DNA from: Gemmatimonas phototrophica
GTDB taxonomy: Bacteria > Latescibacterota > UBA2968 > UBA8231
Direction: 5' to 3'
DNA: 64,000 nucleotides
NCBI GenBank assembly: GCA_945861755.1
Contig: CAMAVQ010000009.1
Location: 1 to 64,000 of the forward strand
Part shown: one piece after another, positions 1 to 64,000 of the stretch
Position numbering within the stretch: position 1 is the first letter of the stretch
Layout of the letters: every line of letters starts with the position of its first letter
Made by a program: the position numbers and the translations under genes
Notes under the pieces: model-generated
The model's input: only the letters and a program-made list of their open reading frames with translations
What the model was told of the DNA's origin: nothing
The model's database searches: none

Positions 1-1143
1 TCCCCGGTGGCGCGGCTGGCGCCCGATGAGTATCTGGCCCTCGATGATCCGGTGGTCACGAATCTGATGTGGGGCATCGGCCGGGGCGCGGTACTGAAGG
101 AATTCACCCCAACATTTGAAAGGTTAGTAGGCGCGACCTTGACCCAGCAGGGTATGAGCGCTGCTGAGGCCGAGACCGCAGCCCAGCAGTTGTCGCAGAG
201 GTTGCCTGCCGTGTTACCCCAACAACTGTTGGGTTTGAAGAACAGTCTGCGCGTGGTTAACCAGGAGACCCGCGGATTCGATGAGGTTACTGATGCCGAT
301 GTGGTGAATGTAGCGCTCACCAAACCGACCATCACCCAGACCTACGAAGTGGGGTACAAGGGGCTGATCGGCGGCAAACTGGTGATCACCGCCGACGCGT
401 ACCGCACCCGGACCAGGAACTTCGTCGGGCCACTGCAGGTTATCACTCCCAATGTCTTCCTCGACACGACCAGTCTGGCCCAGTCCCTGAGGCCGGCTCT
501 GGCTGCCGCGCTGCAGGACCCGGCCAACGCGCTCCTGGCCCAGGCCCTGGGGGGGCTGGATAACCAGGTGCTGGGCGGCAACGGCAATGGTTCACCGCTG
601 GACGAACTGGCCACCCAGATCGTCAGTGGCGTGGCCCGCATTCCCTTCGGTACCGTCTCCCCCGAGCAGGCCTATGATCCAAACGCCGTGCTGCTGACCT
701 ACCGCAATTACGGGGCGGTGACGGTCAATGGTCTGGATTTGAGCCTGGCTTATTATCTGGGCAGCCTGTGGAGCTTCACCGGCACCTATTCCTATGTGGA
801 TGAGAACCTCTTCGAGAACCTCGACAACATCGCCGACGTTACCCTCAACTCGCCCAAGCAGAAGATCCGCTTGGGCGCCACCCGCGAACTGCCGCAGTGG
901 CGTCTGCGGACGGCGGCCCAGCTGCGCTACAACGGTTCCTATCCGATGGCTTCGGGCGTGTACGCGGGCAAGGTGAAGGCTTTCACCCTGCTGGATCTGA
1001 ATCTGGCCTACAAGCTGCCGGTACACCGCGACCTGTCCCTGATTGTCAACGCCGACAACGTGCTGAACAAAAAGCACCGGGAATTTGTCGGGGCGCCGGA
1101 GATCGGGCGACTGGTCATGGCGCAATTGGGGGTGAGTTTCTGA
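1..1143 (+). CDS. TonB-dependent receptor, C-terminal part (5' end outside window)
   Basis: The frame is open from base 1, so the signal peptide, TonB box and plug lie upstream of the window. The visible ~380 residues are the end of an outer-membrane barrel: alternating strands such as YEVGYKGLIGGKLVITADAY, a late block LDLNLAYKLPV followed by a typical VNADNVLNKKH segment, and a C-terminal phenylalanine (QLGVSF) as expected for BAM-dependent barrels. Family members import siderophores, cobalamin, glycans or other large nutrients using TonB energy; the substrate cannot be read from this fragment. A clear intrinsic terminator follows at 1198-1233, so this gene ends its transcription unit. A second, complete receptor starts at 3277. 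Confidence 0.85.
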   Translation, partial: SPVARLAPDEYLALDDPVVTNLMWGIGRGAVLKEFTPTFERLVGATLTQQGMSAAEAETAAQQLSQRLPAVLPQQLLGLKNSLRVVNQETRGFDEVTDADVVNVALTKPTITQTYEVGYKGLIGGKLVITADAYRTRTRNFVGPLQVITPNVFLDTTSLAQSLRPALAAALQDPANALLAQALGGLDNQVLGGNGNGSPLDELATQIVSGVARIPFGTVSPEQAYDPNAVLLTYRNYGAVTVNGLDLSLAYYLGSLWSFTGTYSYVDENLFENLDNIADVTLNSPKQKIRLGATRELPQWRLRTAAQLRYNGSYPMASGVYAGKVKAFTLLDLNLAYKLPVHRDLSLIVNADNVLNKKHREFVGAPEIGRLVMAQLGVSF

Positions 1144-1189
1144 GCAGCCCATTTTAGCGCCGGTTCCCACCTGCCGCCGGCGGTCCAGT

Positions 1190-3262
1190 TTGCTTCAGGC
1201 CCTGGTGAGCCGCCGCGCTCATCAGGGCCTTTTGCGGTACAAAAAATCATTGACACTGTTCCACCTCTTCGGCGACAGCATCGTCTGCCTGGATGCGCGC
1301 ACCGGAAAACGGGTCTGGCATTTCCAACTCACCCACCACGGCCTGTGGGACTACGATCCGCCGGCCGCCCCGGTGCTGCTGGACCTCAAGGTGAAGGGCA
1401 AGCGCATCAAGGCCGTGGCCCAGGTGACCAAGGAGGGTTTCTGTTTTGTCTTCGACCGAGTGAGCGGGAAACCGGTGTGGCCTATCGAGGAGCGGCCTGC
1501 GCCTCCCTCGCACACCGAGGGAGAAAGGGCTTCGCCCACCCAGCCCGTTCCCACCCTGCCGGCCCCCTTCGAGCGCCAGTGCCTGAGCGAGGACGACCTC
1601 ATCGAATTCACCCCCGAACTGCGGCAGCAGGCTATGGAGATCGCCAGTAAATTCGACTACGGGCCGCTCTACACCCCGGCCACGGAAAAGGGCGTCATCC
1701 TCCTGCCCGGCCTTTATGGCGGGGCCGACTGGGTGGGGGCCGTGGCCCATCCCGGCAAAGGGGTGCTCTATGTGCCCTCCCACACCTTGCCTTCAGTGGC
1801 CTGGTTGAGCCGCGCCGAACCCAATGCGTCCTCGGCCTATGTGGCCACCATCAACAACCGGCTCTCCGGTCCCGAGGGGCTGCCGCTGACCAAGCCGCCC
1901 TATGGCCGGATCACCGCCATTGACCTCAACACCGGCGAACACCGCTGGGTGCGCCCGATGGGGCGCGGCCCTGTGGATCACCCGGCCTTGCGTTCGCTGC
2001 ACCTGCCGCCTTTGGGCTGGGACAACCGCACCTTTGCCTTGGCCACCTCCACCCTGCTGCTGACCGCTTCCCAGGACCCGCGCGATTTGGGCAATGCCGG
2101 CGAGGGGTACTTTGTGGACCGGGAGGCATACCTACAGGCATTGGACCTGGATACCGGCGAGCCGGTGGGGCAGGTGGCGTTGCCCGGCAATGCCTATGCC
2201 AGTCCCATCATCTACATGGCCGGCAAGCGGCAGTATATCGCAGTGTCGCTGGGCGATGGGTTCAGGCCTAGCGAATTGGTCGCCCTGGCCCTGCCGCGCA
2301 AAGGCGAAGCGCTGCCTCCCCAGGGGCTGGAGCGGGGCGACGCCGACCACCCCGCTTTTTACCAGGCCGTGGCGGCCTTGGACGCGGGAGATCTGGAGGG
2401 GCTGAAGGGATTGCTGCAGAAAAACCCCGGGCTGGCAAAGGCGCAGGGGTACCTCGACGAATACTACGAATACGCCAGCCTGCGCGGCGCCACGCTGCTG
2501 CATTTGACCGCTGGCAACCCCAATCGCGTTGCCCTGCCGCCCAACCCCCTTGCCCTTGCCGCCGCGCTGCTGGAAGCCGGCGCTGATGCCAACGCCGCCA
2601 CCCTCGACACGGTCACGGCCCTGGGGCTGGTGATCGACAGCGCCCAATTGAAATGGGCCCAGCGCCAGGGCGAGTTCATCGAACTCTTGCTCAAGGCCGG
2701 GGCTGACGCCAACGCGAACCAGGGAAAAATCCTCTGGATGGCCCTGACCGGCGAAGAACAGCAAGAGGCTGCCAAGGCCTTGGTGGCGGGTGGGGCGCGG
2801 GTGGATCTGCGTTTTGCCGCCGGGGTCAACCGCCTCGACCTGATGGCCGCCTTCTTTGGGCCAGATCACCACCTGACCCCGGAGGCCGGCAGTCTGTATC
2901 GGCCCGCTGCGGGCACTGATCCGCAGCACAGCGAGCAGGACATTCTCGACGAGGCCTTGGGCTACGCCAGTTACGGCGGGGCCGCAGAAGCCGTAATTTT
3001 TCTCCTGGAGCGGGGGGCGCATATCGATGCCCAGCCTCCGCACTTCTGGCCCGGAGACCGGGGGTGTACGGCGCTGCACAAGGCCGTGTCGGGCCGCCAT
3101 GCCGAGATCCTGCGCCTGCTGCTGGAAAAAGGCGCTGATCCCCGCATCGAGGACCAGCAGTACCACGCCACGCCGCGCCGCTGGGCCGAGTACTTCGGGC
3201 AGGGGGAACTGGCCCAGATCCTGCGCCAGGCAGAGGAAAAAAGGGCGGCATCATCAAAATAA
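1190..3262 (+). CDS. 5'-truncated PQQ-type quinoprotein propeller fused to ankyrin repeats
   Basis: Recognisable homology begins only near 1262 (FGDSIVCLDARTGKRVWHF), in the middle of a quinoprotein alcohol/glucose dehydrogenase-type propeller. Signal peptide, first blades and PQQ-binding residues of the N-terminal half are absent. The retained half has family hallmarks: HHGLWDYD, GLYGGADWVGAVAHPGKG, GRITAIDLNTGEHRW, and a final PGNAYASPIIYMAGKRQYI blade. After about residue 375 come several ankyrin repeats to the C terminus (LLEAGADANAAT, LLLKAGADANAN, LLERGAHIDA, TALHKAVSGRHAEILRLLLE). The first in-frame start codon (TTG 1190) lies just ahead of the upstream terminator and has no ribosome site, so it is not credible. 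The gene is probably a remnant or sits at a rearrangement or assembly junction. Dehydrogenase activity is unlikely as it stands. Confidence 0.65.
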   Translation: MLQALVSRRAHQGLLRYKKSLTLFHLFGDSIVCLDARTGKRVWHFQLTHHGLWDYDPPAAPVLLDLKVKGKRIKAVAQVTKEGFCFVFDRVSGKPVWPIEERPAPPSHTEGERASPTQPVPTLPAPFERQCLSEDDLIEFTPELRQQAMEIASKFDYGPLYTPATEKGVILLPGLYGGADWVGAVAHPGKGVLYVPSHTLPSVAWLSRAEPNASSAYVATINNRLSGPEGLPLTKPPYGRITAIDLNTGEHRWVRPMGRGPVDHPALRSLHLPPLGWDNRTFALATSTLLLTASQDPRDLGNAGEGYFVDREAYLQALDLDTGEPVGQVALPGNAYASPIIYMAGKRQYIAVSLGDGFRPSELVALALPRKGEALPPQGLERGDADHPAFYQAVAALDAGDLEGLKGLLQKNPGLAKAQGYLDEYYEYASLRGATLLHLTAGNPNRVALPPNPLALAAALLEAGADANAATLDTVTALGLVIDSAQLKWAQRQGEFIELLLKAGADANANQGKILWMALTGEEQQEAAKALVAGGARVDLRFAAGVNRLDLMAAFFGPDHHLTPEAGSLYRPAAGTDPQHSEQDILDEALGYASYGGAAEAVIFLLERGAHIDAQPPHFWPGDRGCTALHKAVSGRHAEILRLLLEKGADPRIEDQQYHATPRRWAEYFGQGELAQILRQAEEKRAASSK
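1198..1233 (+). terminator. Rho-independent terminator after the first TonB receptor
   Basis: A 13-bp stem (1198-1210 with 1217-1229, one G-T pair) has a 6-base loop and is followed by TTTT. It lies 55 bases after the receptor stop codon. Confidence 0.8.
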
Positions 3263-3276
3263 AAAAAGGGTTTCCC

Positions 3277-5367
3277 ATGAACTGCAGCGTCCATCTCCCC
3301 GCCCTGTTGGTCTGGCTGGCCCTCGCCCCAGGTGTCGATGGCGAGGAGGTCACTGGGGAGAAGGCTCCCGTGGTTATGGGCGAAGTGACGGTGAGCGCGG
3401 CGCGGACCTCGCAGGCCCTGGGGGAGCTGCCCGCCCAGACCACGGTGCTCGAAAGGGGGGGGATCAGGCAGGCGCCGGCCCTGTCTGCTGACGAACTGCT
3501 GCGGCAGGTCCCCGGCTTCAGCCTCTTCCGCCGCGCCAGCAGCGCGGTGGCGCACCCCACCACCCAGGGGGTTTCGCTGCGCGGGCTGGGGGCCAGCGGT
3601 GCCAGCCGCGCCCTGGTCCTCTTGGACGGCATGCCTTTGAACGACCCCTTCGGCAGTTGGGTGGCGTGGAGCCGGGTGCGGCTGGCCAGCCTAGAACGGG
3701 TCGAGGTAGTGCGCGGCGGGGGCGCTCAGTTGTGGGGCAACTACACCTTGGGTGGGGTGATCAACCTGGTCACGGCCCAGCCTCAGGAGCGGGCGTTTGC
3801 TCTCTCTGGGGTGGCCGGCAATGGCCGGACCGGGTCTCTGGATTTTGCCGCTGGCGACCGCCTCGGCTCGACCAGTGTAGGGGTAGAGGGAGGGTACTCG
3901 ACGACGCAGGGGTATCCCACGGTGCGGGCCAACCAGCGGGGCAGCATCGACCGGGAGGCCGGTTCCCAGAGTCAGAGCCTGCGGCTGAAGTTGTCTCGGC
4001 CCTTCTCGTCTGCGGGCCAACTCTACCTACACGCGGGTCTCTGGCGCGAGGAGCGCGACAACGGCACGCCCCTGGCGCATAACAGCACCCGCGCCGGGTT
4101 TGTGGGCGGCAGCGCAATCTTGAGGACCGCTGCGGGCGGCCGCTGGACCTTCTCCAGTTTTGTCCAGGCCCAAGGGTTTGACAGTTTCTTCTCTTCGGCA
4201 GCGGCGGACCGCAATGCAGAGGTCCCGGCCCTGGACCAGTACGATATGCCGGCCAAGGCCGCCGGGGCGAGTGTAGAGTGGTCCAGGCCGGTGGGGGCAA
4301 CCCACCTGCTGGCCGCCGGGGTGGATGGCCGCTGGGTCAAGGGCGAGAGCGACGAGAATTTTCGCTATGTCGAGGGCCACTTCACCCGACAGCGCCAGGC
4401 CGGCGGTGCCCAGCAGGCCCTGGGGCTCTATGTCCAGGAGGTCTTCATTCCCCATCCCCGCTGGCAATTCACCCTGGGTGGCCGCCTGGACTGGTGGCGC
4501 AATGCCTCCTCCTTCCGCCGGGAGCAGGACCTGGACAATGGGCAGTCCCTGCGCGACGACGGCTTTGTCGACCGCAGCCGCCAGGTCTTCGATCCCAAGG
4601 CCGGGCTGCGCTTCAAGGCCACGGACCGACTCTCCCTGCGCGGGGCGCTGTACCGGAGTTTCCGCACCCCCACCCTCAACGAACTCTTTCGCCCCTTTCG
4701 GGTGCGCAACGACATCACCGAGGCCAACGAAGGGCTAGAACCCGAGCGGCTCTTGGGCGCCGAGGTGGGGCTGGACTATCAGCGCTCCGCGCTGAGCGCT
4801 CACCTGACCGGGTACTGGAACGAGGTAGAGGACATGGTCTTCAACCTGACTCAGGGCAGGGGACCGGGCCAGGTGTCGCCCTGCGGTTTTGTGCCCGATG
4901 GCGGGCTCTGCCGGCAGCGGCAGAATTTGGAAAAGGTGCGGGTCCGGGGCGTGGAGGCAGAATTAAAAGGGCAGCGCGGGCCAGCCTGGACCTGGGCTGC
5001 GGGTTATTTGTTCACCCACAGCCGCATCGCCACCGCGCCGGGCGACCTGGAGGGCAAAGACCTGCCCCAGGTGCCGGCGCACCATCTGACCCTGCAGTTG
5101 AGTTATGCCCAGCCGGCGCGCGGGCGCTTCACGGTCCAGGGGCGCTATACCAGCGGTCAGTTCGAGGACGACCTCAACACGCTGGAGTTGGGAGGGTTTG
5201 GGGTGGTAGATCTCTTTGCCTCGCGGCCCATAACCAAGGGGATCGAGATCTTCTTTCAGGTGGAAAACCTCTTCGACCAGCCCTACGAGGTGGGGATTTC
5301 GGGAGATGGGGTGGTGAGCGTGGGGGCGCCGCGCTGGTTCCAGGGGGGATTCAGGATGGCGCTCTGA
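3277..5367 (+). CDS. TonB-dependent outer-membrane receptor
   Basis: A complete 696-residue receptor. A signal peptide is followed by a TonB-box-like GEVTVSAARTSQ (around residues 35-46). Next comes a plug domain with RGLGASGASRALVLLDGMP, NDPFGSWVAW and ERVEVVRGGGAQLWGNYTLG (about 105-165), then a 22-strand-type barrel with IFFQVENLFDQPYEVG near the end. The barrel ends in ...GGFRMAL rather than an aromatic residue. Layout resembles BtuB/CirA-like receptors, but the ligand is not identifiable. The start at 3277 follows an AAAAAAAGGG stretch and sits 14 bases after the quinoprotein stop. A bidirectional terminator lies downstream at 5391-5428. Confidence 0.88.
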   Translation: MNCSVHLPALLVWLALAPGVDGEEVTGEKAPVVMGEVTVSAARTSQALGELPAQTTVLERGGIRQAPALSADELLRQVPGFSLFRRASSAVAHPTTQGVSLRGLGASGASRALVLLDGMPLNDPFGSWVAWSRVRLASLERVEVVRGGGAQLWGNYTLGGVINLVTAQPQERAFALSGVAGNGRTGSLDFAAGDRLGSTSVGVEGGYSTTQGYPTVRANQRGSIDREAGSQSQSLRLKLSRPFSSAGQLYLHAGLWREERDNGTPLAHNSTRAGFVGGSAILRTAAGGRWTFSSFVQAQGFDSFFSSAAADRNAEVPALDQYDMPAKAAGASVEWSRPVGATHLLAAGVDGRWVKGESDENFRYVEGHFTRQRQAGGAQQALGLYVQEVFIPHPRWQFTLGGRLDWWRNASSFRREQDLDNGQSLRDDGFVDRSRQVFDPKAGLRFKATDRLSLRGALYRSFRTPTLNELFRPFRVRNDITEANEGLEPERLLGAEVGLDYQRSALSAHLTGYWNEVEDMVFNLTQGRGPGQVSPCGFVPDGGLCRQRQNLEKVRVRGVEAELKGQRGPAWTWAAGYLFTHSRIATAPGDLEGKDLPQVPAHHLTLQLSYAQPARGRFTVQGRYTSGQFEDDLNTLELGGFGVVDLFASRPITKGIEIFFQVENLFDQPYEVGISGDGVVSVGAPRWFQGGFRMAL

Positions 5368-5390
5368 AATCTCGGGGTCTCATTAAAATG

Positions 5391-5428
5391 AAAAGGGGCG
5401 GGGAAAACATCCCCCCGCCCCTTTTTTT
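5391..5428. terminator. Bidirectional terminator between TonB receptor and ilvN
   Basis: A GGGGCGGGG/CCCCGCCCC stem (5395-5403 with 5413-5421) is flanked by AAAA on the left and TTTTTTT on the right. It can therefore end both the plus-strand receptor transcript and the minus-strand ilvBN transcript. Confidence 0.85.
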
Positions 5429-5445
5429 ATTGCCAGTGCGCTCGC

Positions 5446-5958
5446 TCAGGTGGAGTAGGCACCCCGGGCCATGACCACCTTGCCGGTGCGCACCATCTCG
5501 CGCAGGTCAAACTTGCCCAGCAGGGATTCGAGGGCATCCATCTTGTCGGAAGTGCCGGTGGCCTCGATGGTGATGGTCTCCTCGGAGATATCGACGGTTT
5601 TGCCGCGGAAGGCTTCGGCAACCTGCAAGATCTCGGTGCGTTCGGGCACCGAGCAGCCCACCTTGAAGAGGGCCAGCTCTCGGGTGACGGCCTGGTCGTC
5701 GGTGTGGTCCTTGGCGTGCATGACATCGACCAGCTTGTTGAGTTGGAGGATGATCTGGTGTAACACGTCGTCCGGCCCGGTGCAGGTGATGGTCATGCGC
5801 GAGGTGCGCGGCAGGTGGGCCGGGGAAACCACCAGGGACTCGATGTTGTAGCCGCGGCGGGCAAAGACCTGACTGATGCGCATCAGCACCCCGGGCTGGT
5901 CGTTGACCAGCAGGCCGATGGTATTCTTCTCTGGTTTTTGAGCAGTGCCGTTTTCCAT
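5446..5958 (-). CDS. ilvN: Acetolactate synthase small (regulatory) subunit
   Basis: A 170-residue regulatory subunit of acetohydroxyacid synthase, which binds valine and activates the catalytic subunit in branched-chain amino acid synthesis. The N-terminal ACT domain is plain (IGLLVNDQPGVLMRISQVFA, RRGYNIESLVVSP), followed by the conserved ALFKVGC and the C-terminal half (KTVDISEETITIEATG, MVRTGKVVMARG). Length fits the IlvN/IlvH family. The ATG overlaps the ilvB stop by one base (TGATG), so translation is coupled. The gene is the last of its operon and ends before the bidirectional terminator. Confidence 0.96.
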   Translation of the reverse strand: MENGTAQKPEKNTIGLLVNDQPGVLMRISQVFARRGYNIESLVVSPAHLPRTSRMTITCTGPDDVLHQIILQLNKLVDVMHAKDHTDDQAVTRELALFKVGCSVPERTEILQVAEAFRGKTVDISEETITIEATGTSDKMDALESLLGKFDLREMVRTGKVVMARGAYST

Positions 5959-7664
5959 CAGGTGCTCCCGGTTGGCTTTTCTAGTTTGTACTTGGGCGGC
6001 TCGATGAGCATCTCACTGAGGGCCGCCCCGGCGGGAATCATCGGGAAGACGTTGTCTTCTTTTTCGCACTCGGCGTGGATCAGGCAGGGACCCTCGTGGT
6101 AGTCCAATGCCTGCTTGAGGACCTTGTCGATGTCGGCGGTGCGCCGCAGGTGGAAACCCTTGATGCCGTAGGCTTCGGCCAGCTTGACAAAGTCGGGGTT
6201 GCCTTCTAGGTCCACGCCAGAGAGCCGGTTGTCGAAGAAGAGGTTCTGCCACTGGCGCACCATGCCCAGGTAGCGGTTGTCCATCACCAGGATCTTGACC
6301 GGAAGTTTGTGCAGGGCAGCGGTGGCCAGTTCACACATGGTCATCTGGAAACCGCCGTCGCCGACGATAGTCGCCACCAATTCGCCGGGCCGGCCAAACT
6401 GGGCCCCCACTGCGGCCGGGAAGCCATAGCCCATGGTCCCTGCCCCGCCCGAGGAAAGCCACTGGCGGTGATAGCGGGTCTTGTAGAACTGAGCGGCCCA
6501 CATCTGGTGCTGGCCCACGTCGGTGGAGACGATGGCCTTGCCCTCGGTCAGGTGGTAGAAGCGGTCGATGACCGCCTGCATCTTGAGACCGCCCTTGCGG
6601 CCGTAGTGCAGGGGATATTTGTGTTTCCACTCCTCGATCTGCGCCAGCCAGTCCTCCGAGTCCGTGGGCTCGACGTGGTTGATCAACTCCTCCAGCACCT
6701 GGCGGGCGTCCCCCTCGATGAACACGTCGGGCATCAGCACCTTGCCGTACTCGGCCGGGTCGATGTCGATATGGATCTTCTTGGCGTCGGCGCAGAAGGC
6801 CGAGAGTTTGCCGGTGATGCGGTCGTCCCAGCGTCCACCCACCGACATGATCAGGTCGCAGCCGGACACGGCCTTGTTGGCGTACGCGGTGCCGTGCATG
6901 CCCAGCATGCCCACCGAAAGCGGGTGCTGCTCGGGGAAGCTGCCCTTGCCCAGCAGGGTGTTGGTCACCGGCATACGGGTCTTTTCGGCAAAGGCCAGGG
7001 CCACCTCGTGGGCGCCGGCAGCGATGCAACCCCCGCCCAGGTAGAGCACCGGGCGTTTGCTCTGGCGCAGCAGGGCGGCCGCTTCCTTCAAACACTCGAC
7101 GTCGGGCTTGGACTGCCAGTGGTAGCCGGGCAGGAAGACCTTCTCCGGGAAGCTGGCGTTGCACTCGGCCGAGGTGACGTCCTTGGGCAGGTCGACCAGC
7201 ACCGGCCCGGTGCGCCCGGTGGTGGCGATGTGGAAGGCCTCGTTCATCACCCGGGGGATATCGTCGGCGTCCTTGACCAGATAGGAGTGTTTGACCACCG
7301 GCATGGAGACGCCGAAGACGTCGGCTTCCTGAAAGGCGTCTTTGCCCAGCATGGGGGTGATGGTCTGGCCGGTGAGCACCACCATCGGGACCGAATCCAT
7401 CTGGGCGGTGAGCAGCCCGGTGATGGTGTTGGTGGCCCCAGGGCCAGAGGTGACCAGCACTACGCCGGGTTTGCCGGTGGCCCGGGCGTAGCCGTCGGCC
7501 ATGTGGGTGGCCCCCTGCTCGTGGCGGGTCAGGATGAATTTGAGCCCCTTGGAGTCCACCAGGGCGTCGAAGATGGGCATGGCTGCTCCACCTGGGTGCC
7601 CGAAGATGTACTCGACGCCGTGTCTTTCGAGGGCCTCGATGACTTTGTCAGCACCTCTGGCCAT
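5958..7664 (-). CDS. ilvB: Acetolactate synthase large (catalytic) subunit
   Basis: A 568-residue ThDP enzyme that condenses pyruvate with pyruvate or 2-oxobutyrate, the first common step to valine, leucine and isoleucine. Visible motifs: [20 protein letters not shown] and [15 protein letters not shown] carrying the cofactor-activating glutamate; the central FAD-type domain; and the ThDP site [12 protein letters not shown]...[17 protein letters not shown]. The start is set by a strong GGAGGT seven bases upstream of the ATG. It shares one base with ilvN. A -10/-35 pair lies just upstream (7718-7746). No leader peptide rich in Ile/Leu/Val codons was seen. Confidence 0.97.
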
Positions 7665-7717
7665 AAATTACCTCCAAAATACAAGTTTAAAAATGATTAT
7701 GTATACTAATATGAGAA

Positions 7718-7746
7718 AGTATACCTATTTTTATGCATGAACGCAA
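7718..7746 (-). promoter_or_regulatory. Putative sigma-70 promoter of ilvBN
   Basis: On the minus strand, TTGCGT (7741-7746) and TATACT (7718-7723) are separated by exactly 17 bases in an AT-rich stretch unlike the surrounding DNA. The -10 matches the consensus at five of six positions and the -35 at three. An inverted GTATAC pair overlaps the -10 and could be an operator. The predicted leader is roughly 45 nt and ends in the strong ilvB ribosome site. Confidence 0.55.
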
Positions 7747-7806
7747 GGATAAGTAAAAAATACATCAAATTTATCGGAAAAATTGTCATGAATCTGCAAC
7801 GAAAAA

Positions 7807-7846
7807 TAATAAGGGGTCACTTTTCAGGGGGAATAGCCCCTTATTA
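7807..7846 (-). terminator. Terminator of the dipeptidase operon (minus strand)
   Basis: A perfect 10-bp stem (TAATAAGGGG, 7807-7816, with 7837-7846) encloses a 20-base loop. On the minus strand the stem is followed by ATTTTTC. It lies between the 3' end of the dipeptidase operon and the ilvB promoter. Confidence 0.6.
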
Positions 7847-7887
7847 ATGGAAATAGCGATTGGGTGGCTTATAGTGGTGGAAGGCGT

Positions 7888-8028
7888 CGGGGAGCGACCC
7901 ACTCCGGCTTTTCCCCAGGCGCGTCCTGCCCACTCGCTCGCTTCGCTCCGCTACCCGGCCCCCCGCCACGCGGACTTCCCTTCCCAGCCACTCCCTGGGA
8001 AAAGCCTCCGGGGTTCGCTCCCCACCGC
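7888..8028 (-). repeat. Dispersed structured intergenic repeat, copy A
   Basis: About 141 bp, closely similar in inverse orientation to 18174-18310 and 40903-41038. Terminal inverted arms are GGCTTTTCCC (7906-7915) and GGGAAAAGCC (7997-8006), outside which lie CGGGGAG-type ends. The interior shares the blocks GAAGTCCGCG, GGGCCGGGTAGCGG, GCGAGCGAG and GGACGCGCCTGG with the other copies. No transposase is present, so it resembles an ERIC/BIME-like or MITE-like element. Confidence 0.8.
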
Positions 8029-8188
8029 TATGGTTGCGCCACATTGATGGTGCGGCGGGAAGATGGCCCTGGAGGCCTTTACTGTGGGGAGGGGGTCGGG
8101 AAAGGGCCTGGGGGTAGTGCGGGGCGTCGGTGGCAGGCCCGGGCATCGGGAAAGGCCGGAAGGGCCACTTTCCGCCGCTCCCGCTAGC
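8029..8188. other. Non-coding stretch with a partial repeat sub-motif
   Basis: No credible gene. It contains GGAAGATGGCCCTGGAGGC followed by CTTTACTGT (about 8056-8083). This is a degenerate copy of the outer sub-motif found just upstream of repeat copy B (GGAGTGGCCCTGGAGAC at 18142 on), here on the strand opposite to copy A. GC-rich short inverted pairs near 8150-8175 (GGCCGGAAGGGCC) may end the dipeptidase transcript. Confidence 0.5.
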
Positions 8189-9256
8189 TCATCCCCACAC
8201 CTCTTTGAGCAGGTTGATCCAGTTGCCGGCCAGGATGCCTTCGACATCGGCGGTGGAGTAGCCGCGCTGGCTGAGGATGGGGGCGAGGTTTTGCAGATCG
8301 GCGATGGTGTTCAGGTCGCGGGGGGATTGCTCCTGGCCGTAGCCCCCGTCCAGGTCGGTGCCGATGCCGCAGTGGCGGGCGGTGCCCATCAACTGGGCGG
8401 TGTGGTCGATGTGGTCGGCCACCGTCTCCAGGGTGGCGGCGGTGCGCTGCTGGTTGGCCGGGGTCTTGCGTTTCCAGCCCGGATCGAGCATCCAGGCGTC
8501 CAGGGCGGTGCCAATCACCCCACCGCGTTCGGCGATGGAGCGGATCATCTCGTTGCTGAGTTGGCGCTGGCCGGGGACCAGGGCGCGGCAGTTGTGGTGC
8601 GAGGCGCAGACCGGGCCGTCGTAGCACTCCAGAACCTCCCAGTGGGCCTGGTCGGTGAGGTGGGTCATATCGACGATGATACGCGCAGCGCGCAGGGCAT
8701 CGAGCAGGGGTTTGGCGGTGGGCAGCAGGCCGCCTTCGGTGCCGGTGCCGTGGGAATAGGCGCTGACGCCGTAGTGGGAGATACTGACCACCCGCAGGCC
8801 TAAGTCGTACCACTCCTGCACGTTGTCCGGCCCCAGGATGGGATCGGCACTCTCCATGGCCAGCACCAGGCCAAAGGGGGTGTCGGCCTGGGGATGCTGC
8901 CAGGCGGCGGCCATCTGGTCCAGGTCGCGGCTGTTGCGGATGAAGCGCAGCAGGCCCTGCCGCTCCATCACCTGATAGTAGGCGGCGTGTCCTCGACCCA
9001 CGGCGTAACACTGATCCTGGGTATACATGCCGGTGCGGGTCCAGCGGTCGTTGGGGTCCAGGCGCGACATGACGGTGCCGAAGACGATGCCGATTCCTCC
9101 CCGGCGCAGCTCGGGGAAGGTGGTAGTGCAGGCGCCGTACGCCTCGTGGTGGGCCACGGAGTCGTGGGTGCGCACGGTGGCGGCCGGCAGGGTGAGGTCG
9201 CGGTTGAGCTGCAGGGCGTTGAAGGCCAGGTCGAGATGGCTGTCGATGATCAACAT
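8189..9256 (-). CDS. Membrane-dipeptidase family (peptidase M19) hydrolase, paralogue 1
   Basis: 355 residues, typical of M19/renal dipeptidase enzymes, zinc hydrolases that cleave dipeptides (often L-D or D-amino-acid containing) or related amides. Binuclear metal site candidates are visible: H7 and D9 (DSHLDLA), E135 (AMESADPI), H199 (DMTHLT), H220 (CASHHNCR) and the aspartates of GIGTDLDGG (about 301-303). No signal peptide, so cytoplasmic. It lies four bases after a paralogue, at the end of a minus-strand operon. Bacterial members often process substrate delivered by neighbouring transporters; the substrate here is not deducible. Confidence 0.88.
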   Translation of the reverse strand: MLIIDSHLDLAFNALQLNRDLTLPAATVRTHDSVAHHEAYGACTTTFPELRRGGIGIVFGTVMSRLDPNDRWTRTGMYTQDQCYAVGRGHAAYYQVMERQGLLRFIRNSRDLDQMAAAWQHPQADTPFGLVLAMESADPILGPDNVQEWYDLGLRVVSISHYGVSAYSHGTGTEGGLLPTAKPLLDALRAARIIVDMTHLTDQAHWEVLECYDGPVCASHHNCRALVPGQRQLSNEMIRSIAERGGVIGTALDAWMLDPGWKRKTPANQQRTAATLETVADHIDHTAQLMGTARHCGIGTDLDGGYGQEQSPRDLNTIADLQNLAPILSQRGYSTADVEGILAGNWINLLKEVWG

Positions 9257-9260
9257 GGGT

Positions 9261-10385
9261 TCAGCTCCACACGCGGCGGAAGAAGTTCAACAAATTTCCG
9301 TGGGCGATCTTGGCGATCTGCTCCTGGGTGAAGCCGCGGCGCTCGAGCATGCCCAGGAACTTTTGCAGATCGGCGATGGTGTCGTAATCGATGGGTGAGG
9401 TCTCGCGGCCAAAACCGCCGTCCAGGTCGGAGCCGATGGCCACGTGGTCGCAGTTGCCGGTGAGTTGGCAGATGTGGTCGAGGTGCTCGATCACTGCCTT
9501 CATCGAGCGCTTGGCCGTGGGCGGCCAGGTCTCGGGGTGGTCGAAGTTCCAGGCCGGGTTGAGCATGGGCTCGGCGAAGACCATGCCGATCACCCCGCCC
9601 CGGTCGGTGAGGGCGCGGATCATCTCGTCGCTCAAGTGGCGCTGGCCGGGGGTGAGGGCGCGGCAGACGCAGTGGCTGGCGTGTACAGGGCCGTCCCAGT
9701 AGTCGAGGATCTGCCAGAAGCTCAGGTCGGCGGCGTGGGTCAGGTCGAGGACCATGCCGGCAGCGCTCAGGGCGTCCATCAATGGATAGGCGCAGGGGAA
9801 GAGGCCGCCCTGGGTGCCGGTGCCATGGCCCCAGGTGTTGACCCCAAAGTGGGTGATGCCCACCGAGCGCAGGCCCCAGTCCCACCACTGGGCGACGTGG
9901 TCGGGGCCGAGGATGGGATCGGCGCTCTCCATGGAGAGGATGAGGCCCACCGGGGTCTGGGGCATGGGGTTTTCCCAGGCCTTGGCGCTGGCTTCGAGGT
10001 CGGCCAGGGTGCGGATGAAGCGCAGTTCGCCCAGGCGTTCGAGAGCCCTGTAGTAGAAGAGGTGCGATTGGCCGATGGCAGCGGCGCCGGCCTGGGTGCG
10101 CATGCCGTCGTTCATCTTGTTCGACGTGGTTAATTGCACCCGCGACATGATGGTGGAGAGCATGATGCCCACCTGGCCCTGGCGCATGGCCGGCAGGGTG
10201 ACGGTGACGACGCCCTTGCCCATGGGTTCGAGGCCGCGGCGCTCGCGCAGGGAGTCGGGGTGGTCGGGGCCGCGCAGGGGTGTGGGGTCTTCGCGCTCGC
10301 GCAATTCCTGCACGGTGCGGGTCAGGTCGCGGCGGTGGTAGGTGGCGTTGTAGGCCATGTCGAGATGGCCGTCGATGATCAGCAT
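9261..10385 (-). CDS. Membrane-dipeptidase family (peptidase M19) hydrolase, paralogue 2
   Basis: 374 residues, clearly paralogous to the next gene (shared MESADPILGPD, CRALTPGQR, DLDGGFG, DTIADLQ). Metal ligands are kept: H7/D9 (DGHLDMA), E153, H217 (DLTHAAD), H238 (HASHCVCR) and the DLDGG aspartates (about 320-322). It is somewhat longer near the N terminus (PLRGPDHPDSLRERR insertion). It begins nine bases after the enolase-superfamily gene. Side-by-side retention of two diverged copies suggests different substrate stereochemistry or size preference, which is an inference. Confidence 0.88.
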   Translation of the reverse strand: MLIIDGHLDMAYNATYHRRDLTRTVQELREREDPTPLRGPDHPDSLRERRGLEPMGKGVVTVTLPAMRQGQVGIMLSTIMSRVQLTTSNKMNDGMRTQAGAAAIGQSHLFYYRALERLGELRFIRTLADLEASAKAWENPMPQTPVGLILSMESADPILGPDHVAQWWDWGLRSVGITHFGVNTWGHGTGTQGGLFPCAYPLMDALSAAGMVLDLTHAADLSFWQILDYWDGPVHASHCVCRALTPGQRHLSDEMIRALTDRGGVIGMVFAEPMLNPAWNFDHPETWPPTAKRSMKAVIEHLDHICQLTGNCDHVAIGSDLDGGFGRETSPIDYDTIADLQKFLGMLERRGFTQEQIAKIAHGNLLNFFRRVWS

Positions 10386-10394
10386 GAGTACCTC

Positions 10395-11507
10395 TCAGGC
10401 TACGCGGTATTTCTGGATGGTCTCTTCGCGGATGGTCACGCCCAGGCCGGGGCCTTCGGGCAGGTGGACGTAGCCGTCGACCACCGGGAATTTCTCCACG
10501 GTCAGGTCGTGGCGCAGGGGCGAGTCGGCCATGCAGTACTCAAAGATCTCGCCGTGGGGCGCGGCGGCCAGGCCGTGCAGGGAGGCGGCGATGGTGATGC
10601 CGCTCTTGAAGCTGTGGTTGACCACCTTGCGGTGCAGGCGGTGGGCTAGCCGGGCTACCTCGACCATGGTGGAGATGCCGCAGCGGCCCGGATCGGGCTG
10701 CACCCAGTCCAGGCCGCCTTCGACCAGCAGGCGCTCGAAGTCGGGGTAACGCGCCTCGGCCTCGCCGGTGGCGATGGGCAGGGGGCTGGCGGCGCAGAGT
10801 TGGGCGTACCCTCTGATATCTTCTGGATGAAGGGGCTCTTCTAGCCAGAAGGGCCGGAACTCGGCGAACTGGTGGGCGCGTTTGAGCGCGGTCTTCCAGT
10901 CCCAGACCTGGCCGGCGTCGATGAGCACGTCCACCTGGTCGCCGACCCCGCGCCGGGCCTCGCGCACCAGGGCGATGTCGTTGGCCTCGCTCTGGCCCAT
11001 GGGGCCCCAGCCGAACTTGACGGCGGTGAAACCCAGGTCGGCGAAGCGGCGGCCCAGCTCATAGGTCTGGGCCGGGGTGTCGCCGAAGAGGATGGAGCAG
11101 TAGGCGCGGAAGCGGGTTTTATGCGGCCCGCCCAGGAGTTGGTACACGGGGCGGCCGCAGGCTTTGCCGGCGATATCCCACAGGGCGATGTTGACCCCGG
11201 CCATGGCGTGGGCGCCGGCGGCGGTGCGGCCGTAGTAGTTGGCCGCTGCCTGCATACGGTGCATACAGGCGTCGAGGGCCAGGGGATCGGCGCCGGTCAG
11301 GGCATTGGCCAGGCCATTGCAGATCTGGTGGGAGAGGGGCGCTTCGACGATGGCCTTGACCACGGTGGGGCAGGAATCGACTTCGCCCCAGCCGGTGAGG
11401 CCCTCGTCGGTCTCGATCTTGATCAGGCAGGTGTCCTGGGTGCCGTCGCAGGCGGCGGTGACCTGGGGCAGGCGCAGGACGATGGCAGAAACGCGGGTGA
11501 TTTTCAT
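10395..11507 (-). CDS. Mandelate racemase / muconate lactonizing enzyme family protein
   Basis: 370 residues, enolase superfamily: an N-terminal capping domain followed by a TIM barrel. Catalytic elements fall at mandelate-racemase-like positions: K164 (VKFGWG), metal ligands D197, E223 and E249, the D272/H298 dyad (VVNHSFKSG) and E323. The second lysine of the usual KxK motif is a glycine (K164-x-G166), so this is not a canonical two-base racemase. A dehydratase or one-base epimerase acting on a sugar acid or dipeptide-like carboxylate is more likely. It is cytoplasmic and co-directional with two M19 dipeptidases downstream and an outer-membrane protein nine bases upstream. Confidence 0.88.
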   Translation of the reverse strand: MKITRVSAIVLRLPQVTAACDGTQDTCLIKIETDEGLTGWGEVDSCPTVVKAIVEAPLSHQICNGLANALTGADPLALDACMHRMQAAANYYGRTAAGAHAMAGVNIALWDIAGKACGRPVYQLLGGPHKTRFRAYCSILFGDTPAQTYELGRRFADLGFTAVKFGWGPMGQSEANDIALVREARRGVGDQVDVLIDAGQVWDWKTALKRAHQFAEFRPFWLEEPLHPEDIRGYAQLCAASPLPIATGEAEARYPDFERLLVEGGLDWVQPDPGRCGISTMVEVARLAHRLHRKVVNHSFKSGITIAASLHGLAAAPHGEIFEYCMADSPLRHDLTVEKFPVVDGYVHLPEGPGLGVTIREETIQKYRVA

Positions 11508-11516
11508 GGGGTCCTT

Positions 11517-13139
11517 TCAGAAAGTAAACACGGTCTCGATGGTCATCACCTTCTGGCGTTCCAGCACGCCGAGGGCGGTGCGCCGGTAGAGGAAGCGGGT
11601 GTCCCAGCAGAGGGCGACGCCGCTGTTGACTTCTAGGCCCAGCAGGTAGCCGTAGAAGGTGTCGGGGGTGGGATCGAGAAAGCCGTCCTTCTTGCCATTT
11701 TCGTCCAGGTACACGCCGATGTTGTTCTTCTGGTAATAAGCCTGGGCCTGGCGCAGCCGGGGGATGGACTCGAGCAGGTGCTGGGAGAGGCTGGCGTTGG
11801 CGTGGATCTGCTGCTTGGGGTCGTCGCCGCCGGTCAGGTACTGGTAGTCAGCGCTGGCGTCCACCATGCCGCCCAGGTTGGTGCCGGCCTTGCCGAAGAG
11901 GCCGGAAAGGGTCTGGTCGCGGTTCAGGCGGGCGTCCTTGGACTGGGCCTTGCCGCTGGCCACGTCGAGGCGGGCGCGGTCCAGTTCGTAGAGGTTGTCG
12001 AAATAGTTGGAGTCGAAATCCTTCTGGAAGTGGCGGAACTCCAACTGGCCCTTGAAGGGCCCCATACTTAGCAGCAGGCCAGGGGCGCCCAGGCCGAAGC
12101 CCTTGGCTTTGCGGTTGCCGGGTTGCACCCCCTGGCTGTCGGCCTCGGCCAGGGTCAGCCCGTCGTTGTTGTCCAGCAGCAAGGCCACCTGGCCGTAGAG
12201 CTTCAGCTTGAGCTGGCTGCTTTCCACAAGTGGATAGGCCGCGTCGAAGCCGAGGATGCTGAAGAAGTCCCCGCCCACCTGCTCCTTATTGAAGGGCCGC
12301 TTGCGGCTGACCAAGCGGTCCACCGGGAAGACCACGTCGCCGTAATCGGTGTTGAGCTTGGTGAGGTCGGCGACGATGGCCCCCGGCAGGCCGCTGTTGG
12401 GGTCGGCGTCGATGGCGCCGTTGTTGTTGTCATCGCTGTCCAGATCATCGCTTACCCCGTCCCCGTCGTTGTCCAGGGCGCGGCTCTTGTCACCGGGGAA
12501 GGCATCCACCGCATCCGGGTAGCCGTCCCCGTCGCCGTCCACCAGCCCGCCGTACTGGTCCAGATCCACCACATAGGTGAGGCCCAATTCGAGTTTGCCG
12601 GTGGCCTTGGCCGAAACCCGCGCCCCCAGCAGGGCGCTGCTTTCCTGGAAGTCCTGAAAGTTGTTGATCACCCCTTCGACCCCCAGGCCCATGCCGCCGA
12701 TGTCGCGGCGGTGGAACTGGAGCCCGGTTTTCTTGATGCCCGGGTACTGCAGGGTGTTGCGGTACCCGTCCATGATCAGGCCGTATCCTAGCGTGACCTG
12801 GTCGAGGGCGCCCACCTTGACGAAGGTGTTGTCCTGGGGTTTGCCATAGCGCACGTAGTAGAGCTTGCGCAGAAAGGTGTCCGTCGCTTTGGTGGCGGTG
12901 CCAAATTCCCAGCCCCGGTCGCTGATGCCGCCCTGGTTATCGATGAAGAGTTCCACATCGAGGGCCACACCCCACTTGCCGATGGGGATGTCCGGGCGCA
13001 GGCTGAGGCGGTAGAGTTGCTGGTCGCCGACGGTGACGCTGCCCATGCTGGCGCTGTAGCTGGGTTTGAGGCCGGGCTCCTCGGCGGCAGCCAGGGAGGC
13101 GCTGGCCAGGACCAGCAGGCCCCCTAACAATCTATTCAT
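11517..13139 (-). CDS. Putative outer-membrane barrel protein with a calcium-type DGDGD insert
   Basis: 540 residues beginning with a signal peptide (MNRLLGGLLVLASASLAAAE). Alternating amphipathic strands run throughout (GVALDVELFIDNQGG, LEFRHFQ, FLYRRTALGV), and the protein ends ...TIETVFTF with a terminal aromatic residue expected of BAM substrates. A thrombospondin-type-3-like calcium segment sits at about residues 199-248 (VDGDGDGYPD, DNDGDGVSDDLDSDDNNNG), probably an extracellular loop. It precedes the enolase-family gene by nine bases and is the first gene of the operon, so it may be the uptake pore for that pathway's substrate. No specific family was recognised. A GAGGAT ribosome site precedes the ATG. 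Confidence 0.7.
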   Translation of the reverse strand: MNRLLGGLLVLASASLAAAEEPGLKPSYSASMGSVTVGDQQLYRLSLRPDIPIGKWGVALDVELFIDNQGGISDRGWEFGTATKATDTFLRKLYYVRYGKPQDNTFVKVGALDQVTLGYGLIMDGYRNTLQYPGIKKTGLQFHRRDIGGMGLGVEGVINNFQDFQESSALLGARVSAKATGKLELGLTYVVDLDQYGGLVDGDGDGYPDAVDAFPGDKSRALDNDGDGVSDDLDSDDNNNGAIDADPNSGLPGAIVADLTKLNTDYGDVVFPVDRLVSRKRPFNKEQVGGDFFSILGFDAAYPLVESSQLKLKLYGQVALLLDNNDGLTLAEADSQGVQPGNRKAKGFGLGAPGLLLSMGPFKGQLEFRHFQKDFDSNYFDNLYELDRARLDVASGKAQSKDARLNRDQTLSGLFGKAGTNLGGMVDASADYQYLTGGDDPKQQIHANASLSQHLLESIPRLRQAQAYYQKNNIGVYLDENGKKDGFLDPTPDTFYGYLLGLEVNSGVALCWDTRFLYRRTALGVLERQKVMTIETVFTF

Positions 13140-13276
13140 TCAGATATCCTCGGTGTCAGTGAAGGTGCGGGGTATGGAGCGGAGCAAAAATAAGGATACG
13201 GCGGCCCGCAGCGCAAAGTGTGGGTTTGACCGGCCAGGGCTTATATTTCTCTCCGACATTTGCCAGGAGCGGAAAG

Positions 13277-15103
13277 ATGAGCCGGACTTTGAAAGACCTG
13301 ATAGACGAGAGTTTTGACCGCCACGCCGCGCGCACGGCGGTGCGGGTGCTCAAAGGACAGGGCAGTGACTTGAGCTACCAGCCGGTCAGTTACGCCGAGT
13401 TGCACCTGCTGCGCGACCGCCTGGCCGGCAGCCTGGCCGGGCTGGGGCTGCAAAAGGGGCAGCGCTTGGGACTCTTGACGGAGGGCGGATTGGAGTCGGT
13501 GCTGGTCTTTATAGCCGCCGACCTGCTGGGCCTGAGCGCCGTGCCCCTGTGCAACAAGCTGGCCCCGGAGTTGCTGATCCACACCATCCATCACTCGGGG
13601 ATCGAACTGCTTTTCACCGATGCCAAGGGGGAGGAAGTGATGGGGCGCATCGCTTCCTTCATCCGCTCCCCGCTGCGGCGGATACAGATCGAGGGCGAGG
13701 AATGGGCGGGGCTGCTGCGCGCCGACGCTCCGCCCCCGCCGAGGGTGGAGGTGCGGCCCGAGGACGAGTCCAAGGTGCTCTATACCTCGGGTTCGTCTGG
13801 ACTGCCCAAGGGGGTAGTCCAGACCAACGCCAACATCGTCGCCAACGTGGAGGAGGTGTGGGACCTGATCAGCCGGCGCGAGCCCTTCCGGTTCTTCAAG
13901 TCGGCCCCCGATTACCACTCCATGGGCATCCTCAATATTTATTATCCATTGGCCAAGGGCTGGGTGCTGGACCTGGCCCGCTCTCCGGACCGGGTGCTGA
14001 GCGACATTCGTTATTCCGCGCCGGAGGGTTTTCTCACCGTGCCATTAATACTTGACAAGGTTTTCGGCAACGTGCGCAAGGAGATCCAGGCCGGCGGGCT
14101 GAAAGGCCGGCTGATCCAGCGGGCGATCCAGGCCAGGCAGCGGCTGGCGCGGGGCGAGGCCGGGTTGGGGGACCGGCTGGTCGATGCCACCATAGGAAGC
14201 AGGGTGGTGGCCAAGATCCGCGAGCAGCTCAATAAGCGGGTGGGCGCCAACCTGGAAGTACTCATCGTCGGCTCGGCCAAGGCCGATCCAGAAGCGCTCG
14301 ATTTTTTCCAAGAGGTGCTGGGCATCCGCACCTTTGAGGGGTACGGTGTCACCGAATGCGCCCCGTTGATCGCGGCCAACCACCTGGGGGGGCGCAAGGT
14401 GGGCACGGTGGGCCGGCCCCTGATCGAGGTGAAGCTGGTAGGACCGCAGGGAGAGGAAGTGGGACACGGCGACCCGGCGACGGGGCAGTACCGGGGCAGC
14501 AGCGGCCAGGTGGGGGATTTGTGGGCCAGCGGCCCCAACGTGATGAAAGGCTACCTCGACGACCCCGAGCAGACCGCCCGGGTGTTGGTCGAGGACGCGG
14601 CGGGCAAGATCTGGTACCGGACCGGCGATTTGTTCAGCATGGACGAGGAGGGGTTTCTCCGTTTTAGCGGGCGGGTGGGCCGGCAGTTCAAGCTGAGCAA
14701 CGGGGAGTTCATCAACCCCGAACTCCTGGAACGTGTGTACACGCGGGCGTTGCTGGTGGAGCACGTGCTGATCTGGGGCGATCAACACCTGAGCGCGCCC
14801 ATGGCCCTGGTGACGGTGGATGTGGAGGAAGCCAAGAAGATTGTCGATATACCCGGCTTGCCCGTGGAGGACGAAGCTGCGCTGCGCTGCCATCCGGCCC
14901 TGGCCGAGCGGGTGCGCCAGCTCCTGCTCAGGGAGGCGGACGAGGCCGGGCTGCCGGCGTATGAGCGGCCTCAGAAGGTAATCTTGTTACCGGAGCCGCT
15001 CAGCGAGGAGGCCGGCACGCTGACCAAGGGGCTGAAAAAGGTGGTGCCCGGCGAGGTGGTGAAGCGGTATCACCAGGTTATCGAGGCGGCGCTCAAGTCT
15101 TGA
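13277..15103 (+). CDS. Long-chain acyl-CoA synthetase-like AMP-forming ligase
   Basis: 608 residues from an ATG seven bases after AGGAG. An earlier in-frame start at 13220 would add 19 residues with no ribosome site. Adenylate-forming motifs are in order: VLYTSGSSGLPKGV (P-loop), YGVTECAP, YRTGDL, and the hinge region GRVGRQFKLSNGEFINPELL. The latter is typical of FadD/FAA1-type long-chain enzymes and related ligases that activate a carboxylic acid with ATP before CoA transfer. No signal or membrane segment. It is a single-gene unit, divergent from the outer-membrane protein gene, and its last 11 bases overlap the 3' end of the convergent gene at 15093. Confidence 0.87.
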   Translation: MSRTLKDLIDESFDRHAARTAVRVLKGQGSDLSYQPVSYAELHLLRDRLAGSLAGLGLQKGQRLGLLTEGGLESVLVFIAADLLGLSAVPLCNKLAPELLIHTIHHSGIELLFTDAKGEEVMGRIASFIRSPLRRIQIEGEEWAGLLRADAPPPPRVEVRPEDESKVLYTSGSSGLPKGVVQTNANIVANVEEVWDLISRREPFRFFKSAPDYHSMGILNIYYPLAKGWVLDLARSPDRVLSDIRYSAPEGFLTVPLILDKVFGNVRKEIQAGGLKGRLIQRAIQARQRLARGEAGLGDRLVDATIGSRVVAKIREQLNKRVGANLEVLIVGSAKADPEALDFFQEVLGIRTFEGYGVTECAPLIAANHLGGRKVGTVGRPLIEVKLVGPQGEEVGHGDPATGQYRGSSGQVGDLWASGPNVMKGYLDDPEQTARVLVEDAAGKIWYRTGDLFSMDEEGFLRFSGRVGRQFKLSNGEFINPELLERVYTRALLVEHVLIWGDQHLSAPMALVTVDVEEAKKIVDIPGLPVEDEAALRCHPALAERVRQLLLREADEAGLPAYERPQKVILLPEPLSEEAGTLTKGLKKVVPGEVVKRYHQVIEAALKS

Positions 15104-16199
15104 GGCAGTGCCACAGATTCTGCAGCAGCACCCGGTTGTCCCCGCCCAAATAGGACAGTTCCCCGCCCATACGGCTGAAGGATTTGCAGAAGCGCAGGTA
15201 GTAGGCCGGATCGCTCTGGGGCGGTTCGCCCTTGGACCAGTCCCAGGAGAGCGGGGCCAGGTCGTTGACGGCGATGTAGGGCCGCAGGATTTTCTGGCCC
15301 TCTTGCAGGCGCAGGTCGTTGGCGATGGAAAGGGCTTTCTCAAAGACCTGGGGGGCCATGATCGCCGAGCCCACCGAGAGGAAAACGCCGCCCTCCAACT
15401 TGCTCACGCTGGCGGCAAAGACCTGATAGTCGATGCCGGCCCCCCGGCCCAGGATGGCGCCGTTGGCCATTGGGTGGTTGTAGACGATGTCGTAGCCGAT
15501 GCCGGGGTGTACGGTGAGGGGCACGCTTAGGCGGAAGGCATTGGCGGTGAGGGAGAACTCTTTGTGGGCATGGGGCACCTGCCAGGGGCCGGGATGCAGG
15601 TCGAAGCGGGCCATGGCCTGCAGCAGTTCGGCGCGGGCCGGCATGTGTTCGTCGTCGACGGGGTTGCGGCTCCAGTCGGCCAGTGCGGCAGCCAGTTCCT
15701 CCCGGGCCGGCAGTTGGCAACCCTCCTCCCAGATGAATTTCCCCAGCGCTTCGCCGTAGCCCCTGCCCTCTAGGCTGCCGGCCAGCACCGCCAGGTGGAT
15801 ATAGAGGCCGGTCTCCTGCCAGGCGCCGAAACAGCCTTGGGCCACATGGGCGCGCACATCTTCCTCGGAACGGCCCTGGAAGGCGTATTCCCAGTCGTGG
15901 ATGGTGCCGGCCCCGTTGGTGGCCAGGTGGGTGATCCAGCTTCCTTCCAGCAGGCGGGTTACCACCGGACCCAGGCCGTTTTTGACCAGGTGGGCCCCGT
16001 ACGCCAGGATCACCGCGGCACCCTGTTGGCGGGCTTTGCGGATGCGCGCCGCTAGCTGGGCGATGCCGGCGGCCATGGTGCCCGGTTCAGGCGGAGGAGC
16101 GTCGGGGTCGACGCGGATTTCTTCGATGGTGTGTTTGCTCTGGCGGGTGGCCAGGGGCCGGACGCGGATCTGGCGCGGGTCGATGCGCTTATAGGGCAT
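15093..16199 (-). CDS. Conserved protein of unknown function, kinase-operon partner
   Basis: 368 residues, cytoplasmic, not confidently recognised. It has a Rossmann-like stretch (QGAAVILAYGAHLVKNGLGP) followed by ATNGAGTIHDWEYAFQGRSE and a glycine-rich C-terminal block (GGVFLSVGSAIMAPQVFEKAL). The NGAGTIHDWE segment is loosely reminiscent of deoxyhypusine-synthase-like proteins; this is a weak impression. The start overlaps the kinase gene's end by 11 bases, so the HAD, kinase and this protein form one translationally coupled operon. That suggests an enzyme of the same sugar or sugar-phosphate route. Confidence 0.6.
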   Translation of the reverse strand: MPYKRIDPRQIRVRPLATRQSKHTIEEIRVDPDAPPPEPGTMAAGIAQLAARIRKARQQGAAVILAYGAHLVKNGLGPVVTRLLEGSWITHLATNGAGTIHDWEYAFQGRSEEDVRAHVAQGCFGAWQETGLYIHLAVLAGSLEGRGYGEALGKFIWEEGCQLPAREELAAALADWSRNPVDDEHMPARAELLQAMARFDLHPGPWQVPHAHKEFSLTANAFRLSVPLTVHPGIGYDIVYNHPMANGAILGRGAGIDYQVFAASVSKLEGGVFLSVGSAIMAPQVFEKALSIANDLRLQEGQKILRPYIAVNDLAPLSWDWSKGEPPQSDPAYYLRFCKSFSRMGGELSYLGGDNRVLLQNLWHCLKT

Positions 16200-17238
16200 G
16201 GCGCAGTTCCCGGTAACGGCGCAGGATCTGGGTGGGCGAAGCAGTGCCGGTGGTCCCCAGTTGCTGGATGGTGATGGAGGCGGTCAGGTTGGCGATGAGA
16301 GCTGCCTCGCCTAATTCGGCGCCGGCGCTCAGGGCGGCGACCAGCGCCGCGGAGGTGGAATCTCCGGCCCCCACTGGGTCGATGGGGCCCGCGACGCGAA
16401 AGGCGGCAATGTGTTCCACCGGGTTGCCCTGAGCCACCAACATACCCCGTTCCCCCAGGGTGAGGAAGACCGGGCGGCGGCTGCGGCGGGAGAGAGCCTG
16501 GGCATGGGCCGTGGAGGTGCGCAGAGAAGGTGGGCGGCGGCTGGTGCTGCCCAGAGCGCGGGCGGCCTCGAACTGGTTGGGTTTGATCATCACCTGGCGA
16601 AAGAGGCCGATGAGTTGGCGCGAGTCGGCCAGGAAGATCTGGTCGGGCCGCTGGCGGGCTTGTTCGGCCAGGAAGCGCCGCACTCGCGCGGTGAGCACCC
16701 CACAACCGGGCTCGCTCACTTGGTCCAGCAGGACGACACCGTGCCAGGTGGGCAGCTGTTCTTTGAGGTGGGCGATGAGTTGGTCTTGTAGATCGCGCGG
16801 GGTGGGCCGGCGGTTCTTGGTGTCGAGGCGCTCCAACTCTTCGCGCACCGGCAGGCCGGGGCGGGCGCTGTCCACATAGCAGGGTTTGCCGTAGGTGGGG
16901 GTGAAGCGATCCGGGCGGCTGAAGAAGCCGTCGAGGTGGAGCCCCAGGCCTTTCATGGCCCGGCGCAGCTCGAAGCCTTCGCCGTCATCGCCGCAGAAAC
17001 CCACGGCCTCCACCGTGCCCACGCCCAGGGCGGCGAGGTTGGCGGCCACGGTGCCGGCGGCGCCGGCCTGGCGGCGGGTGCGCACCACCTGGTAGCAGGT
17101 GCGGCCGGTTTCGAGCGAGCGCTCGTCGAGCCGGGGGTCACAATCGTAGTACGCGTCGAGGAAGAAGTCGCCGACCACCCCGATGCGCAGGTCAGCAAAG
17201 GAGCGGAGCAGGTGGCGCAGGCGCGATTCAGTCAGCAT
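16189..17238 (-). CDS. PfkB/ribokinase-family sugar kinase (heptose-kinase-like)
   Basis: 349 residues with the ribokinase fold. RIGVVGDFFLDAYYD at the N terminus resembles the RfaE/HldE kinase domain. AGAAGTVAANLAALG forms the substrate lid region, and PVGAGDSTSAALVAAL carries the anion hole and catalytic aspartate. The chosen ATG (17238) overlaps the stop of the upstream HAD gene (TGATG); a longer start at 17289 would lie inside that gene. Family members phosphorylate sugars or sugar phosphates. With a HAD phosphatase upstream, a heptose-type activation route (kinase plus phosphatase) for cell-surface glycan is plausible but unproven. Confidence 0.82.
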   Translation of the reverse strand: MLTESRLRHLLRSFADLRIGVVGDFFLDAYYDCDPRLDERSLETGRTCYQVVRTRRQAGAAGTVAANLAALGVGTVEAVGFCGDDGEGFELRRAMKGLGLHLDGFFSRPDRFTPTYGKPCYVDSARPGLPVREELERLDTKNRRPTPRDLQDQLIAHLKEQLPTWHGVVLLDQVSEPGCGVLTARVRRFLAEQARQRPDQIFLADSRQLIGLFRQVMIKPNQFEAARALGSTSRRPPSLRTSTAHAQALSRRSRRPVFLTLGERGMLVAQGNPVEHIAAFRVAGPIDPVGAGDSTSAALVAALSAGAELGEAALIANLTASITIQQLGTTGTASPTQILRRYRELRHAL

Positions 17239-18080
17239 CAATCCACCTCGCCGAACAGGTAGGCCAGTAGGAGCTGACTCTCCTGCCAATTGGGGACCAG
17301 TAGGTCAGCGCCCACCTCCAGCAGGCGGCTTTTCTTCCATTCGTCCCATTCCTGGGTCCCGTCCTCGCAGGTGGCGGCGCCTACTGCCAGGCCCCCCACC
17401 TCTTTGGTATTGTCGATCTCCACATACCCATCGCCGAAGGCGACCAACTCGGGGCCGTGCAGGTGGTTCTCGGCGATGATGCGGGCGATGAGCAGTTTCT
17501 TGGTGGAACTTTTATAGTCCTCCTGCGCCCCGTAGATGCGATCGGCGAAATAGGGGGCTACCCCCAGCAAACCGGCCTCCTCGACCACGAATGGATGGTC
17601 CGTGCCGCTGGCCAAATAGCAGGTGACACCCCGGCGGGCCAGATTATCCAGTAGTTCGATGCTGGCGGGCACCAGGTACGCGGCGGGGGCTTCCCGGCGC
17701 TGGCGCAGGGCGTCGAGCCGGTCGCGGATGCACTCTCCCAGTCGGCGCAGGTATTCCCATTTGTATTCGGCGGCCGGTTGGGGAGTGCCACCGAGCCGGC
17801 GCACTTCGGCCTCCAGGTGCAGCATCTGGTAGATGGTCTGCTCGCCGGTGAGGCGGGTGATGTACTCGCGGGAGAAATGATGCCAACCCTCGGGTGGAGG
17901 TGCGGCGGGGGTGCGGGACAATTCCTCGACGGCATGGATGATCATCACCTCTTGCCAGCCGGTCCGCAGCAGGGAGAGGGTGCCGTCGAAATCGAAAACC
18001 GCGTGGCGGATGTGACCGCGCTGAATTTCGGGATGGTGGACCTCGATGGTGCGGCCCAGGATGCGGGGTGGAGTTTTCAT
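17238..18080 (-). CDS. HAD-superfamily hydrolase
   Basis: 280 residues. Motif I is DFDGTLS with nucleophile D30 and acid/base D32, motif II is YLASGTD, motif III lysine is near YKSSTKK, and motif IV is VAFGDGYVEID. The large cap between about residues 40 and 150 suggests a C1-type small-molecule phosphatase. The frame stays open upstream, but that part merely translates repeat copy B, so the ATG at 18080 is the sensible start; it has no obvious ribosome site. It heads the three-gene operon with the PfkB kinase and the unknown protein, likely supplying phosphate removal in the same pathway. Confidence 0.8.
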   Translation of the reverse strand: MKTPPRILGRTIEVHHPEIQRGHIRHAVFDFDGTLSLLRTGWQEVMIIHAVEELSRTPAAPPPEGWHHFSREYITRLTGEQTIYQMLHLEAEVRRLGGTPQPAAEYKWEYLRRLGECIRDRLDALRQRREAPAAYLVPASIELLDNLARRGVTCYLASGTDHPFVVEEAGLLGVAPYFADRIYGAQEDYKSSTKKLLIARIIAENHLHGPELVAFGDGYVEIDNTKEVGGLAVGAATCEDGTQEWDEWKKSRLLEVGADLLVPNWQESQLLLAYLFGEVD

Positions 18081-18127
18081 TAGGAACGCAAGAGTAGGAG
18101 GAGGGTGGATGGCTGTCAAGGTGCCCA

Positions 18128-18160
18128 CCGGGTAGGCGGCAGGGAGTGGCCCTGGAGACC
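18128..18160 (+). repeat. Outer sub-motif of the dispersed repeat
   Basis: GGGAGTGGCCCTGGAGAC is a degenerate duplicate of the start of copy B (GGGAGATGACCCTGGAGAC), 31 bases upstream of it, giving a partial tandem. A comparable sub-motif lies at about 8056-8083. Confidence 0.55.
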
Positions 18161-18173
18161 ATACTGTAGGCGG

Positions 18174-18310
18174 CGGGGAGATGACCCTGGAGACTTTTCT
18201 CGGGGAGTGGTGGGGAAGGGAAGTCCGCGAGGTGGTGGGCCGGGTAGCGGAGCGTAGCGAGCGAGGGGGCAGGACGCGCCTGGAGAAAAGTCGGAACGGG
18301 TCGCTCACCG
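18174..18310 (+). repeat. Dispersed structured intergenic repeat, copy B
   Basis: About 137 bp between the HAD gene and galU. Its inner arms are GACTTTTCTC (18192-18201) and GAGAAAAGTC (18283-18292). Relative to copies A and C, both arms changed at two positions and remained fully complementary, a covariation signature. The outer 3' end (CTCACCG) has lost one pairing base. Confidence 0.8.
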
Positions 18311-18352
18311 CCGCCCCCTCGCTTGTAATCCCCTGGGCAAACCTGTAATTTC

Positions 18353-19246
18353 ATGCACATGGCTATCCACAAAGCAGTCCTGCCCGTCGCCGGCATGGGC
18401 ACCCGCCTCTTGCCGGCCACCAAGTGCCAGCCCAAGGAAATGCTGCCGGTGGGGTACAAGCCGGTGGTGCAGTACGTGGTCGAGGAGATGGTGGGTGAGG
18501 GCATCGACAAATTCCTCTTCATCACCGGCCGCAAGAAACGCTCCATCGAGGACCACTTCGACGACGATCCCGAGCTGGAGGCCCGGCTCTCGGGCAAGGC
18601 CGAGGCCATCGACGAGCTGGATTACGCGGGCCTGGGTATCGACTTCCTCTACGCCCGCCAGCGTCGGCCCTTGGGCAATGCCGACGCCGTGCGCCTGGCC
18701 GCCCAGTTTGTGGGCGACGAGTCTTTTGTGGTGGGCTTCGGCGACACCATCATCTATTCGCAACGCAATCCAGGGGTGGTGGGCCGCATGGTCGAGGCCC
18801 ACGAGCGCCATCAGGCCGCGGCCACCATCGCCGTATGGGAGGTGCCCCGCGACGAGGTGCGCAAGTACGGGGTGGTGCAGCCGGAGGGCGAGGCCGGCGA
18901 CGATTTTTCCATCGCCGACATCGTCGAGAAACCCCGGCCCGAAGAGGCCCCCAGCAACCTGGCGGTGGCGGCCCGCTATGTGTTTACTCCCGAAATTTTC
19001 GCTGCCATCGCGGCCACCCGGCCCGGCCTGGGCGGCGAGTTGTGGCTCACCGACGCCATCCGCCTGCTGATCGCCGGGGGGGCCAGGGTGCGCTGTTTGC
19101 GCCTGCAACCAGACGAACAGCGCTACGACATCGGCACCCCCATGACCTATTACCGGGCTTTCGCCGACTTTGCCCTGCGCGATCCCCAGCACGGCCCGGC
19201 CTTTGCCCGTTACCTGAGAGAGAAGTTGGACAGGGAAAAATTATGA
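18353..19246 (+). CDS. galU: UTP--glucose-1-phosphate uridylyltransferase
   Basis: 297 residues, the usual GalU length. It makes UDP-glucose from UTP and glucose-1-phosphate for glycan and lipopolysaccharide precursors. The nucleotidyltransferase signature GMGTRLLPATK with KEMLPV is intact, followed by PVVQYVVEE, GRKKRSIEDHFD, and the metal-site region FVVGFGDTII. The GAG-rich family block EKPRPEEAPSNLAVAARYVF and the ending RYDIGTPMTYYRAFADFAL are typical. Two close ATGs (18353, 18359) are possible. No clear ribosome site. The stop overlaps the next ATG (ATGA), so translation is coupled to the LarA homologue. Confidence 0.94.
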   Translation: MHMAIHKAVLPVAGMGTRLLPATKCQPKEMLPVGYKPVVQYVVEEMVGEGIDKFLFITGRKKRSIEDHFDDDPELEARLSGKAEAIDELDYAGLGIDFLYARQRRPLGNADAVRLAAQFVGDESFVVGFGDTIIYSQRNPGVVGRMVEAHERHQAAATIAVWEVPRDEVRKYGVVQPEGEAGDDFSIADIVEKPRPEEAPSNLAVAARYVFTPEIFAAIAATRPGLGGELWLTDAIRLLIAGGARVRCLRLQPDEQRYDIGTPMTYYRAFADFALRDPQHGPAFARYLREKLDREKL

Positions 19247-20520
19247 AGGTGCATCTCGACTACGGCCGCCAGGGCCTGGAAGTAGAAGTGCCTGACCGCG
19301 CCCAGGTGTTGCACATGGCCGGTACCCCCGGCCTGGAGAACCTGGAGGCACAGATTGCAGAAGTCCTGCGCCATCCTATTGGCACCCCGGCCCTGAGCCA
19401 GCTGGCCAAGGGGCGGCGCGATGCCTGCGTGGTGATCGCCGACATCACCCGTCCGGTGCCCAATTCCGTCATCCTCCCCCCGATCCTGCGCACCCTGGAG
19501 GAAGCCGGCATCCCCCGCGAGCGTATCACCATCCTGGTAGGCACGGGTCTGCACCGGCCCAACGAGGGGGAGGAGTTGGTGGCCCTGGTGGGGGCACAAA
19601 TCGCTGCCCAGTACCGCATCCTCAACCATCGGGCGCGGGATCGGGAGACCCTGGTCCATATCGGGGAGACTTCCTGTGGAGCGCCCATCTGGATCGACAA
19701 GGTCTATATAGAAGCTGACCTCAAGATCGCCACTTCGCTGATCGAACCCCACCTGATGGCCGGATTCTCGGGCGGGCGCAAGGCCATCTGCCCTGGACTG
19801 ATGGGGGTGGACACCATGCGGGTGTTGCACGGCCCGCGCCTGATGGGGGACCCGCGCTCGGCCGAGGGCATCATCGAGGGCAACCCCTTCCACCGCCAGG
19901 CCCTCGAAGTGGCCCAGAAGGCGGGGGTGGATTTCACCTTTAATGTCTCGATGAACGCCCAACGTCAGGTGACCGGCCTCTTTGGCGGTGACCTCGAAAA
20001 AGCCCACGCCGAAGGGGTGGGCTTTGTGGAGCGGCAGGCCCTGGCCCAGGTGGCGAGGCCGGTTCCTATTGTGGTGACCAGCAGTGCCGGCCACCCGCTG
20101 GACCTGACCCTGTATCAGGCAGTCAAGGGGCTGACCGCCGCGCTGCCCATCGTCGAAGAAGGGGGCACCATCCTGATCGCCGCCCGCTGCCAGGAGGGGA
20201 TCGGCGGTCCCGAGTTTACTGAATTGCTGCTGAACACGCCCAGCGCCGCCGCCTTTCTCGAAAAGCTGGAGGACCCGGACTTCTTCGCCATCGACCAATG
20301 GCAGTTGCAGGAACTGTGCAAGGTGTTGAAGAAGGCCAGAGTGATGCTTTTCTCCGAGGGCATGGCCCCAGGGCATCGCGGCCGGCTGCTGATGGACCTG
20401 GTGCCTTCGGTGGAAGCTGGCCTTCAGCAGGCACTAGACCGCCATGGGGCCGATGCGCCCCTGGTGGTGGTGCCCAAGGGACCCTATGTGCTCACCCGAG
20501 TGGGCGGAGGCGGCAGATGA
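19243..20520 (+). CDS. larA: LarA-family nickel-pincer racemase/epimerase
   Basis: 425 residues from the ATG that overlaps galU by four bases; the frame runs further upstream inside galU but that is shadow coding. Residues matching the Lactiplantibacillus LarA active site are all present: D67 and R70 (ADITRPVP), H104 (GTGLHRPN), H170 (EPHLMAGFSGGRK), K180 as the pincer-cofactor attachment lysine, and H196 (VLHGPRL). LarA enzymes racemise lactate or epimerise other 2-hydroxy acids by hydride transfer through a Ni-pincer nucleotide. LarB, LarC and LarE, which make the cofactor, are not in this window. Substrate cannot be told from sequence; the family is functionally broad. Confidence 0.85.
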   Translation: MKVHLDYGRQGLEVEVPDRAQVLHMAGTPGLENLEAQIAEVLRHPIGTPALSQLAKGRRDACVVIADITRPVPNSVILPPILRTLEEAGIPRERITILVGTGLHRPNEGEELVALVGAQIAAQYRILNHRARDRETLVHIGETSCGAPIWIDKVYIEADLKIATSLIEPHLMAGFSGGRKAICPGLMGVDTMRVLHGPRLMGDPRSAEGIIEGNPFHRQALEVAQKAGVDFTFNVSMNAQRQVTGLFGGDLEKAHAEGVGFVERQALAQVARPVPIVVTSSAGHPLDLTLYQAVKGLTAALPIVEEGGTILIAARCQEGIGGPEFTELLLNTPSAAAFLEKLEDPDFFAIDQWQLQELCKVLKKARVMLFSEGMAPGHRGRLLMDLVPSVEAGLQQALDRHGADAPLVVVPKGPYVLTRVGGGGR

Positions 20521-21611
20521 AGGTCTGGTTGGGAGGGGTGCTGATCCTGCTGGCCGGTTGCGCCAGTGTGCAGAATGGCACCAAGATGCTGCCGGTGATG
20601 GGTTTTGCCGATTCGCAGGCCGCCAAGGCCGCCGTGCCTGCCGACACGCAGGCGGCCCTGCCTGCTCCTGCTGCCCCTGCTGCTGAGATCCAGGCTGCAA
20701 CGGCAGGCGCCGCCTCGGCGGTCCAGGCTGCGCCGGACAGCGCCAGCGCCCTGGCCCAGAAGGTGCTGCTGCTGCCTTTCAAGGATCTGTCCAAATATCG
20801 GGGTCCTTGGGACATCTGCGCCGAACTGCCCCGCAGCCTGGGCGACTCGTTGGCGCGCAATCCCTATATCGTGCCCACCCGGCCCGACTCGGTTTTCATG
20901 GCCGGTTTGACGGTCAAGGAGCGCAAGGGGCAGATCGATTGGGACCGGGCGCTGGAGCTGGGGCGTCAGGCTGGGGTGGACCTGGTGGTGATGGGCGAGA
21001 TCGAGGATCTGAGCATGAAACGCTTCCGCGCCACCGTGCCCATCGGCGGGTACCGCAGCTATCAGGGGGTGGTGATCATCAAACTCAAGGTGCTCAAGGT
21101 GGTCGACGGCCGGCCGGCTGGCGAGCCGCGCCAGGAAGTGGTCAACGACAGCAAACGCTACGGAATCACCAATCCGGCGGCCAACGTGCCCCTGGACCGC
21201 GAGTATTTCTTTCTGGGGGAGACGCCCTGGGGCACGGAGGATTTCCACCAGACCCTGGTGGGCGGGGCCGTGGACCAGTGCCTGGGCAAGCTGAGCGCCG
21301 ACCTGGCCGGCCTGGTGCGCCCTCCCTCCCTGCCTTCGGTTTCGGCGCCAAAAATAATAGATATCGACGGGCTGCAAGTGTATATTAATATCGGATTGGC
21401 CGACAGCGTGCGGAATGGCGACAAGTTTGGCGTCTGGGATCACGGACGCGAGCTGCGCGATCCGCAGACCAACACCGTGCTCGGCTTCGCCCTGTCGCGC
21501 CGGGTGGGGGTGGTGCAGATTGAGCAGGTGCTCAACGAACACCTATCCATGGGACGGGTGCTAGAAGCCCAGGCCCAAATCGAGAAAGAGTTCACCGTTC
21601 GCGCCGAATAG
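20517..21611 (+). CDS. TolB/CsgG-like lipoprotein of unknown function
   Basis: 364 residues. The lipobox LLAGC puts the acylated cysteine at position 15, followed by an Ala/Pro-rich linker (about 45-85). The middle resembles the N-terminal fold of TolB/CsgG/FlgT proteins (VLLLPFKDLSKYRGPWD, GVDLVVMGEIEDLSMKRF). The end (LQVYINIGLADSVRNGDKFGVW, GVVQIEQVLNEH) resembles the C-terminal barrel of FlgT-like proteins. The start ATG overlaps the larA stop (ATGA). Likely periplasmic, attached to the outer membrane. A role in assembling an envelope structure is a guess based on the fold family. Confidence 0.68.
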   Translation: MKVWLGGVLILLAGCASVQNGTKMLPVMGFADSQAAKAAVPADTQAALPAPAAPAAEIQAATAGAASAVQAAPDSASALAQKVLLLPFKDLSKYRGPWDICAELPRSLGDSLARNPYIVPTRPDSVFMAGLTVKERKGQIDWDRALELGRQAGVDLVVMGEIEDLSMKRFRATVPIGGYRSYQGVVIIKLKVLKVVDGRPAGEPRQEVVNDSKRYGITNPAANVPLDREYFFLGETPWGTEDFHQTLVGGAVDQCLGKLSADLAGLVRPPSLPSVSAPKIIDIDGLQVYINIGLADSVRNGDKFGVWDHGRELRDPQTNTVLGFALSRRVGVVQIEQVLNEHLSMGRVLEAQAQIEKEFTVRAE

Positions 21612-21637
21612 GGCGGCAACAGCGAGGTCAGTTCTCC

Positions 21638-22120
21638 ATGAAAAAGCGCTCGGTACTGGTGTTCTGCCTGATCAGTGCCCTGGCCTCCGTGGCCGGGGCC
21701 CAGCCGACCCAGCTTTTCTACGTGTTCTCCGCTGAGGACGCCGCCCAGCGCCTGGGGGCCCGCCACCTCGACCAGTGGAACGAGGATCACGGCCGGCCCC
21801 TGCGTCTAATAGGGCTGCTGCAGCACCAGGGCGATCTAGCGGTTATGGAGCAGTTGCGCCTCCAAGACGGGATTTCTTTCCAGCTCATGTGCGCCACTGC
21901 GGCCCGGCAAAATCCGGGGTTGCCCCCCGAACTGTCCGGCCATCTCGACAGCCCGGCCGGCTTTGTGCTGCTGGTCGATGCCAATGGCCGCGCTGCGGCC
22001 TCGGGTGCCGGTGCCCAGTTGAACCAGGTGCTGGACCAGGCCGCCCTGTTGCTGGGGGGCCTGGCTGCTACTGAGGTAGACGAGAGCACCTGGGGCAAGG
22101 TCAAGGAGATCTTCAAATAA
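21638..22120 (+). CDS. Small secreted protein with WGKVK C-terminal tail
   Basis: 160 residues. A signal peptide (MKKRSVLVFCLISALASVAGA) is followed by a compact domain of unknown family containing YVFSAEDAAQRLGARHL and DSPAGFVLLVDANGRAA, which has a faint thioredoxin-like feel but no CxxC. The last residues VDESTWGKVKEIFK resemble the tail of the unrelated CBM9-like protein at 26437 (VESETWGRVKASFDK). A UUCG-capped terminator follows the gene at 22153-22172, closing the galU operon. Confidence 0.6.
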   Translation: MKKRSVLVFCLISALASVAGAQPTQLFYVFSAEDAAQRLGARHLDQWNEDHGRPLRLIGLLQHQGDLAVMEQLRLQDGISFQLMCATAARQNPGLPPELSGHLDSPAGFVLLVDANGRAAASGAGAQLNQVLDQAALLLGGLAATEVDESTWGKVKEIFK

Positions 22121-22152
22121 CCCTTTCCACCAGCACAGGACCGCGATAACCA

Positions 22153-22172
22153 GGGGGCTTCGGCCCCCTTTT
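22153..22172 (+). terminator. Intrinsic terminator with UUCG loop
   Basis: GGGGGC-TTCG-GCCCCC-TTTT. It ends the transcript of the small secreted protein. It sits only two bases before the next ATG, so either the acyltransferase starts further downstream or some transcription reads through. Confidence 0.8.
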
Positions 22173-22174
22173 CT

Positions 22175-22885
22175 ATGTCTGAGGAATCCCCCAACCCCCA
22201 TAGCGCAGCCACGCCGAGGCCGGTGGAGTTTGCGCTGCGCCGCCGCAACTGGGCGGCCTTGGCGGCCCGCACCCTGGCCGGCTGGGCATTGGGCTACCAC
22301 CGCCTGGTGGTGAGCGGGGCCGAACATCTGCCCCGCCAAGGGACGGCCCTGATCCTGCCCAAACACTGCGCCTACCGCGATATCCTGGTCGAGGGGATCG
22401 TGCTGCACCGCTGCACCGGGCGCTTTGCCACCTACGTGATGAAAGTGGGACTCTGGGGGGTGCTCGAAGCCCTGGGCGGGGTCAAGGTTGTCCGGCCCAA
22501 GGACGTGCGCCGGCTCAAGGATCACCAGGCCCGCCGCGACCAGATCCGCCAGGCCCGCGAACTCAACAAGGAGACCCTCGATTACCTGGCTTGGCTGTAC
22601 GCGCGGGGCGAACTGGTTCTCTCCCATCCCGAAGGCATGCGTTTCCAGCGGGGCATGGGACCCCTGCAGAAGGAGATCATCGACCACTTGTTACAAGTGG
22701 AGCGCGAACGCGGCCTGCGGGTGCCCCTTATTCCCATCGGCTTGCAGTACGAAAGTTTTGCCCGGCCTGGGGCGCGGGTCTTCGTGCGCATCGACGCCCC
22801 CATGTACACCGACCAGTTCGCCGACCGCCAGGCACTGATGGCCGCCCTCGACCAGCGCCTGCGCCAGTTGAGCGGCTGGGCCTGA
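22175..22885 (+). CDS. PlsC-like 1-acyl-glycerol-3-phosphate acyltransferase family protein
   Basis: 236 residues. Acyltransferase motif I appears as H-x4-D in KHCAYRDILV, motif II as RFATYVMKVGL, and motif III as LSHPEGMRFQRGMG, followed by PLIPIGLQY (motif IV). Family members move an acyl chain from CoA or ACP to lysophosphatidate or similar acceptors at the inner membrane. The first ATG lies two bases after a terminator and lacks a ribosome site; the first 15 residues (SEESPNPHSAATPRP) are low-complexity, so a later start is possible. The GT39-type gene begins ten bases after its stop. Confidence 0.8.
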   Translation: MSEESPNPHSAATPRPVEFALRRRNWAALAARTLAGWALGYHRLVVSGAEHLPRQGTALILPKHCAYRDILVEGIVLHRCTGRFATYVMKVGLWGVLEALGGVKVVRPKDVRRLKDHQARRDQIRQARELNKETLDYLAWLYARGELVLSHPEGMRFQRGMGPLQKEIIDHLLQVERERGLRVPLIPIGLQYESFARPGARVFVRIDAPMYTDQFADRQALMAALDQRLRQLSGWA

Positions 22886-22895
22886 TCGTTTTTTG

Positions 22896-24464
22896 ATGCG
22901 CGTGCTGTTGAAAGTGTGGAAGGCAGATCCCTGGCTGTGGGGTATCCTGCTCCTGGGGCTGGCCCTGCGCCTGATCGAGCTGCAGGCCCCCTTGATCGAC
23001 GGCCAGGCCTGGCGCCAGGCCGACAGCGGGGCCATTGCCCGCAATTTCTATTGGGAAGGCTACCACCTTTTTTATCCGCAGGTGGACTGGCGAGGGGCCA
23101 CGCCCGGGTACGTGGAGATGAACTTCCCGCTCTACTCCTTTCTGGTCGCCTGCCTCTACGGCTTGCTGGGGGGAGTACACGAATGGGCGGGGCGGCTGCT
23201 CTCGGCGCTTTTTTCCACGGCCAGCGCTGCCCTGCTCTTCCTACTTGTTCGGGAACTGGGCGGTACACGTCAGAACGGCCGGCTGGCCGCCCTCTTCTTT
23301 CTGCTCTTTCCGCTCAATATTTTCTATGGCCGGGCCTTCATGCCCGAGCCGCTGATGCTCTTGCTCAGCATCGGGGCGCTGCTGGCTTTTGCGCGTTGGA
23401 CCCGGACGGAAGGGCGCACGGACTTTGCCCTGGCCGTGTTGGCAGGGGCGCTGTGTTTCATGGTCAAGATCCCCACCCTGTACCTGGGATTCCCGCTGGT
23501 GGCCCTGGCCTGGGCCCGCTGGGGTTGGGCCTTGCTGCGCCGCCCGGCCCTGTGGGGGTATCTGACCCTGGCGCTGGTCCCGCCGGCAGCCTGGTATTGG
23601 CATGCCCACCAACTTTTTCTGCAAACGGGACTGACTTTTGGGATTTGGGGCAGCCAGGGATATGACAAGTGGGCTCAAGGTCTGCTGGCCGACAGCGATT
23701 TCTACTTGGTGCTGCTGCGCCGCTTAGGCCACCAGACCTTCACACCGGTTGGGGTGCTTCTGATCCTGGCGGGGGTGCGGCCGGTTTGGGGCGCGCGCCG
23801 GGAATGGGTCCTCTGGGCCTGGGGTGGCGGGCTATTGCTCTACCTGGTGTTGATCCCCGAGGGCAACTACCGCCTCGTCTACTATCAGATGCCTTTTGTG
23901 CCCTTGGGCGCGGTGTTGGCCGCACGGGGGCTGGCGCCTCTGCTGGAAGGAAGCCGGCCCCGCCCGGTGCTGGCGGGGATGGCAGTGCTGCTCTTAGCCG
24001 GGTACAGCGCCTGGGTGGCCCCTGGCCTGTACCGGCCGGCCAACAATGTGTACCGCTACTACCAGGCCTGCCATGAGACCGGGCAGTTCATCGACCAGAA
24101 GTTGCCGTCCACCGCCCTGCTGGTAGTGGGGGAGGTAGACGAAAATGCCGCCGCTCCGCACCGGGCCCAGAGTCCCACCATGCTCTACTACTGCCGGCGC
24201 AAGGGTTGGCAGATCACCCCAAGCGAATTTTCGGGGGCCACCCTGGACAGCCTGGCCGCCCATGGGGCGGATTTCCTGGTGGTGGCCGGCGGTTTTGCCC
24301 TCCAGAACCGGCCCTTCTGGGCAGAGTTGCTGCGGCGGGGGGTGAGTTTCCCCGGCGCCTACCCCCGCGCCTGGCACGACGAGCGGGAGTATCGGCGCAT
24401 GCTGGCCGGATACCAGGGTCCAGACCGCGACTTTGTACTGGTGAGACTGGCACCGGCCGAATAG
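22896..24464 (+). CDS. GT39/ArnT-like membrane glycosyltransferase
   Basis: 522 residues with about ten to twelve hydrophobic helices and a C-terminal periplasmic part of roughly 120 residues. The first periplasmic loop carries an acidic residue and R-Q-A-D (LIDGQAWRQADSG), as in PMT_2/ArnT-type enzymes that move a sugar from a polyprenyl-phosphate carrier onto lipid or protein. RAFMPEPLMLLL in the middle is also typical. The acceptor is unknown; glycosylation of secreted surface proteins encoded downstream is possible but only inferred. It probably shares a transcript with the acyltransferase. Confidence 0.82.
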   Translation: MRVLLKVWKADPWLWGILLLGLALRLIELQAPLIDGQAWRQADSGAIARNFYWEGYHLFYPQVDWRGATPGYVEMNFPLYSFLVACLYGLLGGVHEWAGRLLSALFSTASAALLFLLVRELGGTRQNGRLAALFFLLFPLNIFYGRAFMPEPLMLLLSIGALLAFARWTRTEGRTDFALAVLAGALCFMVKIPTLYLGFPLVALAWARWGWALLRRPALWGYLTLALVPPAAWYWHAHQLFLQTGLTFGIWGSQGYDKWAQGLLADSDFYLVLLRRLGHQTFTPVGVLLILAGVRPVWGARREWVLWAWGGGLLLYLVLIPEGNYRLVYYQMPFVPLGAVLAARGLAPLLEGSRPRPVLAGMAVLLLAGYSAWVAPGLYRPANNVYRYYQACHETGQFIDQKLPSTALLVVGEVDENAAAPHRAQSPTMLYYCRRKGWQITPSEFSGATLDSLAAHGADFLVVAGGFALQNRPFWAELLRRGVSFPGAYPRAWHDEREYRRMLAGYQGPDRDFVLVRLAPAE

Positions 24465-24465
24465 A

Positions 24466-24494
24466 TTGACAGCACGGAACTATTATTGTATAAC
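24466..24494 (+). promoter_or_regulatory. Strong sigma-70-type promoter
   Basis: Consensus TTGACA (24466-24471), a 17-base spacer and TATAAC (24489-24494, five of six). It drives the lipoprotein gene at 24601 through a leader of about 100 bases. Confidence 0.75.
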
Positions 24495-24499
24495 AGTTT

Positions 24500-24600
24500 A
24501 AAGCAGGTTAGGTTGAGCGTATGCGGCACAAGTCGTTGCGCTGTCTTTTCGCATTTGGCACAGAGCGGGTTAGGCCCGCTGTGGAAAGGAGAGTTTTCCG
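24500..24600 (+). promoter_or_regulatory. Leader with hairpin before the lipoprotein ribosome site
   Basis: A 6-bp stem AGCGGG/CCCGCT (24564-24569 with 24575-24580), extendable by CAC/GTG, ends just before the AAAGGAGAG ribosome site (about 24585-24592). It may tune translation start at the GTG at 24601. No known riboswitch was recognised. Confidence 0.4.
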
Positions 24601-25290
24601 GTGCGCGGGAGCAGACTGTTTTGGTGTTTGGCGGGTTGGACCATCGCCTGGACGCTGACCTCCGGATGTGCGACCACGGGCGGCAGCCAGTACCTGCCCC
24701 CGCCCATCCCCGAGGGCAAGGGCCGGCTCATCCTCGATGCCGGCGGCATCAACCAGCTCAATTTCTATGTGCTCGATCAGGAGACCGAGGAGACAGTCTA
24801 CGAGGCCACCCCGCGGATGGCGGGCAGTTCGCCGGGCGCCTACGAGAGCGGCAGCCAGGAATTCGGGCTCTCGGTGGATCTGACGCCGGGGATCTATACG
24901 GTGGTAGTCAACACCGACATCAAGAAGAATGTGGAACTGAAGGGGGTGGAGGTGAAGATGGGGCAGGAGGTGTACCAGCACGTTCCTGTAGGCCGCTTCC
25001 AGATTATCTTTTCGGGTGGTGATCAGTTCGGCGGGCAGATGCCCTTCCTGATCATGGACTACAACATGCGCACGGTCCTGGGCCGGGGCATGACCTCGAC
25101 CGAGGTCAAGCACTTCATCGTTCCCGAAAATGTGTACAAGATCAGGATGGAGAATTCGCAGGCAGGTCTAGACGAGATCCGGCCGGTAGAGGTGGTCTTT
25201 GGCCGCATCACCCCCCTGAACCTGGCGATCGGAACCTCGCAGCCCGACCAACCTGGCTCGGGTTCGGACCAGAGCGGCGGGCAGCAATAA
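24601..25290 (+). CDS. Lipoprotein of unknown function
   Basis: 229 residues starting at GTG, with AAAGGAGAG about eight bases upstream. The signal ends in the lipobox LTSGC (Cys23). The body has a beta-rich domain with carboxypeptidase-regulatory or PEGA-like flavour (LSVDLTPGIYTVVVNTDIKKN, VEVKMGQEVYQHVPVGRF) and a second part with IMDYNMRTVLGRGMT. The tail is Gly/Ser/Gln-rich. It is the first gene after a strong promoter and precedes a secreted duplicated-domain protein by 14 bases. Probably anchored to the periplasmic face of a membrane, but the function is unknown. Confidence 0.65.
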   Translation: MRGSRLFWCLAGWTIAWTLTSGCATTGGSQYLPPPIPEGKGRLILDAGGINQLNFYVLDQETEETVYEATPRMAGSSPGAYESGSQEFGLSVDLTPGIYTVVVNTDIKKNVELKGVEVKMGQEVYQHVPVGRFQIIFSGGDQFGGQMPFLIMDYNMRTVLGRGMTSTEVKHFIVPENVYKIRMENSQAGLDEIRPVEVVFGRITPLNLAIGTSQPDQPGSGSDQSGGQQ

Positions 25291-25304
25291 CCGAGGGGGT
25301 CTCT

Positions 25305-26180
25305 ATGGTTAAGCGGGTCTTACATATCGGAATACTGTTGTCAGCTCTATGTACACCAATGGCTTGGGGAGAAAATGTTCCTTTGCGCGCCACGGTCGTC
25401 GACCGGATGGGCAATCAGCATCAGGTGAGCAAGCTGAGTTATCACGGCCGTCCCGAGCTGGAGTATTTTATCGATGACCAGCCGCACACGGCCCAACTGG
25501 CCGATATCGCCCGTTTCCGGCTGGACGGGGAGCGCGAAGACGAGGAACAGCAGATTTCCATAACTTGGCGCAATGGCGGCACGGAAACCGGCAGGATTTT
25601 CACCGGAGGGTCGGGGATCTCCCCCAGCCAGGATGCCCTGGGCAGTGGCCAGATTTCCAACCGCCTGAGCGGGGTGACCGACCTGGGTCCCTTTTTCATC
25701 CTGCTCAGCGATGTGACTGAAGTGATTCTCTCCCATGCCGATTCTCTCGCCCCGACCAAGGTGCCCAAGCTCAAGGTGACGGTGATCGACTTGGAGGGCC
25801 GGCGCTTCGAGGTCAACAAGCTGCGCTACCGCGGCCAGCTCCGCCTGGACTTTTCCCAGGGTCGCAAGCAGCGCTCAATCGACCTGGCCAAACTTGCCAA
25901 GATCGAATTCGCCGAAGAGCGGGATCCGGGCACCGAGTTCCGGTCCATTACCCTCACGTTCTGGTCCGGGAAAACCATGCAGGGGAACGTGGACGCCAGC
26001 ACAGTGCGCCTGGGCGGGGAAACCGATCGGATCTACCAGTTGCGGGTCGGGGCCGCTTTTACCGGAGAACTCGCCGAGGGGCCTTTTGCCATCGGCCTGC
26101 AAGATCTCAAGCTGATGCGGTTCTACCCAGAAGAGGAGGGAGGGGCGGAAGTCCCCGCTAGGCCTGCAAATACTCGGTAA
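25305..26180 (+). CDS. Secreted protein with two copies of one beta domain
   Basis: 291 residues with a signal peptide (cleavage near AWG-EN). Residues about 27-98 and 154-226 are internal repeats: LRATVVDRMGNQHQVSKLSY with ISITWRNGGTETGRI against LKVTVIDLEGRRFEVNKLRY with ITLTFWSGKTMQGNV. Each repeat is followed by a strand-rich segment ending in xLxDLxxL/VxxF-type hydrophobic runs. No known family was recognised. A GAGGGGG ribosome site precedes the ATG by about five bases. It shares the promoter at 24466 with the preceding lipoprotein. Confidence 0.65.
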   Translation: MVKRVLHIGILLSALCTPMAWGENVPLRATVVDRMGNQHQVSKLSYHGRPELEYFIDDQPHTAQLADIARFRLDGEREDEEQQISITWRNGGTETGRIFTGGSGISPSQDALGSGQISNRLSGVTDLGPFFILLSDVTEVILSHADSLAPTKVPKLKVTVIDLEGRRFEVNKLRYRGQLRLDFSQGRKQRSIDLAKLAKIEFAEERDPGTEFRSITLTFWSGKTMQGNVDASTVRLGGETDRIYQLRVGAAFTGELAEGPFAIGLQDLKLMRFYPEEEGGAEVPARPANTR

Positions 26181-26198
26181 GCGGAAGTAATATTTTTC

Positions 26199-26227
26199 TT
26201 GACACTTTGCGCTCTTTGTTTTAACAT
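26199..26227 (+). promoter_or_regulatory. Sigma-70-type promoter of the CBM9-like gene
   Basis: Perfect TTGACA (26199-26204), a 17-base spacer and TAACAT (26222-26227, four of six), in an AT-rich island. It precedes a leader of about 200 bases. Confidence 0.7.
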
Positions 26228-26262
26228 CTTCCAATAAATATTATACATACGAGGGTATTAGA

Positions 26263-26298
26263 TAGAGGTCGCAATGCCCGAGGCGGCCTCTAATTTTT
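26263..26298 (+). terminator. Terminator-like hairpin in the leader (possible attenuator)
   Basis: A 10-bp stem (26263-26272 with 26283-26292, one G-T pair) is followed by AATTTTT. It begins roughly 30 bases after the predicted transcription start and well before any gene, so it could abort or regulate transcription of the gene at 26437. Confidence 0.55.
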
Positions 26299-26327
26299 GA
26301 ACGTTTTGCCAAAACCTCGCAGTGCGT

Positions 26328-26340
26328 GAAAGGAGGTGAT
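26328..26340 (+). promoter_or_regulatory. Extended Shine-Dalgarno-like element far upstream of the gene
   Basis: GAAAGGAGGTGAT matches 13 bases of the complement of a typical 16S rRNA 3' end. It is 97 bases upstream of the CBM9-like start and only two bases from the leader ATG. This recalls the STAB-SD element known from Bacillus cry3A mRNA, which binds ribosomes and protects the transcript. Confidence 0.5.
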
Positions 26341-26425
26341 GCGGGCGTTGTTGTTCTGGATTAACGCAGCGAAATTGCAGGCCATCTGGAGGGTCCCAGA
26401 TGGAGTCTTACTTCAACCCTATTAG
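26339..26425 (+). CDS. Putative 28-codon leader peptide
   Basis: ATG at 26339 directly after the extended ribosome-binding element opens a 28-residue hydrophobic/basic peptide (MRALLFWINAAKLQ...). Its TAG stop lies inside the next gene's ribosome site (TAGGAGGAA), 11 bases before that gene's ATG. The spacing from GGAGG to ATG is unusually short (two bases); TTG at 26348 in the same frame is an alternative start. An 8-bp hairpin (26382-26389 with 26396-26403) lies within it. Translation could open or couple the downstream site. It may also be chance, with the purine-rich element acting as an RNA stabiliser. Confidence 0.35.
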   Translation: MRALLFWINAAKLQAIWRVPDGVLLQPY

Positions 26426-26436
26426 GAGGAAATGCA

Positions 26437-27330
26437 ATGAAGCGTACCCTTCTCACCATGGCCATGGCTCTTGGCTTGGCCTCGGGCGCCAGCGCCCATA
26501 TCGGCGACAAGATCTATCTGATCTTCGAGATTCCCGATGCGGATCGTGCGAGCATCGATCTGAAGGATGGCAGCGTCGCCGATTGGGAAGACGTGGTCGG
26601 TGATCCTTCGCTGGTCGCCACCGATTTCTACGCCGATCCGACCGTGGGCGAGGGCGCCCAGTACGATCCGGCCGACTTGGACTACCGCATCTGGCTGGGC
26701 TGGAACTCGACCGACAGCATCCTGTACCTGGCCCAGGAGCGGGTGGACAACGTGTACATCAACACCTACCCAGGCGGCAACGTGGGCGATCTGTGGAGCT
26801 ATGACTCCGTCGAGTTCATGTTGGACGGCGACCACACCGGTGGCGACTATACCGGCTCTGCCGATGTCAACTGGACTGCCGATGAGCAGAAGCTCAACAA
26901 CAACCGCACTGCCCAGCAGTACCTGGGCATTGCCACTTCCCCAGATGGCAAGACGGTCGGTTACCTGGGCGCCGGCGCCGGTTGGGTCAATGAACTGCCT
27001 TATGCCGACGGCGGTGGCGGTGCCACCGGCGAAGGCCCGACCACCACGGTTATGGAGCTCTACGTCACACCCTTCGACGACCTGATCTGGAACAGCCCCG
27101 GCGACAGCAAGCCTTCCGCTTTGGCTTCCGGCAAGATCATCGGTTTCCAGCTCTCGATCCCCGACTTCGACACTGCTCCTCAGGCATACCGTGCCTTCCA
27201 CACCCTCACCGGTCAGGCCGCTACTTGGCGTTATGCTGAGCGCTTTGCGGACGGTCGTTTGATCGGCTCCGGTGTCACTGCCGTGGAGAGTGAGACCTGG
27301 GGTCGCGTCAAGGCTTCCTTCGACAAATAA
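26437..27330 (+). CDS. Secreted CBM9-like protein, probably abundant
   Basis: 297 residues. The signal peptide (MKRTLLTMAMALGLASGASA) is followed by a domain resembling carbohydrate-binding family 9/DOMON-like sheets: DGSVADWEDV, LGWNSTDSILYLAQERVDNV, YDSVEFMLDGDHTGG and GKIIGFQLSIPDFD. A Gly-rich loop sits near ADGGGGATGEG. The C-terminal tail VESETWGRVKASFDK is shared with the small secreted protein at 21638. A consensus promoter, a long structured leader, a strong AGGAGGAAA ribosome site and its own terminator suggest a major, separately regulated extracytoplasmic product. Whether it binds glycan is an inference from the fold. Confidence 0.72.
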   Translation: MKRTLLTMAMALGLASGASAHIGDKIYLIFEIPDADRASIDLKDGSVADWEDVVGDPSLVATDFYADPTVGEGAQYDPADLDYRIWLGWNSTDSILYLAQERVDNVYINTYPGGNVGDLWSYDSVEFMLDGDHTGGDYTGSADVNWTADEQKLNNNRTAQQYLGIATSPDGKTVGYLGAGAGWVNELPYADGGGGATGEGPTTTVMELYVTPFDDLIWNSPGDSKPSALASGKIIGFQLSIPDFDTAPQAYRAFHTLTGQAATWRYAERFADGRLIGSGVTAVESETWGRVKASFDK

Positions 27331-27364
27331 GCACCGCTTCAGTAGCTAGTACCTCAGCACGAGG

Positions 27365-27400
27365 GAGAGGGGGAGGAGCCATCCTCCCTCTCTCCTGTTT
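27365..27400 (+). terminator. Terminator after the CBM9-like gene
   Basis: A 13-bp purine/pyrimidine stem (27365-27377 with 27382-27394, one G-T pair), a GCCA loop, then CTGTTT. The T-run is short, so termination may be partial, with some read-through into 27492. Confidence 0.65.
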
Positions 27401-27491
27401 CTCCCAACTGCCTGAGCACCTTTTCTCCTCACTGCGCCTTAACACCTTTATTCACAAGTGGGTGGGGACCGATTAGCCGGGGAGTGATTCC

Positions 27492-29966
27492 ATGAGGTTC
27501 GGGATCCGCTGCATGGTCGCATTGGCGCTGGTGGTCCTGACTCAGGGCCCGGTGAGCGCCGAACTCTCCACTTTCTCGCTGCCCGGTCAGAGTCTCACCT
27601 GGCGCGATGCCGAGGAAGGCTCCCTGTCGGTCTCCCGCTATCTAGAACCCATAGATGTCGAGCGCTTCAGCGACGGGATTCTGCCCATCTACCCGGTCCG
27701 CATGGTGTCGGTGCCGATTCTCGCCCTTCAGGGTACCGACTCTACCCTCAGCACAGCGGGCGATTCGGTCCTCTTTGCTTTTTCCCGCCATCTGGCCCAG
27801 CAGGAGGTGGTAGCCCTAGAGCAGGTGGTGCTGGAGGATGGCACCATCGTCCCGCCTGGGCAGGTGCTCATCCCCAGGTGGGGCAATTTCCCCCGCCAGT
27901 TGAGCCAGGTACAGCTGCTGCGCCAGGCCGGCATCACGGAGATTCCGGCCATGATCAACGTGGCCGAAGCCTACCCATTCCCCCCGGTGGCAGACAAGTA
28001 CAACAAGGGGCTCACGATCACTTGGCAGACCATCTGGGAACGGGCGATGACCTATGACCGGGCCCAGGGGTTCATGCAGACCATCTTCGACAACGACCCC
28101 AGCACCCACTTTGAGCGCATCGACAAGGTGGGCCAGGACGTGCAGCAGACCTGGACCTTGTACATTGATCTGGGCCGCTATTTTCCGGTGCGCCTGGTGC
28201 GTTTTTATCCCACCTCCGGACTGCCCAAGGTCTCCTCCTACACCTTGCTCTCGGGTGCGGTGGGCACCGAGAAGCATATTGCCGGCCTCAATATCGACGA
28301 CCCGACGGTGGGCCAGATCGGCTTTCCCCGTTTTGAAAACATGTCCCGGATCCTGCCCACCTTTGTGGTCGATAGGAGCGAGCCGATCAACCTGGACGAC
28401 ACGGTGTCGGTGCTCTTCGATCCGTCCAAGAAGGTGCGCTTCTCCCGCCTCGACTTCAGAACCTCGCTGGATTATGATCTGGCCGAGGTCGAGTTCTTCG
28501 GGGATGGTTTCCTGCCCGAAGCCTCCTACGTGACCAAACCCCTGTCCCTACCTTCGGCCACTCTAGGCCGCATCTTCTGGGACGAGGAAAAGTTGGGGAA
28601 CCCGGCCAAGTCGCGCGCCATCGTGCGCATGCAAACCGGGGTGAATCAGGAACCCCAAGTGATGTTCCGGCTCAACGATTTCGGGGTGCCGGTGGAGTGG
28701 AAGGAGGGGGTGGTCAAGGTGCTCGACCGTCGGCCTGGGTCCCAGACCTTGGGCCAGTCCGTCGACCTGAACGATCCGAACTTCAACCTGGTGGTGCGCG
28801 AGATCTTCAGCGACCTCTCCGATGCCGAGCGCGCGGCGGCGCGTCTCACCCGCGTCGAGTATCAGGCCCTGCCCGGCAACAAGCGTTCCACCGTCGAACC
28901 CGATCTGGTGTTCTGGAGCGGCGCCCAGCCAGTGGAGAACGGCGGGTTCATCAAGGCTCCGGGCGGGCGGCCTTACTTCCAGATCCAGGTCGAGTTCAGC
29001 AGCGACGACCCCGAATCGGCCACGGCCATCCGCAACCTGCGTTTCGAATACTCCGCCCCCCAGACCATCAGCCAGATCTACGGCGAGATTGCCCCGGCCA
29101 CCAACGTGAGAGCCGGCCAGGACACCACCTTCGTGCTGGCGCTCAAGGCGTTGCTTGAGCAAGACAACAAGGGCTTCAACCGGCTTCAGGTCTTCACCCC
29201 CACCCGGATTGAGCGGATCGAATCCGTGCAGGTCGACCAAGGCGGTGGAGTACTTCAAGCGTTGGTGCAGAGCCAGGGTTCTCCCCAGGAGGGTCAGTTT
29301 CAGCAGCTGTACACCGACGACGAGCAGTTTGTCCTGGCCTTTCCCAAGTTGGGCCCGGACCTGGGCGGCAGCACCCGCGAGGTGTTGCTCAAAGTGCGCT
29401 TCAAGGCCCGGGTGATCGATTTTCGCACCAATTTCAAGGCCAATGCCCTGCTCGACTCCCTGAGCACCGGGCGCCGGGTCTTCAACACCAATGGCATCGT
29501 CGCCTTGGCCGACGTCGGCACCGATACCCTGGCCCTGTTCCTGCCCCAGGGTCTCGAAGCCCGGGACGTGGTGAACTTTCTCCAGACGGACCAACTCGAA
29601 GACAGCAATAGCCTGGCAGTGACCGCCGACCTCTCGTCCCAGAGCAAGGAACTGGTGACCAAGCTCAAAATGGCCCCCAACCCCTTTACCCCCAACGGCG
29701 ACCTGGTGAACGACCAGTTGCAGATTTCCTTCGATGTGCAGCGCCTGACTGCGGCCCGGCCGATCAAGGTCGAAATCTTTGATTTGAGTGGTCAGCGGGT
29801 GCGGAGCATCGAGCAGGAAGCTGTTTCGGGGGGGTATACCCAGAACTGGGATGGTCGCGATGGCAAAGGTAATCTGGTGGCTCCAGGGTTGTACCTGGTG
29901 CGGGTTGGGGTCGATGCCGACGCCGCCAACTCGGCCCAGGTGCGGCTGGTTTCCGTGGCGTATTGA
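27492..29966 (+). CDS. Secreted discoidin-like protein with FTPNGDG/FlgD-like C-terminal domain
   Basis: 824 residues with a signal peptide (MRFGIRCMVALALVVLTQGPVSA). A discoidin (F5/8C)-like segment around residues 190-245 has FDNDPSTHFE and LYIDLGRYFPVRLVRFYP. A sheet region follows (AIVRMQTGVNQEPQVMFR), then a motif common to the group (YQALPGNKR), and FRTNFKANALL before the C-terminal module from about residue 730: NPFTPNGDLVND, VEIFDLSGQRVRSIE, NWDGRDGKGNLVAPGLYLVR, final VSVAY. The third motif residue is GDL instead of the usual GDG. GGGGAG seven bases before ATG sets the start. Likely exported to the surface; binding partner unknown. Confidence 0.75.
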   Translation: MRFGIRCMVALALVVLTQGPVSAELSTFSLPGQSLTWRDAEEGSLSVSRYLEPIDVERFSDGILPIYPVRMVSVPILALQGTDSTLSTAGDSVLFAFSRHLAQQEVVALEQVVLEDGTIVPPGQVLIPRWGNFPRQLSQVQLLRQAGITEIPAMINVAEAYPFPPVADKYNKGLTITWQTIWERAMTYDRAQGFMQTIFDNDPSTHFERIDKVGQDVQQTWTLYIDLGRYFPVRLVRFYPTSGLPKVSSYTLLSGAVGTEKHIAGLNIDDPTVGQIGFPRFENMSRILPTFVVDRSEPINLDDTVSVLFDPSKKVRFSRLDFRTSLDYDLAEVEFFGDGFLPEASYVTKPLSLPSATLGRIFWDEEKLGNPAKSRAIVRMQTGVNQEPQVMFRLNDFGVPVEWKEGVVKVLDRRPGSQTLGQSVDLNDPNFNLVVREIFSDLSDAERAAARLTRVEYQALPGNKRSTVEPDLVFWSGAQPVENGGFIKAPGGRPYFQIQVEFSSDDPESATAIRNLRFEYSAPQTISQIYGEIAPATNVRAGQDTTFVLALKALLEQDNKGFNRLQVFTPTRIERIESVQVDQGGGVLQALVQSQGSPQEGQFQQLYTDDEQFVLAFPKLGPDLGGSTREVLLKVRFKARVIDFRTNFKANALLDSLSTGRRVFNTNGIVALADVGTDTLALFLPQGLEARDVVNFLQTDQLEDSNSLAVTADLSSQSKELVTKLKMAPNPFTPNGDLVNDQLQISFDVQRLTAARPIKVEIFDLSGQRVRSIEQEAVSGGYTQNWDGRDGKGNLVAPGLYLVRVGVDADAANSAQVRLVSVAY

Positions 29967-30013
29967 GGAAAAGCGGCAGGCAGTATCTGCCAGCAAAGGA
30001 GCACGGGTTAGCG

Positions 30014-33000
30014 ATGAAAAAGATATTAGCGGGACTCCTGATTAGCCTCGCCGTCGCCGGGGTAGGCGGGGCCCAGACTCCGCCCACGGCCTACCGTATC
30101 CTCGGTAACTCGATCCGGGTTGACCGCGCTTCTCTTTGGCAGAACTGGGAATCCCAGAACGACCGAGTCACCAGTCTGTACCGCCCGCTTTCTGGTGTGG
30201 ACGTCATCAAGGTGAGCGAAGAGGGGGTGCAACCCACCTTCTTCCGGCGCAAGATCAATGCCGCCTTGGAGGCAGATAAGTTCACCTATCCTGATGTGGT
30301 CCGCGCCGCGGGTGCTCTGGTCAATGGGGGAGCTGTTGGTCTCTCTAATACCGCAGAGGCCCACTTGGTCATCGACGACGACCTGAGCACCTACTGGGAA
30401 CCGGCGACCCCTGCCAGCTATGAGGCCCGGTTGCGCGACCCCAAGGATTTTTCCATCGACAACCTGCGCAATTGGGAACTGACGGTGGACCTGGGCCGGC
30501 TGGTCTACGCCGACAGCATCACCGTGATCTTCCCCTCCGGGCGCAACTCTGAGACCTTCCTGGGCCAGCCGGGCAAGGCCTTTGTCCTGTGGGCCTCCAT
30601 GGGCGAGCGCTTCCCCTTCCCCTTGGGCACCAATCTCAAGTTTACCCCGATCGGCCAGGCTACAACCCCGGACGAGGCGGCCGGCAAACTCGCCAGCCCT
30701 CAGCAGGGGAATACCGGCGCCTCCCAGATCCAGGTGGAAGCGGGCAAAGGCGTGCTGGTGCCCATGCCCGGCACCGACGGAAAGTACCTGCAGTCCACCT
30801 TCCACCTCACGCCCCTCGATCGCGCCGATTTCGATTTGGACGGCATCCCCGATATCTCCGGTTCGCCGGTCCAGTACGTCAAACTGACCTTCACCGACAG
30901 CGGTCTGTGGCGCAAGACCTTCATCGGTGCCGGGGATTCGGCCCGGGCGGTGTACGAGGCCCTGCCTCCCGAGCAGCGAGGTGCCCTCTTGTACCAGCGG
31001 CAGACCGCCGGCGGCTTCCTGGTGGAGATCGAGGACGATCCCCAAGGTCTGACTGCCCGGGAGCGCTATCTCTCCCTGCCCCCGGAAAAGCAGGGATCCC
31101 TGCTCTATTACTCCCGCGAGGTGCCCAGGGTAGCCGAGATCCAGGTCTGGGCCAAAGGCGACAACTACGCCCTGCGGCCCGAGCAGCGGGCCGGGGCCTC
31201 CTTTGAGCACGGCGGCCTGGGCGCTCCCGAAAAAGCCACGGACGGGCTATACGACACGGAGTGGCAGGCCAATACCTGGTCGCCTATCTACACCAAGGGC
31301 ACGGCCTGGTGGGATCTGGGCGCGGTCTTCTGGGTGGACAACCTTTTCCTCATCGACAAGCGCATCAACCAGAGCCACTCCGGCGCGTTCACAGGCCACT
31401 TCATCCTGGTATCAGACGGCACCCTGCTCAAGCCCATCACCATGGAGAGCCGCGAGGACTTCCCGCAACTTGAGAACGGCCTCGACTGGGACAACGTGGT
31501 CAGCGAGAATCAGCTCGACAACCATCTCCCGGTGGTGCGCATCGTCAACGAGCATTTCCCTTTGCGCCAGATCCGCTACCTCATGTTGCGCGACATCGAC
31601 ATCACCGGCAGCAACTCCGGCCAGTACGGCGCGTTGGCCACCCTGGGTGAACTGCAGCTCTACGGCGAAGGATACCCGGTGAGTGTGTGGACCTATTCGC
31701 CGCCCATCAAATTGACCGACAGCAAGGGCAACTTCATCCGCAAGACCCTGCCGCGCATCTCCTGGGAAGGGGAGGCCATTGTGCGCCAGACCGACCCGCT
31801 CACCGGCCGCAGCGTGGAGGTGGCTGAAGCGCTGGAGAGCCATCCCGAGGTGCGCCTGCAAATCCAGACCCGCACCAGCGATCAGACCGACTCCACCTTC
31901 AAGTACTACGAAGTAGTGAGCATCGAGGGCAGCGAAGAGCGGAGCGAGATCACCAAGGAACTCTACGACGACCTGGTCTTCCGCTGGAATGTGTGGAACA
32001 CTTGGACCGGATTGAAGACGCCCCACGCCAGCAGTGCCGACGACGACAAGGACGGATCGATAGACGAGGACGAGATCGACTTTGTCGACAACGACGGAGA
32101 CGGCAAGATTGACGAGGACGGCAAGAAGCTGGGCAATGGCCGGAAGCCCAAATCCGATCCGGCCAAGGACGGGGTCCTGGCTTTTGTGGGCTGGAGCAAC
32201 TGGAGCGAGAGTTACCTACCCACCAATGGCCGCAACGAGGCGCTGATCACCTCCCCCAATCCGCGCAAATTCCTGCAAATCAGGATCAATATGTTTTCCG
32301 AAGACCCTTTCAAGACGGCGCGCATCCGCTCGCTGCGGGTGGACCTGGCCCCGCCCCTCTCCCTCGAGCTGGCCGGGGAAGTGGCCCGCCTGAATACTGG
32401 CGGTACCGACCGGTTGCTCAGTGATCTGCCCGGGGTGGTTCAGGCCGACTACGCTCAGCCTATCGATGTCGATCCGCTGCAGCCCCAGCTCTTCTCGTAT
32501 TTCATCCGCGCTGCCGGCCCCGACCCAGCGGACAGCGAAGTGCGCCAGGGCTTCGACGAATTACTCATCACCACCCCCAGGGCTGCAACCCTGCGCGGGG
32601 TGCGTTTGGGCCAGGTGAAGGTGGTGACCACTACTTCGACGCTCGACCCCACAGCCGTCCTGACCGGGGCGGTGACCACCACCTTCTCCGGTTATTTTCA
32701 GCGCGATCCAGCGGACGGCACCTTCAAGGATGCTGCCGGCCAGGTCCTGCAGGTGCTGCCGGCGGGCACCGATTCCCTGTACCTCCGCCTGCCTGCCTCG
32801 CTCAACGCCGGTCTCTCAGGCAATACCCAGGCCCTGGCCGAAATCCAGTTTGAGACCCAGACCCTCAAGGAGGGCGAGGAGTTTGGCAGCTACATCCGCT
32901 CTTCGAGCAGTGCCGACGTAGTTTTCCAGCGGGTGAACACCGACCAGCAGGACGCCACCGAGCTGGTGGCCAGCAGCACCGCCCGGATCAGCCTGGTGCC

Positions 33001-33349
33001 CCTGGCCGACCAGCTGGTCCACAACGTGACCCTCGACCGGGTGTTCACCCCTAATGGAGACGGGATCAACGACCAGGCCAGGGTGAGTTTTACCCTGCTC
33101 AAGGTGTTGGCCGAGCGGCCGGTGGCGGTAAGTTTTTACGATCTGCAGGGCCGGCTGGCCGGCAGCGCCCGGGCGACCAGCGGCGCTAATGCAGCCGGTG
33201 AAGGCAAGGTGGGAACGCTGGAATTCGCCTGGGATGGGCGCGATGCCAAGGGGCAATTAGTGCCTCCGGGGATCTATCTGTGCCGGATCAGCGTGGATGC
33301 GGACCAGGGGAAGAGTGAGCAGGTGCACTTGGTCCATGTGGTTTATTGA
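30014..33349 (+). CDS. Large secreted discoidin-like protein with FTPNGDG C-terminal domain
   Basis: 1111 residues from the ATG at 30014 (AAAGGAG upstream, spacing 12). Signal peptide (MKKILAGLLISLAVAGVGGA). Discoidin-like segment near 110-165 (DDDLSTYWEP, WELTVDLGRLVYADSITVIF) and a second near 415-470 (TDGLYDTEWQ, WWDLGAVFWVDNLFLI). Two copies of LPPExxGxLLY lie near 318-366, an EF-hand/TSP3-like calcium stretch near 675-702 (DDDKDGSIDEDE, VDNDGDGKIDEDG), and WSNWSESY follows. The terminal module begins at about 1010 (VFTPNGDGIND, FYDLQGRLAG, WDGRDAKGQLVPPGIYLCRI) and ends VHVVY. Same architecture as the 830-residue protein at 54238. Confidence 0.75.
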   Translation: MKKILAGLLISLAVAGVGGAQTPPTAYRILGNSIRVDRASLWQNWESQNDRVTSLYRPLSGVDVIKVSEEGVQPTFFRRKINAALEADKFTYPDVVRAAGALVNGGAVGLSNTAEAHLVIDDDLSTYWEPATPASYEARLRDPKDFSIDNLRNWELTVDLGRLVYADSITVIFPSGRNSETFLGQPGKAFVLWASMGERFPFPLGTNLKFTPIGQATTPDEAAGKLASPQQGNTGASQIQVEAGKGVLVPMPGTDGKYLQSTFHLTPLDRADFDLDGIPDISGSPVQYVKLTFTDSGLWRKTFIGAGDSARAVYEALPPEQRGALLYQRQTAGGFLVEIEDDPQGLTARERYLSLPPEKQGSLLYYSREVPRVAEIQVWAKGDNYALRPEQRAGASFEHGGLGAPEKATDGLYDTEWQANTWSPIYTKGTAWWDLGAVFWVDNLFLIDKRINQSHSGAFTGHFILVSDGTLLKPITMESREDFPQLENGLDWDNVVSENQLDNHLPVVRIVNEHFPLRQIRYLMLRDIDITGSNSGQYGALATLGELQLYGEGYPVSVWTYSPPIKLTDSKGNFIRKTLPRISWEGEAIVRQTDPLTGRSVEVAEALESHPEVRLQIQTRTSDQTDSTFKYYEVVSIEGSEERSEITKELYDDLVFRWNVWNTWTGLKTPHASSADDDKDGSIDEDEIDFVDNDGDGKIDEDGKKLGNGRKPKSDPAKDGVLAFVGWSNWSESYLPTNGRNEALITSPNPRKFLQIRINMFSEDPFKTARIRSLRVDLAPPLSLELAGEVARLNTGGTDRLLSDLPGVVQADYAQPIDVDPLQPQLFSYFIRAAGPDPADSEVRQGFDELLITTPRAATLRGVRLGQVKVVTTTSTLDPTAVLTGAVTTTFSGYFQRDPADGTFKDAAGQVLQVLPAGTDSLYLRLPASLNAGLSGNTQALAEIQFETQTLKEGEEFGSYIRSSSSADVVFQRVNTDQQDATELVASSTARISLVPLADQLVHNVTLDRVFTPNGDGINDQARVSFTLLKVLAERPVAVSFYDLQGRLAGSARATSGANAAGEGKVGTLEFAWDGRDAKGQLVPPGIYLCRISVDADQGKSEQVHLVHVVY

Positions 33350-33414
33350 AAGCTGTCCCGCTCTTCGCCAGCAGGCGCGGGGCGAGTCTAAATAGCGATT
33401 CAAGGGAGGGAGTT

Positions 33415-36153
33415 GTGAACAAGGCCTACAGGATCTTTGCGTGTGTTATCCTGCTCGCAGGATGGCTACCGGCCCATGCTCAGGAAGACTTCGGCACGCG
33501 GCTGGGTATCCAGCGGGGCGGGGCGGTCTCCTACCAGCCTCTAGGTCCGGGCGTACTCTTTGATGCCCTGGACCCGGCGGTTAAGAAGTGGTACATCCCC
33601 CAGGAGTTGTTCAACGAGTACCAGTGGCAGCAGCAGGACTACACCAACTACGCCCGCCGCCATTTTCAGCGCTACGTGAACACCTACCAGGAAGGCGACT
33701 ACTTCTACGATCTGTACGGGAATTTTCTCACCCGTGGCCAGTTGATCTACGACTGGAGCGTGGCCGCGCCCCAGACCGCGGGCAGCAACCTCTATAAAGA
33801 CCCCAGATTTGCCAGCTGGTTCCAGAGCGTGACCATTGCCTCCGACGCCAAGGGCCAGTACGCCTATGCGCTGACCATCGGCGATAATATCCGCACCACC
33901 CTGACGCCGATGACCTTTTCCAGGCCCCGCTTCACCGGGGTCCAGTTCGACCTGGCCGCCGACAAGTACGAAGCCACCATCATCGCCTCCCGCCCCAGCG
34001 CTCCCGGTGCCATCGCCACCGCCAGCGGCACCTCGGGTACCGGCCGCTTCCGTTCCAACGACACCAACCTCCTGGGCGGGCACGGCACGGTGCAGTTGGG
34101 CGACTTTGTCAAGCTGGGGGCTACCTATGTGAGCGCTTTCAACGCCCAGACCAAGGGCCAGGCCTTCCAGGGCAATCCCTTCAAGGGTACCCTGACCGAG
34201 GGGCAGAACAACAACGACGCCAGTCGCATCGAAGTCCACCTCAGCGACGACTCCCCCGAGGATGGCAAGGCCGGCGCGGCCTACTTCCAGGAAGAGATGA
34301 TTATCACCACCGTCGACGGCAAGCGGCAGAGCAACCGCCGCATCCTCGACGACAACATCCTCGACTTCCATCCCTCGGTGCAGGGCGGTTTCCGCCAGGA
34401 AGGTTATATCTCGGCCGACGGCAACGAGGTGATCGTGCTGGTCTACGATTTGGAAGGGCCTCAGTATCGCAACGCCTTCGGCCCTACCCCTGAGCGCATC
34501 AAGAGCATTGAGTTCGTGATGCTGCTGGCCAACGACTACCGTATCGACCTGACCTCCAACCGCCAGCTCAATACCAACGGCCAGCCGGTGCTGCTCTCGG
34601 AGGGCATTCCCGAGCGCACGCTGCGCGCCAGCGGCAATGTGCAGGACGGCTCCAACCAGCGTTTTGTGAAGCTCGCCTATGGGTTGCCGGTGGCCAACGA
34701 GATCTACGGGGTCACCCTAGACGTTACCAATGTGGGCGGCTTCTACCTGGCTGGCGAGTTCGATCGCAACCGCCAGCATTTCCGCTATCCGAGTCGCTCC
34801 GAGAACGACGTGACCAGCCACCATGCCAGCAGCAAGAGCGCCGACGCCTGGTTCCTCAACGGCTACAAGCGGGCCCAGCCCTTCTTCGCCTTTGGCGAGG
34901 TCTACCAGGTGGAGCCGGACTACAGCACCAGCACCTTCCTGGCCGGCGTCCAGAACGACGCTGCCGACATCTTTTACGACAACGCCAACCAGTACGTGTA
35001 CGAGTTTGTCGACGACAACGACGATCAGGACCGCTCCCCGGACTGGTTGCGGGCCAACGGCGCCCAAGACATCAAGGTTTTCCCGGGTTTCGACGAGAAC
35101 AACGATTTCGTCAACGACTTCAACCAGAACGACACCCAGTTTCGCGAAAACGCTTCTCCCGACTACGAGGAACCTTTCCTGCGTTATAGTTCCGACCGCC
35201 CGGAATTTCTCTTTGGCGTCGATATGAACAACAACGGCATTGTCGACCGCTTCGAAAACGACAACCTGCCGGATTACCTGTACAAGCGCGATCGCAAGGG
35301 CTACAACACCTATCTGGGTTCCCAGCTCGGGCCCGAGGCCCGGCTGACGGTGGGCCGCCTGGACGAAAGGCAGCTGGCCGACAAACGCTCCAATACCAGC
35401 AACTATTTGCTGCTGACCTACGACAAGGACTTCCCGCGCCTGGGCCGGGTGCAGGTGTACGAGAACTGGCGGCGGGTGCAGGACGATATCCGCGATGATG
35501 TAATTGAGTGGATCGTGCGCGAGGGGTCGCGCGGTTCCTTTGTGCCCTACGAAGATCCCCTGCCCATGCGCGATGCCTGGGCCAACACCGCGTACCTGGG
35601 GTACAGCTACCAGAACGACAAGGTGCAATTCAAGAACCGCATCAAACACGATATCATCCGCCAAGTCGATTATGACCAGCGGCCCACCGATCAGCAGGAG
35701 ATCCGCGAGACCTCCACCTTCTTCGGCATGATCAACAAAATCGATTACACCCAGGCCCTGGGCCGCATCAAGCTGGAGCCCCGCTGGAAGAGCGAGTACG
35801 AGCGCTACCGTCCGGCGCGCAAGCGCGAGGACCCGGTGCGGGTTGCCACCACCGAGCTGCGCGAGTTGCTGGGGCTGGTGGTGCGGGTGCCCATCCTCAA
35901 CCACACCGAACTGGAGACGGGGCTGGAGTACCTTTTTGTCAACCAGTTCCGCAAACAGCTCGAGGACGATCAGCTCCGCTCGGACCGCAACGAACTGGTC
36001 TACGCCCTGCAGTTCACCAACAACGTGGACTACCTGGGGTACAATCTGTGGACCCAGACCGGCTTCCGGATCTCGCGCATCGACCAGAAGTCGGCGGTGA
36101 AGGTGCGTACCGAGACGGCGATGTTCATCACCGTGTACGCCGGCCTCGAATAA
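33415..36153 (+). CDS. Putative outer-membrane protein of the DMNxNGxxDRFEND family, paralogue 1
   Basis: 912 residues from GTG 33415, preceded by GGGAGGG; the frame is open upstream to 33346 but without a ribosome site. Signal peptide ends AHA-QEDFG. Early conserved block KKWYIPQELFNEYQW and the aromatic YFYDLYGNFLTRGQLIYDW. An acidic, calcium-site-like region spans residues about 528-635: VDDNDDQDRSPDW, FPGFDENNDF, PDYEEPFLRY, DMNNNGIVDRFENDN and RKGYNTYLG. The C-terminal third alternates strands and ends FITVYAGLE. Two paralogues at 56730 and 61289 share every block. No established family was recognised; a barrel is inferred from length, strand pattern and neighbours. Confidence 0.68.
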   Translation: MNKAYRIFACVILLAGWLPAHAQEDFGTRLGIQRGGAVSYQPLGPGVLFDALDPAVKKWYIPQELFNEYQWQQQDYTNYARRHFQRYVNTYQEGDYFYDLYGNFLTRGQLIYDWSVAAPQTAGSNLYKDPRFASWFQSVTIASDAKGQYAYALTIGDNIRTTLTPMTFSRPRFTGVQFDLAADKYEATIIASRPSAPGAIATASGTSGTGRFRSNDTNLLGGHGTVQLGDFVKLGATYVSAFNAQTKGQAFQGNPFKGTLTEGQNNNDASRIEVHLSDDSPEDGKAGAAYFQEEMIITTVDGKRQSNRRILDDNILDFHPSVQGGFRQEGYISADGNEVIVLVYDLEGPQYRNAFGPTPERIKSIEFVMLLANDYRIDLTSNRQLNTNGQPVLLSEGIPERTLRASGNVQDGSNQRFVKLAYGLPVANEIYGVTLDVTNVGGFYLAGEFDRNRQHFRYPSRSENDVTSHHASSKSADAWFLNGYKRAQPFFAFGEVYQVEPDYSTSTFLAGVQNDAADIFYDNANQYVYEFVDDNDDQDRSPDWLRANGAQDIKVFPGFDENNDFVNDFNQNDTQFRENASPDYEEPFLRYSSDRPEFLFGVDMNNNGIVDRFENDNLPDYLYKRDRKGYNTYLGSQLGPEARLTVGRLDERQLADKRSNTSNYLLLTYDKDFPRLGRVQVYENWRRVQDDIRDDVIEWIVREGSRGSFVPYEDPLPMRDAWANTAYLGYSYQNDKVQFKNRIKHDIIRQVDYDQRPTDQQEIRETSTFFGMINKIDYTQALGRIKLEPRWKSEYERYRPARKREDPVRVATTELRELLGLVVRVPILNHTELETGLEYLFVNQFRKQLEDDQLRSDRNELVYALQFTNNVDYLGYNLWTQTGFRISRIDQKSAVKVRTETAMFITVYAGLE

Positions 36154-36170
36154 TCAGGAGAGTACAGACC

Positions 36171-36944
36171 ATGCAATATTCGCGCTTTTCGCTCGCGTTG
36201 CTGCTGGCCGCTGTCCTGAGCAGTGCCGGCTGCGCCTATCGCTACTACGCCACCTCGCTCAAGCCCCTGGGCGAGGATAAGCAGGGGACCAGCCACAAGG
36301 TGGCTGATGACGGCACCGTCACCTTTACCCAGGGCCGTCTAGAGGTGAGCCTGCGCCCGATGACCGACGAGGAACTGAACCGCCAGTTCAGCGCTTTCTC
36401 GCACGACGGCGCGCACTCCACCAACCCCTACACTTTTGGTGACTCCAAGGTTTTCCGCACCGACGAAACCCCCCAGCGCTTCACGGTTTTCCGCCTGAAG
36501 GTGGAGAACTACGAATATCCCAAGGTTTTCATCAATCCGGCGAAGATCTACCTGACCACCAGCAATGGGCGCAAATACTACGCCCTCACCTTAGCCCAAC
36601 TGCGGGTCTACTACCGCCGCTATCTGCAAGGTGGGGCGGAGACCAACACCGAGTACTGGGTTGCCGGCAACGAAAATGAGGAGCAGAACAACCGCGAAAC
36701 CACCCTCAACCGTACCCTCTTTCCTGCGGAGCAGATCTTCAGCGCCCAGGAAAAGGAGGGGTACATCGTTTTCCAGCCCCTGGCCCCCGATGTGGAGCAG
36801 GTGACCGTGCACATTCCCGATACCGTGGTGCGTTTCGATTACAAAGGCGATCCGAGCGAGTATATCGAGATCACTGCCCAGTTTGGCCGCGAGATCGGTC
36901 GCCAGTATCCGGATGGCCGCAAAGTGGCGATGGATGAGAAGTAG
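36171..36944 (+). CDS. Lipoprotein of unknown function in the surface-protein operon
   Basis: 257 residues with lipobox SSAGC (Cys21). AGGAG lies about ten bases before the ATG, 17 bases after the outer-membrane protein stop. The beta-rich body includes VEVSL-like strands and FTVFRLKVENYEYPKVFINP followed by ALTLAQLRVYYRRYL. The position immediately after the paralogue-1 outer-membrane protein suggests a periplasmic accessory to it. No such lipoprotein follows the two paralogues in the 52-64 kb locus, so one might serve both, which is an inference. The family is unrecognised. Confidence 0.65.
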   Translation: MQYSRFSLALLLAAVLSSAGCAYRYYATSLKPLGEDKQGTSHKVADDGTVTFTQGRLEVSLRPMTDEELNRQFSAFSHDGAHSTNPYTFGDSKVFRTDETPQRFTVFRLKVENYEYPKVFINPAKIYLTTSNGRKYYALTLAQLRVYYRRYLQGGAETNTEYWVAGNENEEQNNRETTLNRTLFPAEQIFSAQEKEGYIVFQPLAPDVEQVTVHIPDTVVRFDYKGDPSEYIEITAQFGREIGRQYPDGRKVAMDEK

Positions 36945-36969
36945 CCAGGCCTGAAGAATACACCGACCG

Positions 36970-37006
36970 CTGCGCGGCATTGCGTCCTAGACGCAGTGCC
37001 GCGCAG
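36970..37006. repeat. 17-bp hairpin palindrome
   Basis: Left arm 36970-36986 pairs with 36990-37006 over 17 bp with one G-T pair and a CTA loop. No T-run follows on either strand, so it is not a standard terminator. Possibly an RNA processing or stability element separating the upstream genes from the parvulin gene. Confidence 0.7.
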
Positions 37007-37036
37007 TCGTATGTACACCGAGAAAAGAGGAAAAAG

Positions 37037-38707
37037 ATGACTAGCTATTGGCCCCTTGCGACCTTGGCCCTGCTGCTGGCCGGTTGCAGCCGGGAGGAGA
37101 CTCCAGCCAATCCCACCCTGGTCAAGGTGGGAGACCAGCCGATCACCGCCGAAGAGTTGCAGCGCTTCGAGGCCGGACTGCCGGCGCGGCTGCGGAGCGG
37201 CGGGGGTCGGCGGCAAAATCTGCAGAGCCTGGTAGATCGCCGGTTGCTGGTGCTGGAAGCCCGCAAACGCGGCCTCGACCAGTCGCCCCAGGTGCAACAG
37301 GCCCTGGAGGAGCAGCTTACCAGGAAAGTGATCGAGCAGGTGAACGAAGTGGAGATCGAGGCCAAGCAGCAGGCACCCACCGAAGAGGAGATGAAGGCGG
37401 CGTACGAGCGCCACCAGCTGGGCTGGCAGGTGTGGCCGGCCCATATTCTCTCGGCCACCAAAGCCGATGCCGAGCAGGTGATCCTCGCTCTCAAGGGAGG
37501 GGAGGATTTTGCCAGCCTGGCCAAGCAGCGCTCTCAGGCCGAAGACGCGGAGCGGGGCGGGGACCTGGGCAAGTTCTTCGGCGGAGAAGACGCGATACCG
37601 GTCCTGCGCGAGGGGACCTTTGAACTGCCGGTGGGAGGTTTCAGCCAGCCCATCCAGACCAAGGATGGCTACGAGGTGGTCAAAATCCTCGACAAGCGCC
37701 GCATCCCCTACGAAAAGATGCGCGACACCATTGTCAAGCAGATGAAGCAGCTCAAATGGGCCGCACGCCGCCAACAATATCTTAACGGCTTGAAGGAGCG
37801 GTTCCAGATGCGCAACCACGGGGAGGTGGTCCAGGCCGTGTTGCAGGCGGCCAAGGAGGGGACCAAACTTCCCCCCGAGGTGGCCGCAGGGCCGCTGGTC
37901 TCCTACCAAGGTGGCGCCTTGTTGGCGGGGGTCTGCGTCGAACGTATGCCCCAGTGGACCAAGGGACCGCTGCCCGCCGACAGCCTGGGCCTCTTCAACA
38001 CCCTCGACCTGTGGGTGCTGCCCGACACCCTGATGGCCCTGGCTGGCCGGGCCGAGGGCCGCGACCGCCAGCCGGAAATCCTGGCGTGGAAAGAGAAAAA
38101 GTGGGAGGAGTTGGCCGTGGACCAGCTCTTCGCCGAGCAGATTTCCGCTCAGGTGAAGGTGGACCCCGCGGAGGCCGAGCGTTATTACCAGGAACACCAG
38201 GACGATTTCAAGGTTTTGCCTGGGGAGGTGCAGTTGACCGAGGTCCTGGTGGACACCGAGGCCGAGGCCCGCAAGGTGCTGCGGGCCGCCCAGGCCGGGG
38301 AAAAACTAGAGGTACTGGCCGAGAAGTACTCGCGCCGGCCCAAGATGAAGCCGCTGGGCGGGCACCTTTACAAAGGCAGGGGACAGATGGTCGTCTCTTC
38401 TATGTACCATTCGCCCTACCACGACTTTTTCGGCGATGCCAATACCAAGGATGTGGGCGTGCTGCAGGGGCCGCTGCTAGTGCAAGACAAGTACAGCATT
38501 TTCCGCCTGGACCACCCGGTGATGCCCGCGCCTCTGCCTCTGAGCCAGGTGCGGCGGCCCATCCTTCACCGGTTTCGCAAGGAGCGCGAGGCGGCGGTCT
38601 TCGATCAGTACATCGCCGGGCTGCGCAGCCAGTACGCCGACCAGGTCAAATGGTTCGAGGACACTCTGGCGCGTCTGGAGTCGCCGCCGGCCGCAGCGAC
38701 CAAATGA
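37037..38707 (+). CDS. Lipoprotein with two parvulin (PpiC/SurA-like) domains
   Basis: 556 residues. Lipobox LLAGC (Cys17), a SurA-like N-terminal helical chaperone part (residues about 25-115, VGDQPITAEELQRFEAGLPARL, VDRRLLVLEARKRGL), a parvulin domain at about 130-235 (PAHILSATKADAEQVILAL, SQAEDAERGGDLGKFFGG, PIQTKDGYEVVKI), and a second degenerate one at about 395-510 (VQLTEVLVDTEAEARKVL, LAEKYSRRPKMKPLGGHL). Such proteins fold or escort outer-membrane and secreted proteins through the periplasm. Its place inside the surface-protein cluster suggests service to those clients. Its stop overlaps the next ATG (ATGA). Confidence 0.85.
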   Translation: MTSYWPLATLALLLAGCSREETPANPTLVKVGDQPITAEELQRFEAGLPARLRSGGGRRQNLQSLVDRRLLVLEARKRGLDQSPQVQQALEEQLTRKVIEQVNEVEIEAKQQAPTEEEMKAAYERHQLGWQVWPAHILSATKADAEQVILALKGGEDFASLAKQRSQAEDAERGGDLGKFFGGEDAIPVLREGTFELPVGGFSQPIQTKDGYEVVKILDKRRIPYEKMRDTIVKQMKQLKWAARRQQYLNGLKERFQMRNHGEVVQAVLQAAKEGTKLPPEVAAGPLVSYQGGALLAGVCVERMPQWTKGPLPADSLGLFNTLDLWVLPDTLMALAGRAEGRDRQPEILAWKEKKWEELAVDQLFAEQISAQVKVDPAEAERYYQEHQDDFKVLPGEVQLTEVLVDTEAEARKVLRAAQAGEKLEVLAEKYSRRPKMKPLGGHLYKGRGQMVVSSMYHSPYHDFFGDANTKDVGVLQGPLLVQDKYSIFRLDHPVMPAPLPLSQVRRPILHRFRKEREAAVFDQYIAGLRSQYADQVKWFEDTLARLESPPAAATK

Positions 38708-40722
38708 AGGAGCGCCTGCTGGCGCTGGGGCTGGGGGTCTTGTTGGTGCTGGCCCTCGAAGGGGGCCTGCGCCTCTTCCCCGGCCTGGCGCCTCCCCCCT
38801 TTGTTCTCGAACTGGCCAGGCAGGGAGCACAAGCTCTATTCACCGTCAATCCGGCCTACCCGCGCCGCTTCTTCACTGGCGCCTTGGCAGATCAGGCCGC
38901 CCCTGGGGGCATACGTATGACCCCCCATCCCTTTGTTGAACCCCGCCCATCTTCTGCCTTCCGAGTGGTCCTCGCCGGCGAATCGACGGTGCAGGGCTAC
39001 CCGCACCCACGCCGTCTCAGCGCTGGGGCGTACCTGCAGGCCATGTTACAAGATGCCTGGCCTCAGCGCCAGGTGGAGGTGTTCAACGCCGGCATCACCG
39101 CGGTCAGCAGTTTTGCCGTGGCCAGGACCGTGGAGGATGTGATGGTGTTGCATCCCGACCTAATGGTGGTCTACACCGGGCACAATGAACTCTACGGGGT
39201 GTACGGCGCTGCCTCGCTCAAGCAGGGGGGGGGATCGGTGTGGACCAAGTCGCTTTATTATGAGCTGATGCAGGCCCGGCTGACGCGGTTGTTGGGGACG
39301 GGGCTGGCGCGGTTGGGCGGCGAGGCCCCGGCTAGCCGCACCTCGCTGCTCCAGGTGATGGCCCAGGCCGGCACCCTGGCCCCGGACGATCCGCGGCGAC
39401 AGCGGGCCAGCCGCACCTTGGAAGAGAACCTCACCCAGATCGGCCGTTATTGCCGCGAGGCAAACCTTCCCCTGGTGCTGTGTACCTTGGTCAGCAACGA
39501 GACCGGCTTTGCCCCGGCTGAGGCCGCGCCGCTGCTGCCGCAACCGCAATTGGAGGAGTGGAACCGGCGCCTGGAAGAGGTCGGCACCCTGCTGGCGGGG
39601 ACGCCGGACGCCGGGCAGGCCCGGCGGGCGCTTGGCCTGCTCGACGAGGCAGCGGTTCTCGGTGCGGCTGACGCTCGTCTGCAGTTCTACCGCGGCCAAT
39701 GCCTGCAGGTGCTGGGGGAGGGAGTCGAGGCTCACGCGGCCTTTGTGCAGGCGCGGGATGGAGATCCCCGGCCCTGGCGGGCACCTTCTGCATACAACCC
39801 ACTCATCCGGCAGGTGGCCCAGGCCGAAGCGGCGCGCCTGGCCGAGGTGGCCGAGGCCTTCGCCCAGGCCAGCCCGGTGGCGGGGGTGGGCTGGGAACTG
39901 ATGGCCGACCACCTGCACCCGTCGGCGCCGGGTCAGGTGCTGCTGGCCCGCACCATCGCCCACACCCTGCTGTCCCCCGAGGAGGAGGCGCGGCTGCGCA
40001 GCGACGGGGAATACCGCGCCCAGCAGGGCGACCTGCCGGTGGAAAAGCTGGCGGTGTGCCGGGCCATGATCACCCTGCTCAGCGAGCCGCCGCTCAACAC
40101 CAGCGATCCGGAGCACGTGGCGCAGCTAGAGCAGGAGAGCCAAGAGCGCTGGGCGGCCTTGAGTCCGGCGGAGCAGGCCGGCTGCGAGCGCTGGGCGGCC
40201 GGCCGGGGACCGGAACTGCTGGTCCTCAACGTGGCTGACCAGGCTTTTGCCAACCGGGATTTCGCCCTGGCCCGCACCTACTACCAGGCAGCCCGGCTAG
40301 AGGAACCGTACACGGTGTGGGGGGATCTGTGGGCCACCCTGCGTTGGGGCCGCTGCCAGGAGTTGCAGGGGGCATTGGCAGCGGGGACCAGGGAGGAGTT
40401 GGAAGCGGCGATGGGCAGGGCGCGGCTGCTGGCCCTGGCCCCAGACTTCGATCCGGCCCTGCTGGTTTTTTTTGAGGGCTACGCCCTGCATCTGCTGGGC
40501 CGGCGCGCCGAGGCAGCCGCCCGGCTGGAGCAGGCGGCCGCCGACCCGGGCATCCAGCGCACCTTCACCTTCGATCTGCTCTCGCTGCTGACCGAGGAGT
40601 TGGTGGCCCTAGGCCGGCATGCCGAGGCCGAGCAGAAGGTGGTGCAGATCACCGGGCCCCTGGGGCAGCGGGAGTTCGGCCAGCAATTGCTGAACTCCAT
40701 CCGCGCGGCAGCGGCCCACTAG
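38704..40722 (+). CDS. SGNH/GDSL-like hydrolase with TPR-like helical part
   Basis: 672 residues from an ATG overlapping the parvulin gene by four bases. A single N-terminal hydrophobic segment (LLALGLGVLLVLALEG) is a membrane anchor or signal. SGNH elements: VLAGESTVQGYP (block I serine), VFNAGITAVSS, VYTGHNELYG (asparagine/histidine block) and DHLHPSAPG (catalytic Asp-x-x-His). From about residue 320 onward helical repeat-like segments (AADARLQFYRGQCLQVLGEGVEAHAAF; later FALARTYYQAARLEEP) resemble TPRs. Family members deacylate or deacetylate glycans and lipids; the substrate is unknown. It is periplasmic by topology and ends the plus-strand cluster. Confidence 0.75.
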   Translation: MKERLLALGLGVLLVLALEGGLRLFPGLAPPPFVLELARQGAQALFTVNPAYPRRFFTGALADQAAPGGIRMTPHPFVEPRPSSAFRVVLAGESTVQGYPHPRRLSAGAYLQAMLQDAWPQRQVEVFNAGITAVSSFAVARTVEDVMVLHPDLMVVYTGHNELYGVYGAASLKQGGGSVWTKSLYYELMQARLTRLLGTGLARLGGEAPASRTSLLQVMAQAGTLAPDDPRRQRASRTLEENLTQIGRYCREANLPLVLCTLVSNETGFAPAEAAPLLPQPQLEEWNRRLEEVGTLLAGTPDAGQARRALGLLDEAAVLGAADARLQFYRGQCLQVLGEGVEAHAAFVQARDGDPRPWRAPSAYNPLIRQVAQAEAARLAEVAEAFAQASPVAGVGWELMADHLHPSAPGQVLLARTIAHTLLSPEEEARLRSDGEYRAQQGDLPVEKLAVCRAMITLLSEPPLNTSDPEHVAQLEQESQERWAALSPAEQAGCERWAAGRGPELLVLNVADQAFANRDFALARTYYQAARLEEPYTVWGDLWATLRWGRCQELQGALAAGTREELEAAMGRARLLALAPDFDPALLVFFEGYALHLLGRRAEAAARLEQAAADPGIQRTFTFDLLSLLTEELVALGRHAEAEQKVVQITGPLGQREFGQQLLNSIRAAAAH

Positions 40723-40902
40723 GCGGGCTTTTCCCCGGGATCGGTCCGTGGGATGCCCTCTCCGGCGTTTCTGCAGTCCCGGACCTTCTCCCCCGCTCCT
40801 TAAACTACGCTTCCCCCGACCCCGCCCTGCGGTCCTGCCCCCGGCCTCTCCCCCAGAAACGCCTACAGCGCATTCCCACGTCCCTCAGGTGCTGAATATC
40901 GA
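40723..40902. other. Non-coding GC-rich stretch with an inverted pair
   Basis: No gene seen. GGCGTTTCTG (40764-40773) is perfectly inverted at 40854-40863 around about 80 pyrimidine-rich bases. This could be a remnant of another small element next to repeat copy C or a chance pair. Confidence 0.35.
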
Positions 40903-41038
40903 CGGGGAGATGACCCTGAGGCTTTTCCCGGGGAGTGGTTGGGGAGGGAAGTCCGCGTGGTGGTGGGCCGGGTAGCGGGGCGAAGCGAGCGAGGGTGAAG
41001 GACGCGCCTGGGGAAAAGCCGGAATGGGTCGCTCCCCG
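40903..41038 (+). repeat. Dispersed structured intergenic repeat, copy C
   Basis: About 136 bp lying between two convergent genes. The inner arms GGCTTTTCCC (40920-40929) and GGGAAAAGCC (41011-41020) are fully complementary; the outer ends CGGGGAG and CTCCCCG also pair. The interior is nearly identical to copies A and B. Confidence 0.82.
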
Positions 41039-41049
41039 GCGATCTCTCG

Positions 41050-42789
41050 CTACTGGCGCGAGAGTCCCTCACCTTCGCGCACTATCAGGAACTGGTCGGC
41101 GGCCACGTCGGTGAACTGCTGCACCTGGCCGCTGGGCCAGCGGATTTCCAACTGATCCACCTGCTGGTGATTGCCCAGGCCAAAGTGCAGGCGCAGGTCG
41201 CTGGAGGACAGGTAGCTGCGGCCGGGGCGCACTTCCTGCACCTGCACCAAATTTCCGGCCACGACCTTCACCCGTGCGCCGATGCCGTCCCGGTTGCTCT
41301 GCACGCCCAGGGTCCGCAGCGAGAGCCAGTGGTGATCCTCGGTCCCCTCGTTGCGCAGCAGGGCCAGGGGTTGGCCCAGATTGATGACCAGCAGGTCGAG
41401 ATCCCCGTCGTTGTCGTAATCCCCCGCGGCGCTGCCTCGCCCCACCTGCGCCGCCTGCATGCCGGGGCCGGCGCTCAGGCCCAGCTCGGCAAAGGCGATC
41501 TTGCCATACTGGTTGAAACCCTCGTTGTGGAAGAGCAATCGGCGCTGGGCGTAGGTGGTGGACTGGTCGTAGAGCTCGACGTTGTCCAACACGTGGCCGT
41601 TGGCGACGAAGAGATCCTGCCAGCCGTCGTTGTCGTAGTCGAGGAACTGGGTGCCAAAGCCCAGGAAGGGCAGGCTGACCAGGCCCACCCCACAAGCATA
41701 GGTCTCATTGACAAAATAGCCCTTGCCCTGGTTGTGGTACAGGGCGTTGGGCTCGGCCTGAAAGTTGGTCACCGTCAGGTCCTGGCGCCCGTCGTTGTCG
41801 TAGTCGGCCGCATCTACGCCCATGCCCGCCTCCATCTGGCCGTCCTGGCCATAGGCCACCCCGGCTTCGGCGGCCCGCTCCTCAAAGGCGCCCTTGCCCA
41901 GGTTGTGGTAGAGGGCGTTGCGCACCCCGTCGTTGGCCACATACAGATCCGGCCAACCGTCGTCGTCACAGTCGAAGAAGACGACGCCCAGTCCCTTGCC
42001 CTGCGCATTGTACAGGCCGGCCTGCCGGGTGTAATCGACAAAGCGGCCGGCCCCCTCGTTGCGGTAGAGGATGTTGGCGGCCCCGGGGAAATTGGCCGGG
42101 TGGGGATAGCCTTTGACCCCAGGGGAGGTGCTGCTCTTGGCGGAGATCATGTACGGGGTGGCGTCCTCCCGCTGCTGGTCGGGCTGGTATTCGACGTAAT
42201 TGGCGACGAAGAGATCCAGATCCCCGTCGCGGTCGTAATCGCCAAAGGCGCAACTGGTGCTCCAGCGCGGGTCAGCCACGCCAGCCCGCGCGCCCACCTC
42301 GGCGAAGCGGCCAGTGCCTTCGTTGCGATAGAGGGCGTTGGGGCCAAAGCTGCTCAGGTAGAGGTCCTCGTCCCCGTCGTTGTCGTAATCGCCCACGGCG
42401 CAGCCCATGCCAAAGCCGGGATCAGCCACCCCGGCCTGGGCGCCCACCTCGACAAAGCCACTGGCCCCCTCGTTGCGGAAGAGGGCGTCTACAGGAGCTT
42501 GGGTCCCCGGCGGGGGACCGTCGATCCAGGCGCCGTTGATGGCGAAGACGTCCAGATCCCCGTCCCCGTCGTAATCGATGAAGGCCCCGCCCCCGCACAT
42601 GGTTTCGGGGAAGTATTTGTGCGGGCTGGCGCCGTTGACCTGGGTGAAATGCAGGCCACTCTGGGCGGCCACGTCGGTGAATTGCACCGGGGAAGGCGAT
42701 GGAGGGGGCGGACCAGATTGCGGGCCGGGTTCCTGGGCGGGCTGCTGGCCGCAGGCCCACAGCCACCAGACCAGGCAGAGACGGATCAC
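41050..42789 (-). CDS. CRTAC1/ASPIC-UnbV family FG-GAP repeat lipoprotein
   Basis: 579 residues from a GTG whose sequence overlaps the upstream TPR gene by four bases. Lipobox-like WACG (Cys13), then a Pro/Ser-rich linker. A seven-bladed integrin-type propeller has at least six FG-GAP calcium motifs (DYDGDGDLDVF, DYDNDGDEDLYLS, DYDRDGDLDLFVA, DCDDDGWPDLYVA, DYDNDGRQDLTV, DYDNDGDLDLLV). The C-terminal ASPIC/UnbV domain has SNRDGIGARVKV, LHFGLGNHQQVDQLEIRW and PSGQVQQF. CRTAC1-type proteins are secreted, calcium-stabilised binding proteins of unclear bacterial role. It is the last gene of the minus-strand operon. Confidence 0.88.
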   Translation of the reverse strand: MIRLCLVWWLWACGQQPAQEPGPQSGPPPPSPSPVQFTDVAAQSGLHFTQVNGASPHKYFPETMCGGGAFIDYDGDGDLDVFAINGAWIDGPPPGTQAPVDALFRNEGASGFVEVGAQAGVADPGFGMGCAVGDYDNDGDEDLYLSSFGPNALYRNEGTGRFAEVGARAGVADPRWSTSCAFGDYDRDGDLDLFVANYVEYQPDQQREDATPYMISAKSSTSPGVKGYPHPANFPGAANILYRNEGAGRFVDYTRQAGLYNAQGKGLGVVFFDCDDDGWPDLYVANDGVRNALYHNLGKGAFEERAAEAGVAYGQDGQMEAGMGVDAADYDNDGRQDLTVTNFQAEPNALYHNQGKGYFVNETYACGVGLVSLPFLGFGTQFLDYDNDGWQDLFVANGHVLDNVELYDQSTTYAQRRLLFHNEGFNQYGKIAFAELGLSAGPGMQAAQVGRGSAAGDYDNDGDLDLLVINLGQPLALLRNEGTEDHHWLSLRTLGVQSNRDGIGARVKVVAGNLVQVQEVRPGRSYLSSSDLRLHFGLGNHQQVDQLEIRWPSGQVQQFTDVAADQFLIVREGEGLSRQ

Positions 42790-44288
42790 CGCAGGGCGTC
42801 GAGGCGCTGTTGGGCGGCCTTGGCCAGCCCAGGGTCTCCCTTCCAGCCGTCCAGGAAGGCGCGGTAGGCGCGGCGGGCCTCAGCTTGCTGGCCGCGCTCT
42901 TCGTAGAGGGAACCCAGGGCAAAGTGGGCCCGCAGGTAGGTGGAGTCGGCGGCCAGGGCCTGGCGGTACTGGTCTTCGGCCTGCTGCAGCTTATGCTGGC
43001 GCAGGTACAGGCCGCCCAGATTGTAATGGGCTTCGGCCAATTGGGGTGCTGCCTGCAGGGCGCGGCGAAAGTCCTGCTCGGCGGCGGCCTGGTCGCCCTG
43101 GAGAATGTGCAGGTTGCCCAAGTTGTTCCAGACCTCGGCGTAGTCGGGCTGGAGTTTGAGGGCCTGGTCAAAGGCCTGTTTGGCCGGGTCCAGCTGGCCG
43201 GCGTTCAGGCGCAGGTACCCCAGGGCGAAATAGGCCTGGGCAGTCCGGGGATCGGCCGGGTGGCGGGCCACGGCCAGGGCAAAGAGGGAGTCGGCCTCGT
43301 GCTTCTGGTTCTTTTTCAGGTACAGGTTGCCCAGTTTGATCAGGGTCTCCAACTGGTCGGGGTTGCCGGCCAGGATGGCGTGGTAATGGCGCAGGGCCGG
43401 CTCGATCTGCCCCAGTTGCAGGTAGTGGTGGGCCAGGGCCAGGCGGGTGTGCACATCCTCCGGGGCGCTGTCCAGGGTGCGCCGCAGCTGGGCGATCTGG
43501 GCGGCGTGGTCGCTCAACGCCTCGAAGTCCTTCATAGCCTGGCGGGCCTCGGCCTCGCGTCCCAGGACCGACAGGGCGGTGGACAGATTGAAATGCCCCT
43601 CCACGTGATCGGGGGCCAGTTGCAATACTTGTTGAAAGGCGGCGAGTGCTTCCTGGGGGCGCCCCTGCTCCAGGTAGAGCAGCCCCAGGTAGCGCCAGGC
43701 TTCTGGGGCGCGCGGGTCGAGCTGGGTGGCGCGGCTGAGCAATTCCTCGGCCTCCGGGTAGCGGCCCTGGCGGGTGCAGATCTGGCCCAGCTGGAGCCGG
43801 GCCTCGACCAGACTGGTGTCGGCGGCCAGGGCCTGCTTGAGGGCGGTTTCGGCTTCGGGGTAGCGAGACTCTTTGGCGTAGAGCAGGGCCAGGCTCTGCA
43901 GCACGGGCGGGTACTTGGGCTGGTGGTCGCGTGCCTTTTCGAGCAGGGCGAGGGCCTCGGGGTACTGGCCCTGGTCGGCCCAGAGCAGGGCCAGATTGTG
44001 CAGGACTTCGGCGTCATCGGGGTCCAGGGCAAGGGCCTGCTGGTAACGCTCGATGGCCTTGGTGGGCTGGCCCAGCTGGGCCAGCAGGTTGCCCAGGGCG
44101 CAATAGGCCGACAGCCAGCTCGGGTCGGCGGCCAACGCCTGTTCGTAGGCGCTCTGGGCCTCGGCGTAGCGAGCGTGCGCGGCGCTGTCGTTGCCCAGGG
44201 CCATGAGCCGGTCGCGCTCGGGGTTGGGGGCCGGCCCGCAGGCAGCAAGGGCCAGCCCCAGGCCCAGCAGGGCAGCGAGCATTTTCAC
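42786..44288 (-). CDS. TPR-repeat lipoprotein
   Basis: 500 residues. Lipobox LAAC (Cys17), then about thirteen 34-residue tetratricopeptide repeats almost to the C terminus (for example AIERYQQALALDPDDAEVLH, AEELLSRATQLDPRAPEAWR, AEDQYRQALAADSTYLRAH). TPR proteins are protein-protein scaffolds; a lipid anchor places this one in the periplasm or on the surface. It overlaps both neighbours by four bases (ATGA and GTGA), so it is translationally coupled to another TPR lipoprotein and to a CRTAC1 protein, suggesting a multi-protein envelope complex. Confidence 0.88.
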   Translation of the reverse strand: MKMLAALLGLGLALAACGPAPNPERDRLMALGNDSAAHARYAEAQSAYEQALAADPSWLSAYCALGNLLAQLGQPTKAIERYQQALALDPDDAEVLHNLALLWADQGQYPEALALLEKARDHQPKYPPVLQSLALLYAKESRYPEAETALKQALAADTSLVEARLQLGQICTRQGRYPEAEELLSRATQLDPRAPEAWRYLGLLYLEQGRPQEALAAFQQVLQLAPDHVEGHFNLSTALSVLGREAEARQAMKDFEALSDHAAQIAQLRRTLDSAPEDVHTRLALAHHYLQLGQIEPALRHYHAILAGNPDQLETLIKLGNLYLKKNQKHEADSLFALAVARHPADPRTAQAYFALGYLRLNAGQLDPAKQAFDQALKLQPDYAEVWNNLGNLHILQGDQAAAEQDFRRALQAAPQLAEAHYNLGGLYLRQHKLQQAEDQYRQALAADSTYLRAHFALGSLYEERGQQAEARRAYRAFLDGWKGDPGLAKAAQQRLDALR

Positions 44289-45607
44289 CGGCCCTCCGAC
44301 TTGAGCAGCTCGCGGGCCCGCTGCAGCTTGAGGTCCAGGGCTTTGTTTTCGGGCTGCCGGTTGGTCAGCGGCGCCCAGATGGCGATGGCCTCTTTCACCT
44401 GGCCCTGGAGGGCCAGCACGTCGCCCAGCAGTTCGACGCCCCCCAGCAGGGTGGAGTCGAGGGAGACGGCCTTCAGGAGGGTTTGGCGGGCCTGGTCCAG
44501 GTGTTTCTGGTCCTTGTACACGCTGCCCAGGTTGACATAGACAAACCCCTTGTCCGGCGCCAATTGGATGGCGGTCTGGTACTCCTGCACGGCGCGTTCG
44601 AGGTCGCCCTGTTTGTAGTAGATCAAGCCGATGTTGTTGTGGACCTCGGCCAGGGTGGGGTCCTTGCCCAGGGCGCGCTGGTAATAATCGAGGGCTTTCG
44701 GTTCGTCGCCCTGGCGCTGGTACAGGCTGCCCAAGCCCTGGTAGCTGAGGGCGTAGGTTGAATCGAGGGCCAGGGCTTTCTGGTAATGCTCCTCAGCCAG
44801 GCGCAGCTGCCCGAAGCGGGCATAGAGGGCCCCCAGGTTGTAGTGGGGCGGGGCCAGGTTGGGCGTGCGGCGCACCGCCTCCAGGTAGGGTTGCAACTGG
44901 GCGTACTGCTGCTTGAGCTGTTCGGCGCGGCCCAGGAGCAGCTGGGCTTCTCTGGTTTTGCCCTGGCGCATAAGCACCTGGCCCAAGGCGATGAAGGGTC
45001 CCGGCTCCAGGGGGGCCAGGCGGATGGCCCTTTTGAGGGTCTCGGTGGCCTGCTCGAGCTGGCCGGTCTGCAGATAACACTGGCCTAGCTGGGCCTGGGC
45101 CTGGGCATAGGCGCTGGCCGAGGAGTCGATGCGGGCAAATTGATCCACGGCGATGGGGAAGTTGCCTTCCCGCTGCTCGATCACGCCCAGGGTGTAGCGG
45201 GCCTCGGTAGATCGGGGGTCGATGTCGAGGGCTTCCTGTAGGTACCTCCTGGCCTGGGCGGCGTCGCCTTTGACATCGTAGCTCACCTTGCCCAGAGCGA
45301 TGCGCGGGGCCAGGTAGCGGGTGTCCAGCGCGGCGGCCCGCTGCAGCATGGGCTCGGCGTCCTGGAAGCGGCCCTGGGCGTGCAGGGCGGCGCCCAGCTG
45401 GTAGTGGTAGCGCGCCTCGTCGGGGGCCAGTTCCAGGGCCCGGCGGTACGCGACTTCGGCTTCGGGATAGTGCCCCTGTTGTTGCAGCCCCATGCCCGAT
45501 TCAAAGGCGGCCTGGGCTTCGGGGGAGGGGCCGGTGTTGCAGGCGATGCACAGCAGCAGGGCACCGGCCGGCCACCAGAGGCCGGCTGCAGACGTCTTCA
45601 CACCCAT
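44285..45607 (-). CDS. TPR-repeat lipoprotein
   Basis: 440 residues. Signal with lipobox LLCIAC (Cys23), then about eleven TPRs (AEVAYRRALELAPDEARYHY, ATETLKRAIRLAPLEPGPFI, ALDYYQRALGKDPTLAEVHN, AVQEYQTAIQLAPDKGFVYV) and a basic tail. It is paralogous in style to the gene that follows and shares a four-base overlap with it. It begins three bases after the second CRTAC1 gene. Function is probably scaffolding in the periplasm. Confidence 0.87.
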   Translation of the reverse strand: MGVKTSAAGLWWPAGALLLCIACNTGPSPEAQAAFESGMGLQQQGHYPEAEVAYRRALELAPDEARYHYQLGAALHAQGRFQDAEPMLQRAAALDTRYLAPRIALGKVSYDVKGDAAQARRYLQEALDIDPRSTEARYTLGVIEQREGNFPIAVDQFARIDSSASAYAQAQAQLGQCYLQTGQLEQATETLKRAIRLAPLEPGPFIALGQVLMRQGKTREAQLLLGRAEQLKQQYAQLQPYLEAVRRTPNLAPPHYNLGALYARFGQLRLAEEHYQKALALDSTYALSYQGLGSLYQRQGDEPKALDYYQRALGKDPTLAEVHNNIGLIYYKQGDLERAVQEYQTAIQLAPDKGFVYVNLGSVYKDQKHLDQARQTLLKAVSLDSTLLGGVELLGDVLALQGQVKEAIAIWAPLTNRQPENKALDLKLQRARELLKSEGR

Positions 45608-45610
45608 CGT

Positions 45611-47284
45611 TCACTCCAGTTTGGTGGATTTCTTGCTCTCGGTGAGGGTGAAACTGCGGTCCGCCGGGACCTGGCTGAAAGTCTGGACCAGGCCACTGGG
45701 CCAGCGCACCTCCAGCTGGTCGACCTGGGTGTCGGTCCCCAGGCCAAAGTGGACGCGCAGGTCGCTCTGGGACTGGAAGCTGGCGCCGCCGCAGACTTGG
45801 CGGTGCTGACTGCCCGAGGCCGAACGCAGGTCGATGCGAGCCCCGATGCCGTCGCGATTGCTCAGGGTGCCGCGCAGCCGCAGCAGCAGCCAGTGGCCCT
45901 TGTCGCCCCCGTCGTTGCGCAGCAGGGTGGGGGTGTCGTCCAGATTGGCCACTACCACGTCCAAGTCGCCGTCGTTGTCGTAATCGGCGTAGGCGGCGCC
46001 GCGGGCCACCTTTTCCAGGGCCATGCCCGGGCCGGCCTGTTGCCCCACCTCCTCGAAGCGGCCCTTCCCGGTGTTGCGGAAAAGCTGGTTGCGCTGCCGG
46101 TAGCTGAGGCCCACCCCGGCTCGGTCGATGGCCGGCATCAGGTGGCCGTTGGCGATAAAGAGGTCCTGCCAGCCGTCCTGGTCCCAGTCAAAAAAGAAGG
46201 TGCCCCAGCTCAGGAAGGGCCGGCTGGGCCCGGCGATGCCAGTGACCCCCGAGACGTCGGTGAAAAACCCATTGCTCTCGTTGCGGTACAGGGTGTCGTA
46301 GTCCTGGGCAAAGTTGGTCACCAGCAGGTCGTAGTCGCCGTCGTTGTCGTAATCGGCCATAGCCACGCCCATGCCGGCCTGGGCCCGCCCGTCGCCGCTG
46401 AAAGCGGTGCCGTTGAGCTGGGCCACGTCGGTGAACTTCCCCCCGCCCTCATTGCGGAAGAGGTTGTTGGGTTGGCCGTCGTTGGCCACGTACAGGTCCA
46501 GATCGCCGTCCAGGTCCACGTCGCCCCACACCATGCCCATGCCGAAATAAGCCGGTTGAGCGATGCCCGCAGCCTGGGTGACATCGGCGAAGCGCCCATC
46601 GCCCTCGTTGCGGAAAAGCGCGTCTCGCTGGGCGGGAAAACCCTTGGGGCCGCAGGCGGCGGGGATGCCGGTATGAGTACACCACTGGTCAAAGAAGGGC
46701 GGGCCGTGCAGCTTGAACTCGACGTAGTTGGCCACATATAGATCCAGGTCGCCGTCGTTGTCGTAATCGCCAAAGCCGCAGCCGATGCCCCAGCCCGGGT
46801 CGGCCACCCCGGCTTTGGCGGCCACCTCGGCGAAGCGGCTCCGGCCCTCGTTGCGGAAGAGGGCGTCCGGGCCCCAGCGGGTCACAAAGAGATCGGCGTC
46901 CCCGTCGTTGTCGTAGTCGGCCATGGTGCAGCCCATGTTCCAGCCCTTGAGGCCCAGGCCGGTCTGGGCGGTGGTTTCGCCAAAGGTGCCGTCACCCCGG
47001 CTGCGGTAGAGGGCATTGCCGGTGCCGGCTTGGGGTGTCTCCACGTCGGGGGCGCCGTTGGTGAAGTAGAGGTCGAGGTTGCCGTCCCCGTCGTAATCCC
47101 ACCAGCCCACCCCGGCCGACTGGGTTTCGAGGATATAGTGCTTCTCGGCGCTGCCCGAGACATTGCGAAAGGTGATGCCGGCCTCGCCGGTCACGTCGCT
47201 GAACTGCGGCAGTTCGGCGGCGGCGGCGTTCCACCAGCCCAGGGCGCAGCAGACAATGTGGATAAGGAGGACATGACTTTTCAC
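45611..47284 (-). CDS. CRTAC1/ASPIC-UnbV family FG-GAP repeat protein, secreted
   Basis: 557 residues from GTG 47284; the frame continues upstream into the neighbouring glycosyltransferase gene but that part is shadow coding. Signal peptide (VKSHVLLIHIVCCALGWWNAAAA) without a lipobox. FG-GAP propeller motifs (DYDGDGNLDLYFT, DYDNDGDADLFVT, DYDNDGDLDLYVA, DVDLDGDLDLYVA, DYDNDGDYDLLVT, DWDQDGWQDLFIA) are followed by an ASPIC/UnbV domain (SNRDGIGARIDL, VHFGLGTDTQVDQLEVRW). It is paralogous to the gene at 41050, the other CRTAC1 in this operon. No clear ribosome site precedes the GTG. Confidence 0.86.
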   Translation of the reverse strand: MKSHVLLIHIVCCALGWWNAAAAELPQFSDVTGEAGITFRNVSGSAEKHYILETQSAGVGWWDYDGDGNLDLYFTNGAPDVETPQAGTGNALYRSRGDGTFGETTAQTGLGLKGWNMGCTMADYDNDGDADLFVTRWGPDALFRNEGRSRFAEVAAKAGVADPGWGIGCGFGDYDNDGDLDLYVANYVEFKLHGPPFFDQWCTHTGIPAACGPKGFPAQRDALFRNEGDGRFADVTQAAGIAQPAYFGMGMVWGDVDLDGDLDLYVANDGQPNNLFRNEGGGKFTDVAQLNGTAFSGDGRAQAGMGVAMADYDNDGDYDLLVTNFAQDYDTLYRNESNGFFTDVSGVTGIAGPSRPFLSWGTFFFDWDQDGWQDLFIANGHLMPAIDRAGVGLSYRQRNQLFRNTGKGRFEEVGQQAGPGMALEKVARGAAYADYDNDGDLDVVVANLDDTPTLLRNDGGDKGHWLLLRLRGTLSNRDGIGARIDLRSASGSQHRQVCGGASFQSQSDLRVHFGLGTDTQVDQLEVRWPSGLVQTFSQVPADRSFTLTESKKSTKLE

Positions 47285-47322
47285 GCTAAGAATATAACCA
47301 AACTGCGGGAGGAGAGGAGCGC

Positions 47323-49500
47323 TTACCTGCCGAGGGTTTCGAGCCGGCGTTGGACCTCGGCGGCGCGTCCGTTCTCGCCCAGTTGGGTATAGGCGGCGAT
47401 GAGGGCGCGGTAGACCAGGGGTGCCCGCGGCTGGGCCTGGAGCAGGGACTGCAGGCGGGCGATGGCGGCCTGCCCCTGGCCGGCCTGCAGGTCGGCCATC
47501 GCGGTATTGACGGTTGCCTCCAGATTGTGGGGGTCCAGTTGCAGGGCCTGGGTCAGGTACTGGCGGGCGCGGGCCAGATCGCCTTGTTCCAGGCAGAGGG
47601 CACCCAGCGCATTGAGGGCTTCGGGCCGGTTTTCGATGGCTAGGGCCTGCTGGTAGGTTTGCCGGGCCTGATCCGCCTGGCCGCTGGCCTGATAGGCGCG
47701 GGCCAGATCGTAGCAGACCCAGAAATCCCGCGGCTGCCATTGTCTGGCCGCCTTCAGGTGCGGCAGTGCCTGGGCAGGCAGGGCCTGTTTGAGCAGCAGC
47801 CGGCCGTAGGAGTAGCGGGCCATGCCCGAGGTGCTGTCGATCTGCAGGGCCTGGCGCAGGTGCAGGGCGGCCGGGGTCCACTGCCCAAGGGCAGTATAGG
47901 CCTGGCCCAGAAGGATGCGGGTGTCGGGCCTTCCGGGGTTGTCCTGGATGGTGCGCAGGCCCTCGCGTATGGCTTCGGCATAGTGGTTTTGATAGAGGTA
48001 GGCGGTGGCCAGATTGTGGCGGGCGTAGTCGTAGTCGGGCTCCAGTTCCAGGGCCTTGAGCGAGTGCTGGATGGCGCGGTCGTAGTCCCCCTGGCGCAGG
48101 CAGATCTCGCCCAGGTCGCAGTAGAGCTGGGCATCGTGTGCTGGGATTGAAGCCGGGCGCAGGTTGAGGACCACCAGCAGCGCCAGCAGCGCCAGCCCCA
48201 GCCGGGACAGGCGGCCCCAGTCTCGCCCCTGCAGCGCCTTCCACAATTCGTCCAGGGCGGCGGCGGCAAAGATCAGCAGGATGGGCAGGACGGGCAGGCG
48301 GTAACGGGCGGCCACAAAAAAGAAAATCACCGAAGCCGAATAGGCCAGGACGTAGAGGTGCAACAACCCGGTCTCAGGCCGCCGCCACCACAGGACCATC
48401 CCCAGCAGGCCAAGGGGACCCAGCAGACCAAAGGGGAAGGCGATGAGATGGTCCCAGAGCAGGGCGGATAGGAGCGTGGAATGCTGGCGGCTGTAGTAGA
48501 TGTCCTGATTGCGCTTGAGTTCGGGGCCGCTCCAGAAGAGGTATAGTTTTTTTAGCAGCAGGCCCAGCCAGTCCAAGGGCTGGGCGAGGATATAGTCAGC
48601 GGACTTGCCGTAAAAATAGGCCGACTTTTCCCCGGCCCCTAGGTAGCCGGCGCGCACCGGTTCCATGACCAGGTTCTCCCATTGCCGGCCGGGATGGATG
48701 GCCACGGTGCGATCGTAATCGGGGTTGTTGCCCAGGTAGAAGTTGACCCCGCCGTTGGTGGAGATGAAGGCCCACTCACCGCCTACCAGGTAATTGCGCA
48801 GGGAGACGGGCATGACCACCAGCAACAGGGGCACCAGGAATTGGGCCCAGCGCCTGGCCAGGGGTCGGACCCAGGCCACCGGATCGGCCTGGCAGGCCCG
48901 CCACGCCTCCCACAATAGCAGGGCACCGACAAAGAGCAATATGTTGGGACGGGCGAGGGCAGCCAGGCCAGCCAGGGCCCCGGCAGCGGCCCAGTCCCGA
49001 CTGCGCCCCGCTTGTAGCGCCTGCTGGAGGCGGTGCAGCAGCAGCAGATCGAGGAAGATCTCCAGGGGCACGGCCAGCAGCTCGCCTTCGTAGTAGAAAA
49101 ACATGCTGTAGGCGGCGGCCAGGATGCCGGCCAGGCGGGCTGGGCCGGCAGGCAGCACCCGTCTGGCGATCAGGTAGATCAGCAGGCAGGAGCCGCTGCC
49201 CAGCAGCATCTGGGCCAGGCGGATGGCGGTGAAATAGGAGGTGGGGAAGAGCCAGCAAAGGCCAGCCAGGAAATAGATGTAGAGGGGGGGCTGCCAGAAG
49301 GGCTCGGGTTTGCCCCAGAACTGGCCGGCAGCGATCTGGCGGGCCTGCTCCAGGAAGACCTTGGCGTCGACTACCGGCGCGTCGTAGAAGGGGCTGTGCC
49401 GGATTTCGCTCAGGTACAGGAGGCGCAGGGCCAGGGCCCCGAGGAAGAGGGCCAGGAGGAAAACTGATTCAGTGTGTCGGTGCAGAACTCCTTTGCCCAA
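47323..49500 (-). CDS. Membrane glycosyltransferase (GT39-like) fused to TPR domain
   Basis: 725 residues starting at TTG 49500, directly adjacent to the upstream stop. About eleven membrane helices occupy residues 12-440. The first loop has FYDAPVVDAKVFLEQARQIA, the acidic pair expected in GT-C/GT39 enzymes, and AYSMFFYYEGELLAVPLEIF follows. A long periplasmic loop carries FYLGNNPDYDRT. Residues about 445-720 form seven or eight TPRs (AIQHSLKALELEPDYDYARH, ALHLRQALQIDSTSGMARYS). Membrane GT plus TPR fusions resemble O-mannosyl/GlcNAc-type protein glycosyltransferases. In this operon the likely acceptors are the secreted FTPNGDG or CRTAC1 proteins, by inference. Confidence 0.82.
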   Translation of the reverse strand: MGKGVLHRHTESVFLLALFLGALALRLLYLSEIRHSPFYDAPVVDAKVFLEQARQIAAGQFWGKPEPFWQPPLYIYFLAGLCWLFPTSYFTAIRLAQMLLGSGSCLLIYLIARRVLPAGPARLAGILAAAYSMFFYYEGELLAVPLEIFLDLLLLHRLQQALQAGRSRDWAAAGALAGLAALARPNILLFVGALLLWEAWRACQADPVAWVRPLARRWAQFLVPLLLVVMPVSLRNYLVGGEWAFISTNGGVNFYLGNNPDYDRTVAIHPGRQWENLVMEPVRAGYLGAGEKSAYFYGKSADYILAQPLDWLGLLLKKLYLFWSGPELKRNQDIYYSRQHSTLLSALLWDHLIAFPFGLLGPLGLLGMVLWWRRPETGLLHLYVLAYSASVIFFFVAARYRLPVLPILLIFAAAALDELWKALQGRDWGRLSRLGLALLALLVVLNLRPASIPAHDAQLYCDLGEICLRQGDYDRAIQHSLKALELEPDYDYARHNLATAYLYQNHYAEAIREGLRTIQDNPGRPDTRILLGQAYTALGQWTPAALHLRQALQIDSTSGMARYSYGRLLLKQALPAQALPHLKAARQWQPRDFWVCYDLARAYQASGQADQARQTYQQALAIENRPEALNALGALCLEQGDLARARQYLTQALQLDPHNLEATVNTAMADLQAGQGQAAIARLQSLLQAQPRAPLVYRALIAAYTQLGENGRAAEVQRRLETLGR

Positions 49501-52170
49501 TTAATAAACTAAGGAAAGGGTGCCGGTCTGTTGGCTAGAAGAGGTTCTGCCCACCTTGAGATGGTAGAGGTAGAGGCCGGGAGGCAGGAGGTTGCCGCTG
49601 CTGTCCTTGCCGTCCCAGGAGATCTCGGTGGTGCCGGCGGTGTGGGCTACCGGTCCGACCTGGGCCACCTGGCGTCCCGACAGGTCGAAGATGTCAACCT
49701 GGACCTGGGTCTGTTCGAGGATGAGGAAGAGGTCAAAGCTGAACACGAGCTGGTCGTTGATGCCGTCGCCGTTGGGGGTGAAAGGATTGGCGCTCAGGCG
49801 CACCGGCGAGAGGGGGTGGGTGATTTGATCGACGACCACATTGACGTCGTCAGTAGCCACCTCCGGCGTGGCGTCGCCGCCCTCGGTGGGTTGCGGGATG
49901 GTGGTTCCCAGGACACCAAGTTGGTCGTTCCACACCGCCGAGTTGAACTGCTTGGCACCGCGGAAGAGCTTGGAGGTGAAGACGATTTCGAGGCTCTCGC
50001 CGAGGCGGAAATGCCTGGCGCTCATCGGCGGTAGTTTGATCATCAGCAGTGCGGCACTGGTGGTCGAATCGACGCGGACGGCCTGGGCGAACTGACCGAG
50101 GGAATCGGCGCGGCCGGCGGCGGGCGCCAATCGCTTGGGTTGGACTTGAGCCAGGGGGTCGGCGCCGGTGCCGGCGGGTTGTTCCTGCCAGTCCTGGCCG
50201 TCAAAGCGCAGGGCGTCGATGTGGGTGGCTGCGTCAGGCACCTCGATCTCGATGCGGTTGAAGCTGCCGGTATCGCTGTCCCCGAAGAGTGGGCGCAGGT
50301 AGTAGTGGAAACTCCGGTCTTCACCCAGAGGCACCTGGGCAGGGAAGATCTCGGCCAGCACTCCGCCGCTGGCCAGAGGGCTGTCGTAGTCGAACTCGAG
50401 GTAGTCGAGGCTGAGGGCGCTTTGCTGGGAGGAGTCGAAAAGGAGGCGGAACTGGAAATAGCGGGTACCGCCGGGCAGAGGCAGGGAGACCCCGGTGTTT
50501 TTCCACTGGTCTGCGGGGAGGGTGGTGTCGATGAGGCCCTCCTCAAAACGGAAGGGGGCTGTCCAGAAGCTCCAGCCGCGCCCATCGTCGGCACCGAGCT
50601 GTTGGCCCAGTTCGTTGTACTGGAGATTGAGTTCCTCGATGCGGCCGTCGGTGAGTTTGGCCCACTTGAAGGCGGTCAGTTGCTGGCCATTGCTATCTCG
50701 GTTGTCCGAGAGGCCTGGACCCAGGCGGCGGGCATAGACATGGGTGTCGAGGGAATTGCCGGCGCGGAACTGGATGCGCACCTTGCCCTCGCCGTCCTTA
50801 CCCAGATGGCGGCCCTTCCAGCGCACCTTGCCCCAGTTGACCAGCTGGCCGGTGCGTTCGGGGAACTGGCTGGTCAGTTTAGAGGAGTCGGACTCGGCGT
50901 AGAGTTCCATCTGTTGGGCATAGCGGTGGTATCGGGGGGCGGGGGTGCCCACGTCGATGATTTCGGAGGTGAAGGAGGCGTCGGTGGGGAAGCCGTCCCC
51001 GAAGATGCCCACCTCGGCGGTCTCTACATAGACGCCGCGGGGGCTGTTCGAGATGACGTCGATGCGGCCCATTAGCACCGGCGGGTCGAACTTGAGGTCT
51101 TTGACCGCCGGGACAAACTCGGAGACGACGCTGGGGCGGAGGTTCCTCCAACCCTGGATGACCTGGGCAGTCCGGTCGATGGTGGAGGAATCGCCGTAGT
51201 TGATGTAGTAATAGGAGAGCGTCCCTCCCGGCAGGGTGGGTCGTGGCCGCATGAGGATGCGGTTGATGTAGTAGTAGCCCTGAAGAAACATGTCGATGCC
51301 GCCCAGAAGGTCGCCTCTGGCGCCGAAGGCGGTAGACAGGTTGTTGTCGAGCATGCGCCCAAAGTCCGCCCGGCCGGTCACTGAGGCGACGGAGTACTGG
51401 TCGGCGGAAACCGGATCGGCTGGTTCGTTGCGGTAGCCGAATTCGCTGGGGACCACCATCGAGGGATTGAGTGGGGTCTTGTCGGCGGTGACCCCGCCGA
51501 ATTCGCCGTCGAGGTAGCGCTCGTTGATCAAGGTAGCCAGGTTGCGGGTGCTGTCCAGGTAGATGGGTTGCAGCCAGGTGCTCACGCCTTTGGCCGCATT
51601 GTCGGCCAGCCGCGGCCCGTCCTCATCGGTCAGCCCGTCCCCATCGTTGTCCACCTCGTCAAAGGGGTCCTCGTTGGTTTTCAAGTCGTAGTCGTCGTTG
51701 CCGTTGGTGTGCCGGCCGTCCTCGCTGAGCTTGCCATCGCCGTCGTTGTCGACCTGGGAATCGGGTCCGTCCTCGTCGATGCGGCCGTCCAGGTCGTTGT
51801 CGAAATGCTCGGGCGGGTCTTCGTCGAGCTGGCCGTCGTCGTCGTTGTCGGTATTGTCGACCGGGTCTTCGTTGAGCTGGCCGTCGCCGTCGTTGTCGAC
51901 CTGGAGCTCGACGGAGTCTTCGTTGAAGAGCCCATCGCCGTCGTTGTCGATCAGTTCCACCCCGTCTTCATCCACCACCCCGTCGCCGTCGTCGTCGGTG
52001 ACGATCTCCACCGACCAGCCCCGGCCCCAGTTGAGCCGGCCGCTGACCGGCGACAGATTCCACGGCTGCTCCTGGTCCCCCACCCGCCACCGCTGGATCT
52101 CCGCCTGACTGGCCGTGGTCCCCAGCCATAGCAAGGCACTGAAGGCGATAGTGAAATAGCTCTTGGGCAT
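49501..52170 (-). CDS. Secreted FTPNGDG-domain protein with tandem DNDGDG calcium repeats
   Basis: 889 residues with signal peptide (MPKSYFTIAFSALLWLGTTASQA). Residues about 57-185 are around eight tandem acidic repeats of the type DNDGDGxxNEDxV (DDDGDGVVDEDG, DNDGDGLFNED, DNDGDGQLNEDP, DNDLDGRIDEDG, DNDGDGLTDEDG), a thrombospondin-type-3/EF-hand-like calcium rod. Beyond are two sheet domains shared with the group and the terminal module from about 795: NPFTPNGDGIND, VDIFDLSGRQVAQV, SWDGKDSSGNLLPPGLYLYH, ending LSLVY. It heads the minus-strand operon with the glycosyltransferase, CRTAC1 and TPR genes. Likely a surface adhesin or structural protein; function inferred. Confidence 0.78.
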   Translation of the reverse strand: MPKSYFTIAFSALLWLGTTASQAEIQRWRVGDQEQPWNLSPVSGRLNWGRGWSVEIVTDDDGDGVVDEDGVELIDNDGDGLFNEDSVELQVDNDGDGQLNEDPVDNTDNDDDGQLDEDPPEHFDNDLDGRIDEDGPDSQVDNDGDGKLSEDGRHTNGNDDYDLKTNEDPFDEVDNDGDGLTDEDGPRLADNAAKGVSTWLQPIYLDSTRNLATLINERYLDGEFGGVTADKTPLNPSMVVPSEFGYRNEPADPVSADQYSVASVTGRADFGRMLDNNLSTAFGARGDLLGGIDMFLQGYYYINRILMRPRPTLPGGTLSYYYINYGDSSTIDRTAQVIQGWRNLRPSVVSEFVPAVKDLKFDPPVLMGRIDVISNSPRGVYVETAEVGIFGDGFPTDASFTSEIIDVGTPAPRYHRYAQQMELYAESDSSKLTSQFPERTGQLVNWGKVRWKGRHLGKDGEGKVRIQFRAGNSLDTHVYARRLGPGLSDNRDSNGQQLTAFKWAKLTDGRIEELNLQYNELGQQLGADDGRGWSFWTAPFRFEEGLIDTTLPADQWKNTGVSLPLPGGTRYFQFRLLFDSSQQSALSLDYLEFDYDSPLASGGVLAEIFPAQVPLGEDRSFHYYLRPLFGDSDTGSFNRIEIEVPDAATHIDALRFDGQDWQEQPAGTGADPLAQVQPKRLAPAAGRADSLGQFAQAVRVDSTTSAALLMIKLPPMSARHFRLGESLEIVFTSKLFRGAKQFNSAVWNDQLGVLGTTIPQPTEGGDATPEVATDDVNVVVDQITHPLSPVRLSANPFTPNGDGINDQLVFSFDLFLILEQTQVQVDIFDLSGRQVAQVGPVAHTAGTTEISWDGKDSSGNLLPPGLYLYHLKVGRTSSSQQTGTLSLVY

Positions 52171-52227
52171 GATTTCTCTCCGGGTCGAGTCTGACGATCA
52201 GTCCTGAAACAATAAGGAAAAAGCTTT

Positions 52228-52297
52228 CGGCTCACAATATATAATTGACTGCCTATTTGACGAGGGGGGGACCTTTGGGTTTTATATATATAGGTGC
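52228..52297. promoter_or_regulatory. AT-rich divergent promoter region
   Basis: Between two divergent surface-protein genes lies CACAATATATAATTG and TTTTATATATATAGG. On the plus strand, TTGACG (52257-52262) and TTTATA/TATATA (52281-52288) are 18-20 bases apart. On the minus strand, TATATT near 52238-52243 is a -10 candidate with no good -35. Transcription starts are predicted only roughly. Confidence 0.4.
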
Positions 52298-52328
52298 TGA
52301 TGCACCGGGATTCCCGGTGCGATTTTTT
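52293..52328 (+). terminator. Leader terminator with alternative pairing (putative attenuator)
   Basis: GCACCGGG (52302-52309) pairs with CCCGGTGC (52313-52320) and is followed by GATTTTTT, a complete intrinsic terminator on the plus strand upstream of 52385. The preceding GGTGC (52293-52297) can instead pair with GCACC (52302-52306), which would break the terminator stem. Because it lies inside the predicted leader, it may act as an attenuator for the whole downstream operon. Confidence 0.6.
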
Positions 52329-52336
52329 GTGCGCCC

Positions 52337-52382
52337 AAAACCTTTTGCCCGCATCGGCAAGCTAAGTGGGCTAACAGGTTTT
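52337..52382 (+). ncRNA. Structured leader element before the 52385 start codon
   Basis: An outer stem AAAACC (52337-52342) with GGTTTT (52377-52382) encloses an inner stem GCCCGC (52347-52352) with GTGGGC (52366-52371). It immediately precedes the TTG start and covers its only AGG ribosome-like site. It may regulate initiation. No known riboswitch class was recognised. Confidence 0.4.
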
Positions 52383-52384
52383 CT

Positions 52385-54238
52385 TTGAAGAACGCGGGAA
52401 ATGTGAGGCTGGCAAACCTTCTCTGGTGCGGTGGACTGGTCTGGTGGTGGGCGGCTAGCCCGCTGCAGGCGGCAGATTCCCTAGGGGTCGGGTGGTCAGG
52501 TTCCTACCAGAGCTGGATCGCGGTGCGCGAGTCCTCCCAGTTGCTCTCCTTCAGTCCCGATTCGGTGTGGATGTGGTCGGTGGCTGCCAACAGCAACCTG
52601 GGGCCAGGGGTGGGGGAGCGCAGCGGGTACCTGCTCTTTTCAGGGGCAGTGACCTCCTTTCTCGACAGGGCCGAGGTCATGTACGACGGCGACCCTGTCA
52701 CCGCCTTTGACCCGGATGACTGGGCCCGCACCACCGAGTTGACCCGCACCAGCCCCCTGTATCTCGACCTGGGCAGCACCTTCGGGGTCAATCACATCCG
52801 CTTCTACCCCAGGCTCGACGAGGAACACAAGAACCGCTTCCTGCGCTCCTTCAGTCTGGCCACCGACGACGGCTTGACCCCAGGGATCAACCTGCTCGAC
52901 CGTCCGTTCAAGCCCCTGTTGGACTTCTATCCTGCCAATCCCAACCGCGAGCCGCTGGTGGAGGCGCTTTTCCCCAGCCGGCAGGTGCGCTATATCCGCC
53001 TGACCCCCCGCGAGAATTTGCCCTGGGAGATCGCCGAACTGGAGATCTACAGCGATGGCACGCTGCCCTTGGGGGAATTTATCTCGCAGCCCATCTTCTC
53101 AAATGGTGCCCCCCGGCCCCTGTGGGGCAGGGTGCGCTACGAGGGCAGAGGCGAGGAGGGGGTGGTGGTTCAAACCCGCACGGGCCTGGATGCGATCCCG
53201 CGGCTTTTCTATCGCCTCACCGGGGTGGGCGCCGACCGGGAGCGGGTCACAAAGACTGTTTATGATCAGCTGCAGCCCGAAGAGAAGGGGCCGGTGCTCA
53301 ACAACCCGCAGTGGACCCCCTGGCAGACGGCTACCGACGGCACGGTGCGCTCGCCGGGCAACCGGCCCTACCTCCAGTTTCGCCTGCTGATGAACAAACC
53401 CGGCATCATGCTCAGGCGCATCGTCGTCGAATACTACAGCCCGCCCATCGCCGCCGACTTGGCCGCCGAGATCTCGCCCCTGGAAGCCGGGGCCGGCCAG
53501 GAGACCACTTTTACCATCTCGATGCGCGCCCAGTTCCAGCGCCTCAAATCGGACGGCTCCCTGCTGAAGAACGCCGACACCGGTTTCCAGCGCCTGCACA
53601 TCCGCAGTGACGCCCAGATCACCGGGATCGAGCAGGTGATGGTCGACGACGTGCCGGTTAGGTACACCGCCAGTCTGCCGGCTGGGCAGGGGGCGGCCAT
53701 TCGTTTCTCTCAGCGCCTGGTCCAGGACGGGACCTTCATCCAGATCCGGCTGCGGGCCCGCCTTTTCCGCGATGCCACCGCTTTCCAGGTGGAAGCCCTG
53801 GACCAGCGCGTGGTCGATGGGAAACTGGTACAGGTCCAGCAGGAAGCCCGCCAGGAGGATGTGGACCCGGTCTCGCTGGGGGGCAGTCTGGTGGTGAGAT
53901 TGGGGGACGAGCGCCTGCGGGTGTTGGGGGAAGGGCGGCCCCGCGCCCCGGTTTTCACCCCCAACGGGGACGGGGCCAATGAGCTGTTCACCCTGGATTT
54001 TGACCTGCTCAAGCTGACCCAGCCGGTGCCGGTGGTGCTGGAGATCTTCGATCTGGCCGGCCATCGGTTGCGGCGCCTCGAGCTGGGCCGGCTCGGCAGC
54101 GGCAGCCAGACAGGCGTCTGGGATGGCCGCGACGAGGCGGGACACCTGGCCGTGTCTGGCCTCTATCTCTACAGCCTTCAGGTGGAGGCCGATGCTGGGA
54201 TCGAACATCGGCAGGGCGTGGTGGGGGTGGTGTACTGA
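52385..54238 (+). CDS. Secreted FTPNGDG-domain protein, first gene of the second surface operon
   Basis: 617 residues from TTG 52385 (a GTG at 52403 is an alternative). Signal region (LLWCGGLVWWWAASPLQAAD). Discoidin-like block near 105-150 (YDGDPVTAFDPDDW, LYLDLGSTFGVNHIRFYPRL), sheet with VVVQTRTGLDAIPRLFYRL, the group motif VYDQLQPEEKGPVLN with WTPWQTA, then EYYSPPIAADLAAEISPL. The terminal module from about 521 has PVFTPNGDGANE, LEIFDLAGHRLRRLE and WDGRDEAGHLAVSGLYLYSL, ending VGVVY. The TGA overlaps the next ATG by one base. Probably exported with the proteins downstream. Confidence 0.76.
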   Translation: MKNAGNVRLANLLWCGGLVWWWAASPLQAADSLGVGWSGSYQSWIAVRESSQLLSFSPDSVWMWSVAANSNLGPGVGERSGYLLFSGAVTSFLDRAEVMYDGDPVTAFDPDDWARTTELTRTSPLYLDLGSTFGVNHIRFYPRLDEEHKNRFLRSFSLATDDGLTPGINLLDRPFKPLLDFYPANPNREPLVEALFPSRQVRYIRLTPRENLPWEIAELEIYSDGTLPLGEFISQPIFSNGAPRPLWGRVRYEGRGEEGVVVQTRTGLDAIPRLFYRLTGVGADRERVTKTVYDQLQPEEKGPVLNNPQWTPWQTATDGTVRSPGNRPYLQFRLLMNKPGIMLRRIVVEYYSPPIAADLAAEISPLEAGAGQETTFTISMRAQFQRLKSDGSLLKNADTGFQRLHIRSDAQITGIEQVMVDDVPVRYTASLPAGQGAAIRFSQRLVQDGTFIQIRLRARLFRDATAFQVEALDQRVVDGKLVQVQQEARQEDVDPVSLGGSLVVRLGDERLRVLGEGRPRAPVFTPNGDGANELFTLDFDLLKLTQPVPVVLEIFDLAGHRLRRLELGRLGSGSQTGVWDGRDEAGHLAVSGLYLYSLQVEADAGIEHRQGVVGVVY

Positions 54239-56730
54239 TGCGTCTCGCTGCCCTGCTGGTGCTGCTGCTGTCCGGCCTGCTCTGGGCCCAGGACAGCACC
54301 GGATACCGCCTGCTCTCGGATCGGGTAGTGATTTCCACCCCCGAGCAGTGGCAGGTCTGGGAATCCACCCCCGGGGTGCGGGTGATCGAGCCAGACGGGA
54401 CCGTGAGGCCGCGACTGATCCGCGCCAGCAACAACGCGGTGGCCGACGCTGGTTTCTTCCGCCGCATCGAGGTCGGGGAGGATACGGTCTTCGGCGGCAT
54501 CTGGGCGGCCGGTTCCAACGCAGAGAGCGCGGGCAAGATCATCGACGGAGATCCCGCCACCTATTGGGAGCCGGGCCGTGATGATCCGGTGGAGGACTGG
54601 TTCGTGGAGGTGGACCTGGGCCGGGCGGTGCTCGCCCGCCGGCTGGTGGTGCGTTTTGCCCAGGGCGGGGATCCTTTTTTGAAATTCCGCCTGATGATCT
54701 CCGATGGGCGCCAGGCTTTTGGGCAGGAGCACCAGCGGCAGTTCTTCCGCGTCGCCCAGGTGAACCGGCGCAACAAGGATCAGCGCGAATTTGAGTTCGA
54801 TATCGAACCCCTGCGGCCCCTGCCCCCGGGCGTGGAGGGCGAGGTGGTGCAGTTCGTGCGCATCGACGCCCTGGAGAGCGACGGGCCGCGCGGGGGCGAG
54901 GTCAATCCCGAGGAGTACGGGCATCTGGATTCGCTGGACCGCGGCGCTATCGATTATTTTCGCCGCACCGCCGCCGACCGCCAGATCCCGGTTTCGCCGG
55001 AGACCTACCAACTGCTGCCGGCGGCCGAGCGCGGCCCGGTGCGCCACTACCGGTACGAACGGCCCCGCCTGGCTGAGATCGAGGTCCACGGCCTGGGCGA
55101 CAACGTGGTGGCCCTCACCCAGAGCGAGTTGCTGGAGGCCCAGGATTTCTTCGCCAATATCCAGCGCCGGCTGCTCACCGACGGCCTGTACAGCTCCTCC
55201 TTTGAGCTGCGCCCCTACGATCCCTTGCGGGACCGCAATCAGCTGGATATCGACCTGGGGGGCAAGTACTGGCTGGATCGCATTCGGCTGCTCAGTTCCT
55301 TCGACCCACCGGTGGCCTATCAGGTGCGCCTCTCGGACGGCAGCCTGGACCCCGAAGGCCGGCGGGTGTGGCAGAATTTCGACGAGCGGGTCAATGCCAG
55401 CGGCTTGCTGCAAATGGAGGAGCGTTTCCCGCTGCAGGAGGTCCGTTTCCTCCAAGTACGCCGGCTGGTGCTGGTCGACGAAAGCGCCGAACACGGCAAT
55501 CTCAGCGAGGTGCAGGCCTACGGGGAGGGCTACGTCTCCGAGGTGATCCTGGTCTCGCCGCTGATCCGGCTGGGGCGGCCGCGGATCTTTTCTACGCTGA
55601 CCTGGGAGGGGGAATCCCTGCCCGGCACCCGCATCGAGGTGCGCACCCGAAGCGGCGACGACCTGCTGCGCACCGCCCACTATTTCGACAAGTTCGGGCG
55701 CGAGATCACCCAGGCCCGCTGGGAAAACATCGTCGATCCGGTGAACCGCGGCCCGCTGGTGGTGGACGAACAACCAGGCCCGCGCTGGAGCAACTGGAGC
55801 GAGAGTTATCCAGGGTCTGGCAGTGTTTTTCGTTCCCCCAACCCTCGGCAGATGGTGCAGGTGCAGGTCACCCTGCGCAGTAACGAGCCTTTGCGAGCCG
55901 CGCAGTTGCGCCGGCTTCAGCTCCACTTCACGGCCCCGCTGGTCGACCAGGTGCAGGCCGAGATCTGGCCAGTGCGGGACGTGGATCCGGGGGCAGCCCA
56001 GGAATTCACCCTGTACCTGCGCCCTCAGTTTGCCGCCGGGGACCCTGGTTTTGAGCGCCTGCGCCTGCGCACCTCCTCCTCGGCGCCCCTGGAGCTGGTG
56101 GCCCTCGACGCCGGCAGCGACGCGCAGCTGCGCCAGGACAGTGCCACCCGGCTGTGGCCCGGCCCGGTACAGGTAGAGCGAGACTCCACCGGTGCTCTGG
56201 ACCTGATCTTTCCCCAGGTCCAGCGCCAGGGCAGCCAGGTCTATGCCCTCCGCTTCCGCACCAGGCTCTTCCTCAACAGCACCACCTTCAGCGCCGAACT
56301 GCGCAATAGCCAGCGACCGGGCGTGGTCCAGGTGGCCAGCGAGGGCGACGCCAGCCAGCTGGCCGGCGCCCAGAGTCTGGTGGTGGTCGCCGACCTGAGC
56401 GGCTCGCCCTTGGTGGGCGGGCTGGCGCTGGTGCCCCCGGTCTTCACCCCCAATGGCGACGGGATCAACGATCAGGCCGGGATCGAGTTCTCCGTCTTTC
56501 ATCTCGAAGGGAGCGAGCTGCTGCGGGTGGAGGTGTTCACCCTGGCCGGGGCGCGGGTGCGAGACCTGTCACAAGTGCGCCAGGCCCCCAGCGGCCAGTA
56601 CCACTTTGAGTGGGATGGCCGCGACGCGGCTGGGCGGCTGGCGTCTCCGGGGATCTACCTGGTGCGCCTGCAGGTGGAGGGTCAGGCCGAGAGCCGGACC
56701 CTGGTGCGTTCGGTACGGGTGGTGTACTGA
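54238..56730 (+). CDS. Secreted discoidin-like FTPNGDG-domain protein
   Basis: 830 residues with signal peptide (MRLAALLVLLLSGLLWA). It is the counterpart of the 1111-residue protein at 30014: similar N terminus (STGYRLLSDRVV against TAYRILGNSI), discoidin-like DGDPATYWEPG and FVEVDLGRAVLARRLVVRF, the group motif TYQLLPAAERGPVRHY, a second discoidin-like segment (LDIDLGGKYWLDRIRLLSSF), and WSNWSESYPG. The terminal module from about 734 has PVFTPNGDGINDQ, VEVFTLAGARVRDL and WDGRDAAGRLASPGIYLVRL, ending VRVVY. It overlaps both neighbours by one base (TGATG), so expression is tightly coupled to the outer-membrane protein that follows. Confidence 0.77.
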   Translation: MRLAALLVLLLSGLLWAQDSTGYRLLSDRVVISTPEQWQVWESTPGVRVIEPDGTVRPRLIRASNNAVADAGFFRRIEVGEDTVFGGIWAAGSNAESAGKIIDGDPATYWEPGRDDPVEDWFVEVDLGRAVLARRLVVRFAQGGDPFLKFRLMISDGRQAFGQEHQRQFFRVAQVNRRNKDQREFEFDIEPLRPLPPGVEGEVVQFVRIDALESDGPRGGEVNPEEYGHLDSLDRGAIDYFRRTAADRQIPVSPETYQLLPAAERGPVRHYRYERPRLAEIEVHGLGDNVVALTQSELLEAQDFFANIQRRLLTDGLYSSSFELRPYDPLRDRNQLDIDLGGKYWLDRIRLLSSFDPPVAYQVRLSDGSLDPEGRRVWQNFDERVNASGLLQMEERFPLQEVRFLQVRRLVLVDESAEHGNLSEVQAYGEGYVSEVILVSPLIRLGRPRIFSTLTWEGESLPGTRIEVRTRSGDDLLRTAHYFDKFGREITQARWENIVDPVNRGPLVVDEQPGPRWSNWSESYPGSGSVFRSPNPRQMVQVQVTLRSNEPLRAAQLRRLQLHFTAPLVDQVQAEIWPVRDVDPGAAQEFTLYLRPQFAAGDPGFERLRLRTSSSAPLELVALDAGSDAQLRQDSATRLWPGPVQVERDSTGALDLIFPQVQRQGSQVYALRFRTRLFLNSTTFSAELRNSQRPGVVQVASEGDASQLAGAQSLVVVADLSGSPLVGGLALVPPVFTPNGDGINDQAGIEFSVFHLEGSELLRVEVFTLAGARVRDLSQVRQAPSGQYHFEWDGRDAAGRLASPGIYLVRLQVEGQAESRTLVRSVRVVY

Positions 56731-59378
56731 TGAGAGCCCGGCTAGTCCTGCTCCTGCTCTTATTGGCGGTCCAGCCCCTGCGCGCCCAGTACCTGGGCCG
56801 GCCCCTGGGGGTGTTGGGCCAGGGAGGGCAGAGCGAAGTGGCACCCAGATTCGGGATGGAACTGGAGGAACCGGTGATACACCGCTACTACGCGCCGCGC
56901 CAGCTGGTCGACAGCTATGTGCAGCCCTGGTATGTGGGCGAGGGTGGATACGCGCGCAACCTCTATCGGCGCTATGTCGATTTGTCCCTGGAGGGTGAGC
57001 AGTGGTACGACTCCTTTGGCACCCCCCTGGGCCGGGGCTGGCTGGTCTACAGTTGGACCCAGCAGCAGCAGGCGCCCCTGGGCAGCGAGATCGTCAAAGG
57101 GCCCTCCGATCCGACCCGGGTGCGGGCGTACGACCGCTTCTTCAACCGGCTGGTGATCGCCTCCGACGGCAGGGGCCAGAGCAGTATGCGGCTGATGGTG
57201 GGCGACGAGATCTACACCAGTTTCACGCCGCTCACGTTTTATAAGCCGCGTTTCAACGGCATGCGTATGGACTACGCCACCGATCTGTGCCGGGCCAGTC
57301 TCATCATGTCGCGGCCCAGCGAGCCGAACCGCGGCGAGTTCACCGACGCTACCCATTTGATGGGCGGCCACGCCGAGTTCCAACTCGGTCCCCTGATGAA
57401 GATGGGCCTCACCTACGTCAACGCCCACAACGCCCAGACCAAGGCCGACTTCACGGCCGGCAACCCGCTGCGCGGCACCCTCACCACCCAGCAGAACCAG
57501 GTCCCCAAAACTATCTATATACAGGTGCGGGACGACTCGCCGGCCGACGGGCAATCCGGGGCTGCCCTCTTCTCCTACGACATCGTGCTGGAGGATACCA
57601 GTGGGCAGCAGGTGCGCGGCAGTCAGCTGGGGTTCCTGCCCCTGGTCGAGGGGGGGCGTTCCCAGGGCAGCACGCTGGTGGCCGAGGGGGGCGACGCCAT
57701 CCTGCTGCGCTACGATCTGGATCGGTTGGAGGGCTTGAAGGCCTCCCAGCTGCGGCGGGCTATCGTCGAGCTGTCGCTGGCCGATGACTACCGGGTGGAG
57801 ATGGCTTCAAATCTGCAGACCGATGGCCAGGACCGTCCGCCCTCCCCGGTCTTCCTGCCCTTCCGCCGCGCCGCCGGCAACGTACACGACCGCAGCAACG
57901 GGACGGTGCTGCGGCTCGACTACGTCCTGCCCACGGCGGAGGAATTGGTCGGGGTCAACTGGGATCTGACCGAATGGGGCGGCCTGTCGCTACAGGGCGA
58001 ACTGGCGCTCAGCCGGCGCTACGGCCAGTATCCCAGCCCTGATATCCCCGATCCGTACCAGACGGTATCCCAGGCCAGCGCCGCCTATGCCCTGGCCGCG
58101 TACCGCCGTCTGCCCTGGTCCTTGTTCACCGAACTCTTCTCCATCGACGACGGCTATTCGACCAACTACTGGCTGACCCAGGGCAACGGCCAGATCAAGT
58201 ACCGAGACCTGGTGCCCCAGCTCTACGAATTTGTCGAAGACGACGACGACCACAATGCCTTGCCCGACTGGGAGCGGCCCTTCCAAGGCTGGAGCCCGGT
58301 GGTCTGGCCTGGGTACGACGAGAACGTCGATTTTCGCCACGACAACAACGAGAACAACAACCTCATCCCCGACTACGAGGAACCCTTCCTGCGCTTCCGC
58401 GCCGATCGGCCCGAGTTCCTCTTTGGGCTCGACATGAACCACAACGGCACCATCGACCGCTTCGAGAACGACGAGGCCCCCGACTACCCTTACCGGCGCG
58501 ACCAGCGGGGCTACAATACCTATCTGCAGGTGCAGGCAGGGCCCGACATGAAGTGGAGCGTTGGCCACCAGCGCGCCCGCCTGCTCTCGGGAGCGGGCCA
58601 CAGCCGCGCCTACTACCTGCTGGCGAGCTGGATCCGGTTGCTGGGACAGGGTGGGCGGCTGCGTTGCTTCGCCCACGGGGCCCTGGTGCGCGACGACATC
58701 GCCGACGACCTGGTCGAGTGGGTGCAAACCCGCGGCAGTCTGGGGCGGATGCGGGCCCTGCCCGACCTCTTGCCCCAGCGCGACGCCTGGACCCACACCC
58801 TCTACGCCGACCTGGAACACCGGCTGGGGCAAGGGGTGCGTCTGATGCACCGGGTCAAATGGGAGTTGCTCTACCAGCGCGATCCGATTGCCCGGGTGCA
58901 GGCCCGCGAGGGGCGCAAGGAGGCCGGATTTCTGGGCCTGATCGACAAGGCCGAATGGGGCATTCCCATCGGTATGGGGGTGCTGGAGCCGCGCTGGAAG
59001 AGCGAATTCCGCCGGGTAAGGCCCTATGGCAGCCGTCTGCTGGCCTTCACCGAGTTGGAGGAGACCGGCTCCCTGCTGTGGACCCAGCCGCTGCTGGCCG
59101 AGCGGGTGGGGATCAACTATTTCCCCGGGTACGGGCGCCAGATGTTCAACACCACGCTGGAAACCGGGTTGGAGTTCGGTTGGCGCTGGGCCCTGGCCGG
59201 GGCCGGGGCGTCGGACAGCCGCAACTGGAGCGCGGTGATCCAGCTCAGCGACCGGGTGGCGTATCAGGGCTATAATCTGATCGCCCGGGCCGGGCTGCGC
59301 ATGGGGGAAGAACGCGTTCAGGGCCAGCGGACCCAGCACACCAGCCTGTTCCTCGTGAGCATCAACGCGGGGTTGTGA
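56730..59378 (+). CDS. Putative outer-membrane protein of the DMNxNGxxDRFEND family, paralogue 2
   Basis: 882 residues with signal peptide (MRARLVLLLLLLAVQPLRA). It shares with paralogues at 33415 and 61289 the N-terminal RYYAPRQLVDSYVQPWYV and WYDSFGTPLGRGWLVYSW, MRMDYATDLCRASLIMSRPS, the AHNAQTKADF strand, RDDSPADGQSGAALF, and the acidic region from about 503: VEDDDDHNALPDW, WPGYDENVDF, IPDYEEPFLRFRADRPEFLF, DMNHNGTIDRFENDE, YPYRRDQRGYNTYL. Ends TSLFLVSINAGL. A barrel pore or adhesin partner is inferred. Both ends overlap neighbouring genes by one base. Confidence 0.68.
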   Translation: MRARLVLLLLLLAVQPLRAQYLGRPLGVLGQGGQSEVAPRFGMELEEPVIHRYYAPRQLVDSYVQPWYVGEGGYARNLYRRYVDLSLEGEQWYDSFGTPLGRGWLVYSWTQQQQAPLGSEIVKGPSDPTRVRAYDRFFNRLVIASDGRGQSSMRLMVGDEIYTSFTPLTFYKPRFNGMRMDYATDLCRASLIMSRPSEPNRGEFTDATHLMGGHAEFQLGPLMKMGLTYVNAHNAQTKADFTAGNPLRGTLTTQQNQVPKTIYIQVRDDSPADGQSGAALFSYDIVLEDTSGQQVRGSQLGFLPLVEGGRSQGSTLVAEGGDAILLRYDLDRLEGLKASQLRRAIVELSLADDYRVEMASNLQTDGQDRPPSPVFLPFRRAAGNVHDRSNGTVLRLDYVLPTAEELVGVNWDLTEWGGLSLQGELALSRRYGQYPSPDIPDPYQTVSQASAAYALAAYRRLPWSLFTELFSIDDGYSTNYWLTQGNGQIKYRDLVPQLYEFVEDDDDHNALPDWERPFQGWSPVVWPGYDENVDFRHDNNENNNLIPDYEEPFLRFRADRPEFLFGLDMNHNGTIDRFENDEAPDYPYRRDQRGYNTYLQVQAGPDMKWSVGHQRARLLSGAGHSRAYYLLASWIRLLGQGGRLRCFAHGALVRDDIADDLVEWVQTRGSLGRMRALPDLLPQRDAWTHTLYADLEHRLGQGVRLMHRVKWELLYQRDPIARVQAREGRKEAGFLGLIDKAEWGIPIGMGVLEPRWKSEFRRVRPYGSRLLAFTELEETGSLLWTQPLLAERVGINYFPGYGRQMFNTTLETGLEFGWRWALAGAGASDSRNWSAVIQLSDRVAYQGYNLIARAGLRMGEERVQGQRTQHTSLFLVSINAGL

Positions 59379-61276
59379 TGAAGACCTGCTGGATCATTGC
59401 TGCCGCATTGTGGTGGGCCACCGGGACCGGGGCCCAGCTGCGCACCTTTGTCCTGGGGCAGGGTGGCCATCCCTGGGCGCAGGGCGGGGGCGGTACCGAT
59501 CCCGAACTGCTGGTGAAGGGCGGGAAGGTGGATACCACCAACACCCCGGACGAGGCCATCGACTTTGTCCACCGGGCAGGCTGGATTAGTCCCCTGCGCT
59601 TCGACGAGGACCAGAACATCGCCGGCCGGGTGTTGGTGGGGTCGGGGAGCATCACCTCGCCCAATTCCCTGCTGGAATCCCGCGCGGTGTTGAACAAACA
59701 GTTAGAGGGCACGGTGAATGGCGATCACCGGGTGGCCTTTGAACGAAAACCCACCCCGTTCAACCCCGAGGCCAACGCCCGGGGCATCCTGGTCATCCTC
59801 GATTTTGGCGGCACAGTTGGCATCCACCGGGTGCGCTTCTATCCGCGCAACACCGTGGTGCCCGATCTGAACGTGCCCTTCCAGGACGACTTCCTGCGCG
59901 GCTATGAGCTGTTGATCAACGAACGGCTCACCAACACCGCCCAGAACGCCCCAGATCTTTTGATCGCCCGCGACACGGAGAACGACCATCCGGTGGTCGA
60001 TCTGGAGCTGGCGCCCCAGTTCGTGCGGCTGATCAAGTTGCGCTCCCTGGCCGAAACCCCCTTTGAGCTGGATGAAGTCGAGGTCTACGGCACCGGCTAC
60101 CTGGGTAAGGCTAGCTACCTCTCCGACCTGATCGACCTGGGAGACCGGGCCACGGTGGGGCCGGTGCGCTGGCGGGAGGAGGCGGTGGGCGAACCGGCCC
60201 GCTCCCAGATGGGGGTGCGGGTGCGCACCGGCAACGACGACACCCCCATCGTCTACCGGCGGCAGGGCGTGGGCGAAACCGGGGAGTCCTTTGTCATTGA
60301 ACTGCCCGGGAGCGATTACTACCAGTTGGAACGGGCGGCGCGCGCCCCCCTGATCGAGGACGCCCAGAACTGGAGCCCCTGGAAGACGGCCCAGAACGAG
60401 GCCCTGGTGACTGCGCCCGGACCGCGGCGTTTCATCCAGTTCAGCCTCGATTTTGCCGGGAGCCTGTTCGATACCCGCCAGGCGGGGCAGCTGCAGTTCG
60501 ACTATTTGCAACCACCCATCGCCGACACCCTGCGGGCCGAGGTCTTCCCGCGCCTGGCCCGCGCCGAGGAGCCCGCTACTTTCCGCTACGCGGTCCGGCT
60601 CAGGACCGCCGGCCCGGTGCGCGGCTTCGACCGGCTAGAGGTGGACACCAACGTCCCGGTGACCGCGGTGCGCCAGCTGCGTATCCAGGGCCGGCCGGTG
60701 GATTTCATCGCCGACCTCGACCATCCCGATTTTCTCCGCCTAGACTTCCCGTTGGTGCAGGAGGACGGGGCAGTGCTAGAATTCACCTTCGATCTGCCCA
60801 TCTTCCGCTTCGGCACCACCTTCTCCGGGCGGGCCTACCACCACAGTTTCCCCACCGTGCCCCAGCGCCTTGAGTCCGGCGAGGCAGTGGATTTTGGGCC
60901 GGGCGACGTGGCAGAGCTGTCCGGGTTGTCGGTGGCCATTCCCGAGTCACAGGTGGGCAAGCTGGTGGGCGAGATCGCCTTGAGCAGCCGGATGCTCACC
61001 CCCAATGGCGACGGGGTCAATGACGCGGTGACCATGAACTTCAACCTGCTGCAGCTGACCCAGCCCACGCTGGTGGCCTGGGAGATCTACGACCTGTCCG
61101 GCCGGCGGGTGCACACGGTCTTCGCCGAGGAGCGGCGTATAGGACCGGCCACCTACCAGTGGGATGGTCGGGCGGCGGGTGGCCTGCTGCCGCCGGGCAA
61201 CTATCTCTGGGTGCTGCGGGTGGAGGCGGATGCCTTCGAGGAAAGACACACCGGGGTCGTCGCCCTGGCGTATTGA
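59378..61276 (+). CDS. Secreted FTPNGDG-domain protein
   Basis: 632 residues from the ATG overlapping the previous stop (TGATG); a GTG three bases earlier is possible. Signal peptide (MKTCWIIAAALWWATGTGA). Discoidin-like block near 145-165 (ILVILDFGGTVGIHRVRFYP), DEVEVYGTGYLGKASYLSDL, VRVRTGNDDTPIVYR, the group motif YYQLERAARAPL with NWSPWKTA, and FDYLQPPIADTLRAEVFPRL. The terminal module from about 538 has MLTPNGDGVND (leucine for phenylalanine), WEIYDLSGRRVHTV and WDGRAAGGLLPPGNYLWVL, ending VALAY. Thirteen bases separate it from the third barrel-type gene. Confidence 0.76.
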   Translation: MKTCWIIAAALWWATGTGAQLRTFVLGQGGHPWAQGGGGTDPELLVKGGKVDTTNTPDEAIDFVHRAGWISPLRFDEDQNIAGRVLVGSGSITSPNSLLESRAVLNKQLEGTVNGDHRVAFERKPTPFNPEANARGILVILDFGGTVGIHRVRFYPRNTVVPDLNVPFQDDFLRGYELLINERLTNTAQNAPDLLIARDTENDHPVVDLELAPQFVRLIKLRSLAETPFELDEVEVYGTGYLGKASYLSDLIDLGDRATVGPVRWREEAVGEPARSQMGVRVRTGNDDTPIVYRRQGVGETGESFVIELPGSDYYQLERAARAPLIEDAQNWSPWKTAQNEALVTAPGPRRFIQFSLDFAGSLFDTRQAGQLQFDYLQPPIADTLRAEVFPRLARAEEPATFRYAVRLRTAGPVRGFDRLEVDTNVPVTAVRQLRIQGRPVDFIADLDHPDFLRLDFPLVQEDGAVLEFTFDLPIFRFGTTFSGRAYHHSFPTVPQRLESGEAVDFGPGDVAELSGLSVAIPESQVGKLVGEIALSSRMLTPNGDGVNDAVTMNFNLLQLTQPTLVAWEIYDLSGRRVHTVFAEERRIGPATYQWDGRAAGGLLPPGNYLWVLRVEADAFEERHTGVVALAY

Positions 61277-61288
61277 GATGAGGATGGT

Positions 61289-63928
61289 ATGTTGAATATT
61301 TGGCGTAGGGGCGTATCGCGATGCGCCCCTATGGTGGTGCTGGCGGTAATATTATCCGCCTCCCTTCTGCACGCCCAGGACTACGGGGCGCGCCTGGGGC
61401 AAGTCAAAAGGGGCGGGCGGCTCAGCTTCGAGCCCACCGGTCCGGGGGTGCTGATGGACGCCCTCGACCCGGTGGTGCGCAAGTGGTATGTGCCCCAGGA
61501 ACTCTACAGCGAGTACCGCTGGAAGCAGCAGGAGTACAACAACTACGCCCGCACCCTGTACCAGCGCTATGTCAACACCGCCCTAGAAGGGGAGTATTTC
61601 TACGACATCTACGGCAACTACCTGATGCGCGGCTGGTTGATCTACGATTGGCGCCAGGAAAATCCCCAGCCCTTCGGCAGCGCGGTAGAGAAGTCGGGCC
61701 GCTTTAGTTCCTGGTTTTCGAATCTGGTCATTGCCTCGGATCACAAAGGCCAATACCACTACGCCATCACGGTGAGCAATCAGCTGCGCACCACCCTGAC
61801 ACCCATGACCTTCTCCAAGCCCCTCTTCGACGGGCTCCAGTGGGATTTCGCCTCCGACAAGTACACCGCCACCTTGCTGCTGTCGCGCATCAGCGACGCC
61901 GGGGTCTCTGGTGCCAATCCCCAGCAGCGCACCGACAACACCAACCTGATCGGCGGCCGGCTGGTGGCCCAGGTGGGCGATTTTGTGCGGGTGGGCACCA
62001 CCTTTGTCAGCGCCCATCAGGCGCACACCCAGGTCGAGGCTTTCAGCGGCGACATGTTCAAGGGCAACCTGACCGCCCAGCAGAACGCCGAGGGCATGGC
62101 CCGCCTGCAGATCGCCATCCGCGACGATTCTCCCGAGGACACCGCCGGCGGCGGGGCTCTTTTCGCCAGCGACCTGGTGCTCTACGACCTGACCGGACAA
62201 CAATTCCGGGCCAGCGAGCTGGGGTTTCGTCCGTTGGTCGAGGGCGGTTTCGAGCGCCAGGGCTTTCTGGCCGCTGACGGCAACGAGCGTATCGTGGTGA
62301 CCTACGATTTTGGCGACCGCAGCTACACCGGTCCCGATCTGAGCGAGTTGGAGCGGGTGGAGGTCGAGTTGGTGGTGGCAGATGACTACCGCATCGAAGT
62401 CGCCTCCGACCTCCAGCCCGTGTACCAGGTAGTGGCGCGGGCCCCTGGCAACGTGCAGGACAACTCGAACCAACAGGTGCTTCGTTTCGACTACGGCCTG
62501 CGCACGGCTGACCAGATCACCGGTTTCACCTTGGAGTTGGACGACCTGGCCGGCTTCAAGGGCTATATGGAGATCGACATCAACCACCAATTCCGCCAGT
62601 ATCCCAATCCCAACCTCGACCAGCACCATGTGGCCTCCACCCGGGCCAATGCTTGGTTGCTCAACCTGTCCCAGACCCATTATCCCTATTTCGCCTTCGG
62701 CGAGGGCTTTGATATCAGCCCAGACTACAGTACCTCGATGACGGTGGTCGACAGCGACGGTGAACTCGACGAGAGCAACGATTTTCAGCGTTTCGAGATG
62801 GTCGACGACAACGACGACCAGGACCGTCGCCCCGACTGGCGGCGCAAGGGCTGGGAGGCCGGCGACCAAGAGGTCTTTCCCGGTTGGGACGAGAACAACG
62901 ACTTTATCTCCGACTTCAACCAGAACGACAACATCGACAGTCCCAACCTGATCCCCGACTACGAGGAGCCCTTCCTGCGTTTCCAGGTGGACCGGCCAGA
63001 TTTTCTCTACGGGGTGGATATGAACCACAACGGCTGGGTGGATCGTTTCGAGAACGATGAGGAGCCCGACTACCCTTACCGACGCAACCAGCGGGGGTAC
63101 AACATCTACGGCGGGGCTTTTCTCGGCCAGGAGGTCCGCTTTGCGGTGGGGCAGCAGCGCCTGCGCCAGATCTCCACCGGTCGGCGCAACCTGGCCACCT
63201 ACTTGCTCTTCACCGCCGACCAACGCCGCTCCTGGGGGCGCCTGCAACTTTTCCAGGATCTGCGCAAGGTGCACGACACCATCCAGGACGACCTGCTGCA
63301 GTGGGTGCAGCCTGCCAATACCCGGGGGGGCTTGCGCCTGGTGACCGACCCCATGCCGGCGCCCCACACCTGGGTCAACACCACCTGGCTGGGCGGGGAG
63401 TACACCAGGATCCCGGGACTGAGCTTGAGCACCAAGTTCAAGTGGCAGATTTACCACCAGTTAGGCGATGGGCTGGCCCTCGAACTGGCTGGCAGACGCC
63501 GGGATGCGGTTTTTCTGGGGCTGATCGACAAGGTGGAATACCGCTTCAACCTGGGCCAGTTGACGCTAGTGCCCCGCTGGAAGAGCGAATTGCTCCACCA
63601 GAGCCAGGTCAGCCGTACTGAGCCCCACAAGCGGCAGTGGGATCAATTATATGTGATAATGGCGCGTTTTCCGGTGTTCCGCAGCAGTTTTATTGAGGGC
63701 GGGGTGGAATACGAGTCTTTCGCCCAGTTGCGCACCCCTCCCCCGCCGGGGGCCGAAGCCAGCTTCAAGGGCTTGGTGGGCACCTGGCAGCTGACCAATT
63801 TGTCCGAATATCAGGGATACCGCCTGACCACCACCATCGGTTTCGAACTGGCCCGCCGGCATTTCGAGTTCCACCAGGTGCAGACCCGGACCCGGGGTTT
63901 TGTCACTGTTTATGCAGGGGTGCAATAA
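61289..63928 (+). CDS. Putative outer-membrane protein of the DMNxNGxxDRFEND family, paralogue 3
   Basis: 879 residues. GAGGATGG precedes the ATG; the signal ends LLHA-QDYG. It is closest to the 33415 protein (GPGVLMDALDPVVRKWYVPQ; YFYDIYGNYLMRGWLIYDW; TLTPMTFSKPLFDGLQWDFA; RDDSPEDTAGGGALF). The acidic region starts near residue 505: VDDNDDQDRRPDW, FPGWDENNDFISDFNQND, IPDYEEPFLRFQVDRPDFLY, DMNHNGWVDRFENDE, YPYRRNQRGYNIY. The last strand FVTVYAGVQ matches FITVYAGLE of paralogue 1. Last gene of the 52.4-63.9 kb operon; no terminator visible in the 72 bases left. Confidence 0.68.
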   Translation: MLNIWRRGVSRCAPMVVLAVILSASLLHAQDYGARLGQVKRGGRLSFEPTGPGVLMDALDPVVRKWYVPQELYSEYRWKQQEYNNYARTLYQRYVNTALEGEYFYDIYGNYLMRGWLIYDWRQENPQPFGSAVEKSGRFSSWFSNLVIASDHKGQYHYAITVSNQLRTTLTPMTFSKPLFDGLQWDFASDKYTATLLLSRISDAGVSGANPQQRTDNTNLIGGRLVAQVGDFVRVGTTFVSAHQAHTQVEAFSGDMFKGNLTAQQNAEGMARLQIAIRDDSPEDTAGGGALFASDLVLYDLTGQQFRASELGFRPLVEGGFERQGFLAADGNERIVVTYDFGDRSYTGPDLSELERVEVELVVADDYRIEVASDLQPVYQVVARAPGNVQDNSNQQVLRFDYGLRTADQITGFTLELDDLAGFKGYMEIDINHQFRQYPNPNLDQHHVASTRANAWLLNLSQTHYPYFAFGEGFDISPDYSTSMTVVDSDGELDESNDFQRFEMVDDNDDQDRRPDWRRKGWEAGDQEVFPGWDENNDFISDFNQNDNIDSPNLIPDYEEPFLRFQVDRPDFLYGVDMNHNGWVDRFENDEEPDYPYRRNQRGYNIYGGAFLGQEVRFAVGQQRLRQISTGRRNLATYLLFTADQRRSWGRLQLFQDLRKVHDTIQDDLLQWVQPANTRGGLRLVTDPMPAPHTWVNTTWLGGEYTRIPGLSLSTKFKWQIYHQLGDGLALELAGRRRDAVFLGLIDKVEYRFNLGQLTLVPRWKSELLHQSQVSRTEPHKRQWDQLYVIMARFPVFRSSFIEGGVEYESFAQLRTPPPPGAEASFKGLVGTWQLTNLSEYQGYRLTTTIGFELARRHFEFHQVQTRTRGFVTVYAGVQ

Positions 63929-63977
63929 AGGGTGTCCAGGGGGGGAAAAGGGGGATGGAACAGAGTCAAATTTGTTA

Positions 63978-63983
63978 TTGACA
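63978..63983 (+). promoter_or_regulatory. Possible -35 box at the window edge
   Basis: A perfect TTGACA; a 17-base spacer would put its -10 just outside the window. The context ATTGACAGCAC also occurs at the promoter at 24465. Confidence 0.3.
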
Positions 63984-64000
63984 GCACAGGGCTTTTGGCG

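What the first reader, a model, noticed from the sequence alone, without database searches (positions are those of the whole stretch)
26199..26436. Layered leader upstream of the CBM9-like gene: attenuator-like hairpin, 13-base anti-16S element and coupled 28-codon ORF
Within 210 bases after a consensus promoter there is a terminator-like hairpin (26263-26298), GAAAGGAGGTGAT (26328-26340), which pairs with 13 bases of a typical 16S 3' end, and a 28-codon ORF. The ORF stop (TAG, 26423-26425) is embedded in the next ribosome site TAGGAGGAA. An 8-bp hairpin lies between. Known parallel: the STAB-SD element of Bacillus cry3A mRNA. Such elaboration for one small secreted protein suggests very high, regulated output.
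Basis: partly seen in the sequence, partly recalled or inferred. Interest (0 to 1): 0.66.

Follow-up and report, generated by a model that had tools for sequence, protein, structure and literature searches.

The report
Distal 16S-pairing element in mRNA leaders
An uncultivated Latescibacterota bacterium carries, far upstream of the normal ribosome site of an exported sugar-binding-type protein, a near-perfect match to the tail of ribosomal RNA, and relatives keep it in front of exported proteins, mostly without a usable start codon, which suggests a parking place for ribosome subunits on the messenger.

Summary
The sequence features are real. GAAAGGAGGTGAT (26328-26340) is fully complementary to the 16S 3' end read in a same-genus genome and lies 109 nt upstream of the start codon. 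It is not an isolated curiosity: all 4 exact GAAAGGAGGTGA sites in the 4.39 Mb genome lie 77-109 nt upstream of genes for exported proteins, in sense. In five ortholog sets from the genus its core is invariant, and in four it is the longest invariant block of the leader. The arrangement recurs in distant families of the phylum. The 28-codon ORF is not conserved (28, 69 and 4 codons in three species), its ATG stands only 2 nt after GGAGG, and most sister elements have no usable start. The 'attenuator' stem is partly conserved, its T-run is not. Best reading: a distal, non-initiating 30S docking site that works like Bacillus STAB-SD. It cannot be filed as STAB-SD proper: RNase J, the nuclease STAB-SD blocks, was not found in four family genomes; RNase E/G and RNase Y were. 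High output is not shown. Eleven of 22 orthologs of this gene lack a strong distal element. Stabilisation versus ribosome standby remains open.

The parts
26199..26227 (+). sigma-70-like promoter TTGACA-17-TAACAT; predicted transcript start about 26234, 94 nt before the element
   Evidence: TTGACA kept in G003 and G004
26263..26298 (+). hairpin (arms 26263-26272/26283-26292) plus T-run 26294-26298; stem partly conserved with pair changes, T-run not conserved
26328..26340 (+). distal 16S-complementary element GAAAGGAGGTGAT; duplex with the 16S tail -25.4 kcal/mol, rank 1 of 187 positions; gene's own SD -11.6
26342..26346 (+). CGGGC directly 3' of the element, could pair with GCCCG 26276-26280 in the loop of the first hairpin; invariant in three species, so untested by covariation
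26339..26425 (+).
26382..26403 (+). 8-bp hairpin CCATCTGG/CCAGATGG, stem invariant in three species
26423..26431 (+). ordinary Shine-Dalgarno region TAGGAGGAA of the exported-protein gene
26437..27330 (+). exported CBM9-fold protein, 297 aa, signal peptide, folded core about 25-279, low-confidence C-terminal tail TAVESETWGRVKASFDK

Best explanation
The 13-base element is a distal ribosome-subunit docking site in the untranslated leader. Shown: it is complementary to the 16S tail, conserved, placed 76-112 nt before the start codon in the genus sets checked, and mostly without a start codon at a usable spacing. Inferred: a 30S subunit binds it by extended 16S pairing without starting translation, and the parked subunit shields the leader of these exported-protein mRNAs from decay, here presumably against attack of the RNase E/G or RNase Y type rather than RNase J. 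Initiation then happens at the ordinary, weaker Shine-Dalgarno site next to the gene. I put 'functional non-initiating 30S-binding site' at about 0.8 and 'its main effect is mRNA stabilisation' at about 0.5.
For: (1) All 4 exact GAAAGGAGGTGA sites in G000 lie 77-109 nt upstream of an exported-protein gene, in sense; a rough chance estimate for placement alone is 3e-6. (2) In five ortholog sets (2-4 species each) all ten AAGGAGGTGA columns are invariant, against 43-82% of the 60 columns upstream and 48-71% of those between element and SD; in sets A-D it lies in the longest invariant run of the leader. (3) In 16 of 16 leaders tested it is the strongest 16S-pairing position, -21.7 to -25.4 kcal/mol; the gene's own SD is -6.9 to -14.7 in 14 of them and -19.6 and -21.5 in G057 and G050. 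(4) Phylum-wide recurrence: of 153 of 193 GAAAGGAGGTGA sites examined in 60 genomes, the script put 46 at a distance before a signal-like gene (23 of 48 in f1, 9 of 25 in f8, 6 of 15 in f5, 2 of 22 in f6/f9, 6 of 43 in f2-f4). A stricter test on 41 candidates (those of f1, f8, f5, f6/f9, and the window) left 30 with no start codon 3-12 nt after GGAGG that opens 10 codons or more. (5) In family f8 the predicted transcript start is 13-17 nt before the element in 5 of the 7 leaders with a promoter-like site, which resembles the 5'-end position described for cry3A (passages of PMC4113751). (6) RNase E/G and RNase Y are present in G000.
Against: No expression, decay or toeprint data. In one search, 11 of 22 orthologs of this gene show no distal site stronger than -12.6 kcal/mol (most of genus g7), 4 of 22 are intermediate (-15.8 to -17.7, near what shuffles can reach) and 7 of 22 are strong. 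In the sister families f2-f4 the same 12-mer is mostly an ordinary proximal SD (26 of 43). In the window itself the predicted transcript start is 94 nt upstream of the element, so a subunit there would leave a long bare 5' end unless the transcript is processed, and an in-frame TTG stands 11 nt behind GGAGG. PMC3997798 (passages read) says that in E. [quoted passage not shown] The element is no more accessible in predicted folds than in shuffled contexts (0.50 versus 0.51 unpaired, 33 leaders).
Confidence: 0.5

Rival explanations
1. Ribosome standby: the distal element loads 30S subunits that then slide past the intervening hairpin to the weaker proximal SD, raising initiation rather than protecting the mRNA.
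For: The element pairs far better than the gene's own SD in most leaders and, in set A, a hairpin lies between. PMC3936740 (abstract and passages) reports that distant standby modules support high translation and that hairpins are pushed aside.
Against: Standby sites as described there work through single-stranded surface; a 12-13 bp 16S duplex (about -22 to -25 kcal/mol) would have to be released first. Distances of 76-112 nt are long.
Confidence: 0.25
2. Leader peptide: the element is the SD of a short ORF whose translation is coupled to the gene or shields the mRNA.
For: An ATG follows the element at 2 nt in G000, G003, G004 and G009. Some sister sites have an ATG at 7-9 nt (L218, L224, L297, L300). 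The reference list of PMC3997798 cites a mini-ORF ribosome site that protects an mRNA from RNase E (title seen only).
Against: ORF length 28, 69 and 4 codons in three congeners; ATG 2 nt from GGAGG; 30 of 41 distal candidates tested have no usable start with 10 codons or more.
Confidence: 0.12
3. Binding site for an RNA-binding regulator such as CsrA (GGA motifs; motif recalled), not for the ribosome.
For: CsrA is encoded in G000, G003, G009 and G057; the element holds AAGGA.
Against: Conservation covers GAAAGGAGGTGA, matching the 16S tail base for base, beyond a GGA core. No CsrA hit in G018, yet G018 has leaders with GAAAGGAGGTA (L088, L093) and GAAAGGAGGTGA (L226, though with an ATG at 3 nt).
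Confidence: 0.07
4. Ordinary or chance: a strong SD copy left over from rearrangement, with no function of its own.
For: The 12-mer is often a strong proximal SD in sister families, and a strong distal site is missing in 11 of 22 orthologs.
Against: Invariant core in five separate ortholog sets whose surrounding leaders have diverged; 193 versus 17 control hits.
Confidence: 0.06

Closest known systems
STAB-SD of Bacillus thuringiensis cry3A mRNA
   Same: SD-like sequence complementary to the 16S tail in the untranslated leader, near a 5' end 129 bp before the start, not used for initiation (PMC4113751 passages)
   Different: RNase J was not found in four family genomes while RNase E/G and RNase Y are present; the element lies 94 nt inside the predicted transcript in the window; several exported-protein genes per genome carry it
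Strong-SD and polypurine 5' stabilisers of Bacilli (ermC, atpE, cryIIIA leaders)
   Same: Strong SD, even without a start codon, as a stability determinant (PMC3997798 passages)
   Different: Described there for organisms without RNase E; here RNase E/G is present
Ribosome standby sites
   Same: 30S contact upstream of the real site, structure between (PMC3936740)
   Different: Standby as described does not rest on a 12-13 bp 16S duplex
Extended SD motifs of Staphylococcus aureus
   Same: Unusually long SD/anti-SD pairing (PMC13009471 abstract)
   Different: Those are proximal to the start codon
Carbohydrate-binding module family 9 (the encoded protein)
   Same: Predicted fold matches 1i82 (Z 19.6, rmsd 2.4, 186 aligned) and 7nwn (Z 20.2, rmsd 4.6, 194 aligned)
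   Different: No Pfam or NCBIfam match at the cut-offs; stand-alone exported protein with an extra C-terminal tail

Membership tests
STAB-SD element | Complementary to the 3' end of 16S rRNA | tested here: met
   13 of 13 bases against GGATCACCTCCTTTCT of G002, G018, G024, G026, G027
STAB-SD element | In the 5' leader, well upstream of the gene's own SD | tested here: met
   109 nt before ATG, 16S pairing rank 1, separate SD at 26423-26431
STAB-SD element | Does not direct translation initiation | tested here: inconclusive
   No conserved ORF, ATG at 2 nt, but an in-frame TTG stands at 11 nt in the window; not assayed
[quoted passage not shown]
   Predicted start 13-17 nt before the element in 5 of 7 f8 leaders with a promoter-like site, 35-36 nt in set D, 94 nt in the window; no transcript data
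STAB-SD element | Protects against the 5'-3' exonuclease RNase J | tested here: not met
   No RNase J (TIGR00649) match over the cut-off in any of 5 genomes; none at all in G000, G018, G009; 18.9 bits in G003 and 31 bits in G057, cut-off 400. MAGs are 73-99% complete
STAB-SD element | Raises mRNA half-life | not testable with these tools
   Needs decay measurements
Leader-peptide (uORF) control | Conserved short ORF | tested here: not met
   28, 69 and 4 codons in G000, G003, G004
Transcription attenuator | Conserved hairpin followed by a T-run | tested here: not met
   Stem partly kept (80.8% of cells paired, two double changes, not beyond shuffles), T-run absent in G003 and G004
Ribosome standby site | Raises initiation at the downstream start | not testable with these tools
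   Needs translation measurements
Known Rfam leader or riboswitch | Match to an Rfam model | tested here: not met
   No gathering match in the window, none to E 1 in 26180-26440
CBM9 protein fold | Structural match to solved CBM9 | tested here: met
   profile hit to 1i82 at E 1.3e-4

The most novel reading that the evidence does not exclude
Latescibacterota use a distal, start-less 16S-complementary site as a shared leader module for a set of exported proteins (CBM9-fold proteins that end in a common TAVExxxWGxIK tail, and others), parking 30S subunits on these mRNAs in cells without RNase J. That would be a stabilisation or mRNA-handling mechanism different in its nuclease, and possibly in its purpose (for example co-translational export), from Bacillus STAB-SD.
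Probability: 0.3. Interest if true: 0.72.

Novelty: new variant of a known kind. Interest (0 to 1): 0.52.

Why it matters
Distal Shine-Dalgarno stabilisers are established in Bacillus and explained there by RNase J. A conserved, recurrent counterpart in a deep, uncultivated phylum, in genomes where RNase J was not found, would mean either that a parked 30S subunit can also guard against RNase E/Y-type decay, or that the element does something else. Both are testable with a transplanted leader. It also gives a simple genome signature that marks a class of exported-protein mRNAs.

Tried and rejected
Codon adaptation as a sign of high output: 14 ribosomal proteins as reference; the 7 of them long enough to score (150 codons or more) gave 0.61-0.70 on leave-one-out, below the median 0.74 of 110 other genes, so the 63rd percentile of this gene says nothing. 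Sequestration of the element by a downstream anti-element: suggested by set B and by the consensus fold, but over 33 leaders the mean z was 0.00 (5 below -1, 5 above +1), rejected as a general feature. Pseudoknot GCCCG/CGGGC and the 26382 hairpin: invariant in three species, so neither supported nor refuted by covariation; two pairs of the first hairpin show double changes and 98 of 500 shuffles do as well. GTTTTG/CAAAAC hairpin: does not fit G003 (read from the alignment). First structure model (15 sequences) had pLDDT 52 and was dropped for the 33-sequence model, pLDDT 84. Rfam: nothing. Literature: 'STAB-SD' is in 31 papers, 29 listed, none naming Latescibacterota in its listing; Latescibacter plus Shine-Dalgarno gave one paper, a review on ribosomal protein trees, seen in the listing only; two wider searches listed nothing on a distal element in this phylum. 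Only these searches back 'not found in print'.

Caveats on counts. One search sorted 153 of 193 sites (48 of 48 in f1, 62 of 62 in f5-f9, 43 of 83 in f2-f4); 14 of the 153 are the antisense of the 16S 3' end. The script labelled the window's own gene 'no signal' by a hair (hydrophobicity 1.88, cut 1.9); I count it as exported by eye. At least two f1 rows it called distal (L224, L300) are better read as proximal SDs of 47-52-codon ORFs. The script's gene calls are heuristic, and signal peptides rest on a hydrophobicity rule, not on a dedicated predictor. In one search the G024 start was set a few codons inside the gene; its distal call is unaffected. RNase absences rest on incomplete MAGs. In one search the 'SD' value is the best duplex in the last 26 bases before the start. 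The chance estimate assumes one gene per 1.1 kb.

Full report
What is there. The window belongs to a Latescibacterota MAG (G000, 4.39 Mb, 255 contigs, 93.6% complete; record titles of the relatives say Candidatus Latescibacterota, Candidatus Handelsmanbacteria or Gemmatimonadetes). The gene at 26437-27330 encodes a 297-aa exported protein with no Pfam or NCBIfam match at the cut-offs; a 33-sequence AlphaFold model (pLDDT 84) matches family 9 carbohydrate-binding modules (1i82 Z 19.6, rmsd 2.4, 186 aligned; 7nwn Z 20.2, rmsd 4.6, 194 aligned). So 'CBM9-like' is right as a fold.

The element. GAAAGGAGGTGAT pairs in full with the 16S tail GGATCACCTCCTTTCT, read in a same-genus genome (G002) and in four others; the own MAG holds no 16S. 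Its duplex energy is -25.4 kcal/mol against -11.6 for the gene's own SD, and it is the strongest of 187 positions. The 13-mer is unique in the genome.

It is a recurrent leader module. Of 25 AAGGAGGTGA sites in G000, I read 6 as intergenic: 5 are distal leaders (window, C52, C115, C196, C65) and 1 is an ordinary SD; the rest fall in reading frames. Four of the five match GAAAGGAGGTGA exactly and they are the only four such sites in the genome. In G003, 4 of 24 sites are intergenic and all 4 are distal, at orthologs of G000's genes. Five ortholog sets were aligned. The ten AAGGAGGTGA columns are invariant in all five, against 43-82% of the 60 columns upstream and 48-71% of those between element and SD; in sets A-D the run with the element is the longest of the leader, in set E it ties for second. 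G004 has two copies 95 nt apart before one gene.

Spread in the phylum. GAAAGGAGGTGA occurs 193 times in 60 genomes against 17 for the reversed control. I examined 153 of these. Own family f1 (48 of 48): 23 distal before a signal-like gene plus the window's own, 9 proximal SD, 9 antisense of the 16S end, 4 inside ORFs, 2 other. f8 (25 of 25): 9 distal, 13 proximal, 3 other. f5 (15 of 15): 6 distal, 6 proximal, 3 other. f6/f9 (22 of 22): 2 distal, 13 proximal, 7 other. f2-f4 (43 of 83): 6 distal with signal, 4 distal without, 26 proximal, 4 antisense 16S, 3 other. A stricter test on 41 distal candidates from f1, f5, f6/f9 and f8 (the window and both L305 copies among them) keeps 30 without a start codon at 3-12 nt that opens 10 codons or more: 16 of 24, 4 of 6, 2 of 2 and 8 of 9. 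The window itself fails that strict rule because of an in-frame TTG at 11 nt.

Against universality. Looking only at orthologs of the window's gene, 7 of 22 have a strong distal site (-21.2 to -25.4), 4 of 22 an intermediate one and 11 of 22 none. Many genus g7 orthologs have another leader with a shared block (GACCTACGGAGGCAA). The element is thus gained and lost.

The ORF and the attenuator. The 28-codon frame is 69 codons in G003, where it runs 113 nt into the gene, and 4 codons in G004; the shared ATG is 2 nt behind GGAGG. The upstream stem keeps 80.8% of its pair cells with two double changes, not beyond shuffles (98 of 500), while the T-run is missing in both congeners. The 26382 hairpin is invariant in its stem and so untested by covariation. 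No general anti-element was found.

Mechanism. What is shown: complementarity, conservation, position, lack of a conserved ORF. What is inferred: a 30S subunit docks without initiating. The best known precedent is STAB-SD of cry3A, where an SD-like sequence that does not direct initiation binds 30S and stops RNase J1 (PMC4113751, passages). Here RNase J was not found in four family genomes (G057, of another family, has only weak partial matches, 31 bits against a cut-off of 400), while RNase E/G was found in 4 of 5 genomes and RNase Y in 5 of 5. A review says that in E. [quoted passage not shown] So the likeness stands and membership does not. Predicted transcript starts lie 13-17 nt before the element in 5 of the 7 f8 leaders with a promoter-like site, 35-36 nt in set D, and 79-96 nt in G003, the window and G009, so in some genes the element is near the 5' end and in the window it is not unless the transcript is processed. 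Standby loading is the main rival (PMC3936740).

Output. Nothing here shows high expression: codon adaptation to ribosomal proteins does not separate even those proteins.

Verdict.

Noticed in passing
26437-27330 and 21638-22120; loci L320-L323, L185: A C-terminal tail TxVExxxWGx[IV]K is shared by CBM9-fold exported proteins and by proteins that look unrelated (window 21638-22120 ending TEVDESTWGKVKEIFK; G047 L185). 32 distinct hits among 7792 stop-to-stop ORFs, 0 with shuffled tails. The tail is low-confidence in the model. Looks like a sorting tag.
   Followed up: partly
G016:C18:63343-72323 (L069): Tandem array of about ten CBM9-like genes or fragments in one relative.
   Followed up: no
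L005 (G000:C26:10958-10970): GAAAGGAGGTGGT followed by a 9-codon frame (ATGGAATCCACAGGGAGGTCTACCACCTAA) and hairpins; similar GGAATCCA text follows elements in f4 genomes (L190, L286, L287).
   Followed up: no
L043-L048, L052, L057 upstream of the ortholog: Genus g7 orthologs have a different, longer conserved leader (GCCCTCTACAGCGGCTCCGAT ... GACCTACGGAGGCAA) that looks structured; Rfam was not run on it.
   Followed up: no
L196, L227: In two genomes the 12-mer lies 123-143 nt before genes that read like 2-isopropylmalate synthase relatives (recalled from the N-terminus), in L227 as the SD of a short ORF: possible amino-acid leader.
   Followed up: no
27492-29966: Large exported protein with a C-terminal FlgD_ig/CHU_C match (type IX secretion-like) right behind the CBM9 gene.
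   Followed up: no
L305 (G004:C189): Two GAAAGGAGGTGA copies 95 nt apart before one exported-protein gene.
   Followed up: partly

Follow-up and report, generated by a model that had tools for sequence, protein, structure and literature searches.

To our knowledge, nearly all work on the partners of the T9SS concerns Bacteroidota, in which cargo passes, by way of its tail, to PorV or PorP/SprF barrels. Type B cargo depends on PorP/SprF carriers encoded directly downstream of it (PMC12618676, PMC9143113). In F. johnsoniae, each carrier is, for the most part, specific to the CTD of its own partner. Latescibacteria are members of the FCB superphylum (PMC4454575) and SprA has been described as FCB-specific (PMC12611786), and a T9SS is therefore expected in the organism analysed here. 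In this other phylum of the same superphylum, we found that a much larger and unnamed barrel family occupies the PorP/SprF gene position.

Gene layout of the window

The window, the whole 64,000-nucleotide stretch of DNA analysed, comes from a Latescibacterota MAG. Near-identical loci carry the MAG labels Candidatus Latescibacterota, Handelsmanbacteria or Gemmatimonadetes. In the genome collection, the named matches are labelled Latescibacterota, Gemmatimonadetes, Gemmatimonadaceae, Handelsmanbacteria and, for one MAG, Bryobacterales; several contigs with such labels match genomes placed in the same family as this one.

The first-pass annotation listed six secreted cargo genes that end in one tail module and three paralogues of ~900 residues, and all of them are open reading frames at the positions given here. 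On the forward strand, a small secreted protein of a recurrent family, referred to as C (26437–27330), is followed by a secreted cargo (27492–29966; C-terminal FTPNGDG/FlgD-Ig tail at ~29667–29963) and a second cargo (30014–33349; tail at ~33032–33346, 137.7 bits with the tail profile), the latter directly 5' of barrel-family paralogue 1 (33415–36153). Downstream of this barrel are a lipoprotein-like protein (36171–36944; DUF4352 below cut-off, lipobox SAGC by eye), which recurs in 11 of 80 related loci, and a parvulin-type (PPIC) lipoprotein (37037–38707; Rotamase domains, E ~1e-16). A further tailed cargo, on the reverse strand, has no adjoining barrel (49501–52170; CHU_C 39.7 bits, Asp-rich repeats near the N-terminus). 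The forward strand then carries a tailed cargo (52385–54238), a cargo directly 5' of barrel paralogue 2 (54238–56730), paralogue 2 itself (56730–59378; assigned by alignment and the family profile), a cargo directly 5' of paralogue 3 (59378–61276; tail at ~60980–61273, 140.5 bits) and paralogue 3 (61289–63928).

Each of the three paralogues thus lies directly 3' of a tail-bearing cargo gene, as had been claimed. Of the two one-base overlaps reported between cargo and paralogue, the one at 56730 holds; the overlap at 54238 joins cargo to cargo and that at 59378 joins barrel to cargo. The remaining two cargo-to-barrel gaps are 65 bp (30014 cargo to 33415 barrel) and 12 bp (59378 to 61289). The reverse strand of the window (41050–49500) also encodes a group of FG-GAP/UnbV_ASPIC and TPR proteins, of which one contains a PMT mannosyltransferase domain, and a related cluster of PMT/TPR proteins is found near barrel modules in 20 loci.

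A T9SS in the genome and phylum

The MAG encodes a T9SS. The genome search proposed in the first-pass annotation recovered SprA, PorV and PorU, all over curated cut-offs. SprA is 2058 aa long (contig C14), and it was found in nearly every Latescibacterota genome tested. PorV is present in 26 of 26 genomes, with 11 PorV-family matches in this one, and PorU adjoins a PorV on contig C80. Among 20 genomes searched, none matched GldM (TIGR03517), and the control was equally silent. A search of 30 genomes for PorP/SprF (TIGR03519) returned nothing over cut-off. PorV-family matches number 13–31 in genomes of family f3, which is without the barrel family, and 7–15 in those of family f1. The arrangement had been suggested to be either a divergent T9SS branch or a separate system; the presence of SprA, PorV and PorU over curated cut-offs favours a T9SS and makes a separate secretion system unlikely.

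The tail module and its cargo

The proposal that six secreted proteins share one C-terminal module was borne out, as the tails form one alignment of ~100 columns in which 20 positions are invariant. In Pfam, FlgD_ig exceeds its gathering score in four of the six tails and CHU_C ("Type IX secretion signal") in three; both match the 27492 cargo (36.3 and 31.4 bits). This cargo is also the only one to pass TIGR04183 (type A CTD; 23.8 bits, cut-off 23). Against TIGR04131 (type B CTD), the best tail genome-wide scored 33.8 bits with a curated cut-off of 35. Of the three kinds of model named for comparison in the first-pass annotation, FlgD_ig matched the majority over cut-off, TIGR04183 a single cargo and TIGR04131 none, and the module is formally outside type B. 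The tails also weakly match the C-terminal region of PorU. With a tail of a T9SS signal family in a genome that has SprA, PorV and PorU, the window cargo proteins are predicted T9SS substrates.

Kinship among the window cargo genes runs along their whole length, beyond the tail. The AlphaFold model of the 52385 cargo (ma4dfa073e9d1, pLDDT 90.6) shows discoidin/CBM32-like and Ig-like domains, with Foldseek matches to galactose oxidase, a CBM32 module (TM 0.73 of target) and PorU, and the 54238 cargo passes the Pfam cut-off for F5_F8_type_C (29.4 bits, cut-off 28.2). The cargo models also resemble multi-domain adhesins and pilins. We infer from the CBM32/discoidin-like domain of these models that the cargo may capture glycans.

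The tail profile, which was built from this window and may under-count divergent tails, finds ~44 full-length tails in this genome, and about two-thirds of them have no directly following barrel. Every genome in which full-length tails were seen also has the barrel family. In nine barrel-less genomes, all of which have SprA, the same window-built profile gave no match of at least 60 bits, and nearly full-length matches reached 47–49 bits.

A family of large predicted outer-membrane barrels

The ~900-residue proteins (~880–910 aa) have no match in Pfam (E 0.1) or NCBIfam, and sequence searches found neither barrel relatives in the PDB nor plasmid-borne relatives. Within the window, the 61289 protein shares 45% and 39% identity with the other two paralogues. 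A profile search of 64 Latescibacterota genomes found the family in 39, often in more than 15 copies, including all 25 genomes of the same family as this one and several other families; it is absent from families f2, f3, f4 and f10. This genome has ~26 members or fragments.

Whether these proteins are barrels at all had been named as a point on which the first-pass proposal could fail. The AlphaFold model of the 61289 protein (me9b0e915a91e; pLDDT 72, pTM 0.72) is barrel-like, of a large outer-membrane type with ~23 long strands, and in it residues 1–145 are poorly modelled and a β domain (~residues 272–401) is inserted after the sixth barrel strand. A loop between barrel strands, at ~480–600, is Asp/Asn-rich, nearly invariant and poorly modelled; its sequence DxNxNGxxDRFEND resembles calcium-binding repeats. 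Averaged over the family, hydrophobicity shows alternation along the barrel strands (p 0.0015) and none detectable in the insert; from the single sequence, the amphipathicity of the strands has a p of 0.07. The Foldseek matches listed for the model are outer-membrane barrels (SlpA, FimD, MtrB, SprA, TonB receptors), the best being the Deinococcus S-layer barrel SlpA/SDBC, all with TM-scores of ~0.2, which supports the barrel class and, because the scores are so low, no specific family. The ~900-residue proteins are thus predicted to be amphipathic outer-membrane β-barrels.

Three identities were considered and rejected: paralogy to SprA (hhalign probability 0.5%), a SusC/TonB-dependent receptor (no Pfam hit to plug or receptor domains at E 0.1) and PorP/SprF (no TIGR03519 homology, NCBIfam without match). 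Chaperone-usher pores carry their plug domain at the same strand order as the 61289 insert, a likeness without sequence support for a relationship.

Tail genes precede barrels across related loci

In this genome, 15 of the 26 barrel members or fragments have a same-strand tail gene less than 500 bp upstream, and 0.0027 would be expected per member. Across 80 related loci, 121 barrel members have enough upstream sequence to be scored; 84 of these directly follow a tail gene (within 800 bp), compared with 7% at random positions, and the non-random placement anticipated from the window therefore extends to related genomes. The others comprise 33 tandem second copies that follow another barrel and four that follow neither (L105, L107, L109 and L116). 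A C-family gene precedes these four instead, which suggests, from gene order, that a C-family protein can replace cargo as the barrel partner.

The recurring cluster runs from C through one to three tail genes and then one or two barrels to parvulin. The parvulin lipoprotein, which had been proposed as part of the arrangement, recurs in 34 of the 80 loci. The C family counts 53 homologues in 50 of the 80 loci and has no match in Pfam or NCBIfam; 49 of the 53 members end in the motif VESxTWGxxKxxF (also given as TAVExxTWGxIKxxF). A similar terminal motif is seen in a sulfatase-modifying-factor-like protein (L077:16664–17605) and at 21638–22120 of the window. We considered WGxxK as a general sorting signal and rejected it, as 453 kb of this genome yielded just two proteins with the strict motif, the C-family protein of the window and a similar-looking one near barrels on contig 8.

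The barrel diverges with the cargo body

Coupling was taken as the correlation of pairwise distances among paralogues of one genome, in 95-column windows of the cargo. Within genomes, the barrel follows the adjacent cargo body in every body window (rho 0.76–0.87), whereas the tail reaches 0.41 and its partial correlation with the barrel, given the body, is -0.12. After similar barrels are removed, the body retains 0.76, 0.71 and 0.52 and the tail 0.42, 0.35 and 0.22; the tail–barrel link is weak yet significant (0.22–0.42). A tail–barrel match as the main coupling, significant at first, was then explained by the cargo body. Tails of cargo genes that precede the same barrel resemble each other no more than other tails do (0.391 vs 0.395, p=0.90). 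Other neighbours show little within-genome coupling to the barrel (C 0.11, parvulin -0.09, second cargo -0.17 with n=11 pairs); in comparisons between genomes, rho rises to 0.34–0.36 for C and the second cargo.

Barrel and cargo body thus diverge together across dozens of paralogous pairs per genome, and the earlier idea of a porter paired with the tail was not supported, as stated, by these correlations. Physical linkage alone fails to explain the pattern because the tail-coding segment is nearer to the barrel gene than the body-coding segment is. From this co-divergence we infer that body and barrel may be in contact; co-divergence can also arise from long co-inheritance without contact.

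Discussion

We propose that the Latescibacterota T9SS builds two-part surface units, in which the cargo body is docked on the barrel encoded by the next gene, and we give this model an even chance of being correct. Sec would carry the cargo across the inner membrane and SprA across the outer one, with the generic FTPNGDG/FlgD-Ig tail as a shared export tag; this tail-directed step is suggested by the family to which the tails belong and by SprA, PorV and PorU being encoded in the genome. After export, the cargo body would dock on the large barrel of the next gene, which would hold it at the surface. The parvulin lipoprotein and the small secreted C protein, often of the same cluster, probably aid folding or ligand capture, and the discoidin/CBM32-like domain may allow the unit to function in attachment or uptake by binding glycans or other surface ligands. 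A more specific version, which we hold tentatively and consider somewhat doubtful, is that the undescribed barrel family forms SusC/D-like uptake or receptor pairs with body-matched specificity, dozens of diversified pairs per genome, their exposed half delivered by the T9SS rather than as a lipoprotein.

The barrels could instead be T9SS carriers which recognise the tail and draw the cargo from SprA in the manner of PorP/SprF, though unrelated to them in sequence. Such shuttles would account for a gene order like that of Bacteroidota type B cargo and porP/sprF (PMC12618676, PMC9143113), for the 0 of 30 genomes with PorP/SprF over cut-off and for the restriction of full-length tails to barrel-family genomes. 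However, carriers of F. johnsoniae are mostly CTD pair-specific, yet here coupling to the barrel is lowest in the tail, tails upstream of a common barrel show no added likeness, and we consider a carrier function unlikely. Less likely again is an S-layer-like role in which the barrels tether a structural coat or a layer of adhesins and are not part of a receptor or uptake unit: SlpA/SDBC leads the Foldseek matches of the barrel and the cargo models resemble adhesins and pilins as well as CBM32, but the barrel matches have TM-scores of ~0.2, and dozens of diversified pairs per genome differ from one dominant coat protein. That the ~900-residue barrels are themselves the translocation pores of a separate export system seems very improbable. 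The one-to-one gene pairing, the insert after six strands in chaperone-usher order and the ushers among the Foldseek matches would fit such pores, but the tails belong to T9SS signal families in a genome with SprA, PorV and PorU, about two-thirds of them lack an adjoining barrel, and the usher Pfam family is not among the matches.

If the two-part model is true, the export signal is separate from the docking signal, and the paralogues provide naturally varied cognate pairs with which to study the origin of specificity. The model would also be a first step towards a function for a large outer-membrane protein family of Latescibacterota that lacks annotation.

The proposal of cargo with an outer-membrane partner in a phylum other than Bacteroidota was supported, the partner being larger than PorP/SprF and unrelated to it. 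The closest described system is the type B CTD and PorP/SprF pairs of F. johnsoniae (PMC12618676, PMC9143113), which likewise have an FTPNGDG-type C-terminal module, a barrel gene directly 3', many paralogous pairs and an SprA-type T9SS. Their barrels are ~300-aa, 14-stranded and of FadL type, whereas those described here are ~880–910 aa with an inserted domain; TIGR03519 has no match over cut-off, the tails fall below the TIGR04131 cut-off, and the barrel is coupled in sequence to the cargo body rather than to the tail. The PorV carrier for type A CTD cargo is present and expanded here (11 matches), but the ~900-residue family has no PorV-model match in the NCBIfam scan and the tails are of the longer FTPNGDG kind. 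The SusC/SusD glycan-uptake pairs of Bacteroidota resemble the present pairs in their many paralogues and in combining a large outer-membrane barrel with an exposed binding protein; here the exposed partner carries a T9SS tail and is not a SusD-type lipoprotein, and the barrel is without a TonB plug or receptor Pfam match. Judging from these sequence comparisons, we read the logic of the unit as more like that of SusC/SusD than that of a PorP/SprF shuttle which reads the tail, and we file the arrangement as a variant of the T9SS cargo–partner theme, neither a member of the PorP/SprF family nor a new secretion system.
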